Below are positions 1 through 64,000 of a DNA stretch of 64,000 nucleotides, piece by piece. Source of the DNA: Sipunculus nudus (Eukaryota > Annelida > Sipuncula > Golfingiida > Sipunculidae). Location: assembly GCA_026874595.1 (NCBI GenBank), contig CM049321.1, positions 14,031,479 to 14,095,478 on the forward strand. Reading direction: 5' to 3'. The position numbers and the translations under genes were made by a program. Every line of letters begins with the position of its first letter. The stretch's first letter is position 1. Below the pieces are notes generated by a model. It saw nothing but the letters and a program-made list of their open reading frames with translations, searched no databases and had not been told where the DNA came from.

Positions 1-1740
1 TCTATGTGCCATTACTGAGAGTGAATTGTCAGGCTAGTGTTTGTTTAGGGGTGTAGCCAGAGCGGGGCCGCAGGGGCAACTGTCCCCCCCCCCGACTTTC
101 CATGCAAGAATGATGATGACGTCTTCTCTAGTCCCAGACACTCGAAATTTGCTAATGAATATTGTAGTATGAAAGTAATTGCAGTGGCGTCAATTAATAT
201 TTTTTTGGGGGGGGGGAAAGACTCGCATGATTGGAAGGGAGGGTAGGGGTGGTAATCAATGTTTGGACAACTTTTAACACACACACAACACACACACATA
301 TAATATATATACCTTGTTTTGCCTGTGTGACACATTAATACTATTATAAAATTAAGTGTAAGATTTTTGAAAACAAATATGGTATTGGGTTTCCTGTACA
401 GGTTAATTCTAAACCAGGTTAAGATATATGATATTTCTAGATTAATTCAAAATGGAACCCATGTCTGTAACTGTAATTATCTAAATAATTCATTTCCATT
501 TTATAAATATTTTGCTCTAATAGCAGGATAAGGGATATGTGTGTGTGTGTGGACGTGGAAGGGGATATACCCACACCACCTATATTGACGCCCCTTAGTA
601 ACCGTAAAGACATGAAAAAAATGGCTTTGTTCTTATCTCAGCTGACTGACTGAAAGTCATCTAAGCTATAGCGATGGTTCTTTGTCCGTATAGTCCGGCC
701 GTTCGTTAAGAAAAGTAATTTCCATCTAAATTCGGTTTTAAATTCAGCTACTTAAAATATAATTAATTATATGTGTTGCACAATATGACACTGTATGAGC
801 CAAATTAAGGATAACAAATGATATAACTTTATAATTCTGAATCCTCTTTTATTTTCAGATATATGTTAAAAGTAAGATCTACTACAACTATGTCTTTCCA
901 TCTCCTTATCTATCTTTAAATATAATATTTCAAATCAACCCCCACCCTTTCCTAAATATTGGCTACGCCTTACTGTTAAACCTATTGGTGATCAAACGGA
1001 TATTGTATCTGTTTTCCAGATAAAGTAGTAGTGGGAGTGACAGGTAAAAGCCTATTTAACGGTGTAGAGTCCATGGGCATTATTTCGGCGGGGGGGGGGG
1101 GGGGGGGGGGGGGTCGGGGGTTGTTAATGTCCCCCTGATGTTTTGAGGGGTCAGTGTGATGTACCTTTGTGCCGTTCACGTTATAGGGGAATATCACATT
1201 TCAGGGAAATCTCGTGATAATACCGTCAACTAATTTACAGTTTCGTCCTTTTTTCGTCAAATACCTTTCAAGTATGCATCTCATATTCAGATTCAAATTT
1301 AGGGTATTTTATGTGCCAGTTGTTCCTCTGAATTGTCATAAAATGTTATCTTTCTCAGAATGTTTAAATCAAATATAGATTATACATAATATAGTGCTGA
1401 AAATAAAAACATAATTACTTTCGTATAAAAGTCATTTCATTTAATAATATATGAACGGAATGAAGACAATTTTGAAATTCTGGGGAGGCATTTTGTCCTG
1501 TTTGTCATATGGGAGTATGTTCAGTGACATCAATTTATCTTCTATGGGGCTGGGGGGGGGGAGGGGTGACCCGCAGCCATGGGAGGATAATCAAAGTTGG
1601 GACAACTACACACACACATATAAGATATTTAAAAAGAATATTAGGAGTTATGTCTTCTGTATAGGTTGATTCAAAACCATGTTTAACTTCAGACTAGTTC
1701 ATGCTAAACTCAGTCAACAAAGTAATATGATTCTAATCAG
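1..1740. repeat. Dispersed-repeat fragments with poly-G runs, no gene
   Basis: No supported gene. The segment about 380-600 resembles 23012-23235: both carry a GTTAATTCTgAgCCAGGTT-like stretch and end in a TATATTgACGCCCC-like motif. About 1500-1700 carries a related stretch (CTGTATAGGTTGATTC). Poly-G or poly-C runs occur at 86-95, 207-216, 1089-1113 and 1550-1560. A GTGGCGGATCCAGGATGG motif at 1740-1757, of the kind seen at the ends of many animal DNA transposon copies, closes the region. Confidence 0.45.
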
Positions 1741-1792
1741 TGGCGGATCCAGGATGGAGAAATGGGGACATAGGCATTCTTCATCTTATATA

Positions 1793-2553
1793 CAGTAGAA
1801 CGCCTGTATTACGGTCACCATCGGGACTGGATGGAAGTGGCCTTAATAGAAGAGTGGCCGTTATACAGGACTTGACCAGAAGAGGGGGGAGGGTTAAATG
1901 CAACATGAAACCAAGTTCAAATCTTTATTACAATCAACAAAATAGACGTATATACAGAGTATTAGTTTAATTACTGTTGTCAATAAAAAAAAATTAAAAT
2001 ATTTACAATCAGGTCAACCCTATTTATAACAATTACAAACAATATATACAAATACAGTGTTTGTTATTAAATTACTAACAGATTGTATAAATAAATGACA
2101 AACACGCTGATTAAGATCCGGCTCGCACGTCAGATTCCAAAACATACACGCAGGTGGGAACACATGCCTTACTATTGTGTATACTAATGAGGCTGAGTGG
2201 GGTATTACGACGCAAGCTAGGTGTCAAACAACTCAGTCACGGTCGAGTGGTTACCTTTATCCAGGCACTCATTAACAGACAGGAATATGTGAAAGCGGTC
2301 ACTTGTGTAATGATATTGAGGCGAGAAGTGGCCGCTCGATTTGATGAGCCCATGTCACGGACTAGCTGCCCTTACCGTAATTGAGGCGTTTCCCGGCCTG
2401 CGGGACCGAGAGGCCTGGCCGTAATACGGAATAGAGGAGTGATTGTAATTGACAACAAAATGATTATGAAATATAACGGTCGAAAATTCGGGACCGGAAA
2501 ATCTGACCGTTATGGACGTATTGACCGTTATAGAGGCGTGGCCGTTAGCAGGC
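1793..2553. mobile_element. Non-autonomous pogo/Tigger-like element (MITE)
   Basis: The left end is TA|CAGTAGAACGCCTGTATTACGG, followed by subterminal GGCC..TTATAC motifs. The right end shows the inverse organisation: repeated GACCGTTATAGAGGCG-like blocks, ending GCCGTTAGCAGGCG before TATATA. The terminal CAGTAGAA is missing on the right, where a long (TA)n tract starts. CAG ends next to TA dinucleotides, and CGTTATA-type subterminal repeats, are typical of pogo/Tigger elements. No transposase is present, and the two short open frames inside have no recognisable product. Confidence 0.55.

Positions 2554-2605
<52 letters not shown>
2554..2605. repeat. (TA)n microsatellite
   Basis: About 25 uninterrupted TA units, abutting the right end of the preceding MITE. 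Confidence 0.95.
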
Positions 2606-2608
<3 letters not shown>

Positions 2609-3399
2609 TAAAAGTTAAGCACGTTGGAGCACCAAGTTATTACTCGGCTTTTTGAAACTTATTCACCGCGCTTTTTCAATAAGATGACCGACTTGTCGCT
2701 TTTGTTATGTAATATCCTGCATTTCTTCTTCAAACAGAGGTATCATTGATCCAAGGTGCGTTTCATTGTATTAGGGGGCTGGAACAACCCCAAGTAGTTG
2801 AATATTGTATTTGCTTTCTCTTTAGGGTCCAAATGTTTTTTTTCGCTTTTTTTTTTGCGGTGATTTTGTTTTTATTTTTTACAGAATGTCATTTTTTGCA
2901 TCTTACTTCCCCTGCAACTCTAGCTGATTTGATTGCGTTTTTGTTAAAGATTTTGAGTAGTTTGTTATCCGGTGATAAATGCTTTTTGACCAGTTTTAAG
3001 AACTGTGCTCCGACATTTGTTTGACATTCTTGCTGTATGATTGGTTATACCAAATTATGTTTCTATCTCTGTTTCTTTTCACCTTTTTTGGTCTATTACT
3101 GCCGTTTCCTGCATTGGAAACAATGGAAACATTTACGGGGTCTGTCATTGCACCCCACCCCAAATTTGATATAAAAGCTTTAGTATCCGAATAATAAATA
3201 AATTGATTGTCATGATTCTTTCCATGCATATTGACAAAGGAGTGTTTCAACAGTTCTGAAAACTGGTGGCGCTAATTTATTTTTTTTTCTAATATTTATG
3301 CATTTTTTATACCTTCAAATTAAGCAGCCCGGGTGTTGACAGAGCAGAAACCGTATAAAAAACCGTAACCGTTAGATCTATAAACTTCTAACTGTACAT

Positions 3400-3990
3400 C
3401 CAGGGAAGACTTAGGCAAATCTTCTAGCTCATTGTGACCTATATTCTGTGAACTACGGGCCGAAAACATGACTTTTAGTATCCAATGAGTCAGGCGTGTT
3501 TACAAATTGTATCCGTGAGGCCTAGAATCTTCTGAGGCACCATCCAAGGAGGTTCTGGGCACATCACTGTAGATTCTCCGAGTACATATAAAATAAGGTC
3601 ACTGTGACCTACATTATGCAAGATGTATGAAAGAACATGATTTGAGCAATTATAGGGTATATCATTTGTATATGATTTGCTACAGATTGACCTAGGCACT
3701 TCTAATATGATTAAGATATAGGAAGGTTCCTGTAATAATCCCATGTGGAAACCTGAAATAATGTCACCGTGACCTATTCTTTGAGCTATGTCAATGAACA
3801 TGACCTTTTGCACTCTATTAGTCAGATGGGCACAACTTGTAGCAATTGGACTTAGAAACTTCTAACTTAAGATCAAGGCAGTTCCTTGTAAAATCTTCTT
3901 GAAAAGAATACATAAAGTCACTCTGGCCCATTTTCTAAGGCCTATGACCAAAAGTTATGATTTTCTACCCATTGTTCAAGGTTGCTTATC
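3400..3990. repeat. Tandem array of about four 155-170-bp units
   Basis: The motif GTGACCTA (or variant) recurs at about 3434, 3604, 3769 and 3922, each time followed by ATTcT..gA and then an AACATGA(C/T)TTT-like stretch. Each unit also carries a TT(C/A)TAA or CTTCT block and a second (G)TTCCTG block. Units are diverged. One holds the perfect palindrome AGGTCACTGTGACCT at 3597-3611. No coding signal. Confidence 0.65.
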
Positions 3991-3999
3991 AAATATTTT

Positions 4000-6560
4000 T
4001 CACTAGATCAATTATAATTAATGCATGCGTCCCTTGTATATTTAATTCAGCATGGCCCATATACGACTTGTTATCTTACGATAAAGCGAGGTGAAAAAGG
4101 ATATCCCTTTTTTAAATATATGCTTAATCATTCATGTTTACAAGCATGATAATATATCAGAGTCTAAAGGAACTCCAAAATCGCTTGAGAAATACTTGAG
4201 AAAGTCAGGGTTTAGAAGACATGCAGGTCGCAAGTTTTAATGTTTGTAACCAATTTTGAAAATTAAAAATCTAATTAATTTATAAATATAAAAAAGACAT
4301 GATCATGGTGCAGACACGCGTTTCATCAAAATGATAATAATGTTTCAAGATGAGGGGGGGGGGGGAGGGAGATATATACTCCCCCCCCCTGTATTAACGC
4401 CCCTGAGTCTGCGATGTCCGGAGATGTAGGTGTTCTTACTTCAAAGGGGGGGGGGGGGTTCTGTCGATACCCGTGTAGAGCACCTGTCTTGACACTGTAC
4501 TTTTAATTATTGGTGCCCGAATATAGACAAAGGACGAAACTATTAAAAATGGACCCAACATTATGAAAAATTTCAGCTGGGGGGGGGGGGGGGGTCAGGC
4601 CACCGTATGTGAATCACCTTTCTCACCAATATAATGATCTTCACATCACCTACATAATATATGGTTCGACAAACTATTAAGTTGGGACTCTTTTTTTCAT
4701 CATCGGTACCTTCATCGGCAAAAACTGAAATGTTGTTTTAAGGAGACTGCATAAATATAAATATTTTTTTTTTCATGGATCATGTTTCCTTCAAAATTTT
4801 TATTCAATAAAAAACATACATTTATAAAACATTTAAAAATTCAAAGTTGTTTGTAAATCCAAAATATATGAATAGAAAAGATTTCCCTCCCGGTATAGAA
4901 AGATAACTGTTTTCGCCTTCTCATTTTTAAGGGGTATTCATTTTTTCCGCACACCACACAGCCCGTTTCTAAGACACTTTCAGTGTTAACATACAAAACC
5001 AAAACATTGTGATACATTGACACATTTATTTCAAGCATTTTGACCAAAATAGGAGATGTTTACAGTTATATTTCCCAGATCAACAAGTAAAATACACTCA
5101 CTAAAATAGTCATATCAATAATTTGGTTCTGCATGAACAAAATTCCCAGAACATATTGTTAAAGAATACATACGCAGCTACAATGTGTTGTTTTATAATG
5201 TATAATAATATCTTGTTTACTGATACATACACAATACACACACATGATATATAATAAAGATAAGCTCTGAATACAATAAATAATTAATAATCAATGACCA
5301 AAATATACTTTTAACGGTCATTATAAAAAAGTCGAAAACAGCTGTGGAGCCGTTTTCACTAAAAAGGTTATATAAAAAAAGAACATATTTAGATACCGTG
5401 GGGCGGATACGAATCAATCCACAATAGGCGAAAAATTATATAACTAGGTCGTACGCTGCCATCCATTTAGAGAAAAAATTCCATGCAAAGATTGCACGGA
5501 GATTCGGTATGCTACCTAAAGTGAACCTGAAGTGTATAGGTCCCTGTATTTGCGCTGCCTGCGTAATTATCATACACTAACTAGAATAGTCTTATCATTA
5601 ACTTTTTTACATAAATATTATTCCCAGAATAGGTTGTTAATGAATACATATGTAGCTAAATTGTATAGATTTATAATTAATTATAATATATTTAATATCG
5701 GTACTAACAAACACTATACATACACAACCTAAATAATAAACATAAAATAACACTTTTTCATTACTTGAAGTAACCCGGACAAACGTGTAAGATTGACTGC
5801 ACGCACAGGAGGCTCTACCTGAGCAAAAGACCTGACTCTCAGGAAAAAAAATCTCTCTCTTTGTATAATCATCTTCCTGGAAGCAAGGCCTCTTCCAATT
5901 CTGAGCAGAAACCTTGTTTTAGCGAGCCCCCGTTCTTGTTTCTGATGAAGTAATAACTTTACAACTGAACTAATCAGGTTCCTGGGCGGGGATAAACAGA
6001 TCCGTCGCTATATCAACCGCCTGGCGATGGGACACGTTATCAGGAATCTGATCAAATAAAGGCTTTTTAACCTAATGAACTTCTTGTGCATGTGTTCTAG
6101 TTGATAAGGCATTTTTATTTATCTGTACTGTTTAATTTGGTAACGATTGATTTGATTGGCTTAATTTGATAGATTTCATTACATATACTCAACTAAAAAA
6201 ATCCTAAAGAAATCAGGTATCAATATCATTTAACATGTAATGTTGGAGCAATAGATACAGCATGTACATGGAATTGACACTTTCTTGATTTTTATATTTT
6301 GCACAATCCAAAATTTGGGTGTTAATTTTTAAACTCAAACTATTTATTTAAATTCTTCTTGTCATCGCATTTAATCCAAAATATTATATTTATTATAGAG
6401 CTCAGAATATAATCAATAATCAATTAAACATTAATGGCATACAAATATTTGAGGGAAAATCAGCTTGTGCGCGGTTGTCACTACCAGAGGCTATATACCA
6501 ACAAAATTAAAGTTAGATACTGGAACCACAGGACTCAAGGTCTTGGACCCCGTGAGACGG
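4000..6560. other. Gene-free AT-rich region with a diverged direct repeat
   Basis: Poly-G or poly-C runs lie at 4346-4356, 4381-4389, 4445-4458 and 4580-4594. Segments about 5093-5240 and 5571-5730 are diverged direct repeats (ATAGTC.TATCA, ATTCCCAGAA, GTTAA.GAATACATA, ATACACAA in order), implying an old duplication of about 480 bp. The rest has no recognisable feature. Confidence 0.5.
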
Positions 6561-6587
6561 ACAGCATCACATAAATGAGATTGAGAC

Positions 6588-7465
6588 AGGATGGCTAGCC
6601 TTGGAGACAAGATGGTGAGCCTCGGAGACAGGATGGCAGACCTAGGAGACAGGATGGTAGGCCTTGGTGACAGTATGGTAGGTCTTCAAAACAGGATGGC
6701 AAGACTTGGAGACAGGATGGCAAGGCTTGAGGACAGGATTGCTAGCCTTCGAGACAGGATGGTAGGCCTTGCAGACAGGGAGACAGCCCTTTGGGAAGAC
6801 AGGATGTCCAGCACTGGTGATCGGACGGCAAGCCTTGGAGAGACAGGATGACGTACAAGCCTTGGAGACAGGATGATTAGCCTTGGAGACAGAATGGCAG
6901 GCCTTTGAGACAGGAGGGCAAGCCTTGGAGACAGGAGGGCAAGACTTCGAGACAGGATGGCAAGGCTTGGAGACAGGATGGCAAGCCTTCGAGGCAGGAT
7001 TGCAAGCCTTCAATACAGGATGGAAGGCCTTGCAGACATGGTGACAGCCCTTGGGGGAGTCAGAACACAGGCCTTTCGAGACAGGATGGTCGCCCATGTA
7101 GACATTATGACAAGCCCTGGAGACAGGATGGCAGGCCTTTGAGACAGGATGGCAACCCCTTAAGATCGGACGCAAGCCTTAGAGACAGGATGACAAGCCC
7201 CGGAGACAGGATGATTAGCCTTGGAGACAGGATTGCAAGCCTTGGAGACAGGATGGCAAGCCTTCAATACAGGATGGTAGGCCTTGCAGACAGGGTGACA
7301 GCCCTTGGGGGAGTCAGAATACAGGCCTTTAGAGACAGGATGGTGGCCCTTGGAGACAGGATGACAAGACCTGGAGACAGGATGGCAAGCCTTGGAAACA
7401 GGATGGCCAGCCTTGGAGACAGGATGACAGGCCTTGGAGCCAAGACATCAAACCTTGGAGACCTA
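6588..7465. repeat. 21-bp minisatellite (about 42 diverged copies)
   Basis: The consensus unit is about ATGGCAAGCCTTGGAGACAGG. Because 21 is a multiple of three, several frames stay open on both strands: a plus-strand frame reads as heptads like MASLGDR, and a minus-strand frame as heptads like HPVSKAC. Unit length slips in places (for example around 6780-6860 and 7040-7080), shifting the frame. A higher-order repeat is visible: the segment starting CCTTCAATACAGGATGG at 7007 recurs at 7261, 254 bp on, with the same downstream variants. I read it as non-coding satellite DNA, since no single frame crosses the array. Confidence 0.9.
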
Positions 7466-7593
7466 GGACTTGAAAGCTAACATTAGGCAACGGACACAAC
7501 ACAAGGGGCAAAAAAAAACAAAAAAAAAACGGTGTAGCTTGATTTGCACCCATGACTAACAACTATCGACCTTCATAAGACCGAATACTTTGT

Positions 7594-7599
7594 TTTATT
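7594..7599 (-). promoter_or_regulatory. AATAAA poly(A) signal overlapping the receptor stop codon
   Basis: Read on the minus strand the gene ends CAA TAA AAC, so the stop codon TAA sits inside a canonical AATAAA hexamer. If used, cleavage would fall about 10-30 bases beyond the stop, giving an extremely short 3' UTR and keeping the minisatellite at 6588-7465 out of the mRNA. The next AATAAA I noticed downstream is near 6390, beyond the minisatellite. Use of the site is inference. Confidence 0.4.
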
Positions 7600-10500
7600 G
7601 AATCTGAGGTCTTTGAGGTCTTTCTATCTTTCTCTTTCGCTTTTTCTTCATGTTCCGTTTTATCTGGCCGATTGCTGAGAATGTGTATAGAAATGGGTTC
7701 AATGCCGAATTTAATGGCAAAATCAGCACAGCCATCCAAACTGACAGAGTCTGGTCAACAGAGACCCCTCCAAGAGACAAAAATGACGTCACCACAAGAG
7801 GCACCCAGCAAAGAAAATCAGTGGCCACAATCATTACAAACCGTTGTGCTAATTCAATCTCTTTATCTGAAGCCTGTCGCTCTGCCATCCTCCTACTTGA
7901 ATCTGCAGACCAATAGATGCACACATACGAAACTAATAGAAATAGGAAACCGATTAAATTGAACAGCATGAAGATGAATGTAGAATATTCCCAGCCTTGA
8001 ACTTTACCTGCCGTCAAGTTAATCAACAGACAAACGCCGTGTTTGATGTTATTGTTTCCAAAGTATGAGAAACCCAGCACAGGGAGGGCGCTTAATATAG
8101 AAAATAATGTCCATCCACAAGCCATGATGGCGACTGCTGCTTTGAATGACAACTTCCGTGCCCTGACAGAGAATACTATTGTTACCAAGCGGTCAGCAGC
8201 AATGACAACGAGCATGAACACTGACATCTCACTGGACAAGGTTGAGAGAAATCCAGCAACCTTACACATTCCACTAGAACGCCACTCGTCAGCATGCAAA
8301 AAGTATTCCCCTCGGTATCTAACATCTGTCCAAGCTATGATTATCAAATATATTCCCATCATCAAATCAGACACTGACAGGTTTACAATAAGGACTGAAA
8401 TAACTTGTTTGCCTTGTGTGACCAGGCGTCCAATAATCACCGCGATGTTTCCCAAAACAGCCGCTACCCCAAGTATCCAAATTGCAACCCGCAAAATTGA
8501 ATTTGCCATAAGTTCATCACAGGTAGAGAATGCATCACCCCGGGGAGTGCACTTTTTTATATGTTTGGCAAAACAACAGAATTTATAGTGATCTGTGTGT
8601 AGCTCATCAAGGCTGATGTTATGAAAAGTGTCATGAAGCACTTGGTCAATATAATTTCCTTGAAGGTATAGACTTTGTATGTTGTCTAGCCCAGTCCACG
8701 TTCCAGCTGAGACATTAGAAAGTGAATTATTTGCTAGAGACAAAACCTTGATATTGTTGAGGCTTCGGAAACATTCATCTACAACTAAATAGATCTGAAG
8801 ATTTTCTAGGTAAAGATACCTGATTGACGTTAATCCTTCGAAGGCGTCGTCCAATAGGATTTTAATAGGATTTCCAGACAAAAACAGATGTTGCAAATTT
8901 TTTAACCCAAGAAACATGCCTTTCTGAATGGATTCAATCAGATTGTTTCTAAGGTCTAACAATAAAAGATTCTGCAAACTACCGAAAATTCCTTTATTTA
9001 GAGATTTGATTCCAAGATTTTTTAAATAAAGTTCTCCTAGATATACAAAAACTTTCAACAAGTGCTCCTGAGGGTAATTAAATGACATATTCCTTGAGGT
9101 TAAAGTAAGTGACCTGATATCAAAAGGCATTCCTGGTAATGAGTCATTCTCCATTACGGGGCAGGTGGCAGACTTACCTTTACAAACACATCTGGAAGGA
9201 CATTGATTGAATAAGCAGGCCGCTTCATCATCATGTGAATTTTTACAGTGTACAATTCCGTCACAAACCAACTTCTGGTCAAGGCATATCCGTTCTTTGC
9301 TGCATTTAAACAAACCAGGGCAACTCAACGATGCGCATTTAAATTCATCCTCGCCTTCAGGACAGTCACGTGTTCCATCGCATATTTTATGATAAGGTAT
9401 ACAGTAAGATGCTGGACACTTGAACATGTCTGGACATTCAAACAATGTACAGTTACGTAGATGTTCTCCGTCGGGACAAGACGACATGTATCCGTACTTG
9501 TCTTCGTCATATATACATGCTAAATGGCGTTCAAAACAAAGTACATGGTCGAGACGACATCGGGTGCGAGTTCCATTTCCATCAGGACAATACGGCTTCG
9601 TGTTAGCTTTTACTTCATTTAATGGCTTTCCGTCCTTGATATTGTACTCTGTCCATTTTCCTCTCTTAACATCTTTAAGCAATAGCGACTCGTCCTCCTG
9701 CAATTGTCCACCACAATCTTCCCTCATGTTATGCCGTAAATCGTTCGGTATGCATTCGCCAGAATTACATTTGAAGCCTCTACATTCAGTAGGATATTTA
9801 TGCCTGATATTTTCATCAGATGAATCAATGCAGTCAATAATATAATCCCCAAACTTGTGCTTTTCCAAACATTGTCCATTATCACACTTATGATAATCTG
9901 GAGGACACTCAGCAAATGTACAGTTTTTTTCGTCTGAATTGTCAGTGCAGTCTTTTCGAAAATCGCAGTATTTCGAAAATGGAATACACTGGCCATTTTC
10001 GCACCTGAATTTTCCTTTGCATGTACACTTTCTTTCATCTTCTCCCTCAAGGCAGTCCTTTTTCCCATCACAGACATGAACTGCAGATATGCATGTTCCA
10101 TCCGCACAACTGAATTGTTCTTGACCACAAGAGTGTGTTACCTTGGTTAGGGAAGTTTCACAGATAACGCTTCTCACTATGGATACAGAAAAGTTACTTG
10201 GTGTAAGATCAACTTCCCATTGACCAGCCGTTTGATTAAATATGAGCAGGTCACAGTCACCAATCCATATATTCCCATATTCAGAATGGTAGAGCCATAC
10301 ATCTAACAGTTCCAGCATAAAGTTCGTTGTGTTCAAAACCACACTTCCCATTACATCGTTGCACATTTTCTGTGCTGCATGACATGTGACTATCTGGTCA
10401 GTTGAGGTTGAACTGCTGACAAGTTTATAGCAGTTGCCTTGGTTTGCAGTATATCCAAATGGACATCGTTTAATGCCGGCGATGACCTCTGTTAAGTTAC

Positions 10501-10846
10501 CGGTATTTTTGTACTTTGTTCTAATGTCACCACTTGTGTTATCCAGCTTTATTTCATTGTCAATGGGCTGCTCAATTTCTTTTTTTAATGGATACTCACA
10601 TATAAAAGAAGACTTCGGATATGGGAACTCACAAGGAACATTAATCCAATATGTCGGCATAGAAGGAGATGCCACAACCATCGCCGTGCATCGGACGGAG
10701 GGATCATTTCTTGGTTGTAATAGCGACGGCGTGGCAAAGGTGATACCCTGTCCAAAGAAATCGTCCGGGAGAGTCTGTTCATCCGTAATTTCAGGTTTAT
10801 ACCATTCAGTATAGGTTGCAGGAGTACCATCGGTCCAACGATTAGT
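7595..10846 (-). CDS. CUB / C-type-lectin / LDLa / LRR / 7TM receptor, 3' coding exon (1,083 residues; GRL101-like)
   Basis: Last coding exon; residues below are counted within it (add 841 for the whole protein). 1-83 finish the lectin domain begun upstream (WTDG at 4-7, C53, C72, C83). 128-229 are a second, degenerate lectin domain. LDLa modules follow: 240-274 and 276-309 have all six cysteines and the acidic calcium motif, 314-344 and about 355-386 are divergent, 471-504 is complete, and 509-544 is good. LRR cap 549-562; six LRRs about 600-745; Cys-rich hinge 757-776. Seven helices span about 784-1057: GN at 799-800, D827 in helix 2, C861/C939 disulphide pair, DRL at 885-887 (DRY variant), CWVP in helix 6, NPFLY at 1050-1054. 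The short C-tail is very basic. The architecture matches molluscan GRL101 and the relaxin-receptor-like group. Expected role: plasma-membrane G-protein signalling. The upstream ATG at 10888 is intronic read-through, not the start. Confidence 0.88.
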   Translation of the reverse strand, partial: TNRWTDGTPATYTEWYKPEITDEQTLPDDFFGQGITFATPSLLQPRNDPSVRCTAMVVASPSMPTYWINVPCEFPYPKSSFICEYPLKKEIEQPIDNEIKLDNTSGDIRTKYKNTGNLTEVIAGIKRCPFGYTANQGNCYKLVSSSTSTDQIVTCHAAQKMCNDVMGSVVLNTTNFMLELLDVWLYHSEYGNIWIGDCDLLIFNQTAGQWEVDLTPSNFSVSIVRSVICETSLTKVTHSCGQEQFSCADGTCISAVHVCDGKKDCLEGEDERKCTCKGKFRCENGQCIPFSKYCDFRKDCTDNSDEKNCTFAECPPDYHKCDNGQCLEKHKFGDYIIDCIDSSDENIRHKYPTECRGFKCNSGECIPNDLRHNMREDCGGQLQEDESLLLKDVKRGKWTEYNIKDGKPLNEVKANTKPYCPDGNGTRTRCRLDHVLCFERHLACIYDEDKYGYMSSCPDGEHLRNCTLFECPDMFKCPASYCIPYHKICDGTRDCPEGEDEFKCASLSCPGLFKCSKERICLDQKLVCDGIVHCKNSHDDEAACLFNQCPSRCVCKGKSATCPVMENDSLPGMPFDIRSLTLTSRNMSFNYPQEHLLKVFVYLGELYLKNLGIKSLNKGIFGSLQNLLLLDLRNNLIESIQKGMFLGLKNLQHLFLSGNPIKILLDDAFEGLTSIRYLYLENLQIYLVVDECFRSLNNIKVLSLANNSLSNVSAGTWTGLDNIQSLYLQGNYIDQVLHDTFHNISLDELHTDHYKFCCFAKHIKKCTPRGDAFSTCDELMANSILRVAIWILGVAAVLGNIAVIIGRLVTQGKQVISVLIVNLSVSDLMMGIYLIIIAWTDVRYRGEYFLHADEWRSSGMCKVAGFLSTLSSEMSVFMLVVIAADRLVTIVFSVRARKLSFKAAVAIMACGWTLFSILSALPVLGFSYFGNNNIKHGVCLLINLTAGKVQGWEYSTFIFMLFNLIGFLFLLVSYVCIYWSADSSRRMAERQASDKEIELAQRFVMIVATDFLCWVPLVVTSFLSLGGVSVDQTLSVWMAVLILPLNSALNPFLYTFSAIGQIKRNMKKKRKRKIERPQRPQIQ

Positions 10847-11269
10847 CTGAAGTAAACGAAAGAAACAAAAGTAAGTATATTTTGGCATGCTACTTTATAC
10901 TCTAGCGGAGATTCTATGCTTAGTTTACTGAACTATATGTGAACTGAGCAAATTTTAAAGAGAGGTTAAATCAGAGTGGGCTATTATCTGGACACCAGCA
11001 TACCGGCAGCTAGGTAATGAAGAATGGTTCTGTCTCTTGTTACCATTTAAAGGTAATGTGTTACTATATACAAGAGAAAAAAAGGTTAAAAGGTTCCAGA
11101 AATATTGCTCTGCATCCATGAGATAAGGACTGTGAGAGGTGATGTCTCTGATATCATCTGATATATCACAGTCGTGATGAAGACTTTTTAAGAAAATGCA
11201 AGTCGGGGTTATTGTTTTAATAAAATCAACTGAACAGCACTGGTATATAATATACGTTTACTTCTATGA

Positions 11270-11273
<4 letters not shown>

Positions 11274-11328
<55 letters not shown>

Positions 11329-11330
11329 GT
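11274..11330. repeat. Compound (TA)n-(TAA)n microsatellite
   Basis: About 14 TA units pass directly into about 9 TAA/ATA units, inside the receptor intron. Confidence 0.9.
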
Positions 11331-11339
11331 TATATCTGT

Positions 11340-11700
11340 TACGCCCGAAATGTGTAATTGCCCTTTTCATGCAATGTGCAGTTATTTTGCACATTTCGTG
11401 AAATATATATCTCAGTCCTCTAAGGTGTAAAGGAGCATTTGAAGGAATCCTCCTGATTAATTATGTAAATGCCATCTGAGACACCCTACCGTATTTTGCT
11501 GGAGCTGTAATTGATAAATTGAAAAATATGCATATGAGAGTGGGTTGTAGTTGCCCGTCCAAGGCCGGTGGTTTTCTCCGGGTAATCCGGTTTCCTCCAC
11601 CCCTGCAGACTACCCTACGCCATCACCGGAGCCATGGAGAGTGCCTCGATTAGTTATATTATAAATATTTGTACAATCCATGTAAAATAAATGTTTATAA
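11340..11700. repeat. Possible SINE-like dispersed repeat
   Basis: The core at about 11560-11605 reads GGCCGGTGGTTTTCTCCGGG then TAATCCGGTTTCCTCCACC. I recognise close variants from many invertebrate genomes as part of short interspersed repeats. Upstream is a stem-forming pair CGAAATGTG/CACATTTCG (about 11346-11396). No RNA polymerase III A and B boxes could be assigned with confidence, so the class is uncertain. Confidence 0.4.
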
Positions 11701-11871
11701 TAATATATTTGTAGCTTACTTTTTACTAGTATACTTATATGTACGTATTTAAAAGTCTAGTTTTCAATTTTTTAATATATCAATCTACATAATAATTACT
11801 AAGCTTTATATTATATTATTTATTTATTACAAATAACATTAAATTTTAAAGAAAAATTTGAGAAAGAAAGA

Positions 11872-12167
11872 AAAAGGGATGGTTCTCAGGCACATTTTCT
11901 CGGAAATCGGTGCGGGCGGGGGGGGGGGGGGGCGGCGGCGGCGGTTATTTTTATTACCTTTTATTGTATGTTTCGATGAAAAGGTCATGTGATCAAGGAA
12001 AAGCATGAAAAAACATTTTTATTTCTAAACAGGTAAAAGCACTAAATAACAAAGGGAAGCTGTCAAAATTGTATTATTATGTCCTCTTGAAAGATGAAAA
12101 TCAAAATAAAATGTTTTTCGAGGGCGGTTAAAATTGACGCTGGCGGTGCCTGAGAACCATACCTTTT
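11872..12167. mobile_element. 296-bp MITE with 22-bp terminal inverted repeats
   Basis: The left terminus at 11872-11893 and the reverse complement of 12146-12167 match over 22 bases with one mismatch; the shared core is ATGGTTCTCAGGCAC. The interior holds a poly-G run followed by GGC repeats (about 11918-11943) and no open frame. Flanking target duplication is not clear because both sides are A/T-rich. It lies in the receptor intron. Confidence 0.75.
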
Positions 12168-12169
12168 AT

Positions 12170-13300
12170 TTTTTTTCCTGAACTGGTCTTGATAAGTTTT
12201 ATTTATCTCATAGCTTTAAGCGGCCCAATTATAACATACAATAACCTTCAAAGTACCTTTTATGAAGTCATAAACTCACCACACTGAATCAGTGCTGCGT
12301 TCATGCAGTGTAAGTTGGTTTTTTTTTCAACAGCTAAAAGTTATTTTTGTCAGCTTTGATTATTGTGAATCAAATGATTGTTTCTTAACGGTTGGCCAAA
12401 GTCTGAGTCAGAATATTCTATTTTTGTTCAATTATTTTCAAATGAACAGATTATTGGTATTTTGGTGAGATTCATAGTATATATTAATATATTATTAAAA
12501 TCCAGAAAAGTGTGCAGATGCTTATTTGTAAATTTCTTCCCTAAAAGTTATTTGAACATGTATAACATGATAATCGCAGATACATATTACATATTGAGAT
12601 AACATATTCTTTATTTAACAAAATAAACGTGTTTAAGATTTTCTTAATTTTATTTTTTATAATTTATCTTTTTACCAGTACTGGGAAATAACCCTCATAA
12701 TCCGAAAATGTTTAGGACACTACAGAAAAAAAATCATCTCATTATCGTGATTGTGAACACCTATACTAGATATCTAACTTAAGCAACATGTCAAACTCAA
12801 AGTGAACCAGTTATTATTCAAGACAATAATTTAAGCAGTATTAAGATTAATTGTTGCAACCTGCCATTATATATCAGTGTTTCAATATGTTTTCTCTGAG
12901 ATAAAAGAAATTAAAAATTTATAGTATATAATTTTTAAGTATAATTTATAATGTCGATCTTTGAAGGTTAAAAATAAGTAAACTTAAACTTCCTGATGAA
13001 ATCCATTCAAGTACTTTCATTGCATAAAATAAAATATAAAATATAAATAATTTAAAATACTGCCAGTAAATCATATTTTTATTTGTGTCATTTTAACAAT
13101 TTACTTTTATCATCAAACAAGCTCTGAACAACCTGAAATAAATGTATCACAGAATGATGAACATTTGAGAGAGAACCCCATGATTACAACTAAAAGTAAC
13201 AGAATATAAACTGAAATAGTTACATGTTTCATTGTCATTGGTGCTAAATAGTATTATATTTGCTCATATGATCAGGCTGATATGTTTTGTTTACATGTAT
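12170..13300. other. AT-rich intronic sequence without recognisable features
   Basis: Very AT-rich. The single open frame of 74 codons (12378-12602) has no recognisable domain and no repeat partner that I could see. Confidence 0.5.
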
Positions 13301-13307
13301 GCCTGTA

Positions 13308-13340
13308 CAGTCGGACCCCGTTAATCCGGCACCATCGGGG
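13308..13340. repeat. Left terminal repeat of the Tigger/pogo element
   Basis: TA|CAGTCGGACCCCGTTAATCC, then GGCACCATCGGGG, then repeated GCCGGATTACG motifs. CAG-initiated ends next to a TA target and CGTTAATCCGG-type subterminal repeats are typical of Tigger/pogo elements. The matching right terminus was not found between 15150 and 15600, so the element appears truncated upstream of its transposase. Confidence 0.6.
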
Positions 13341-13674
13341 ATGGGGAATTATGCCGGATTACGCAGTTTGCCGGATTACGTATCAGGGACACCCACAGCT
13401 AAAAACACAAACCCAGGGAAGAGCAATATTTGCCGTATCTGTGATTATAATTAAAAATGAATTATATTATGCATAAAGTAAAAATTGAGTGATAATAAAA
13501 GTAAATAAAACCCTTCAAACAATGTGCAAATAAACTTTATTCAAAAGTTCCAGCAGAATGTATCGATACAAAAAATAATGCAAATCGGAGGAATTACAGA
13601 ATCATCACCTATATACAATGTCCATATACATTTTTACACAGTGTGACTAGTTTTCACCAGGGTAAATGACTGAG

Positions 13675-15147
13675 TTACTTTGCACTGAAGTATCTGTCCA
13701 ATGTGCACTGCTTGTTGTCACGGAGAGCGGATGAATTGAGTCTAGACAGCATGTCTCGCAGAAGCAGCAAATCCCGCTCGCCGAAATCCTGGGGCTTCGT
13801 CTCCGCGTATCTGACCATATCCCGCAGTCCCTGTCTGGCGATCTTAGCAGTTGGCGGCTGCTTTTTCGTCCTCGCTATCATCATCGTCTTTCTTTCCGAC
13901 CGACACAATATCCAAAATGTCCGCGTCACTAAGCATATCTCCTGTAGGAACACCGGAATCAACCACGAGATATTCATCCGCGGTCAGCGTGTTTTCGATT
14001 GGTAGCTGAGCGACAACTCGGGCAAGCTCGGCAGTATCCGGCAGTGACGCAGAAGGGGGCGGGGCTGTCTCATCGCTGTTTGGGAGAATGCCTGTATGCT
14101 TGAAACAGTTGGCGATAGTCTGCTCGCTGACCTCGTTCCTAGCCTGTCTTATGAAGTAGATTGCATCTTTCACAGACGTTTTCTCTATTGCCCCACGGTC
14201 CTCAACTTGTGCAATCCAGTCCTTTGCCTGTATCTTTCTGTAGTGACATTTGAAGGCTTGAATAACACCCGCTTCCAGTGGCTGTAACTTTGACGTGGTA
14301 TTGGGCGGCAGATAAACCAGTCGAACATGATCCCAGTGCTGGTCTTTTTGAGAAGTGTGGTTGTCGACTAACAGCACGATTTTCCTTCCTTGAAGCTTCA
14401 TCTTTCTGTTTATCTGGCTGACGTATTCTTCAAACATAGTGCTGACCATCCACGCTTTCTTGTTATTCTTGTACGTAACGATGGGCGCGGGGTCGACTCC
14501 TTTAAAGCAGCGAGGTTTAGCGGATTTTCCGATCACGATTGGTTTTAGTTTCTCAGATCCGTCCGCAATTTGCAGCAAGACCAACTGTCAGCCGATCCTT
14601 GCACTTCTTAGTTCCCTTGACTGGTGCTGTAGCAAGTGTTCTGGCAGGGCCTAGGCGGAAGAATAATCCAGTTTCGTCAAAATTGAAAAGACTGTATGTT
14701 GCAAAGACTGTATCCGACAAGTGCTGCTTGAACGTCACTTCGACCCTTTGATTCGACTTGTTGGTCTACGCTCCCTGATTCACCATGCATGACGTGCTGT
14801 TTGATGCCACCTCGTGCTTTCATCCCCAGTTGCTGTCCTAGCTCTTTTGCTTTTTCACGGAGAATGTGGGCCACAATGTCTTTCAACCATAGTGTCAATG
14901 CCTCTTCCAGCTGTGCATGCTTGCCCATTTTCATCCTTTTCACTGTGTCTGTGCTTTCATCCATTTTCAGCCACTTGTCTTTGTTTGACAGTATGTCTGA
15001 CACAGTCTGACGACCAATGTCAATCTTGTGTTCAGTAGCAACCCATCCCACGATGTCTCTCTGTGTCGCCTTTGGGTGTTTTTCTTTGTAGAGGCAGATG
15101 TCTCTCTTAAGAGAAACATTGATTTCACAGCGCTTTCGTTTCGGCAT
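13675..15147 (-). pseudogene. Tigger/pogo transposase (CENP-B-type HTH + DDE_1), frameshifted
   Basis: The reading path runs from 15147 down. It starts MPKRKRCEINVSLKRDIC, a CENP-B/Psq-type helix-turn-helix. The second HTH is shortened by an internal deletion before KQHVMHGESGSVD. A frameshift near 14765 leads to the first catalytic Asp (FNFDETGLFF) and GTKKCKDRLTV. A second near 14580 leads to SEKLKPIVIGKSAKPRCFKG, the second Asp (LLVDNHTSQ) and PPNTTSKLQPLEAGVIQAFK, where the third acidic residue is Glu, not the Asp usual in this family. A third near 13850 leads to the C-terminal part ending QCTLDRYFSAK. At least three frameshifts and the internal deletion make it non-functional as read. 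The C-terminal QxxLxxYF matches a PCNA-interacting (PIP) motif, a known feature of pogo transposases. Confidence 0.85.
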
Positions 15148-15159
15148 AGCTGGCGTATG

Positions 15160-16890
15160 TCAATGACGAAAATAAATACTTTTTAATCACTGCAGTATTT
15201 ATAGGCATAAAAATCTTTAATTATTCACTCTTTTAAGTTTGTTCTTTGAAGTCACTTTAAACATAATTAAATAGAATCAAAACAAGTAACAAACATAAAC
15301 ACAATGATTAAATCTACTCAACATTGACACGTTGTTTATGTTTTCAACAAGCGAGACCTATACACCCTTTCATGTATGATGGGTCGACGTAACACTTTAG
15401 TTAAGCAAATGCCATATTCTTCTGGGATGGCTATTATTAGGGCGTGAAGTTAGGACTGCTAGGCTCAGTGGATCAACCTGTCCCGATCTCACACCACTAA
15501 ATGAGACTAAACACCAAAGCAGGAACCGTTCAGTTGTTAGTGCATTTTCTAATAGGCGCATGGATTATGATTTCTCAAAATTTTAAATAACCCGATAATA
15601 TAGAAAATAAATTGACCAAAAAATAACTGTTGATAATTATAGGTGACTTCGAGACTCGTGTTGGCACTGACCATTCTGGAAGCCGCATGTTCTTGGCCAG
15701 TTTTGGAAACGTTACTGATAATGACCAAAGCTTGTTGCAAATTTTATCAAGATCACACTTGCAAGGGACAACATCAAAGTTACACTGCAAACATACTTGA
15801 AAATCCATTGACCTGGATCCTAAAAGTTTGAGGTTAAATTACAACATCAGAGTGTACACTGTACAGAAACAAGGTAATCGGGCATACTACAGAGCAATCT
15901 TTTTGCAGAGCGTAGCCTTGAAGATATTGGCTCATGCTATTCTTACTCGTTTCTGATTGTGACAGAGATCAAGGATCCTGTCTGAAAGACTATGTAGATT
16001 CCGTCCTTCTCCGTACTCTTAATGTTCTGCATTTGCCTACTTCAGTAGAAGTCATATGGTAGACACCAATCATATTTTATGATTATGGTATTACTACAAT
16101 GAAATTGCATAACAAGGTGAATTGTGGTGGATAGATCAAGAAGCATGGTGATGCCACCTTATCACTCCAAGTATTTTTGCGGCTTCTTCAAAATAGTGCT
16201 TGGAAATAATAAAACAATTCCTATTAAGGAGAAGAAATAATCTTTATTCAGTATGATTATAATTTACTTCATACAATGGTAAATATTGGCCCATAGATCA
16301 GGAATGTGGCGGGCTCCACCATGTCATTTGTAGGGGATCTATGTTTTGGCCCCAACATCCAAACTTTCTAGTCACGTCAAAATGCAATTTGCGGGTCAAA
16401 GAAATGCAACCATCCTGGATTAATACAAGTTTGAAATCTTCCGTTTTCATCACTTTCTAGCAATGTTAAAAAAAATTGCCATTAAATATGACATAAGTAG
16501 CCTGTTTAAGGTCTAGGGGCAATACCGCGCATTCCCAAGTAACTAGTTGAAAGGGAATTTAGAAAAGGTACGTTCGTCTGAAAGGAATTCGAAATTTGTT
16601 AAACTTGTAAAGCAAAAGACCCTTTTCAGCCTCTGACGTAATTGATACCCTAGTGATTGGATTGCAGTGAAAATAAGGATAATTAAAATGCAGTTGGGGC
16701 AGCTTAAATGTCTGTGTACACTCTGTGCATAATTCTGATTTCAAAGTTAATAATATGGCAATTGACAGAAGAAAATGCAAACAAGTCCAAGAGGTTTTCT
16801 GCTACCACTGTCGCTGTTAAACACCATTAAAACAGCTACAGAAAAATATTACAAATTTATAAAAATAAGTTTATTTAGCTTATTTTGGAA
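15160..16890. other. Intronic sequence without a supported gene
   Basis: Short open frames on both strands carry no recognisable domain. The last part may belong to the pseudogene that follows, but I cannot align it from memory. Confidence 0.4.
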
Positions 16891-16899
16891 TGAAAATGG

Positions 16900-17900
16900 G
16901 CGACTAAGACTATTCTTTTGCACCCATACAGTCTTTTGGGCTTGTGATTAAAACCTATGAGAGTGGACAAAAGGAACGAAAAAAATCTTGACCTTTCGTA
17001 TTTCCATTGGTATGGAGAGAGCCACAGTATGATCCAGCTGATTTGACATTATTTATTGATAGCCAAAAGCTAGCCCAAAGTGTGTCTAGTAGTACAATAG
17101 CAATTAATTTGCTTAAATTCCAATCGATCATTCTGTCCACTTTAAAGAAAATTTCAAAAGTATGGAAATGGTTTTAGAGAAGATGAAATAAAACGAATGA
17201 ACGAGATAATATGTGGGGATCTGAAGTTCATTGGATTGCTTCGTGGCTTGCAGGGGGAATACACAAAATATCAATGCTTCTTGTGCTTATGGAACAGTCC
17301 AACAAAAGCCGAGTTTTCAAAAAGAAAGGTATGGCCTGCAAGACAGAAATTCAATGTTGGAAAGAGAAATATCAAGAACAGACAACTTGTTGATCCAAAG
17401 AAAGGTATATTACCTCCACTCCATATTAAGCTTGGTCTCATGAAGCAGTTTGTGAACACTTTGGGATCTTAGATTGCCCTCAGATTAGGTGTTTATTGCA
17501 TGACCAGCATAGTGTCTGATCACTATGAAGAAAACTTAAAAGGACAGTATTGACTGCATTAACAAATGTTGTCTCAAACGTCCTTAGGAACACAACATCA
17601 CAAAAGACCTCATCAAGAAACTGCTGAACAATTTTCAGTGATTTGGCTGTAATATGAGTGGAAAGAATCAATTCCTTCAGAGTCATCTAGAATATTTTCT
17701 TGAAAAATCTTGCTGCCATGAGTGAGAAACATAGCGAAAGATTCACCAGAACAAAACAAAATATATAAAAAAAATAAAAATAAAATTAACATAAAAAAAA
17801 AACATAAAAAATCGTTACCAGGGGCGGTGGAAATCAGCTATTCACGTAAAACCAAGATAAGAAAATTCAATCCTGAAGCTAGTGCCAAATGTAAATTAAA
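16900..17900 (+). pseudogene. Remnant of a multicopy, uncharacterised animal gene family
   Basis: Scattered over all three plus-strand frames are motifs that I recall from a large family of unnamed proteins repeated in many animal genomes. In order: LFIDSQKLAQSV (about 17052-17090); LRGLQGEYTKYQCFLCLWNS (about 17236-17297); LPPLHIKLGLMKQFVNTLG (about 17410-17466); LEYF and a broken relative of LGAVSDEHGERFHQ (about 17685-17745); RYQGRW (about 17814-17832); and a basic tail around 17850-17875. Frameshifts and stops separate them. Function of the family is unknown to me. Its copy number suggests mobile-element or host-gene amplification. A second copy of the tail (CACGTAAAACCAAGA.AGA) recurs at about 18121. 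Confidence 0.6.
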
Positions 17901-17964
17901 TGATGCTTGAACTTTTGTACTCATGCAAAGGTGAAGTCTGTTAATATTAATTTGCATTATATTA

Positions 17965-17979
17965 CACACACACACATAT

Positions 17980-18023
<44 letters not shown>
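17965..18023. repeat. (CA)n-(TA)n microsatellite
   Basis: Short CA run, then about 25 TA units with one interruption (TATAAATATA). Confidence 0.9.
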
Positions 18024-18025
<2 letters not shown>

Positions 18026-18542
18026 CCATTAATATTTATCCTGTGTAGATTGTAAACTAAACTAAAAAATTCAAGCCAAAAAAAAAAAAACTAAATAAAA
18101 AACTAAAAAAACCAGCTTTTCACGTAAAACCAAGAAGAGAAAGTTCACTCCATATTACCTAATCAAGATGTATATATGATTTCGGCTAAGCGAGACTTCG
18201 ATTGTGATCTCGACTTGACGGATTTTAAAGTTGCCTGGACGAGTTTGCGATTGTTATCTCGCCTAGAAGAGTAAACACATCCCTGGTACTACAAAGGCAA
18301 GTTTAAAATCTACTTAGGCGATATTAAAATTGTTATGTGATTATAACTAATACATTGTGCATTTTAAATGACTTTTGGATGTCTTCAGTAATATAATTAA
18401 TTATAATCTCTGCATTATTAACTATTTTAAAATTAATGGCTAACATTAAATAAAGACTGAGATAATGCTTGCTGGTTTCCGGTCTTATAATCTTATAGCC
18501 TAGTACGTGATTAAGAAATATGGACATGCATTCATTTTGGTT

Positions 18543-19622
18543 ACAGTCGCGACTTGACATTCCGACCCTTAACAATCCGAAAACCTTGCAATCCGACGGT
18601 ATTTTGTAAAAAAAGGAACCCATAGAAAGTAGCCTTGACAAACCGACAGCCTAGGATTCCGACACAAACAAGGATACCGACGTATTTTCTGACTTGACAG
18701 TCCAACCGGTATATTGCCCTTTTATGTCAGTCGTCGGGTTCGTGCACATTTCATCCTGTTTAATGAGGCGTAAAATCCAGCGATGCTTATTGTTCTAACA
18801 GTACACTAGAGCCAATTATTGAGTCAATTTGGTTCACAAATTAAGTCAGTTTGGACCCGTATGTGGCAGACATGAACCTCTCCGTGTGTGAAACACACGG
18901 AGGTTAAGAACGAGATCCGGGATCTTATCCAGGCACTAAACAGCGCTTATCACGTGACCGCGGAGGACCACCTCACATTGGACAACATTGAGCAATGCCG
19001 ACGGGCGCTGATATTGTGTCAATGGTCAAAGAAGACGTAGGCGACAGTGACAGCGGGTCTGAGAGAGAAGATGATCATCCTAAACCAGTAACTCTCAGAA
19101 AGTACTGGAGGAGTAGGGCTTAGGTGCAGGGGACGTTGATGCCGACCGTGGACTGCTTAGAAAAGTCCGTAAAAATCAAGATAAAAGAACCAGATAGCAG
19201 ACAGATATGCTGGCATTCTTTAAACGCACATGAACTCAGAAGATCAACCGCTGGTTCATTTATTATATACATTTAGTGAATGTTTGTTCAGAAATATAAG
19301 TAAGTCTCATAATGGAAGAATCTGCATAGGTCGTTAATCTTGACGAGCATGGTATATATACACATGTATACAAGAAATAAAAGAATACTTCATGACAGAT
19401 GTTTATTTTCTTTCAAATAAATCATAACAATATTATATACGCAGATTATTATAGCACTGTAATTAATGAATACTAACAAGTCTAACAAGTCTGAATACTA
19501 ACAGGTCACATTAAATCTTGACCCTCCGTTACCTTTATTGACTTGAAAATCCGACAGCCTTGCAATCCGACATAAATTAGGGTATTACATTAAGTGTAGG
19601 ATTATCAAGTCATGACTGTATA
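18543..19622 (+). mobile_element. Truncated pogo/Tigger-type element with transposase C-terminus
   Basis: The left end TACAGTCGCGACTTGACATT and the right end AATCCTACAC...CAAGTCATGACTGTA form an imperfect inverted repeat, both bounded by TA. Both sides carry subterminal TGC/TTGCAATCCGACA-type repeats. On the plus strand, 18900-19233 holds degenerate coding fragments, including ADIVSMVKEDVGDSDSGS (compare ADILDIVSVGKKDDDDS in the transposase at 13675-15147). The last frame ends QTDMLAFFKRT then stop at 19231-19233, another QxxMxxFF PIP-like motif just before the stop. The catalytic domain is deleted. Confidence 0.65.
18880..18902. other. Perfect 10-bp stem, 3-base loop hairpin
   Basis: CTCCGTGTGT-GAA-ACACACGGAG inside the preceding pogo-type element. 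Possibly a relic of a palindromic insertion or a structural feature of the element. Function not known. Confidence 0.6.
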
Positions 19623-19649
19623 TAATTTATTATTTGAAAGTATCAAATT

Positions 19650-20380
19650 ATTTTCTGTAATCTGAACTTAACAAAAACTGTGATAACTCTTCAAGTTTAT
19701 TTAAGATGTAACACTTTTTTTCAGTCTTTTGCGATAAAAATCAACAATTTGATATAAAAATCATTATTTACAATTTAATTTTATATATAAAAAAATTAAG
19801 ATATAATGACATGTCATCTGTAATATGCAACTGTAAAAAGCAGAGCAAATCTGATATATTGTATGTTCAGGATTTTTATTAATCACTGTTTAAAGTGTAT
19901 CAGTAATTATGGTCACTTTGGTACAATTTTATTTTGTCAAACAATATAACTATATAAAAAATTAATCGCTTTTACGTATGCCAAGATTTTATACATTTCT
20001 ATCCTAACCATGAAAGGCAGATTCAGCTTTGATTTACAGATTATTAATACTTGCACGTAATTATAATGATAAAGAGAAATCAGTTATATCCAGTCTCTTG
20101 TTTTGTCTTCCTAAAATACTAAAGTGAATAACATCAGTTAATTTTTCTTTATTTAATATAAATAACGGAGCATCTATTTGTAAAAATATATCAAAGAAAA
20201 TTACAATATGTTAACGATATCAAACCATCAAAGAATTCCACAGTCTAAACAAAATATTTAAAAAAATTGCCAGATATATTACCCAATACATTATATAATT
20301 AGTGGCAAATCCAAACAGGCAAAAGAATCAGACATAGTTCATATAAATGTGCCTTATAAAAACCAATAGGAGCTTATCAG
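19650..20380. other. AT-rich intronic sequence, nothing recognised
   Basis: No open frame with a recognisable product and no clear repeat boundary. Confidence 0.5.
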
Positions 20381-21451
20381 TTGTTTCTTATCCACAGTGC
20401 CCAATCACACCACTATTTCAAACTCGCCTAGGCCAATTTTAAGCACGCCCGGATGATATCAGGTGGATAATAAACTCGCCTGGATGATACCATGAAACCT
20501 GGCCAGTTCCATGATAGATTGTAATATCGCCCATGCGATATCACACTCGCAATCTCGCCTAAGCGAAATCACAATCGCAGTCTCGTCTATGCGAATTTCC
20601 GATTTATATAAATATATTCACATATATATTTATCCTACGCAAATTGTAAACAGAAGTAAAAAATCTGTGTTATTCCATAATAAGCCATGTCAAGCAAAAT
20701 ATTTGACATGTGACTGTTTCTAGTGTTGTTGTGAACATTCAGATGGCTCAATAAAGCTGCAAAACAAAAAATGAAATATAAGATTTTGATGGGCAATCTT
20801 CATTCTTATTTTACTTTTATGATCATTTACGAATATTGTGCGTATTGTAATATTTTATTCTATAAATCATTGATAGCTATACCCTTTTATACTTTAATCA
20901 AATCGTAACGCAATTGCTAATAATTCTATTCTTAAATAAACAAGTAAGGTGATGGCGGGCATCCTTGCCGGACCCTTCATGTAATCAGGGAAAATGGAAA
21001 GATCCATCCGTTATTTATCACACAGCTTGATATGTTTTATTTACTGTTTTCATCATAGAGATCATATTAAGACCAAAGTTCATTGACTGTATTGTGTTAT
21101 AATTATACTGAGCGGCTCTAAGTAATCAAACGCTTTTTTCGTAATCTAATGCTAGGAACAATGTATTTTGTTTATTTTAATCGGCATACCTTATAAAACA
21201 AGATATATAATTTATGTTTCCCCCATGTATCTGCCTTTTACAAAACCAATCTGATCATCGTGGATTATCACTGGAAAAAAACACCTTTTTTCTGTTAGCT
21301 AGGCTTTCAACTATTATTTTATAATCAATATTTAATTAAGTTAGTGGTCTCCAATTTTTCAAATATTGTCAATTGATTTGAGGGGAAAATGGTATTAACA
21401 GGATTGAAAATACATTTATCGAGTTGTTATCAACTTTGGTGACATACATTT

Positions 21452-21820
21452 TATTAATTAGGAGATCTTACTGCAAGGAAGGGCAAGCTACAGGACTATT
21501 TGTCAGAGAATGTATTAAGCTATATTGAAATAGAGGATTCTTATAAAGACTACATTAATATTTAAAGAAATCCAAAAGATAGTATTTTTTATAAATATGG
21601 AACACTTCACAGCAATTGTGTATTAATCTAAACATACATACTTTAAATGGAAGACTTCAGCCAGATTTAGAAATTGAATTAATTTATGTGTCATCAAGAG
21701 GTGTTTCTGTAATAGACTGTATTATTGTAGGCTTTGCTATCTTTAATTGATTCTGTTCCTTCCAGGTTATTATATGGATTTGGTCGATCATTTTCCAGTG
21801 AAAACCAAACTCGTTTTAGG
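21452..21820 (+). pseudogene. LINE endonuclease-domain fragment
   Basis: Translating in shifting frames gives GDLTARKGKLQDYL, then KYGTLHSNCVLI with a stop, ILNGRLQPDLE, YVSSRGVSVIDCIIV and, at the end, MDLVDHFPVKTKL. This is the order of motifs in the apurinic-type endonuclease of non-LTR retrotransposons (GDFNAR, N.YG..L, ILNGR, T..S..G.SVID, SDH.PV). No reverse transcriptase follows, so it is an isolated scrap. It seems to come from a different family than the elements at 35540-38490 and 56620-59623. Confidence 0.55.
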
Positions 21821-22011
21821 TTAAACAATAGCACGAAACACAGTATCGGGTCGTTATAAAACTATAACACAATATAAGAAAAGAAAGCATAATATAATTT
21901 ACGATCACTTGAGAGATGTAGAAGTTTTAACGATAACTCATAGAGTGGATTATACAACATGACTTAGAAAAAAAGGAAAGAAGAACTGAGAAATTTGATA
22001 CTATGGGCCAT

Positions 22012-22285
22012 ATGCTAGAAAGCTGTTTAACTTTAACAGGTGTTTAAATTGGCTGTTTAGCAGACAGGTAATTTAATCGGTATGCTCGAAGCATGTTTAT
22101 CATTAGTATAAAATTAAATTAAAAGACTTAAATTTAACAGGGGTCGAATGCCCGAACGCTGTTTAACTAAACAACTAATAGCTTTAAAAGGAGCCGTGTG
22201 CTCGAAAGTTGTCTTATAAATCAGCGATATATGTTTCACAATTGCCACCGTTTAACTTTAATCGTTATGCTGGAAAGCATTTCAA
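22012..22285. repeat. Irregular tandem repeat of about 50-70 bp
   Basis: An ATGCTCGAAAGC-TGTTTA-like motif recurs at 22012, 22082, 22148, 22198 and 22267, separated by A/T-rich sequence with TTTAAC blocks. No coding potential. Confidence 0.45.
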
Positions 22286-23011
22286 ATATAAACAGACTCT
22301 AAAATCACTCTAAACTGGTCAAAATGTTAGAGGAGCCGTCATATAATCATGAGCGTAACTTGTTAATACCATTTCTCTTTAGTGACTATAACATATTTAT
22401 ATTTATTTCTTTGTTCCAATTTGAATTATATGTGAGCGAAAGAGAAGATACATGGAAAATATAAGTATAATTAAGACACTTTGGACAAATCACTCGAAGA
22501 CATCTTCAGTGAGTGACATCTTCAGCCGCACTAAAGAAAAAATCATTTTATCAAACTGGAATGAAATGCAATACTATTTGGAGGTGACATATGGCGTAAC
22601 CGAAAACCCTAATTAGGACCGCAATGAAAAGTGCAAGTTCCGATACTCATTTTATCCATAAAATGGGATGTATACATTTAACAAATTTAAATAAGGTGAC
22701 AATAACATAATATAAGAACAAAAAAAGGGAAATGTTTTTAGTTTTCTGTATTGAACCGCCAAGATGACTGAAAGTTGAACTGAAAACAATCTCATTCAAA
22801 ATGTTTTTAAGATAAATCATTCCACTGAATTGAAATCGAATCGAATTCGGGATGTGGAACCAAAGAAGAGACGGATTGTTCTTGATGGGTTTCATGGCGG
22901 AAAGACGGATAGACAGGATGTTTGGGCTATTTCTAATTAGCACCACATGATCAGAAATAATTAAACTGAAGCTAAAAATCATTGAAAAAAAGTTGAACCA
23001 AGCGTAGAAAA

Positions 23012-23235
23012 TAGGGTATTACGTTTCAAGCATATGTTAATTCTGAGCCAGGTTTCGATATAATATTTCATAGAAATCTCATAAGTGGAATCAAAGTCTA
23101 TAATTCTATTTGTTAATTTTTATTTATTTATATACTTATTTCATTGGCAATATATGAATATTATTCTCTGAATAGGGGGGGGGGGGAGATGGGTGATACA
23201 TTGACCGTCCCTCATCCCCCTATATTTACGCCCCG
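23012..23235. repeat. Second copy of the dispersed repeat at 380-600, with poly-G
   Basis: It shares GTTAATTCTGAGCCAGGTT-type sequence, the following ATATTTC.TAGA block and the terminal CCCCcTATATTTACGCCCC-like motif with 380-600. A poly-G run lies at 23176-23188. Confidence 0.45.
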
Positions 23236-23473
23236 CCCTTGCAAAAAAGAAAATAATCATAGGTCGCAGATCGCAGATCTGTACTGTGCATTACAAATAG
23301 GAGTGGAAATGCATGTCAGCTGTATTTTCCTGCGTCTTACTTTTTTCTTCTTTAATTTTTCTTCAACTACTGAGATTCTGGACAAAGATAATTTCAGACC
23401 ATATCACAGTAAAGTTTCATATTTAATACTTGGTGGGGCAAAGATTCTATAAAGTGGCGAAAGACAGACCCCT

Positions 23474-23475
<2 letters not shown>

Positions 23476-23516
<41 letters not shown>
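23476..23516. repeat. (TA)n microsatellite
   Basis: About 20 consecutive TA units. Confidence 0.95.
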
Positions 23517-23518
<2 letters not shown>

Positions 23519-24034
23519 TAAAGTATCATAAGAGTTCCTTCCTTGAAAGGACACTTGCATTTATGATCTTATTATTACTTAAGAGCTCCTTAATTTTTCG
23601 CAGAACTGCATTAAATCTAATAAGGCCCGTAGGTTTGATAGCTGTCTAACTTGAGCAGGTGCGTTAATCTGCACCAGAACAGCCATTCAGAGCACATAAT
23701 CGCGTGTAAACAAGCCAGAAAATGTGAAACATCACATTTAGACAGGCTGTTAAACTCAGGTATGCAGTGTGCAGGCAGTTTAGTCCACAGGCTAAACAAT
23801 CGGCAGGGGAAATTGATCTTTGGTAACATTCTGCAGAACTACTCGCTTTAAAAATACTCTTCTGCATGCAGTATTAAACCACTTTTTTAACACACATCTG
23901 TGACAACCATAGAGAACAACAGATCAACAGTTAATACAGAAGAGCAACCCGAACTTTTGTATAACAGACCGTCTAAATTGTTTAAACATAAAATTGGAAC
24001 AGGATAAACACTCCGACGTCACAACTCGTTCTCG

Positions 24035-24042
24035 TATAAAAG
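24035..24042 (+). promoter_or_regulatory. TATA-like box, possible LTR promoter
   Basis: TATAAAAG preceded by a CRE-like GACGTCAC (about 24015-24022), about 1.56 kb upstream of the gag-like ATG at 25605. A TGTGACAACC at about 23901 could be the start of the 5' LTR of the gypsy element. No second LTR copy was found, so this is a suggestion only. Confidence 0.25.
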
Positions 24043-24496
24043 CACCAAGCTGAAAATCTCACGTGGGCTGCACCTTAGTTTTTGACTGTTACGATGTCTC
24101 ACCAGGCCTAGTTTAGGATGTTATTCTGTTATTCTTTTCGTATGGACAGATACCGGTGAAATGTGTTGTGTTTTGTGAATTGCTCCTCCGAAGCCCCCGG
24201 GGTCGTATTTTGACTATGTAATTCGTGAATTGGAGAAACCCTGAATCTAATTATTCCGTTTATTATAAATATGGGTGTCTCACCTGGACAGTTTTTGTTT
24301 ATGTAACCGGAACGAACCATTTTATTATTATGCATATTGTAAATAATGTTTGTGTTAATATAAGTATTATCAATTAATATAAATATTATAATTTATAAAT
24401 AATATTATTAATTTTTAATGTAATGAATTGCAACTCAACAACAAATTCCTGACATTTAAAGCAAATAAATGTTATCTTATCTTAACTTATTATATA

Positions 24497-24498
24497 GA

Positions 24499-24560
<62 letters not shown>
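24497..24560. repeat. (TA)n microsatellite
   Basis: About 31 consecutive TA units. The open frame across it is an artefact of Tyr/Ile alternation. Confidence 0.95.
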
Positions 24561-24563
<3 letters not shown>

Positions 24564-25052
24564 CACCGGAGAAATATGACTTGGTTGTATTGTTGTTTAA
24601 TGATGATTTATTTTTTTATAATTCATTGTACAATAATAAAGAGGAGGCCTATCATGTTTAGATGGTATCGTTAGAACTAAAGTTAGAGAAAACACGTGTC
24701 TTGTTTGTTTTAAATTTCAGTACGGTTTATTCTTGGGATCCGTTTCTGTCTAGAAGATCTCTATTGTAACGTTGTTTATTGTAGACTAGAAAGCAACAGA
24801 ACCTGCTTAGTACGATCTATGGGGGCATGTCCATCTTTATATTCATGTAATTATTGACTTAGATATTCACAGCAAAGTGTGACGTGAGATGCTTGACATT
24901 CCACTGTCACGTGGTTGCGATGGTCGTGTTTAGGAGCTGTGTAAACGAAAAAGACTTCCGTTTAAAGTTTAATTAACCGACTTAGTGATTTTTGTGATGC
25001 TTATCGGATACTTGTGATGATCATTTTTTTTTATTTATGGAGCGCCTCTTCA

Positions 25053-25091
<39 letters not shown>

Positions 25092-25604
25092 CTGTATACA
25101 TTTTTAACTATACTGATTTGTTTTGTTAACTAATGACTTATTCATCTTTTGGGGTGTATGTATTTAGCCGGTTTTGCGGTGTGTCATTTTATTGGCGAGC
25201 GCGTTTCCAGGATTTCTCGCCACATGTATTCTAAACATTCTTTCATGATTTATTTAGCCAGTGGAGAGCTAACATCCTGTCAGGAATTTTATTCCCTGAG
25301 TATTTGGTGAAACTTTCATATTGATTATTGATGAAACATCTTTGAACAGTTTAGTATTTTGTAATATTTGAAACTGAGAGTCACACGACAGATAGGCGGT
25401 TCCTTTTAATTGGTGTACTCAGACTTTAGTAACACATACGCGATGTTCATCCATCCTTCCGTGCGTCTTTTGATTTTCGGTGCAGCCCATGTCTGATTGT
25501 AAGGATACGACCGGTTCACATTGTCAGCGTTCCATCATAACGTTTAAGGATTTTTGTGTTTGTTACGCGGTTCACTTGCTTAGTCGATCAGTTTAGCCGT
25601 AAAC

Positions 25605-27960
25605 ATGAAATCTTTGAAGTCCATTATCGAATGTGGGCAAATGTCAGGGCAGAAGGACGATGCCCTGCAAGTATTTTTGTTAAAAGGGTGTAGTGGCTTG
25701 AGAAGCCAAGCAGGAAGACGCAAATCGCGATAAGAGGGCTAGACGGAGATAGACGAAACGTGAACAGAGTTTGACGGAACGGGAACGTGAAGCAGCAGAG
25801 CGAGAACGAGAGCGTTAACATGAAACCGGAGCCCACGAAATAGAGATGCTGGAATTATAGTCAGTTATCAATAAAGAGTCTAGCGATGAGGGCGATAGTG
25901 AACAGATGAGGAGTAGGCAATCGGACCAGAAACTCAAGCTCCCTCCTTTTGATGAGCAGCTCGATAAGCTAAATGCATTTCTAGAGTTGTTTGAACTGTT
26001 AGCCTTGTGTCGAAACTACGATCGAGATAGCTTGGCCATATAATTTCTTTGTTGCGTGGTAAGGCGTTTGATACTTATGAGCTGTTACTATTTAGCGACG
26101 CCATGGATAACAATAGTTAGCTCTTTTAAAGCGTTACAATTTGACTGAGGAGGGTTATTTTAACAAGTTTTGTACTTGTAGGCCAGAGAGTGGCGAAACA
26201 TTTCGTGGTTCGGCTTGGTGGATACCTTGGCCAGTGGATTGAGATAGCAGTTAAAGGCGATGATTTCAACCTCTTAGTTGACTCGCTAGAACGCGAACGT
26301 ATTGGAACTGTTGCAGCAATGATCTCTCTATATTTTTTGGATACAGTATCCTAGTATAGATAGCATGGCCGTTTTACGGAGGCGCACGGCTACCACAGTC
26401 AAGTTCCCGTGGTAGTTCACCCAAGCAGGGAAGCAAGTAACTCAGCCGAGAGAACAACGTGATGTAGATTATGGATCACGTGAACCGTCAGTTAAGCCAT
26501 CAGGAGGCTTACGTTGCTTCGTTTTTTAACAGGTTGGGGCATAAGGGCGTGAATATAAACAGACCAGTGCAAGGTATGGGCCAAGGTCTCCCCAACAAGC
26601 GTAGCACTCAGCTGTTGAACAGCGTGGGGCTAAAACGAGTAGTAGTCAGGGGACTAAGCCGAAGGGTAAGCACGAATCTAAGTCCGAGTCGGAAACCGTC
26701 AGTCCCTTTAATCGGGATTTGGATAAACAGGGCCAGTCACTCGGATTGACTGCTCTAGAAGAGGTAGCTCTTCATCCATTTCTTAGGGTTTATTTTACGG
26801 CAAAGCATCCAAGGTGTTATGGATGCTCTACAGCAGGAGTACGTGAAACATATGTGGATCAGGACCAATTCACCGGAGCCAACCTCGAGTGTCGGTTGTT
26901 TGACGGATTGGCTAAGCGTTTTTCTACGGCTAGGCAAGCGACAACAGCGCGTTAGAACGGTCCGGGAAAGTATTACAGATATCCCCAAACTCACCGATTT
27001 CATCGAATTTAACATTCGAATCACGTCTGATACACAAGTGAAGTCGATACCGAATCGTGTTTTGTTTGTTTTGAGAGAGATTATGTGTTCAGAAATCAAC
27101 CAGATGTTAAAGTTAGGCATAATCGATAAATCGAGGTAGAGTTTTGCACCACCATGCATTATGCTGCGTCAACCAGACGTAAACATATGATTAGTGATCG
27201 ATTTCCGTAAATTGAACCAGTCGGTCTTATTCGACTTTAAACCGATGCCTGAACCATAAACACTGTTCACGGAAGTAGCTAAAAGGCGATACTTTACCAA
27301 GATTAATCTGATGAGAGGCTACTGACAGATTCCGATGTCAGAGGAATCTAGAGACAAAACAGAATTCGTAACGCCTGACGGACAGTACTATTTCAGGGTC
27401 CATTCGATTTAGTGACGGCCGGAACAGTATATACCTGCATGATGCGAAAGTTGTTCAGCGACATGCCGAACTTGATTTGCTATATAGGCCACGTTCTAAT
27501 ACGAGCGGAAACGTTGGACGAGCATTTATACACCCAGAGAAGTGCTAGCTAGACTGGAAAGAGCCAACCCTGCGGCGAAACAAGCAAAAATATTCGTAGG
27601 TTATCGCAGTCGAGAATTTTTTGGGCCACCTTTTAGGCGCCGGTTACCAAGCTACTACCTCGTCCCTGCTTACGAAAATCCAGAGCGCAGATAGACTGAA
27701 AACCAAGAAAGCCTTGCGATCCTTTCTATAGGTATTACCATTTATTACCTGAAGTATGCCAAGATAGCGGTTCCGCTAACGGACATTAAACGGAAAGGAC
27801 AGTCTAAAAAATTGGACTGGAAAGAGGTCCATGAGAATGCGTACTGTTCATTTCAGCTAAGCTTGCTGATCCCCCATTCTAAGACTGACGGATATCAGTA
27901 TGCGGTTCTATCTGCAATGCGCGCCAGTTTAGGTGTAATCTGATGATTGGCAAGTCTGCA
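25605..27960 (+). pseudogene. Degenerate Ty3/gypsy retrotransposon (gag-pol)
   Basis: A gag-like start is at 25605 (MKSLKSIIECG), followed by an Arg/Glu-rich stretch (about 25730-25830) and KLKLPPFDEQLDKLNAFLEL-like sequence near 25930. Pol motifs follow in broken frames: VIDFRKLNQSV (27195-27230), YFTKINLMRGY (about 27292-27325), FVTPDGQYYFRV (27367-27402), MMRKLFSDMPNLICYIGHVLI (27440-27500), and the RNase-H connection KTKKALRSFL / YYLKYAKIAVPLTDIKRKG (27703-27800). At the YxDD position the two aspartates read Gly-His, so the catalytic site is lost. Stops and frameshifts are numerous. No integrase core, CCHC knuckle or 3' LTR was recognised. A possible primer-binding region (ATTGGCGAGCGCG) lies near 25190. 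Confidence 0.75.
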
Positions 27961-28253
27961 TTCATTAGAGTGTGGACAGCTGAGAGATGATAACTGAAAG
28001 CGTAAATAGTCGATTTCTGAGGAAGGGCACACAATTACCTATGGACTGGTCATCCAGTGATCTTTTATCATTTGTGAACGCTTCCAGTTGCAGGCCAAAA
28101 CATTTTCTACAGGCGTCTTCGTCAGGTGGTAATTCGAAGAAGCCTGTGTGCTTCAAATGCTTTTGCGTAAATAAACATGTAAGTGTATTTAAAAGGCGTC
28201 ACTCTTTATCTTTACCTACGCTTCAACAATAGACTAACACGGCTATACCACTT

Positions 28254-28255
28254 AT

Positions 28256-28290
<35 letters not shown>

Positions 28291-28300
28291 TTATTTATAT
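28254..28300. repeat. (TA)n-rich microsatellite
   Basis: Interrupted TA tract with TTTA breaks. It follows a Cys-containing open frame (27987-28232) whose origin I do not recognise. Confidence 0.85.
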
Positions 28301-29380
28301 ATATCTGAAAAAAAACACTGTAAATTCACAACAGTCTGTTTCACGGGATGCGACCCGATCATCAAGAAAAAATGGTTAGAATGAAGCTAACGGCGTGGTT
28401 TGAAAAGCCGAGACTTTACGAGATTACGAGATTATGCTTTGTGCGATTCGGGGCGGGGCGGGGGGGCGTGTGAAAGACTGACACTGATCCTATCGTCCTC
28501 GGGGGCACAATAGGATTGGTCGGGGTACACGTGAGATACTGGAACATAACAGGGCAAAGAGGTTATTTGTTGTTTTAATGTTTATATATAATAATACAAA
28601 GATATATACCAGGATGCTCAATTAGCATATTACACTGATTTGTAATAGGGTCTTGGAAGCAAACATATCAGTAGTATACATATGATATAAATACACATAT
28701 ACTATGAAAATACACAATATACAAGGCAAATATGCAATATAAAAGGCAAATATACTATACTTTACTCATACCAAGTGGAATCCCCTCGGTAAACTCACCA
28801 TGCTGTAGTGGTAACGCCATGTCCCTCAACACTGAGACCAACTACCTGAACAGGTAAGTCTGCCCAGCGGATCCACGTTTTGGGGGGGGGGGGGGGTTAA
28901 TGGTAGGGGGGCACGCTGAATATTAGTACGAATGCTAGGTTTTAAAATATCTCAGGGTGAATTTGTTTTGATGGCGGCACTTGGAGAGAATTTCAGCTCT
29001 TGAGTTCAACAATGATCCAGGAGGGGCCGTTGCTATAAGTAGCTTTTCAGACAAGCAGATATCACACTTCCTAGTCCCGCCGAAGTAAGGTGCTGCCTTT
29101 GCAGATATTTCCCAGGAGAGCTTGTAATTAATATTGTTGTCTTTTCTGTGACCAAATGTGTTTAGACAGTTCAGTATTTTTAGTATTTTTTATTATCTGG
29201 CGTTATCCTCGGTGCTCTAAGTGTGAAAATGTCAGCTAAATGTGAATGCAGTGATAGCGGCCTCATGAAATAACCCATAAAAGCACAATTAATAGGTGTA
29301 ACTTAAATCCCTGAGGCCATACTAAGTCACTTTATTTTTACATGAGTATTTGTTTATAAGAAAAATGTACGGCTGTCCAA
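28300..29380. other. Intronic sequence, nothing recognised
   Basis: Contains poly-G runs at about 28450-28467 and 28880-28896. No gene or repeat boundary identified. Confidence 0.45.
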
Positions 29381-29431
29381 TTTTTAATATATATTCTGTC
29401 TAATTGTGAGCAATAACTGATGTTCACTAAC

Positions 29432-31954
29432 CTTGCCTGAAGCTGTAAGCCCGATGTATATTGTCCATTTCATTTCGTATGTATTCGTACGTATACGTTT
29501 ATATATGTCCATTTCGTACGTATTATAGTCTTCAGCAAGCCATCGGCGTTTCAGCATCCCTTTTATGAATGACAACTCAAGTTTGTTATCAATTCGCAGC
29601 AAACTACCTCCTTGTTCTTTACATATGTCATTTGCATCATTCCATGTGAGTTCATTATTCTTATTTTTATGGTACGAATAACATGAGGTCCTAAACCTTA
29701 CACTTCTAATAGTTTCACTATCGAGGCACATTTCTTCACTCTTCTCCGGACGTGGTTCCAAATTTTTCTCCAGTTTATAATCTAGTTTAATCATCTGGTC
29801 CCAGTCTCCTGATATTTTAGTAGAAAAAACGTAACTCCATGCTGTTATGTGCTGATATGGCAAATTGTAACCATTTATCCGGAAGGTTAATGCTAGGTTT
29901 ACTTTTATATCCTTGATATATGATATTTCCTCGATTGTAAAAACAAGAGGAGAGCTTTTCTTGTAATCAGGACACTTTATGTTCAAAGAAAAATGATAAT
30001 CCTTGTATAAATGCATTGGTGCTCTTAGCACTATATGGTGGGTTTTAGGCCGATCGATCCTCACGGCGACATTAAGAGCAGAATCAAACACCTGCATGGC
30101 CGAATGGTCAATATGCGCATATTGATACTTTTGTATTATACTACTGATTTCCATAATGTACCCTCTTGTAGTGACATCGCATTTGCATACATAAGAAAGC
30201 CTATGGAAATAGCTATCGTGAATATTTTCCGATCTTTTGAGAGTAAAATCACACCCACTTATTTCAGTATGTCTGGATAAGAAATTTAACTGTTTTAGAC
30301 TAGTGGCCACAAAAATGTTTTGATTAGTGCGGCATGGTAGCTCTGATGGTAAACCCTGGAACTGAAAACAAATTCCATCCTTTGCAAATAACATAATTTT
30401 CCCAAAATAATTAAGTCTCCGTAATCCACGTAATTCGATTTCACGTACTATTTTGAAATTGAATATACCAAAGCATGGGGTCTCTGTGATAGTAAAAGTA
30501 ACTGAAGTTGTGTTTGTTGGCCCGTAGGAATAAAACAAGACTTTCAGGGAATGTCCAGTGGAATGAATCGAGGGACTTGGTTCCTTGAAGAAATTATTTG
30601 CTGAAAGGGTACCACAGAAAGGTCCATATTTCTCATCGCTGCTATCCTTTCCGTTCCAAATTATGATGCCTTCGTTTGCGCAGTTATCTACATTTGGACC
30701 ATCAAAATTATATTTTTCCAGTTTGAAGGATAAATATAAATTTGAAGACTTGAAATCATAAAATGAAAACCTGGGTAATGGATTACCAACCATTGATTCA
30801 GTTATTGTGCTATTTCCGTCCGCTTTTATATCAACAGTTTGACCGTTATGTTTTGCAAAGCTTTCATAGAAAGCATCGAAATATCTGATAGTGCAGGAGC
30901 GGGGTTGTTTAAGCCGCACATGTACCTGAAATCCACTAGAGATGATGTTTTTATGATACATTTCTTTCCCTCTGTCACTTTGTAATATCAAACCAGCACT
31001 GAACGGTCCGTCGTTTATATCAATTTTAATGCTGTTTCCGACAAGACACGAGCTGTTTAACTGCCAAGTTAAATTTATTTTAGTGGTCTCTTCAACACGT
31101 ATATACCATTCGTAAATGATATTTTGTTTCTCTACTATGTTTGGCTTAGCTGGTGGTACATTGAATGATCCGATAGGGGCACTCAATTTCATTGGTGGTG
31201 ACATCTTTAAATCTGCTCCGTCTACTCCTTGATATTTTATTCTAAATCCAGTACTCGGCATCGAGTCGTTAAAACGAAAGTTTATTCGCACTTTGTTCGA
31301 AGCTGTGACACTTGTCCAGGTAGTTCTTTTCCCACATACAGTGTATGCTTTTTCTTCCTCGGTGTCATCCACGAAATTGTAAATAGCCAGTGAGTCACAT
31401 AAGCATTGTTCTCCGCAGAGTTGTATGTTCATGAGGTCAAAGTTGAGGATTATTTGTTTTCCAACATCGATTTTTATCGTCCAATTACAGTTCAGTTTTC
31501 GGCCACTCCCTGAGGTTTTATATGTAATACTTCCACAAGCAGATGTCAGATGACCAAAGGAACCACAGCCGGAAGCACCAAAACCGAGATCACACACTGG
31601 CAAAAGACTGGATCTTGTATTTATATCCAAGAAGGGCAAATTATTCCGGCTTAGGAACAACTTATAAGCCTCATATACACATTCCTTCCTTGTGCTATCG
31701 TAAGTTTCGCACAACGTTATATCATATATATCTATGCCAGGGGGTAATTCTGGTTTCGACAAGATTTTTCTCAAAGATTCGTTCACTGATGCGAGTTGAA
31801 GCAAAGCGGAATTCTTAATTGCTCGATATTGTGGTTTTGAACTTTCATCTATCATGCACGTTGTAGATTCCTCATTAATAACAGTATCTCTGGCAAATTC
31901 CAGTTGTGTCATGATAATTCCTGTCATTGACAACATAAAACCCAAAAACGCCAT
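29432..31954 (-). CDS. CUB / C-type-lectin / LDLa / LRR / 7TM receptor, 5' coding exon (residues 1-841)
   Basis: This exon encodes the extracellular N-terminal 841 residues of the large receptor completed by the exon at 7595-10846. Residues 1-20 are hydrophobic and fit a signal peptide. A CUB domain spans about 140-242, with paired cysteines at C140/C156 and C180/C207. A second, degenerate CUB-like segment lies at about 380-490, with an FCGTLS motif near 446-451. A C-type-lectin domain starts near C758, with its helix around residues 771-795 and an IGLT core at 833-836. The open frame runs on to 29384, but the lectin fold breaks at the donor AAG|GTTAGT (intron starts at 29431), so I end the exon at 29432 in phase 0. 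The ATG at 31954-31952 is the first in frame. A possible acceptor (CACTTTTTCAG) lies 27 bases upstream of it with an in-frame stop beyond, so a non-coding 5' exon is likely. Family membership is recognition; ligand unknown. Confidence 0.85.
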
Positions 31955-31999
31955 TTCGATCGCCAGTTCCCAGCAAAATATCTGAAAAAGTGTGATAGT

Positions 32000-33190
32000 T
32001 TACAAAAAATTAAGCAAATTATTAAATAAATTTTAATGTATAAGTATAATCATTTTAATACATGACAACAGAATAAAGAAGGGAAAAATCAGTACACTGA
32101 TTAAAATAAACTGTTTTGTTAATCTAATACTCTGTCTATATATTACCGGATATTGGCACACTTGTGTTACAAAGTCACCATATTTATTTCCTTTCATATA
32201 TAATCATATATATGAGCAATATTACATTTTAAGTGGATTGATAATCTCGATCGGTCATCAACTGAATCGGTGCGACACCCGACTTTATGAACAAACTTGT
32301 AAGGAAATATCCAGTACATGTCGCTCCTGTGGAAGCAACTACAAACTTTTTATACTAACAGATGGTTAGACAGCCTATCGGGATCGACTAAAGGACACAC
32401 TGGCTAATAAAAAGCATGATTCCTATAGTGTGCTGGGGGGGGGGGGGGGGGTGTTAACCAACCATGAAATTACAACATGATAAATCTGGCACCAGAAGAA
32501 CCCATAAAAAAATCTTAATTAAACCAATATGGGTGAGAGTAATCAGGTTAATATCTCCTTGCTAGGTTGGGGCTTCCTACTTATATAGTGTAGAAATTAT
32601 GAAAGTTTTGGATGCATTGCGCAATCATGCATCTTAAGTGAAATCCGGCTCGTGCTTGGTATTAAGCGCTCATTCTTCTATTCTACACCTTTTTAGGCAA
32701 AACTATGTGGACGAACCCCCCCTGCGCACCCTCATTTACCCCCTTTAATCAAACGTGTTGAGTACATAAACATTTTTACCGGATTTGAGGTGTAGGAGGA
32801 CTGCAATTGTGAGATCCCATCGCGCATGAATTTTGTTTTTTTTCAAACTTTACCATCAATCGGTATATCAAATTCATAAGTCCGAGATACAGAATTTATT
32901 TATTAGTATAACAGGCACATTATCGTAGTTTGGAGGTAAAGGTTTACGTGCTCTATCAGCCATATCATATATTTGAACAGATGTATCCATGCATTAAGTA
33001 AGCCAACATAGGTAACACCACTTCACAATTCATTCTGATATAATAATATAAGAATCAGACGTATGACCCTTGTGAGGGGTATAAAAGTCGAGAGTGTGAT
33101 TTTAAGCTCTTTGTATATTAAACATCCTAACCGTAGTTTCACACCCTTAAATAATTAAGTTGAACCTGAACGTGTTAGTACTCCTTGAAC
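32000..33190. other. Upstream flank of the receptor gene
   Basis: No core promoter could be assigned. A poly-G run lies at 32435-32451. The stretch near 32298 (CTTGTAAGGAAATATCCAGTA) resembles 33202 (CTTGTAAGGCATTATCCAATA), suggesting that part of the duplication that follows began here. Confidence 0.4.
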
Positions 33191-33199
33191 AGTTATTAC

Positions 33200-35428
33200 A
33201 AAGCTTGTAAGGCATTATCCAATATAGACCGCAAATGTACACTCTAAAGTGAGAGAGAGCAGCCGGGGATGGGGTTGGGTGGGGGTGGAGATAATAAGGG
33301 ACTCACAAGGAAAAATATGATATCCAGCCTCTTATCAAGACAGGTGACAAGTAAATATGTATTACGTAAATACCTAGCGCAGAATATTGTTTACAGATTC
33401 TTTCACGCTTTTACTACTAGTGAGTGTCATTATCTTAAGCAAATGCTTGGCTTGTTTAAGGTTGAACAATATCATTTGCAATATTTTGTAAATATATTAT
33501 TCATGAATATATTAAAGCATTTTGTATCTTGCGTGTATGATGTTAGTTAATCATTGAAGAATGTCCGTTTAAAGGGTTGGTCACTTGTTTTTTATGTTTG
33601 GCACTTCCATTCAGATGGTAGAGACATCTGGCAGAAAACACGAAAATCGGCCACCCAACCTCGCACAAGAAAGTAGCCAATTAAATTTTATTTTAGGTAA
33701 AAACCAATTAACCAATTACTGAAATAAAAAGAATTAACACTAAGACATATCGTTTAAGGTCACCAATGAGGATTAACAACAATAACGATACTTATAATTA
33801 CACAAGATAGGAAATTCAAGAATGTTGGATCACTGAATAATTACATATGTTTTAATTAATAGAAACTGTAGCAGACGAAAAATAGTGACAGAGCTAATTT
33901 AACAATTTTGCCCTTAAGGCTATGATAAGGTCAAAGCTGTAAGCAAATGGTCTCCGGTGTCCCTGTGATAAGGAAGTTGATGTTCAACATTAATAGAAAA
34001 TCGACTTAAATAAGATAAAATATATACTTTGTGGAAGTAGGTAACAAATTAGTAATCTTAATTTGAGTTGGATTAATGCGTGAACTAAGTCGGTGAAAGT
34101 ATTCAATGTATTATCTTTGATAACTGAGAGTTCGAATATGAGAGTATTTGAGAATGAGAAATCATGCAAATGCTGTATGTAGTTAAAGTCCTTATCTGTT
34201 ATATAGATTAAGACAGGTTAGTTAGTATCTTGACAGATCTACTATCTGCTGATTCATGCATGTGTTTTTTTTCACAGATTTGAGCCAGTAAACTTATTTT
34301 TTTTTCAAATTATCGGAAGCGCAAGTTAATTACCGCAGTTGCAGAAGGCAGCCATTTATGTGATACTGGCTTTAAGTGAGTGTCATAGCACGAAATATTG
34401 TCTACAAACCCATTTACAGATCACCCCATAGTGAGTGTATAGACCTTAGTATGTTATGATCATACCCTGTGAGTTTCTTAAGAAAAGTAAACAAACTCTC
34501 CGATTAAAAATGCCAGATTTACTTTACACTCAATTATTCAAATCCGAGACTAAATTACCGTAAATATAACGTTACTGATGCATCACTGACTGAGTTTTAC
34601 AGACTGGCTAAAGACACCCTGACATCTATCCGGCCCTTGTCTTAAGCAATTGTGTGACATTATATGCTAAACAATTTAATTCGAGATTAATTGTAAATAT
34701 ATTATTTGAAAATCTTAAAAAATAAAATGTTTTTATCTTGCGTGTATAATGCTCTTTATCAATGAATAATGCGCGTTTAAAGTTTTGGTCACTTTTTTTA
34801 CATTTCCACTAAACTACATTAGGAGAGCAGGTCGGCAGAGACATCTGGCGGAAAACGCCAATATCTGCCACCCAGACTTTTAACAAGACCAATGCCAATT
34901 TAATATTGTATGGAGGTAAATACAAATAACATCATGCTGAATACGATGTGGCAAAAAAATTCTAAATCTCATTAATGGTAATGAAATATGGACATTTAAA
35001 GCAGTACCTTTGACAATATTATATATGTAAAGCTCCTCTTAGCCCTTGTTAAGCTCAAGCAGTAGCAGAGTCATGTAATTAAGCTTATGCTCATTTTCTC
35101 GATTTAAAAATTAGTAAACTTAATTTCAGTGGAATTAATATGTGAATAAAGTCGGTGAAAGTAGTCAAAGAATAATCTTCGATAACTGAGAGTTCGAATA
35201 TGAAAGAATACTGAATGGGCCGGCCATGTAGTTAAAGTCTTTATCAGTTATATAGCTTAAGACAGTTTAAGAAGTATCTTGACAGATCTACTATCTGCTC
35301 GTTGATTCATGCATGTGTAATTTTAGTTTTGATCAAGTAAACTCATTTTTTCGATCTGATCAGAAGGGCAACTTTATTGCGGCTATTGCAGAACGCGGCC
35401 ATTCATATGATCCTGGCTAAACATGAGT

Positions 35429-35430
<2 letters not shown>
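33200..35430. repeat. Tandem duplication, unit about 1.06 kb
   Basis: Collinear matches are offset by about 1,050-1,150 bp. GATAACTGAGAGTTCGAATATG is at 34119 and 35181. TCTTGCGTGTAT is at about 33528 and 34736. GACATCTGGC(A/G)GAAAAC is at about 33625 and 34840. ATCTTGACAGATCTACTATC is at about 34228 and 35274. A GCAGAA.GC(A/G)GCCATT block is near 34343 and 35389. Divergence is moderate. There is no open frame shared by both copies, so it looks like repeat DNA, not a duplicated gene. Confidence 0.7.

Positions 35431-35498
<68 letters not shown>
35430..35498. repeat. (TA)n microsatellite
   Basis: About 34 consecutive TA units between the duplication and the LINE remnant. Confidence 0.95.
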
Positions 35499-35503
<5 letters not shown>

Positions 35504-35539
35504 CTACTTCACAATCAATTAAATAAATTAAAAATAAAT

Positions 35540-38490
35540 CAGTAACTGAAGAATCTACCTCTCCATAATGGACAGTGGAAACATTTATATCAATTCTAAT
35601 CTTGTTAAAGAAAAAAAAAATGGATCCACGATGTGTCCATGCTGCATTCTAACATTTTAAAACCGGTCTTCTAATGAATACCATTTTAAAAATTCTATTC
35701 CTGAGATCCTTTTTTCTACCCAGGATGTGAGGGGCTGCACTTTTCCTGTGGTCAAACAAAATACCGACCGATGTTAATTCCTTTAAGTAAAAACTTTTAA
35801 ACTTTTTCCAATACACAGAGATATTATTTATTTTAATCAGTTTTTTTTATTCCAGAAAATTTGCTGCTACAAGGGAGTATGATCAAAATACCCTCTTCGT
35901 AATGTCGTATAACCCCTTTAGATTTCTTTATAAATATCCGGAATACCAAATGAGTTAATAACCTTTCGTTCTATACTGCTGTTGTGAAGCAGATCTACAT
36001 TTGGGCACACTGACCCTAAAGAGTGTTTAAACATCTGTTTCCATGGCCTTATTCCTGTTTAAATATACCTTTATATCCAAGATATCCTAGAATCGTGTAT
36101 TATTGAATCTAAGTTTGGGACATTAGCCCCCCGTCTTTAACCTCCTGTATTAATTTAGACCTCTTTATCCTTTCTCTACCCTTTTTACATATAAAGCTAT
36201 AAAGGATTTCATTTATTCTTTAAATGAAATCTTCTGGCACACTTACATTAGCAATGGAATATTGGAATTTGGAAAAAAAGAAATGTTGTAGTAATCTGAA
36301 TTTTCCCTAACATTGTTAATCCTCTCTGACTCCACATATTTAAAGTATTTTGAACATTTTTCAATTTTTTAGAGGCAATTTAAATTATTTGCTTCTATTT
36401 TATCATATAAAATACAAATTCCCAAAATATTTATTGGATCCACAGGACATTTAATTCCTTATGGTTTCTGTGAATTGTTTTCTATTCTGACCCATCCTCA
36501 TTCCCTCGCATTTCTCGTAATTCATTTTTTAACCACTAAAGAACGAAATTATTGAATAATCTCTAAAAATATTTAGCAGCCTTCACATCCTGCACTATTC
36601 CTACTGTATCTTCAGCATATTGAAGCAATTTAAAATCATACAGCTTTCTATATTGTTATATAATATTTGAATCCATTTTATGAATGATATTGGAAATTCA
36701 TTTTTTTTTCAAAACAAATATCATGAAGCACCATTCTGAGGAGTCGAACGCCTTTTCAAAGTCTACACTAATCAACATCCCAGGTAGATCTCTAAACTTA
36801 GTATATTCCAATATATCTGATATTACTCTAATATTTTCCCCTATATATCTTCCATGAATCCAGTTTGATTTTTCATCTATAAGTTTAGGCAGCATCTTTT
36901 TAAGTCTAATTGATGTTTTAAATAAAAATTGATAATCCATATTTAAAAGTGATATCAGTCTCCATTTTTTTAACAATGATCTGTCGCTTATTTTATCAAT
37001 TAGTGTTACCACAGCTTGTTTTTGTGAAGATGATAGTTCTCCTACAGCAGAGGATTTGTTAAATTATGCAACCATTATTGATCCAAAAAGGGGCCAATTT
37101 TTTAAAATAAAATTCAGCAGATATATCATCATTTCCTGGACTTTTATTTTTTGCAAATGTTTTGAGAGTCAAACAGCATTCTTCTAGAGTAACTGGTTAA
37201 TCAAAAAATTCAGAATTTAATTTAGATAAAGCTGGTAGCTTTATTTTGTTTAAATAGTTATTGATCTCATGTTGTGTCTTGATTATTTTGGAACAATAAA
37301 GTTGCTGATAATAATCTTTTTGCATTTTTTAAAATTTCTTTACCATCTGTGACCATTTGTTTTCTTACCGACCTTATGTTTTTAAGCCCACTGTTATATT
37401 TCTCTTAATTAAGAAAATATTTGGAATTTTCTCTCCATGTTCAAACCACCTGATTTTAGATCTAAGTATACATCCTTGTGTTTTGCAGTTATCTATGTCT
37501 TCCAATTATCCTTTAACTGAACTAAGTTCATCTTTTATATCTTGATTCTGATGTGACTCATGAGCACCTAATGTTTCCTGCAATTTAAGTAATCTGTGTT
37601 TTAATATTTCTTCTTCTGGCTTTTTTCTCTTAGCTCTTTTTTTGCAGTATGATGTGCTTAATTGCCTTATTTTATATTTATATAGTTCCCATTTCACTCT
37701 GCGGTCTATAATACAACAATATTCCTTATCCCAATTATCTTTTTCCCTTGTAAGACTTTCTATATTCTGCTTCATCTATTATATATTCATTTAATTTCCA
37801 GTATCCTTTACCTTTAGATTATTGGATATGTGTTCAAAATCTAATATGACTCCATTGTGATATGAGTTTATATATGATTTTGTAAAAAAATTCTGTTACA
37901 GTGTCCTGCAAAGTATAAGAAATAAAAAAAATAATCCAATCTTGAACAGATATTTTCATTTTTTTTTGCGTCCAAGTGTAGCATTTCTTTGTTGGATATT
38001 TCACTCTCAAAATATTAACAGTTTAGCCTCTTTTTTAATCTAATTTTGCATCAAAAATAATATTAAAATCCCCTCCTTTAATAACATGATCTGTATGATC
38101 TAAATGCTGTTGTATTACACTATAAAGTTTTGAATAAAAGATTTGTTTGTTCTGCTATATTATTTGGAGCGTAAATGTTAATTAACTTTATTCTGTATTT
38201 TAATTTTAAGTCTTATAAAAAGGATTCTTCCATCTTGTGAATCTTTGTCAAATCCTCCATCTCCAAATCTCTTTTAATAAAATAGCACATTCTCTGCTTG
38301 TTGAGTTTGCATGACTTAATACTGATTTTACATTCCACTCATTCATGCATGGATTTTCTGTCTCTGGTGTTCCACGAGTCTCTTGTAGGAATAAGACATC
38401 ACATTTATGCATTTTAGCCCATCTAAAGACTGATCTTCTCTTTCTCTGGTTTCCCAATCCCCTAACATTTAAACTTATTAATCTAAATGT
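35540..38490 (-). pseudogene. Degenerate L1/Tx1-like LINE ORF2 (endonuclease + reverse transcriptase)
   Basis: Read on the minus strand from about 38490: endonuclease start NVRGLGNQRKRRSVFRW with FLQETRGTPETENP (down to 38260). A linker region follows (37506-37775, KDNWDKEYCC and KRKKPEEE). Reverse-transcriptase motifs then appear: LLKKWRLISLLNMDYQFL, RYIGENIRVISDILEYTKF and SVDFEKAFDSSEWCF (36700-36970). The catalytic loop reads YAED (36608-36619) in place of YADD. Stops and frameshifts occur throughout. The RPISLLN and GRYIGENIR style motifs are those of the L1/Tx1 group. An ORF1 for this copy was not found upstream of 38490. Confidence 0.75.
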
Positions 38491-39379
38491 AATAATAATA
38501 TTATGTATTGGCTATAAACATCTTAATGGAAGATTTTTTAATCTTTGTTCTTATGTAATTAAATGGTAAGATCTATTGTGCATATGAAACATAAACATAC
38601 GTAAAAACTTACCCCTGTTTGAGCTCTTTTGAGTCCTTTTGACCCATCTTAAACCCGAAAGATATTTCATTCCCGCAAGTTTTAATGCCATCATGAGAGC
38701 TATAGGAATTCTTGTCTGCGCTCAGTATTTTACATGATCTTACTAACCTAATTTTAATGTTTTATTTTGTCCTCAAGACTAAACTGGTGTATGCTGTTTA
38801 TTTTCCATCTATATTAGGCCCTCTAATAGTTACAACTATGAAAAGGCATGTCCATTACATAACATGATATATATTCCGGACTAACTATTATTATCAATCT
38901 AGTTAAATGTACTAGTTTTTCATACCCAGAGTCCGGCTCCCCTGAGTATTTTGGATTTGTATTTAATATCACATATTACATATTTGGAGGTGTCATTTCT
39001 ATTTTATTTGTTTTGTTTGTTTATAAGCTGCTATAACCAGATTCTTATGATATTTTTGATCTCATGTGAAATATAATAAACTACTAATGAGCACTCCTGT
39101 TATTACTTTATTTTATATATTTTAAGATGAATCTAGCAAATTATCGTCTGTTTTTTACACTTCTTTTACATCTTTGATACAAAATTAACATTTTGTGCAC
39201 TTGATTAAAATATCTGCCGATTGATTTTAGTAAACAGCTGTTTTTATAGTAGTAGTGACTCTTGAACATGAACCAAACCTTAAAGTGAAAGCAGCAACAT
39301 ATCATCCTTTTTTCTCCACGCATCTGTCCACTTGAGATTAATATATTGTATCCTTGTTAGAATGTAACTGTTATCTACT

Positions 39380-40630
39380 GTTTGAATCTACTCCCTCTTT
39401 CTATAATAGCAACTCTTGACCATGATGGTCACCAAAGCTGGGCTATGACGTATAAGTATTTCAAAATATGAAAAGCATGATAGAAAAATATCCTCTTGTA
39501 TCGTTGTTTCTCTACTCTAAAGTTTAATTTAAATAAACAACTCTCTTTCTAGCAGTAACTCAGGAACAAATGCAACTGTGCTCGACTACCTGTCTTTATC
39601 CTGCAAGTTTCCTGTCAAAAAACAGTATGCTTAATTCTCTAAGCAATTTTACATATAAATAAATCATATTATACTTATTTGTGCTATTTAATGTATACAA
39701 CTTCCAAATCACATAAAATATTTAAAAAATAATATGTTTATTGCATGTCTTAGCAACTGTAACAAACCTTAGAACAAGCTAAGGTACCGTTCAGTCTTAT
39801 TACAAGTTTTCCCTCCTAAAAAAACAGCTCACCTGGGGATATTAGGCGTGTACCTGCTCTGACACAATGTAATCCATATATATTTGTCACAATTAAATGA
39901 AAGCAACCTCCATATGACATAATAAATATTTAAAAACGTTAGGATCAAATACCAATATGTTGGACTATCAGTCCTTATCCAATTAGTTTCATGTAAAAAT
40001 AAAACGGTATGCTCAATTCTCCAGGTAAATTTACATAAAAGGAAATACCACATATATTATGCTTATTCAAGCCTTTTTTGTATACAACTTCCAAATCACA
40101 TGAAATATTTCCTAAATAATATTTCTAATATGTCTTGGCAACTGTAACCAACCTTAAGCCCAACTGAGGTACCGTTCAGTTTAATTACAAGTTTTACATT
40201 TGAAAATACCAGGTCACCTAGGGATATTTCTATTAGATTTGTAACTGCTCACACACAATATAATCTATAAATATCTATCCAAAATCAACAAAAAAGCGAA
40301 TTCCAAATCACATATTAAATATTTCAAAATTTGAACACTGTGATACAATATTAACATCCTGTATCCTTTTTACTATATTCTAATGTTTTATTTAAATAAG
40401 TGACTCTGTTTATAACAGTAACTCAGAGAGCAATACAGCCTTGCTGGACCATCTGTCTTTATCTTTTTAGTTCCGTTTAAAGAAGCTGTATGCTCAGTTC
40501 GCCAAGTAATATTACATAAAGAATAAAAACAGCTGTATTATGCATATTTGTGTTGTTTTTATGTATACAACTTTCAAATCCCATATGGGAAAATATGGTT
40601 CCACACGGTTAAAAGGAATACAATACCTTT
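39380..40630. repeat. Irregular tandem array, 390-480-bp units
   Basis: GTATACAACTTCCAAATCACAT (or variant) recurs at 39693, 40080 and 40563. AGCAACTGTAACAA/CAACCTTA plus GGTACCGTTCAGT(C/T)TTA recurs near 39752/39783 and 40138/40170. GTAACTCAG with flanking TATAACA/TCTAGCA recurs near 39556 and 40429. Units are about 387 and 483 bp apart. The array directly abuts the dispersed repeat starting near 40580. Confidence 0.6.
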
Positions 40631-41951
40631 AATTTTATTTAAGGCATATGTTTTCTGCGAAAGGTGCATATCATTTAGCTTTTGCGGGAATTCAAAGTTT
40701 ATCTTGGATCATGGTGTCAGAGATATGATTATTAGTTACGCAAGTCTCCGACGGTACTGTTTTGTGTACAGTTATCTGGTATACAAAACAAAACTAAAAA
40801 TAAAAAGCTTGGCTCCAATCTAATATGTAAATTAAACTTTTGCATCTGATATGGCCCGCATCTAATGACTCTAGCAAATAAAGCATATCTAGAAGTAGCC
40901 ATCCCATATTCCATAAGCTATCATATAAATATCAAAATAGTTTTTCTCCATTCTTATCTGAAAATAAAAGTTGAGCTTGCATTATATAGATAGAGTAACC
41001 AGGCTGCAACTCATACAAAAGTTGAACCAACAATCTTGCTTGTATGAATGGCACAGATTAATTTTCCATTGTGTGATTCCAAAATTATATTTCTTGTGGG
41101 TTTAATTTTTTGGCGAAAACTAACACAAATTGGAATATACATTTTTGGTAATTCAAGGATAATGAAAAATTGGTCAAGAGTTTAATAATAACCTGCATTT
41201 AAAATTTTATTATGGTTTTGTCTTGTTTCTGTTAAGATTGTTTTCTGTACTGGTATAAACTAAATGCCCTGATTTCATATTCCAAGAAATGTAAAAAAAA
41301 TCAACCCGCCCAAAGAAATTTAAAAATTGACCTTCGGGGGGGGGGGGGGTATTACGGGATAGAAGATCCTATAGAACATAAATGGTTAACATGACATGAA
41401 TTGAATTTAGTTTAAATTTAATATCAAATTTAAAACGAAGCTTTTCTCCTTCAACACGACTTAATTTTTATACATTTTCGAAAAGCAAATCCTCATGGTT
41501 TAACCTAACAGGCTCCTCAATACATCCTTCAAAAAAGTATACGTTTCATTCAGTGTTAATTATCTGTCTTTTTCATGGTTCATGCTGATGTAAATGTCTG
41601 TAAATACTTGTCTGCTGTAAACTACCTGCTGTTATCAGCTTACCTAAGACTATAAATGTAGAGTAAAATCCTTTATGCAAAAAGCAGCCCCATGGAAGGT
41701 CTATTTGCTCTATCTAAATGATATGTTATTGCTCGTACAAAGAAGTTGTATGACGGTATGTGATCAGTGTTGTACAGGTTTTTGCTTGCTACAATGTCAA
41801 TAAACTAGTTCAAAAATTTGAATGAAACTTCGTTATATCGTGGTGTGGACCAGGGAACATTTTCTAAAACTGTGGGACAGATCTGTGCGATGTGAGAGAT
41901 GATGTGGAATTAAATACAGCCTAAGTTGTCACCTGTCTGCTTTTTGTTCTT

Positions 41952-42007
<56 letters not shown>

Positions 42008-42880
42008 GAAACGGTTATCAATTATTTTCTACTTCATGACCAAACCATTTAATATTCGTTTAGGACCTTCAGATATACATTTTTGATAAATTTACCGAAA
42101 GAGGTGGATTTATAGGCCTTCACTATCAGTGAAGTGAGATAATGGTGTCGGTGAGGTAAGAATGGAACAAGGAATTGACTAAATAGCATAATCATAATCA
42201 TTTCCATATATTATGTATATATGGAGTTATTAAATCTGTATGCACCAGTGAGAATCAGGGAATAAGGAGCTAAAGTGTATAGATACAGGTAACCTGAAAT
42301 CAGCAAGTGATCTATCATACCTTTTGCACAAGCTAAACATCTTGTTGTCTCTATAGGTAGTTCGACTGGTTTCAATGAAATTTTATAGAACAATGGACTA
42401 TTAAGAAACAACTGATCAACTGATTTTTTTTCTAAGGCTAGCCTGTTAAAAGTAGCTAGTTGTTGATGCGTATCAAGCTGTTGGCTGAGGTATTCGCTGT
42501 ATAGGTGCTCTCTTAAGTTGTGATAAACATCTTAACAAAGTCTTTATGTCTGAAGTTCACGTAATTAAGAGTTAATGAATCATACTGGCCATTTTGAGGT
42601 GTAATGTTGCAAGAATAACTTCTAAAGAAAATGCTTATACATATCAGCCTTTTTGGGTCTCAAATCAGAATTGGCCTAACGATCACAAAAATGTAGGGTG
42701 GCCTCTTTTCACAAAGAATAAAAAATACTCGGTGACATATGCTCTCATACAAAATGGGAAAATGATAACATACGTGAAATGTCCATCAAGAAAGGACAAA
42801 TATGTTCACTGCTCATGCCTTTTATGGCCTGCAGCTACAACGTGTATGATAATTATTTAGCTGTAAACTGCTTCGCAATG
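40580..42880. repeat. Dispersed long repeat, copy 1
   Basis: Collinear with 62168-64000 in the same orientation. Shared blocks include AAGGCATATGTTTTC, TCTTGGATCAT, ATTAGTTACGCA(A/G)(T/G)C, ATCTAATGACTCTAGC, CCATATTCCATAAGC, TTTTGTCTTGTTTCTGTTAA, AATTAAATACAGCCTA, GCGTATCAAGCTGTTGGC, and AAATGATAACATACGTGAAA. This copy carries extra sequence relative to copy 2 at about 41336-41635 (starting at a poly-G run) and about 41690-41855, plus a (TA)n tract at 41955-42003. No open frame is conserved between the copies. Class unknown. Confidence 0.75.
41955..42003. repeat. (TA)n microsatellite
   Basis: About 24 consecutive TA units within dispersed-repeat copy 1, absent from copy 2. Confidence 0.95.
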
Positions 42881-42999
42881 ATTCGAAATAAGCGCTAAAC
42901 AATAGGCATATATACCTTATATCTCTGTCTTCGTATGCAACATTTCAACTCTACATGGGATTATCACTAGTATATGAAATTAAACATAGCGAATAAAAA

Positions 43000-43175
43000 C
43001 TCGCTAACGACCACCTTATTTTACCTACCACTTAAAAATAAAGACAACTTGTCCCGATTCCTTTTTTTTTTTACTATTTTATGAGAACTCGCGTAGACGA
43101 CCACCTCAAAAATGCGTCCGCCTGATCGAGATCCTCTTGATGGTCGTGATTTAGATGTTTAACTGTATATTCAAG
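43000..43175. repeat. Possible pogo-like terminal fragment
   Basis: ACTCGC(G)TA.ACGACCACCT occurs twice (about 43001 and 43088), and the stretch ends GTTTAACTGTATA. Read on the minus strand it begins TACAGTTAAAC, like a CAG-initiated end at a TA site. A partner end was not found. Confidence 0.3.
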
Positions 43176-43179
43176 AAAA

Positions 43180-45130
43180 TATATGTCTACTGTATATCAA
43201 TGTAAGGTAATTCCAGGCATATTATTATGTCTGAATAGGAAACCGAGAACGGTCTCAGGACTGCAGTCATAATTTTGTGAAATGAGCCATTTTCTTCTGG
43301 GACTTGATCAGTTCCATTGGTACAGAATGGACTCGAACTGCGGAGATGGTGTTAAAAGATGGATCCTTCCTCTTCTCCACTAATGGTCTAAATTGGCTCA
43401 TGTGTTTTATTTCAAAAGGAGTGGTAAAAAAAGATTAAAAGTTTTGCGAGTGAAAAGTTTTAAAAAATAACAAAAGAAACACCTATGTTCAATGTTACAT
43501 CATGACAAAAATCAATGTTAAATCATGCTACGCTTCATAAAGCTATAGGCAACGCAAAACGTGGTAATCAATTTAAATGAGTAGTGAAAGAGGTTTGCAT
43601 CACTTGGAGTCAAACTTTTGTATGCTTAATTTTATTGCACTGGCAAAATATGTACTTATGTAAGAGTTTATACAAGAGTGTATAAGATATTAACTGGTCA
43701 TAGGAAATTAACATACTGCTCATATGATGTTCACACGCTGGACATAGGACATTCACATTTTTGCCCATTATAGTAGAATATCAAAATATAATATACTAAT
43801 CGTCGGTGTGAATGTCCAGTGATGAGTGCATGAATGTTCATACCAAGACATACAATATGAGATGTGTGTGAGTGATGTGTGCGGGGCCGTCGATACACTG
43901 GACACGTAGACAAGAGCCAGAAGATTGAATGGGGCATAAGCACGTAAATTTACTTTGGATTTTGCGCAAAGAACATGTTCAAAATTTGGTTTTGGAATCT
44001 TCAACCTGTGTATTAGTCGTTTTGTTTCACATGAGCGCTTGGTAACTATGTAACAGAAAGACTTATCTGACATCGAAAAGATAAGTTGATTGTAATGGTA
44101 ATAAAATTATGATGATTATATGGGATCATTTTCTGTCATTTTGTAGTAGTAACTGCGGATAATTGTATCGATTCTAGGCAAATTATGTCATTTAACAATT
44201 GATATTCTTTGTTCAGCTTCAAGCATATAAGGGTACACTTGAGAATTCAATGAGTATACGGATTTGTTTATCAAGCAATTACTCTTTAATCATCAAAGAT
44301 TTGGTTTATTATCTGTAATTTAAGTTGTTAACGTTCTACATAAAAATGATTACATTTATTAACGATACAGTAAAGTGTAAATCATGTGATCCCCTGCTCA
44401 TTTCTTAGGTTCAGGGTGTCAGCATTTACGGTGTGCCCATAAGCAATCAAAATTGTACTTCTAACTGAATATTCCTTTTGTGTCGCAAATATTATGTGAA
44501 TGAAGAAATTGGAGGTATTCTATAGTCTGAACTGATGTTTTTTTTAAACAGTCGCACAAAAGACCATGGAGAAATATAAAGGGGTATGGGGATGGGGTAT
44601 TATAAAAAAGGCTTCTTTCATGAGTAAACTATTTGGAGTTCATTCACCAAACCCATCTACTATAGAAAATGAGTGAAATTCCAAAATGTCTTAGGGCTTC
44701 TATTACTAATATGTTGCTTATTATTTTTTATTGTTGGCTTCTATTACTAATCTGTTACCTATTGCTTTTTGTTCAAGATATATTTAAGAATCAAAGGCTT
44801 TTTGCACTAATAAGGTATTGGGACTTACTGGTTAATTGATAATTTTATGTTACCACATATATCTAGGAATTTTAGGAATGTGGGAAACAACTGATTAACA
44901 CCCTATTACTGGTTGATCATATCAGCAGTCCTTATGGGACATAACCCAGCTCAGTGAGTAGAGATTTTGAAACACAACCACTTAACAAAACCCGCGAAGT
45001 GAACATTTTAGGAATTGATATTTTGGGCATGAACCCAATACACTAATGGAACTGATCCGTCTCAGTTTTAATGAACGATGCATAGTGTCAGTCTTACTTA
45101 TTTAACAATGTGTAAATAATAAATAATTAA
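43180..45130. other. Gene-free sequence
   Basis: Open frames up to about 100 codons (43731-44073) show no domain, no splice context and no homology that I recognise. Nothing else noted. Confidence 0.45.
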
Positions 45131-45138
45131 TTGTAATT

Positions 45139-46380
45139 CAGTGAAACTCCTTCCTGAGGATAACTCAGTAAGAGGGACAACTCACTAAAACGGACACTAA
45201 ATCTCAGTCTCTTCAAATTTGCCTATATTTTCTGGTAAACGTAAACTCAGTAAAGCGCACAAGTAAGTATCCAGGACAACGGACAAACTTTCCCATCCCG
45301 ACTGCGTGTCCAATCCATATTAAGACTCACTAAAGCGGACAGACATCGCGGGTTTCTGGTCACATATATCTGAGGGTGATGGCGCTCCGAGGTCACAACC
45401 TCGTATGACCTTTTTCGGTCACAGAAACAGCCCGGGAAAACCGTGATTCGGTGAACCATCGGGATGTTATTTGTAAATATAGTCGAAAAGGTTGTTTATT
45501 TCTATAAATGAGTGGATATCACAATCATTATTTAATTAAGATTTGCCGGTCAACCGGGAAAAAAACTAAGTTTTCAAAGAGCTGTTCATTAGACAAAACC
45601 ACCATCAAAGACTACAATTTGTGTTTTGTGATCGGCGTCCGGCCCCGGAAGCCTTAATTAGTTAAAGACATTGCCATGGTGAATGCGTGCTGAAAAATTG
45701 CCCACAGGCTTCATTAATTAACTCACAAACGATGATTGTGTCATAATTTTTGTAAACCACAAGGGCGTTGGCTTTCACAATGTGATCTACCGATTCCGGC
45801 AAGGTCATTTGATAATCGATTTTTTCAAAACATGGCATACTTAAAAGGAAAGTTCGTTTTAATATGGAGCTTATATAAAGTGAACTTTCGAACAGACACT
45901 CTTTTTACTTTAGTATGCCTTATGATCACAACGGAAAGAGCTCGTTTTATATTTGTGTTTTTCATAACTATTATTTTAAAAATAATCAATATGTCCAGGC
46001 GCTGGCAACAATCCATCTTCAATGTGCCTAGTGCAACCAGCCTTGACCTATCACTTGCTTAGAAGATGAAGCATGGCACGTGAAATTGATAAGATTATTG
46101 TGCGAGGCTAAGCTGATGACGTTAAGAGTGAAACAGAGATTGTCTTTCTTTTTAATAATTATATTTCATTAATTACAAAAGCATATCTAAGCTATTTTGA
46201 AAATGCTTTGAATAAAATTTAAATATTTAAAATAATCATAGAGTTAATAAAAACAGAGAATATCAGTAACATTCAATGAAGAATTAACGCAATATGCCAA
46301 ACTCCTCTAAACAGGACAGCTCAGTAATACGGAGTAAAACCTCCATTTCCACGAGTGTCCGACTTAGACGAGTTTCACTG
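45139..46380. mobile_element. 1.24-kb non-autonomous DNA element
   Basis: The left end CAGTGAAACTCCTTC (45139) and right end GAGTTTCACTG (to 46380) are inverted over the first 11 bases. Both subterminal regions hold motifs of the type ACTCAGTAA.(A/G)GGACA or ACTCACTAAAGCGGACA (45163, 45205 and 45333; CTCAGTAATACGGAG at 46320), as in pogo/Tigger-like MITEs. No transposase is seen; the open frame at 45736-46062 has no recognised domain. The flanks do not show a clean TA duplication. Confidence 0.5.
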
Positions 46381-46389
46381 AACATATAC

Positions 46390-48900
46390 AGTGATTCACT
46401 GTCAACTCCGTATATGTTTCATGAAAGTTTGGGGAGAACAGTTTTTTCCTTAACTTTCTTTCCTTCTCAGAAATTTCCCAAACTTTCCTTTCTTCCAGGA
46501 AAATTTCCCTAACTTCACCAGGAAGGGAAGAAATACTTATATTCACGGAAGATTGCCAACCGTGATTGATGAAAGTCACGCCCAGGACTGTTTAAGGATT
46601 ATTTAAACATGTACAGGGACAGTGATATTTGTATTTTCTGCTGCTCTTCATTTTCTTTTTTTTAGAAAAAAAGCCGCTTTAATAATTATCCCTGGAATAG
46701 TTAATTGGTCGGACATGGATGGCCGCGTGAAGTAGAGTGCACACTTGCTAGCATTTCGCTATGATTTACCAAATAAAAATAATCATAAATGATGCATGAG
46801 AAAAAAATAGAATTTATGGAATAGATTATGAAAACAGATTAAATATAAAAATAAGGATAATATAGGACACTTTTAAGTTTCATATTAATTGCAGGACAAG
46901 CACACTTTAACACACATTTATTATCTTTCTTCGTTATCATTAAAATATGGAACCTTTAGATGTTCATGCATGCATTTGCATTTCTGGTACATTTGCATTT
47001 AAATGCATTTGAACCTAACCCTGATGGTTCATTTATAAAGAAAGTTGTGACGTATTTCATGAAGGTTGAAAATGTTAAGCAGATGAATGTTGTAAAAGAA
47101 TATCAGTCCTTGTTTATTTAAGTAAACTTAAATCCGTCAATCGTGTAATATAGTTTCGTAAATACTTAAACAACTATATGGTGATATAAATTGAGGGTCA
47201 CCATGAATGTAATCGAAAAATGTAGAAGTAAAAAGTTATCGGTTGGTTGTCGATTTAATATGCCAATAAGTGTAGGAGCATTTATAGATAATTCGTGCTG
47301 AGTAAACACCCTATATTCATTTTTGTTCTTCACTTTCCTATGAAACCTAAAAGGTATGGTGCCATTTTAAAAATTCTGTTTTGACATTTAGTTCAGCTTG
47401 TTTTTAAATGCTTATAAAAATGTAAACAAAATAAATAGGAACTAGAGCATGAGAAAGCTTATTTGGTCAAAGCATTAACATGCTAAAGGCACAAATTGTT
47501 TTCTCTTAGCAGTTTATGATTGTCTAGACCTTTATTTTGGGTTAATATTAAATGGATTACAATCAGGAAATGCTAAATATACACCTATAGTATTATATAC
47601 TGTATAAATATAAGATGTTTTTTCCTCCTTCAAAACGTAATGGTTTACGCCAATATTTCTTTGAAACTCCCGTACAGGTAATGATATTTCAGCAGGAGAG
47701 ATGAGTGGGGCAAAATATGACCATAGCGGGGACGCCACCTGGTGATCATAGCGCGTGACTTCACATGTCAAGTTTTTTACTCATCCAACTGGAGTTCCTT
47801 CTGTGTTTCTTCTTTCACTTATTTGTTTGTTTAGGAATTGTCGTGCATGCGCAAGATTTGCCCTCTACAGTCTTTTTACGGTAAACAAACCCACGGGGAC
47901 TGTGTTTACTCAGATACAGAACCATGACAATGTATAAAACAGATGAATTGGACATATTCATCCCATATGCCTGGAGAGTTTTGAAATTGTTGTATTCAGC
48001 CAAAATGAAGAAATGGCGTAATACAATTCTCATATTATTGCGAATGTTTATTAAGCTTTAACATTTTTTTGCGGGGAATAAGTGTTGATTTTTCTTTTCT
48101 AAAAGCATAGGTAATCTTTGTCATTTGAACTAAAGCGGGAATGCAGCTCCCGACCGTATACGTTTCTAGACATTCATTTTCTTTCACGTTTAGCTCTTGA
48201 GTTATGTAAAATGGACAGGGTTTTTGCGTATTTACTATAGGAATGGCAATTAATATCAAACTTTACATAAGTACCATCTTTTCGAAATCAAGGTTTGGTC
48301 ACAATAACAATTGCCAGGTCCTTTACACAGGTCTTATTACCTTATAATAACATTTATATACTATGCATGTACTCCGTTTTTTTTAAATGCCAGAGAGGAC
48401 TGATGAACGCTTGTCTGAACTGTACAGAAATATATTTGCAAATTACAGTTATTCCAATTCACAAAATAATTAAGATTACTACTGATAATTTTAACCTGTG
48501 TTTGTTTAGTATTTTATTTCTTACTACCTATGAAGTATGCATTCGGGAATTACATAAAGGCAGTGATGACTATTTAAAGTGTTTTGTAATGTTTGTTTGA
48601 ATTAAATTGACGAAACCATCAGATTTACACGGTATGCAGATGATGACATCGGTAGAAGATGATGAAGCAGAGTGCAGCTGACCCCTGTTGAGGCTGGTTT
48701 TTAGTTGTTTGATACTGGAATAGGACATCCATCGTGATTGGACTTTGCTGAAATATTTATGACATAGGTTAATCTCGGATAATGAATTTGATATGCAGAA
48801 GTGTTGTCGTCTTTATGGTGAATATGTTGCATGTTCCACCACGACAATTGGCAGAAACTGAGTTCTGCTCTAGTGCCTTACACCCTGGTCAACAATTTTT
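46390..48900. other. Gene-free AT-rich sequence
   Basis: Short open frames on both strands have no recognisable product. A purine/pyrimidine-rich patch at about 46440-46530 repeats (A/G)AAATTTCCC(A/T)AACTT. Nothing else supported. Confidence 0.45.
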
Positions 48901-48929
48901 TTTGCTTATCAGTAAAAGTAGTATTGACT

Positions 48930-49990
48930 TTCGGTTCAACATGGTGGCGTAGAGGATCACCCTGTTAGAGCTCTCGCCAAACCTTATGATTTTGCGAGGA
49001 CAAATGGCAGATGCATTAAGTGTACAGACTACAGCTATGAGCAAAGGTGATACTGGAAATCTGGAGCAATATAGTACGGAGAAATTTCTTGAAACCAGCA
49101 AGAAAAGGATCAAAAGTGCTACTACGTCACGCGACAATAGGGAGCAAAGCCCACAAAGGTTCACATAGTCTATTACGGACATGATAGATTCCAGGATTGG
49201 TCAGCTGCAACAGACTCTTACAGCGGCCCTAGAGGAATTCAAAATTACTCTGCAAAAGGATATTGATGAACTGAAAGCAGATGTTAAAAATATTGAAAAA
49301 GTGAATACAGATTTAGGTAAAACAGTGGATTCAACAATAGAAATTTTGGAATTTACTTAGAATACAGTGAAAGAGACAGAGTCCAGGGCAGAAAAACCTG
49401 AAGCTGAGAATAAGGCGTTGAAAGCAGAAATAGAGAGATTAAAGAAAGACCATAAGGAGAAAGATGAACGTTTATGCTCCATTATTGAAGAGATTGACAA
49501 TTTTGAAAGATACATTCGGGAGTATAATTTGCGACTTGTCGGTACGTCAGAGCACAAACGCATAGATTTACGGGAAATAATGGCCAAAGTGGTCTATGAA
49601 CAAAAACTGTTTGGCGATCGCCCATTGAAACAATCAAAGATACAATAGAAAACGCCCACCGCACGGGAAAACAGAGAAGACGGGGCCACCGTCACATTAT
49701 TGGGAAGTTTTATAGTCGTCCAAAGGGGAACGAAATCCTCGGGGCACAGAGACTGCGGGACCACCAAAAGGGCAGGGGCGAGATCTTCTTTGTCGAAGAC
49801 CTGACACAAGATGATTATCGGCTTAAAAGGAAAGCGACACCCCAAATGCAGGCAGCCCATAAGAGCAAGTGTAAAGTCCGCTTTTGGCGGGGTAAACTCA
49901 TTATCGACGGAAAAGAGGTCCCAATTCAAGATGCGGAGACTCCGGCCAGTCAGCCTTCATTGACAATAAGAGATCTTTTCATATGTGGTC
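48930..49990 (+). pseudogene. L1-type LINE ORF1 (coiled coil, RRM, C-terminal domain), broken
   Basis: The frame starting ATG 48986 continues through an amber stop at 49166-49168 and another at about 49358 without changing phase, to about 49640. A frameshift then leads to TIENAHRTGK, FYSRPKGNEIL, IFFVEDLTQDDYRLKRKATP and FWRGKLIIDGKEVP (to about 49940). The middle part (about 49230-49500) is rich in Glu/Lys heptads and fits a coiled coil. RYIREYNLRLVGTSE is the RRM start. The C-terminal motifs are those of L1-type ORF1 proteins, RNA-binding chaperones of the retrotransposon particle. Two stops and a frameshift make it dead. An ACATGGTGGCG motif lies at 48939. Confidence 0.75.
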
Positions 49991-50587
49991 ATTGGTCAAC
50001 GTACAGGTGACACTCCACGTGCTTCCCTCGAAACCCAGAGTCATCCAGGTTCAAGCATCAGACACCAGGTAGTGCTTGTTACACGAATCTCCGAGTGCGG
50101 ATAGCAGAGACCTACCCTATAACAAAAACTTGTTTTCATAGGAAAATACCTTAAATATCACTCAAACCATGCTGGCCTTTAGGGTGTGTGTCGACTGGAG
50201 TTGGACGCAGTGTAGATGATTATGAATCAGGTCTGTAAATTATTCTTTTTATAGAGATCTAAAGCTTCTTCTTACTAAACTTTATGTCAAAACTCCTTAT
50301 TGATTCAAATGTGCGTTTCATTGTACCACTAAAACTTAACTGTTAACGGTTAGACCAAGTATTTAAAGTTCATACACTGTTATTGTATCTGCAGTTACAG
50401 CTTAAGGTATGGTAATATTTTATTGTTATTAATATTAATAATTATTATTATTATGACATTAAATCGTTACACAAGAAATATTAGCGACAGTAGGATGCAC
50501 TTATGAGTATCGACGTTATGATGCCAGCACAACAACAAAAGTATGGTCGGACAGTGGTTATTATTATCACTTATTGTGATTATATTA

Positions 50588-51430
50588 CCTGTGTAAAATC
50601 ACAGGATTATGCTGTATATGTATTAATCCTACCAGTACTAATTGACGCATGCATGATGCTGTCTATATAACCTGATTCGTTTTCATAGTATATCATATGA
50701 TTTACTATACAATGTCTCTAGGTGTTACTAACACTGACATGGCCAGGGAACATTTCACTTTAAAGACTTGGTCCTGATGTGTTAAGTATATATGTTGATG
50801 ACCATTATGTACTATATATTGTTATTTTGAAGCATCTACAGTGTATATGCTGCCCCAGAGTTCTGACAATTGTACATACATACCTCGTTATTACAACAAC
50901 TTATTACAGTTGTCATTAGCGCTGTATAAAAATGTGATCAAGTTACCTGTGTAAAATCACATAATTTTGTTCCATGGGTGACAATCCTTGCAGTTCTAAT
51001 TGGTGCAGGGATAATGTTGTTTATATACTCCAAATCATTCACAGCATACCACACTATACAGTACATCTAGGTGCCATTAACCCTTATGTCCCAGGGAACA
51101 GTTTCATCGTAGCCTTGGCTAGGATGTGGTAACTCTATATTGATGAGCCTTGTGCACTATATTGTAATTTTAAGGCATTAACAGTGGATACGCTGGACTA
51201 GTGGAAAATCCTAACAGTGCTTATTGATGCATGTATAATGTTGTTCATATGCTTTGAATTTTCTACAATACATCATACTACATAACGCGTACATGGCCAG
51301 GGTACAGTCTCATTGAAGGCACAGTTAGGATGTGTTAATCTATATGTTGATGTCCCTTGTGCATTATACTGTAATTTTGAAGTACATGCAACTGTATATG
51401 CCGGTCCAGTGTTTTGAAATTAGTACAGTA
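50588..51430. repeat. Three diverged tandem units, about 220-360 bp
   Basis: ACCTGTGTAAAATCACA opens copies at 50588 and 50945. A third, shorter copy starts near 51205. Each contains an (A/G)TAATGTTGTTTATAT-like block (or ATGATGCTGTCTATAT), a catacTACAtAG block, GGCCAGGGAACA/GTACAGT and a TATGTTGATG..C(A/C)TTGTGCA(C/T)TATA.TGTAATTTT block. No coding potential. Confidence 0.6.
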
Positions 51431-51439
51431 ACGTATGTA

Positions 51440-52760
51440 TGCATCTCAACTGTCATACACTCAGATTTGCGGACACATTGGCTCATTATTGTACAGAGAC
51501 AGCTACAAGCTAAGTTTCAACAGTCTGTGAAAAAAGAAAACATTGATGGATTAATATCTGTTGCAACCCAATGTTTCTTTATATAATTGTACATTCTCAT
51601 TTCCCGATTATGACTTCTTCATGGGAAAACAAATATTGTGCTGAACTAGAGGAAAATTAAGTTGATTTTCAACCAGAATAATGTTGTACTTGTTCAACCA
51701 CTATTGTTTAAACCTCTTTATCACAAAGAGGTTATATTAAGTTCTTGGATTTATGTTATCTCACCAGTACTTCTGCATTCGTTTTATTATATTATCGAGA
51801 CTTTCATATACAGAAGTACATTTTCACTAACCCAATTCTATAATCTAGTAATGTCCCACTTATAGTCCATCCTGTATTTTATTTTCTCATATACATATGG
51901 TTTTTTTTTCATACGAGGGCAAGATAGTCTTCAGACTGTATTCACAGAAGTTTTGAATCCCTCAATGGTGCCTAATTATAAAGTTTTACTCAACTCCAAA
52001 ATGCTTCTCCTCGGTTTTTGTACAATGTTTTATTTATACTTGTTTAATCTGATATGGCTCAGGGCAGTCTTCTAAACTGCTACATAGAACTAAAATGTTA
52101 TTAGGCAGGTTAACATTACTTAAACTTATTTGGTACCCTTCTGATTTGCTCATTCGGTGGGGTCAAGTATACACATCCCTTAAACAACACAGACTATACT
52201 TCATATACTCTTTTACCTTCTGGTAGGAGGGAAAACTGTTAGTGCAAGTCTCCTAGACTGCTTTATCAAAATCTAACACATAGTATTAGTTTAGGCGTAA
52301 TGATTAGATGTCTGATATTTGGCATTAACATGCTGGTGGTGTTAATTGCATTAATGTATTTTAGGCAGTAGATTTGTACTGATTTCTACCAGATAAATGA
52401 ATTTTAACATAGGCAGCTCTTAATACAGTAATGTCACTTCAGGTATCGCACGCACTATAAAACCAGTCACAAAATACATAAATGTTTTAACTACTTTTAC
52501 TATTAATTATAAAAGTTCCCGAGATTAGTAAAGTGATGTATACCTGGTATCACTTGACAAGATACACTTATGCATACTGAGTTATTTTTTTTTTATTTAT
52601 TTTTTCTTCTTCTTCTCCCCTTCCTTTCTTTTTAAATATTTTTTCCTTGAAATATAGTATGCAAGCTGGACAAAATGAAATTAAGAGTTGAATTGTTTTC
52701 ATAATAACAAGTACCAGAATATTAAGGTGATTCTTAGGATGTCTCACCTTTCAGGTTTCA
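51440..52760. other. Gene-free sequence
   Basis: Short frames only. A polypyrimidine tract spans about 52588-52640. No repeat partner seen. Confidence 0.4.
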
Positions 52761-52770
52761 TGTTGTCAGT

Positions 52771-54900
52771 TTTAGCGAACCTGTGAGCTTATGCAATGGT
52801 GTAGCGTCGTCCGGCGTCCGTCGTCTGGCGCCCGTCGTCCGTCGTCTGTACGTTAACCAATACTATCTTGAAAACGGCAAGAGTTAGCATCACGAAATTT
52901 TATGCAAAAAATTAGTCATCTAAAAACTATATCGGATTTTACTTATTTTTGGCTAACTGCATTTTCATATATTTTATAGGGAAAAAGCTAAAAAAGGTTT
53001 AAAAATCTTCTTCTCTGAAACTGTTCAGCCAAATTGTCCAATGTTTCACAGAAATGATTCCTTCGAACAATTTTTCTCAAGTTTGTTCGAATGATTTAAA
53101 TTCAGTAATTTTTGGCCGAGTTACAGAAAGTTGAACTTAGTCATCTGTCCAAAATAGCATACTAAAATTACAATCTCAGAAACGGCTGGAGCTATTATCA
53201 CCAAATTTTAAGCCAATGTTGGTCATATGAGTCATATCTGAAATTGAGGTATTGATGGCGTCACCTGCATCGGCCTTTTTTGTACGGGGGTCATCAGTGT
53301 CCGTATCATACTGACGTTTGCAAAGAACTTCTTTTCTGAAACCATTTAGCCAAATTGTTTAATATTGCACAGAAATGATCCCAGGGTAGGGAACCAGTTT
53401 GTTCAAATGGTCTCAGTTCAGTGACTTTGTGCTGAGTTATGGGAAGCTGAATATAATCATATGCCGTACCAGCTCATTTTAGCTCAGTGGCTACAAAGAT
53501 CTTCTTCTCAAAAACTACTGGGCCAAATTCTTAAATCTCACACATTAATTATCCTTAAATATTGATAATTCAAGTTTGTTCAAATGGGTTTGGTTCAGTG
53601 ATTTTTGGCTGAGTTATGGGAAGCTAAACTTAGCCATTTTGCTGTATTTTCCCATAAGAGTTATAAACCTGTAAAACGTTTTTTGACTGATGCCACTGAG
53701 GCCAATATGTTTAATATTTTACAAGAATAATCCCCTGAATAATTCTTATAATAATTGTCTGTTATGGTTCCAAGGAATGAATTTTGGCTGAATTATAAAG
53801 ATTGAATTGAGTCATTTTACCATATATGATAGCTGTAGGAAGCAGATACTTTTAGCCTGGCACCAGTTTATCAGCATCAGTTACATCTTGCCTGTAGACA
53901 TTTAGATTTCAGGTTATCTATGGTTAATATTGACAAGAATTTTTTTTTAAAAGTTTTAAAAAAATGTTGATTTATGATTTTAGATATTCCTAATGCCAGG
54001 CAATATTTACAATCACAGGTATACAGCTCTCTGACGGTATGTAAAGACGGCTGTACATGGATTATAAATGATTGGATCCATACTCAACTTAATTCAAGAT
54101 TTTGCCATCAGTGAGATGTATCTGTATTATAATTTTGCATTCAATATGCATCTGTAGTAATTTTTAGCGAACCTCTGAGCTAATGAGATGGTGTGGCGGC
54201 GTCCATCGTCTGTACGTTAACCCATACTATTTCGAAAACGACTGGAGCTAGCATCATGAAATTTAATGCAAAAAATTAACCATCTGAATGACTCTGCATT
54301 TTCTTAGATTTTATAGAGAAAAACGTGAAAAACCTTTAAAAATCATCTCCTCTGAAACAGTCAAGCCAAAGTGTTCAATATATCACAGAAATAATCTCTT
54401 ATACCATCTCTCTCATGTTTGTTCAAATGGTTTAAGTTCCGTGAATTTTGGCTGAGTTACAGGAAGTTAAACTTAGCCTTCTGTCCAAAAAAGCATTCTA
54501 AAATGACAGTCTAAGAAACAGCTGGAGCTATCATCACCAAATTTATGCCAATCTTGGTCACATAAGTCATATATGGAATTCAGGTATTAATGGTGCCACC
54601 TGCATCGACATTTTTTTTGTACGGGGGTCATTGGCCCATTATTGGATTGTACACTAACCCATAATTTCTCAGAAATAGCAGGAGCTACCATCCCCATATT
54701 TTATTCAATAATCTGTCACATATCAAATGTTGTGGAATTCGGCTTATTTTTTTTTGCTATCTGCATTTAATTAGATTTTAAATGGCCAAGTAAGCATACT
54801 TACATAGTAATCTCAGAAATGACAGAAGCTAGCATTACCAAGTATTGTGCAAATGTTGGTCACATGACTCATATTTGAAGTTGCAGATTTTGTGAACATG
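52771..54900. repeat. Dispersed bivalve-like repeat, two nested units
   Basis: TTTAGCGAACCT(G/C)TGAGCT followed by GTCCGTCGTC-type runs and CTGTACGTTAACC starts at 52771 and again at 54163. A third trace (TGAGCTTATGCAATGGTGTGG) is near 55192. Inside, GTTTGTTC(A/G)AATGG with GGCTGAGTTA(T/C) and GAAGCT(A/G)AA recurs at about 53082, 53398, 53574 and 54417. ATCACCAAATTT plus GTCA(C/T)AT(A/G)AGTCATAT recurs at 53200 and 54533. The GTCCGTCGTC family is one I associate with molluscan genomes. No open frame; class unknown. Confidence 0.6.
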
Positions 54901-54989
54901 TCAGCTTGAAGAAAAAAGCATTTTAGCCAAAGTCTTTCAGTATGTGTAATCAGATTTACCAACAGGCGAAGATTGTATCTGTATCTTTA

Positions 54990-55570
54990 AATAGGTTGAG
55001 AAACTGCCAACTGTTTCAGATTTGGCAACAGATCAAGAGTTCATTCAGTGCACCAAGATATAGGTCAAGAGTTCAATCAGTGCAGCCATGCACAAGCCAT
55101 GTGATCACCTCATGGGTGACTTGTGAACACCTCATGGCCACCATGTGATCACTTCATGGGTGTCATGCCCCTCAGGGCAGGGCCCCTACATGAGCTTATG
55201 CAATGGTGTGGCTACTATTTCAGATATGGCAACAGGCTAGAGGTCAGTCTGGATCTGTTTATGGCTTTGGCAGACTGCCAACTGTATCAGATTAGGCAAC
55301 AGGTCAAGAGTCCACTCAGTGCAGCTTGGTATGGGTCAGGACTTTACTCAGTGCAGTAGCTGCATTCTATTTATAGCGTTGGCAGACTGCTCACTGCATC
55401 AGATTTGGCACCAAAGTTCAGCCTGGATCTATATATAGCTTTTGCAGACTGCCATTTGTGTCAGATTATGCAACAGGTCAAGAGTTCACTCAGTGCAGCC
55501 AGGTGCAGGTAAAAATTCCCTCAGTCTAGCCAGGTGCAGGTCATGAGTTCACTCAGTGCAGTAGCCTGAG
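54990..55570. repeat. Tandem repeat with a CAGACTGCCA / CACTCAGTGCAG motif
   Basis: Blocks of AACTGCCAACTGT.TCAGAT..GGCAACAG.TCAAGAG recur at about 55001, 55264, 55380 (divergent) and 55444, most followed by TTCA(C/T)TCAGTGCA. Units are about 60-120 bp. No coding signal. Confidence 0.6.
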
Positions 55571-55644
55571 CCAGCAAATTTGCCACAGTTCACTCGGGGA
55601 TCTGCCTTTCTCACCTCATCCTGGTCAGCCCCATGCATCAGACT

Positions 55645-56000
55645 CAAAGTAAGTTTGATGTATTTGCCTGATATTTTGACCTGTCTTTGTGTCTTTGATG
55701 GCTTTCTCGTTCACAAGACAGGTGTCGCCACCTACAATTACTTTTGCACAGTGAATGTGTCTGCATATTTCAACAGAGGAATTTGATATATCAGCCTGAA
55801 ATTGGGCATATATATACATATCGAATAGCTTTGTCGTATACAAGACTGGTGGTGCCACCTACAATCATTTTTGCACAGTGTGTGTCCCTCCTTCAGGAGG
55901 GGTTTGATATATCAGTCTGAAATTGGGCATATGTATATAACTTTGATAGCTTTGTTGTATACAAGACTGGTGGTGCCAGCTACAATCATTTGTGTGTTTT
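55645..56000. repeat. 121-bp tandem repeat, three copies
   Basis: TTTGATATATCAGCCTGAAA starts units at 55782 and 55903, 121 bp apart, and a diverged first unit starts near 55655. Each unit includes GGCATAT, TTTG(A/T)(T/C)AGCTTTG(T/C)GTATACAA-like sequence, GACTGGTGGTGCCACC and TTTTGCACAGTG. Confidence 0.7.
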
Positions 56001-56619
56001 GTGCACCCATGCCAGAATGTCAGCAGTGATGTTTGTGTAATTGTTTCTTATTCAAAATGTTTAGTCCTTGCATTGTTCATATACATGAGAAGTAATGGTC
56101 CAGCATTGAAGCATTATACCTGGTGTATTTCCCAATGCACAGATTAGCATTAGGCCTGTAGGCCTTCTTTTCAATAGGGAGATTACTAATGCAAAGTGTA
56201 AAATATCACAATCATGAAATAAGATCACATGTTAATACTATTTCAATAATAAATACTAGGTAGGATGTTGATCCTTTGTCTAAGCATATGCAGCAAAACT
56301 AAATATGCCATTTCGTTCCTTTTTCTTCATATTATGTGCTATAGGCGAATTAGCTGTAGCACAGTACTTTAGACAAGACAAAGTACCTCGGTCACTTTGT
56401 TCGAACCGGTGGTTGTATATTATGGCACTGCCCCTGATTAGTAGTGTCTCCATGTTAGATGTTTACTTATGTAAGCTATGTCAGTTTATGTTTGTTTCAA
56501 TTATTGTGTCCCGTAACTTGACTTTCATTGTGTTTCATGCAGGCATTCAATGTAACAGTCTATCACTATCTGTATCCTATAATTTTCAGAGAAGTGTTTC
56601 TGTGTATATAAATAATTTA

Positions 56620-59600
56620 ATTTATCATTAAATGTTAGAGGATTAAGAGATAATAAAAAACGAAGGGAAACTTTTCAATGGTTACAAAGATGTAGTGCTA
56701 AAGTTATATTACTACAAGAAACCCATAGCACTGTTAATGAAGAGAATAGATGGAGAGCAGAATGGGGAGGTAAAATATTTTTCTCTCATGGTATAAGTAA
56801 CTTCAATTGAGTCTGTATTATGCTGAAAAATAATTTTAGTTTTAATATTCATGAAATTTAGTGCCGTGAGGATGGTCGATTTTTAATATTAGATATATCA
56901 TTAGAAGCTATAAGAATTACTCTAGTTAATTTATATAGGCCTAACAAGGATGAACCTGCTTTCTTTCTTTATAATATGGAAATTGTTTAATCACTGCCAA
57001 ATGATAATAGATTGTTAGCAGGTGACTTTAAACTTGTTCTTAATATGGATAGAGATAGAAAAGGAGAACCTCCTCATTCACACTTCAGATCACACACACT
57101 GATAAACTCATGGATAGATGACTTAGATTTATTGGATATATGGAGAGAACAACATCCTGAAAAATTGCAGAATACTTGGAAGAGACAACCCCTCTGCACT
57201 ATTTTACAGATTGGATTTTATCTTGATTTCAAAAGGTCTAAGTAGCTGTGCAAGTAAAGCATAGATATTACCAGGATTTAAAAAATGATCATTCCACTGT
57301 TAAAGTTACACTCGACCTAAACCTTGATAAAAGAGGGCCAGGTTTCTGGAATTTAATTCTAAATATTTATGTAATAAAGATTATGTAGAATAAGTTAAAT
57401 AAACCATTAATGAGACAAAATAATTTAATTAAAGTGCAGATCCAGCCTTATTATGGGACACACTTAAGTGTAAGATAAGAGGTTCCACAATAGCATATTC
57501 TTTCAGAATTAATAAAAAAGGACCTTGTTACATCAGTTAGAAAATTATTTGAAACCTTTAGAAGAACAATATACCAACAACCCTGATAAAAGAATTAGGG
57601 AAGATATAAAAGATAAAAAATCAGAAATTGAGAAAATAATTCAAGAAAAAACAGAAGCAGCAATGTTCAGATGTAAGACCAGATGGTTTTCGGATGGGGA
57701 AAAGCCTTCCAAATACTTTTTGAATTTGGAGAAAAGACTATTTAATAATAAAACTATAAAAAGGCTAAACGTTAATAATAGACCTGTAACAAATCCCAGG
57801 ATGTATTAAAAGAGGCAGAAAATTACTACAACGCATTATATTCTTTAGCTGATTTAGCACCAAATGAAGACCACTATACCTAGTTCTTAACACCGACAGA
57901 AAATACCTTATCAGATGAAAATAAAATATTTTGTGTTAGTTAATTGTCAGATGAAGAATTATTTAAATGTTTAAAATCTTTAAAAAATGGCAAAACCCCT
58001 GGATCTGCTGGTTTAACAGTGGAATTTTATACATTCGTTTGGCATGAAATTAAAACAGATCTGATAGCTGCTTATAAATAATCTTTTGCAAAGGGCAGTT
58101 TAAACAATACTCAACGACAAGGAATTATCACACTGATCCCCAAAAAATCAAAAGACACAACTCTGCTTAAGAATTGGAGACCAATATCTTTATTGAATAC
58201 AGATTATAAGTTACTGACTAAATATATGGCTTGTAGATTACAGAGGGTTCTCCAAAACGTAATCCATCCAGATCAGACTGGCGTTTTGAAAAAAAAACAG
58301 ATATATTGGTGAGAGCTTCAGTAGAATTGATAATTTGATGAATTATTGTACTACAAATAAAATAAATGCCAATTTAATAAAAGTAGATTTTGAAAAGGGT
58401 TTCGATTTATTAGAATGGTCGTTTATTCAGAAATCATTAAAACACTACAACTTTGGTGATATTTTCTATAAATGGGTCAAAAGATTTTTATAATGGTATA
58501 TCATCATGTTTTATAAATAATGGAAGGAATTCCAGCTTTTTCACAGTAAGCAGAGGAGTTAGACAAGGCTTCCCCCTTTTACCATATCTATTCATTATTT
58601 CGGCTGAACTGCTAGCTGACAATAGAGACAAATAAATATTAAATGCACTGAGATTGGAAATGTGAACCATTTTATTTCTCAATATGCAGATGATACCACA
58701 CTATTTGTAAGAGGTGGACAAACGATGATTAAAGAGGCTATAGAACAATTTAAAAGATTCCAAAACGTAAGTGTTTCAAAAATAAATATAGAAAAAAAAA
58801 CAGTAATTATGCCCATTGGTAATCATGAATTCAATAAAGACGAGATGATAAAACTTGGTCTGAAATGGGCAAAAGAACCGATTGCAATTTTAGGTATTAA
58901 GATTAATAGTACACTCCAAAATCCTTATGAAATGAACTTTCTACCATTACTTTTACACAGCTGCAGTACCAGTTGTCTGTTTTACCTAAACCTCCAGTAT
59001 CTTTTTTTAAAAAGAGTTGAAAGCAAGCTTTTTAATTTCATATGGAATAACAAAAAAAGATAAAGTAAAAAGATTAACTCTGATAGCATGTAAAAAGAAT
59101 GGCGGTTTAAATATGGTCGACATATGGTCAAAATTACAAGCTGCTAAAATCGCTTGGGTGAATAGATTATTGAGCTCAGATTTGAAACAAGGATTGAGAC
59201 AGGTAGTTGACTGTAGTTTTAATAATTTGAGTGAATATTTATTCAAATGCAATGTAAATGCTGAAGATCTGGATCAACTCTGTTTCCTCAAAAAAGAAAA
59301 CTAGATTCTGGAAAGAAGTTTTATATGGTTGGTGTAAATATAACTATCATACTCCAGTCAAAACAAATGATTATTTAAATCAATCTTTGTGGATAAACTC
59401 TCACCTAAAAATAGTTGGACAAATTGTATTTAATAAAACTTGGTACCATGCAGGTGTCAGATTCATCAATAATTTAACAAAGAAGGTGAACAATTCTTAT
59501 GTATTCTACACTCCTGGTGAAATAGGACAGATTTATGCCATTGATGTAAAAACATTGACTTATAATATTATTTTACACTCAATACCAGCAAAATTTCTGG

Positions 59601-59623
59601 AACACCAATGCGTGGTGAAATGA
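56620..59623 (+). pseudogene. L1/Tx1-like LINE ORF2 (endonuclease + reverse transcriptase), degenerate
   Basis: The endonuclease starts LNVRGLRDNKKRRETFQW (about 56628) with ILLQETHST, LVNLYRPNKDEP and LLAGDFKLVLNMDRDR (57015-57060). A linker/thumb region lies at 57525-57809 (WFSDGEKPSKYFLNLEKR). Reverse transcriptase: LLKNWRPISLLNTDYKLLTK (about 58165-58225), VDFEKGFDLLEWSFIQKSL (about 58383-58440), SRGVRQGFPLLPYLFIISAE (about 58551-58610), and an intact YADD at 58683-58694. The C-terminal region includes FWKEVLYGWCKYNYHTP (about 59307-59360), after which the element is truncated near 59623. Stops and frameshifts break it into at least seven pieces. It may belong with ORF1 at 48930-49990, same strand, 6.6 kb upstream. 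Confidence 0.82.
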
Positions 59624-59639
59624 AGCCGCAAATAACAGT

Positions 59640-60264
59640 AAACGTATATCAGACACGCAGGTGCGTGACAAGAGACCGTGGCGTTTGGTTAATTCTCATG
59701 TGAGCGAGCTTCATTGAATGACGTATAAACTGACCAGCATGCTTGCATGCTAACCAACTATATATAAAAAAACAGCGCATATGAATGGACTATTCAAATG
59801 AACTTGTCATGTTTCTAAAAAACATAAAAGAACTGACGCAGACACAGGGTTATAGAAGGTAGCACACGCCGTGTATTTAAAGGATCTTTGCAACTGTCGT
59901 TGACAGCACATTTATTTAACCTTTAACGCCATGCAAAGTGAACACGTGTCTATTGGTTTCAAAGATGACCCATGTATTTGATTACTGCAGCTCTGCCTAT
60001 GCATTATAATTGTACAAACTGCAGATGATTTGAGCCGCACGCACGGCAAGGAATAGACTTGCAATTTTATTTTCTTTATTTTGTCAGACCCAAATTGTAT
60101 TTTGGGTTAATATATAATATTTACAATCTTCAACAGTACTTCAAAATCATAAGGTGATCATACTTTTACATTTAATTTTGAATATCTATGCTATAGGTAT
60201 GTTTTGCTTACTATTAAATATATATAAATTAACCATTTTAGCGATTGAATAATTTGTACTATTA

Positions 60265-60295
<31 letters not shown>

Positions 60296-60430
60296 GTTAA
60301 ATGTTAAAAGAGGTAAAAACGGCTGTGTGTAAAACCCGGACACAGAAAACATTGATTTGACGCCAATAAAAACACTTGAAAATTAAAAAAAATAAAGCCT
60401 ACCTTTCTTATGATTTTTTTGGGTTAGTGA
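59640..60430. other. Gene-free spacer between LINE fragments
   Basis: Includes a (TA)n-rich tract at 60263-60297. No other feature recognised. Confidence 0.45.
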
Positions 60431-61620
60431 AACCCCCAACAGGATTTTTTTAAAGATTGGCCTAAGCAACAGATTACAATCCTGGTGCTCCTTGATCTGT
60501 CGGCAGCTTTTGATAAAATCGATCACCAGATACTTGTATCAAGGTTGTCTGAACTACTGGGAATTACAGGTCTAACCTTAGCTTTTTTCAAGTCATATCT
60601 AAGTGGGAGGACGCAGTCAGTTGTAATATGGGATAGTGCATTCCGTGGCGCAGTCCTGGAATACGGTGTACCCCAGGTTTCTGTGCTGGGACCCATTGAT
60701 TTACCATTTACACAATGTGATTAAGAAACATTATGAGATAACACGACTTAAAATATGCTCGTTATGCAGATGATGCTCAGCTGTATTCATTATTTCTACC
60801 TGCCATCTTAGATCCTGACATAAGCAAAATAAACTTATGTGAATGACATTCGGATATGGATGTTAGGAAACGAGCTCAAGCTTAATAGTGAAAACACTGA
60901 GGTTATTTACATTGGCACAGCTAATCATTTACAGAAAGTAAACAGTCGAACCTTGTTCAATGGTTCCGCTCCAATTGCATCGCCTTTAAACGTGCGGAAT
61001 TGGGCAGTAATTTTTGATAATCAGATGAAACTTAAAATACACATCAACACTATATAAAAGTGCTTACTTTAATTTGCACAATCTCGGACGTATCCGAAAA
61101 TTACTTTCAAAGTCAAGTGCATCTCAGCTGGCACGAAGCTTGATTCTGTCAAGGCTGGATGTGTTGATCACTTTCGTTTGGATTACAAAAAATTCAAGAA
61201 TGTCGTCTACAAAAGATCCAGAATCAGGCTGCCCCCATAGTATGCAGGTTTACAAATCGTGCTAATATCTCTCTCTTCTTAAAGAACTACATTAGTTACC
61301 AGTTGTATGTCACACACAGTTTTAAATTTGTTACTTACATACATGGACCTCTAAGGGATGACACCGGCTTACTTATCTGATCTATTCTAGCTGTACCAAG
61401 CTCCTCGTACCCTGAGGTCTAACAATAGATATCTTCTTTTGCATGAACCCAGAGCTAAACTTTCAACATATGGAGGCAGAGCTATAAGCTTTGTGCTCCA
61501 ACTTTGCGGAATGTTACCAAAGTATATAAAAATATGTGACTCAGTTGACAAGTTTAAAGGTGAATTAAAATCTTACTTTTTTGTGCAATTTTATAGCAAT
61601 ATTTTGTAATCCTCTTGTAA
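60430..61620 (+). pseudogene. CR1/jockey-like LINE reverse-transcriptase fragment
   Basis: VLLDLSAAFDKIDHQILVSR (60482-60541), SYLSGRTQSV and GVPQVSVLGPI (to 60698), then after a frameshift RYADDAQLYSLF (60760-60795) with an intact YADD. Further on: VNDIRIWMLGNELKLNSENT (60840-60899), the late-RT block NLGRIRKLLSKSSASQLARS (61077-61136), and a tail matching the LH.LPV...APTL.N.LPKYIKICDSV.KFK.ELKSYFF pattern of CR1/L2/jockey elements (61290-61590). These motifs differ from the L1/Tx1-like copies nearby. The 5' part (endonuclease) is missing. Confidence 0.78.
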
Positions 61621-61798
61621 ATGTTCGGGTCTTTATATTTTTCATGCTTAGGTTATTTTTTAAGTTAAAGTAATAATTTTAGAATGTGAGATATTACGAG
61701 TTTTTTGTCTGTTGCTAAATATTGCATCTATGATGTATTTTATTCATGTTTGCATTTTTGTCAGGCGCTTTAAAGCGGAATATTGAAATCGGTTGTGC

Positions 61799-61950
61799 CA
61801 TGTATCACATCATTGGTTAAAAAATCCTTTGCCACTGCTGATGTACCATCTTGTATGAAGCAGGCGCTAGTTAATCCTTTAATTAAAAAAAATAACCTAT
61901 ATAGGATGCTGAGTGTCTAAACAATTATAGGCCAGTAAGTAGGCCAGTTG
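61799..61950 (+). pseudogene. Second LINE RT scrap, N-terminal part
   Basis: SLVKKSFATADVPSCMKQAL, then VNPLIKKNNL and a broken NNYRPVS-like end correspond to the entry region of CR1/jockey-type reverse transcriptases (P...K.A.V.PL.KK...NYRPVS). It lies downstream of the preceding fragment although it corresponds to an upstream part of the protein, so it is either a separate insertion or a rearranged piece. Confidence 0.55.
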
Positions 61951-62167
61951 GAGGAGCAGTAAGACGAATCCTTTGAGACTTGGTCTTTAGATATTGATGC
62001 TGACAGCACACAGAAGGCGTTGAGAATTATATTATTTATGATTCTTCTATCACAATTTGCCAAGTCAGAAAAGTTAAATGTAATTAAAAGGAAATTTATG
62101 TGCTCACACTATAAAGTCAGCAATTCTGTTATTGTTTTATATCATTAATTAAAATTACAATTATAAT

Positions 62168-64000
62168 AACATGAGAAAATATGGCTGACTACGGTTAAAA
62201 GAAATAAAAGATTTAATAACATTCAAGGCATATGTTTTCAACAAAAGATGTATATTATCCGGCTTGTGCGCGAATTCAAACTTAATCTTGGATCATTATT
62301 TCAGAGAAATGAGTATTAGTTACGCAGGCCTCCAACGGTACAGTTTTGTGTACATTTATCTGCTATATAAAAATACAAAAAACTGGGCTGCAATATATCA
62401 TGTACATTCAGCTTCTACATCTAATGACTCTAGCGAATAAAGCATATCAAGAAGTAGGCACCCCATATTCCATAAGCATTCATATAAATATAAGAATAGT
62501 TTATCATTATTCTTATCTGAATACAAGAGTTTAGCTTGCATTATATAGATAATGTAACCCGGCTGCAAATCATACTCTAGAAATCTATGTTTTCATTTAG
62601 AGAATGTTGTATCTATGATCTTGCTCGGATGAATTACTCAGAATATTTTCCATTGTGTGATTCCAAAATTATATTTCTTGTGAGTTTCAATTCACGGGGA
62701 AAACTATCGCAAATTTGAATACACATTTTAATTCATTCAAAGATAATGGAAAATAGGACAAGAGTTAAATAATAACCAGCATTTAAGAGTTAACTATTGT
62801 TTTGTCTTGTTTCTGTTAAAATTGTTTTCTGTATTGGTATAACCTAATTGCCCTGATTATATATTCAATGAAATGTAAACAAAATAAGCCCGCCCAAAGA
62901 CTTAACAAAATTGACCTATTCACAGCTTACCTATAATAATGAATAAAAAGTAAAATCCTTTATGCGTTATTATGCATGTGGACTAAGGAACATTTCCGAA
63001 AACTGTGGGACATATCTGTGCAATGTGACATGATCTGGAATTAAATACAGCCTACGTTGTCACCTTTCTGCTTTTTAGTCTTCACAAAATATACATAAAA
63101 AAATCACCCCCCTCACACTGTTCTCAATTCTTTCTTAACTCATGACCAAATCCCTTAATATTCTTTAAGAACCATCAGATATAAATTTAAAAAATTAATT
63201 TACCGAAAGAAATAGATTTATTGGCATTCATTATCAGAAAGTGAGATAATGGTGTCGATGACGTAAGAATGAAACAATGAATTGACGAAATAGCAAAATC
63301 ATTATCGAATTAGGGTGTCAATTCCATATGTTATGTATAAATGGAGTTAAATTTGTATGTACAAGTGTGAATCAGGGAACACGGAGCTATAGTGTATAGA
63401 TACAAGTTAACTGAAATCAACAATGATCTACCATACCTTTTGCACACTTAAAACAGAATATCTGTTGTCTCTATAAATAGTTTTTATGGATTTAAATGAA
63501 AATTTATTGAACAGTGGACCATTAAGAAAAAACTGAACAACTGATTGTTTTTTGCATGGTTTGCCTGTTAAAAGTAGCCGGGATGTAGATGCGTATCAAG
63601 CTGTTGGCGGAGGTATGCACTCTATAGGTGCTCTCTAAAGTTGTGATAAACGTCTTAACAAAGTCTTTATGTCTCAAGTCAACGTTTGTTTTCTAAAGTA
63701 AATATTTATACATATTGGCCTTCATTTTGCTCTAAAATCAGAATTGACCTGAAAAATTACCAAACCCCTTTAGAAAATTGGCTCCTAATGTTTGCAAAGG
63801 TTAAGGCCTAACGATCACAAAAATGTAAGATATGCTCTCTTTTTACAATGAAAAAAATTACTCGGTGACATATGCTCCCAAAATAAATGAGAAAATGATA
63901 ACATACGTGAAATGTCCACCAACAAAGGAAAAATATGATTGCCCATGCTTTTTATGGCCTGCAGCTACATCGTGTATGATATATTTTTAGCTGTAAACTA
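62168..64000. repeat. Dispersed long repeat, copy 2 (runs off the window)
   Basis: Direct-orientation copy of the repeat at 40580-42880, matching in order up to AGCTGTAAACT at the window edge. It is shorter than copy 1 because two segments present there are missing here. Neither copy keeps an open frame of useful length across the match. The true right end is not visible. Confidence 0.75.

What the first reader, a model, noticed from the sequence alone, without database searches (positions are those of the whole stretch)
7595..31954. One 1,924-residue receptor joins CUB, C-type lectin, LDLa, LRR and 7TM modules
Seen: two long minus-strand frames end and begin inside complementary halves of one C-type-lectin domain, with donor AAG|GTTAGT at 29432/29431 and acceptor TTCAG|ACT at 10847/10846, both phase 0. 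Known: GRL101 and relaxin-type receptors combine LDLa, LRR and rhodopsin-class domains. A CUB-lectin head on the same chain would make it a GPCR with a pattern-recognition-like or carbohydrate/protein-binding ectodomain. Inference: it senses a soluble or surface ligand through several module types, perhaps in immunity, development or gamete recognition.
Basis: partly seen in the sequence, partly recalled or inferred. Interest (0 to 1): 0.85.

Follow-up and report, generated by a model that had tools for sequence, protein, structure and literature searches.

The report
CUB–lectin-headed GRL101-like GPCR gene family
This animal gene encodes one large cell-surface receptor whose outer part combines CUB, C-type-lectin-like, LDL-receptor and leucine-rich modules on a hormone-receptor-type seven-pass core, and its genome carries many sister copies and broken remnants, as expected of fast-evolving recognition receptors.

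Summary
Exon A (31954-29432, minus, 841 codons) and exon B (10846-7595, minus, 1,083 codons) join in phase 0 into 1,924 residues; joining completes a C-type-lectin-like domain. In the window's own genome, 14 paralogous loci have GT and AG at the same places (introns about 0.2-24 kb). A fifteenth paralogue (C2) has no intron there: one 1,895-codon frame carries head, lectin-like domains, LDLa, LRR and 7TM. So head and receptor are one gene, at 16 loci, 7 with fully open frames. The closest published relatives seen are GRL101-like GPCRs with a lectin-like domain in Biomphalaria's schistosome-resistance region SudRes2; that paper's text has no 'CUB'. The window protein lacks sugar-binding motifs, so 'lectin' function is not predicted. 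Most likely a type-C2 LGR offshoot whose fast-evolving head recognises an external or cell-surface ligand and signals through G proteins; ligand and function are inferred. A new variant of a known kind.

The parts
31982..31990 (-). Splice-acceptor-like CTTTTTCAG 27 nt before the ATG; suggests an upstream (probably non-coding) exon
   Evidence: by eye clear in 11 of 15 heads compared, plausible in 2, doubtful in 2; no chance rate computed
29432..31954 (-). Exon A: 841 codons, start Met to donor; N-terminal region, CUB domains, first half of C-type-lectin-like domain 1
31895..31954 (-). Probable signal peptide (residues 1-20, by inspection)
   Evidence: no signal-peptide predictor was run
31232..31507 (-). 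CUB domain (matched residues 150-241)
   Evidence: Pfam PF00431 E=6.3e-17, 62.3 bits; profile of five heads hits cubilin E=1.6e-26
30521..30721 (-). Second, degenerate CUB-like domain (matched residues 412-478)
   Evidence: Pfam CUB E=4.1e-4, 21.1 bits, just under cut-off 21.4; hhalign to first CUB E=6.7e-5, probability 63.6
29432..29695 (-). C-type-lectin-like domain 1, N-terminal half (residues 754-841)
   Evidence: Pfam Lectin_C 25.9 bits alone
10847..29431 (-). 18.6-kb phase-0 intron inside C-type-lectin-like domain 1
   Evidence: intron at the same place at 14 paralogous loci, about 0.2-24 kb
7595..10846 (-). Exon B: 1,083 codons plus stop; second half of CTL1, CTL2, LDLa, LRR, 7TM
10580..10846 (-). 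C-type-lectin-like domain 1, C-terminal half
   Evidence: joined domain 40.3 bits; seven-member profile aligns across the junction to lectin-like domains of PLA2R (whole chain E=2.6e-63)
10142..10468 (-).
   Evidence: no Pfam hit alone; seven-member profile hits PLA2R 2.7e-6 and NKG2D 8.7e-6 as whole chains; profile match to CTL1 at 89% probability over 59 N-terminal columns
9212..10135 (-). Block of LDL-receptor class A repeats (six Pfam stretches) and other Cys-rich units
   Evidence: Pfam PF00057 E=5e-32
8618..9034 (-). Leucine-rich repeats
   Evidence: Pfam LRR_8 E=1.3e-29; ends approximate, from PDB matches
7685..8452 (-). Rhodopsin-class seven-transmembrane domain with DRL (DRY position), CWVP, NPFLY
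   Evidence: Pfam 7tm_1 E=7.1e-30; motifs; best GPCR in PDB is relaxin receptor 1, E=1.6e-72 over LRR and 7TM

Best explanation
A single-chain GPCR of the GRL101-like (type C2 leucine-rich-repeat GPCR) kind: signal peptide - about 100 residues - CUB - unassigned - CUB-like - about 260 unassigned residues - C-type-lectin-like domain 1 (split by the intron) - degenerate C-type-lectin-like domain 2 - LDLa/Cys block - LRR - hinge - 7TM. Shown by sequence and comparison: the chain is one gene, the two giant exons are joined in phase 0, and the architecture recurs in a family of at least 16 loci. Inferred: the fast-diverging CUB/lectin-like head captures a protein or glycoconjugate ligand (pathogen-, symbiont- or cell-surface-derived); this moves the LDLa/LRR/hinge block against the 7TM, as in relaxin receptors, and signals through a heterotrimeric G protein. 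Architecture about 0.97 likely; recognition of an external or cell-surface ligand by the head about 0.5.
For: Joined Lectin_C 40.3 bits against 25.9 and none for the halves; the joined C4 and C1 paralogues score 41.7 and 34.1 bits with matches across their junctions. GT and AG at the same places at 15 of 15 inspected loci; intronless C2 paralogue. At 16 of 16 loci with both, the head is 5' of the tail on the same strand. Both exons look constrained against C16_61.60: dN/dS about 0.34 in the head (0.46/1.37) and 0.23 in the tail (0.23/0.98). Head diverges faster: 44% identity against 75% in the 7TM. 9 of 16 loci have broken frames, a birth-and-death pattern. DRY-, CWxP- and NPxxY-type motifs kept. 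Published relative: a cluster of GRL101-like CTL/LDL/LRR GPCRs in a schistosome-resistance region (PMC12297450).
Against: No transcript, ligand or signalling data. The window protein has no EPN/QPD motif, so sugar binding is not predicted. dN/dS is below 1 on average and dS is high even for the closest intact pair (1.37 in the head); no site test of positive selection was made. Two intact paralogues (C1, C4) have a short head with no CUB detected, so the CUB head is not essential to the family; C2's CUB is weak (18.6 bits, under cut-off) and Pfam finds no Lectin_C in C2. Family size does not separate immune, chemosensory, gamete and hormone receptors: GRL101-type receptors also have several paralogues in chelicerates and decapods (PMC7357564). 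Broken frames could partly be assembly errors.
Confidence: 0.5

Rival explanations
1. It is a peptide-hormone receptor: the LRR/LDLa part binds an insulin/relaxin/IGF-like peptide as proposed for GRL101, and the CUB/lectin-like head only tunes presentation or adhesion.
For: Best solved GPCR relative is relaxin receptor 1 (E=1.6e-72); GRL101 is argued to be an IGF receptor (PMC8286064, passages). The 7TM is the best conserved large block. Several GRL101-type paralogues also occur in chelicerates and decapods (PMC7357564, passages), so many copies do not exclude a hormone receptor.
Against: In ambulacrarians one ortholog of each such receptor is reported (PMC8286064); here there are 16 head+tail loci, 9 with broken frames, and the head looks constrained.
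Confidence: 0.3
2. Chemosensory or gamete/self-recognition receptor rather than immune: the head reads conspecific or food-borne macromolecules at sensory or reproductive surfaces.
For: Multi-copy birth-and-death family; a GRL101-like gene is enriched in sensory tentacles of crown-of-thorns starfish (PMC6267866, passages).
Against: The passages on that starfish protein describe LDLa and LRR only. No expression data here.
Confidence: 0.2
3. Two separate genes: a secreted CUB/lectin protein (exon A) and a GPCR starting within or near exon B.
For: 18.6 kb separates the frames; exon B's open frame extends 16 codons into the intron and includes a Met; 2 of 9 paralogous tails checked also have an in-frame Met just upstream.
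Against: The halves alone are incomplete lectin-like domains; GT and AG at the same places at 15 of 15 loci, with gaps as short as 228 bp between matches; one continuous frame in C2; 7 of 9 paralogous tails checked have no in-frame Met upstream of the acceptor.
Confidence: 0.02

Closest known systems
GRL101-like GPCRs with a C-type-lectin-like domain in Biomphalaria sudanica SudRes2 (PMC12297450; found passages and section 9 read)
   Same: C-type-lectin-like + LDL class A + LRR + rhodopsin-class 7TM on one chain; multi-copy, some members incomplete, presence/absence between haplotypes
   Different: 'CUB' does not occur in the main text and one lectin-like domain is described; here there are CUB, CUB-like and two lectin-like domains. 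Two short-headed paralogues here (C1, C4), with no CUB detected, resemble the published layout more
Lymnaea stagnalis GRL101 and type C2 LGRs
   Same: Many LDLa repeats + LRR + 7TM close to relaxin receptors
   Different: Described with LDLa and LRR; no CUB or lectin-like head mentioned in the passages seen. The original 1994 paper was not held
Relaxin receptors RXFP1/2 (type C1)
   Same: Best solved GPCR match over LRR + 7TM (residues 623-1057 of exon B, E=1.6e-72); LDLa on an LRR-GPCR
   Different: One LDLa module and no CUB or C-type-lectin-like domains (recalled)
Mannose-receptor family (PLA2R, DEC-205/LY75, MRC1/2)
   Same: Closest solved C-type-lectin-like domains
   Different: Single-pass endocytic receptors without a GPCR part (recalled)

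Membership tests
GRL101 / type C2 leucine-rich-repeat GPCR | Rhodopsin-class 7TM nearest to relaxin-type (type C) LGRs | tested here: met
   PDB: RXFP1 248 bits against LHCGR 177 and LGR4 152; the matched stretches differ (RXFP1 and LGR4 include LRRs, LHCGR mostly 7TM). No tree with named LGRs was possible
GRL101 / type C2 leucine-rich-repeat GPCR | Several LDLa repeats N-terminal to LRRs | tested here: met
   Six Pfam LDLa stretches, then LRR_8; L. stagnalis GRL101 is reported with twelve
GRL101 / type C2 leucine-rich-repeat GPCR | Clusters with named GRL101 in an LGR phylogeny | not testable with these tools
   No collection of animal proteins at hand; only own-genome paralogues were treed
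SudRes2-type CTL-GRL101 subfamily | C-type-lectin-like domain + LDL + LRR + GPCR on one chain | tested here: met
SudRes2-type CTL-GRL101 subfamily | Orthology to the Biomphalaria genes | not testable with these tools
   Animal genomes are not among the searchable collections
Sugar-binding C-type lectin | EPN or QPD motif and WND in the binding site (recalled) | tested here: not met
   No EPN/QPD in the window protein; its only WND is at residue 771, in the first half, not the binding site. EPN in C4 and QPD in C11_52 lie outside the lectin-like domain
CUB-domain protein | Significant CUB domain | tested here: met
   Pfam 62.3 bits against cut-off 21.4; 5 of 5 long heads match CUB at E<=0.1, C2 only weakly (E=0.0024, 18.6 bits, under cut-off); C1 and C4 show none

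The most novel reading that the evidence does not exclude
A lineage-specific class of germline pattern-recognition GPCRs: CUB/lectin-like heads that evolve by birth and death bind microbial, parasite or symbiont surfaces directly and signal through heterotrimeric G proteins. A further possibility not excluded is head swapping: a near-intact orphan head 173 kb upstream on the same strand keeps a donor and an acceptor-like site, and no tail of its own was found.
Probability: 0.3. Interest if true: 0.8.

Novelty: new variant of a known kind. Interest (0 to 1): 0.52.

Why it matters
Few GPCRs are known to carry ectodomains built like pattern-recognition receptors (recalled). A snail study links lectin-headed GRL101-like GPCRs to schistosome resistance and calls that head unique to the SudRes2 genes, with orthologues in other Biomphalaria. 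The head sits on a separate giant exon that can lie 18-24 kb away, so gene models can easily lose it; published short models could be checked for missing heads. The phase-0 intron splitting the lectin-like domain gives a simple marker for finding the whole family.

Tried and rejected
Two-gene reading: rejected (paralogue junctions, intronless C2).

Host identity: the COX1 search met nine bacterial-type genes on contigs C60-C89, a gene on C123 that sits in a bacterial cbb3-type cluster, and a 51-position piece on C5 with a TGA, perhaps nuclear mitochondrial DNA and not examined. No whole mitochondrial COX1 was seen, so the host phylum is not established. RuBisCO search negative, so an autotrophic symbiont is not supported by that marker. 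The one genome-contig scan showed one of the bacterial COX1 (L061) at most 58% identical to named bacteria in the 80 rows kept, which does not name the lineage.

Domain repeats: hhalign of head segments supports two CUB-like domains only. One further segment matches the first CUB at E=0.0021 but 13.5% probability; the others match nothing convincingly, and of the three remaining segments two were scanned with Pfam without a significant hit.

Literature: 10 searches used. In the titles, abstract starts and passages seen I found no CUB domain on an LRR GPCR. Of the 9 papers holding both 'GRL101' and 'CUB', I looked up both terms in 6: every 'CUB' passage shown was a journal DOI. One more was opened for other terms and two were not opened. 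The library holds only open-licence PMC papers and no protein databases; annotated database proteins with this layout may exist.
Full report
OBSERVATION. The window lies at G000:C16:14031479-14095478 in a 1.43-Gb assembly of 153 contigs. Its two longest open frames, 1,099 and 871 codons, are both on the minus strand at the stated places; 50 Markov-resampled windows gave longest frames averaging 151, at most 210. The donor AAG|GTTAGT (29432/29431) and acceptor TTCAG|ACT (10847/10846) are exact and phase 0. The joined CDS has 1,924 codons without an internal stop.

DOMAINS. Exon A: CUB (62.3 bits) and the first half of a C-type-lectin-like domain. Exon B: LDLa (six stretches), LRR, 7tm_1. Lectin_C scores 25.9 bits on the cut-out A half (22.0 in whole exon A, under cut-off), nothing on the B half, 40.3 bits joined. 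A seven-member profile of this domain aligns across the junction in 8 listed domain matches of PLA2R, one of them not significant alone and one marginal. A second CUB-like domain lies at residues about 412-478 (21.1 bits against a cut-off of 21.4; profile match to the first CUB E=6.7e-5). A second, degenerate lectin-like domain starts at exon-B residue 128: a seven-member profile hits PLA2R (2.7e-6) and NKG2D (8.7e-6) as whole chains, single PLA2R domains being insignificant, and matches the first lectin-like domain over its N-terminal part (89%). Four of the seven CTL2 members were scanned alone with Pfam: one gave a weak hit to a C-type-lectin-like model (0.0076, under cut-off), three gave none.

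PARALOGUES. Exon B found 55 matches and exon A 30 matches in the own genome (lower bounds). I assembled these by eye into 16 loci holding both head and tail, each with the head 5' of the tail on one strand: the window, C16_61.60, C16_61.49, C16_13.92, C10_57, C10_78, C11_43.32, C10_22, C11_52, C4, C1, C16_13.87, C16_35, C11_42.97, C11_43.12 and C2. In 15 of these (all but C2) GT and AG stand at the homologous donor and acceptor (by eye; the C10_22 acceptor is weak; phase checked by length for 6 of 15). The gap between head and tail matches ranges from 228 bp to 24 kb. C2 has one frame of 1,895 codons reading through the site. In C2 Pfam finds LDLa, LRR and 7tm_1, CUB only weakly (E=0.0024, under cut-off) and no Lectin_C; its lectin-like sequence aligns with the others (33% to the window) and its head is 21% identical to the window's. 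Heads without a tail: an orphan at C16:14236353-14238867 (one net frameshift, donor and acceptor-like site kept, 80% nucleotide identity to the window head) and a degraded piece at C16:35.696. Tails without a detected head: C11_43.29, fragments, and LGR- or LRR-like genes elsewhere, such as those on C5, C3, C4:86, C7 and C14.

INTACTNESS. Fully open: window, C16_61.60, C10_57, C11_52, C4, C1, C2 (7 of 16). The other 9 have stops or frame breaks in head or tail; assembly error is not excluded. C4 and C1 have short heads (268 and 252 codons before the junction, counted from the frame start) that begin with their own hydrophobic N-terminus and show no CUB; a divergent far-upstream exon is not excluded.

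5' END. By eye, 11 of 15 heads compared have a clear splice acceptor shortly before the ATG, 2 a plausible one, 2 none clear; no chance rate was computed. The gene probably has an upstream exon.

EVOLUTION. In a tree of 12 rows (10 tails and two other LGRs from C5) the window pairs with C16_61.60 (100/100); C2 falls beside the C5 LGRs on a long branch flagged as unsure. C10_57 and C11_52 carry CUB heads and C1, in the same clade of 8 (98/99), shows none, so the CUB head was probably lost in C1; whether C4 lost it depends on C2's unsure place. The two C5 genes have splice-like sites at both ends of an LRR-TM exon, one inside the 7TM region, unlike the single-exon tail here; a retroposed origin of the giant exons is possible but not tested. 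Between the window and C16_61.60: head 44% identity (dN 0.46, dS 1.37), tail 65% (dN 0.23, dS 0.98), 7TM 75%. In the other three comparisons dS is near or at saturation.

MECHANISM. Shown: one chain, multi-module ectodomain, conserved GPCR motifs (DRL, or ERL in C2; CWxP in 6 of 7 and TWIP in C2; NPxxY in 7 of 7), signs of constraint on both exons. Inferred: the head binds a ligand, LDLa/LRR/hinge transmits to the 7TM, G-protein signalling follows. The window protein lacks the sugar-binding motif, so protein-protein recognition is at least as likely.

COMPARISON. B. sudanica SudRes2 has 12 GRL101-like genes, ten with LRR, LDL and a lectin-like domain, in a region associated with schistosome resistance; six more such genes lie elsewhere in that genome, and orthologues are reported in B. 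glabrata and B. pfeifferi. The authors call the lectin-like head unique to the SudRes2 genes and suggest pathogen sensing (PMC12297450: found passages and section 9). GRL101 is described with LDLa and LRR (PMC8286064, PMC12297450, PMC4079206; passages). In ten searches I saw no paper describing a CUB domain on an LRR GPCR, and in the six papers checked for both 'GRL101' and 'CUB' the CUB passages shown were journal DOIs. So: new variant of a known kind. Against a purely immune reading, GRL101-type receptors have several paralogues in chelicerates and decapods too (PMC7357564, passages).

LIMITS. No transcripts, no animal protein collection, no named host. Counts of loci and junctions are by eye from printed calls.

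Noticed in passing
13844-15159 (-): Transposase remnant in the intron, probably pogo/Tigger-like (name recalled): DDE_1 endonuclease frame (E=2e-37) and a separate ABP1/CENP-B-like DNA-binding frame (5.5e-5).
   Followed up: partly
6583-7462: Minisatellite of about 21-bp units (41 copies, higher-order 254-bp unit) just 3' of the gene; the 178- and 199-codon frames there lie largely in it.
   Followed up: no
G000:C16:14236353-14238867 (-), loci L033/L035: Orphan head exon 173 kb upstream of the window head, 80% nucleotide identity, one net frameshift, donor and acceptor-like site kept, no tail listed between; dN/dS 0.47 and 0.65 in its two parts.
   Followed up: partly
G000 contigs C60, C61, C62, C66, C72, C74, C75, C89 (two copies); locus L061: Nine nearly equal-scoring COX1 genes on separate small contigs; the one examined (L061) is bacterial-type and at most 58% identical to the named bacteria kept: an unnamed bacterial associate or contaminant in the assembly.
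   Followed up: partly
G000:C123:8500-12500, locus L065: Bacterial cbb3-type oxidase-like cluster (ccoN/O/P-like frames, named from recall) on a 112-kb contig: perhaps a second bacterial source in the assembly.
   Followed up: no
L011/L054 (C2:34892159-34900435): Paralogue with the whole 1,895-codon receptor in one open frame, raising the question whether the lectin-splitting intron was gained in the others or lost here.
   Followed up: partly
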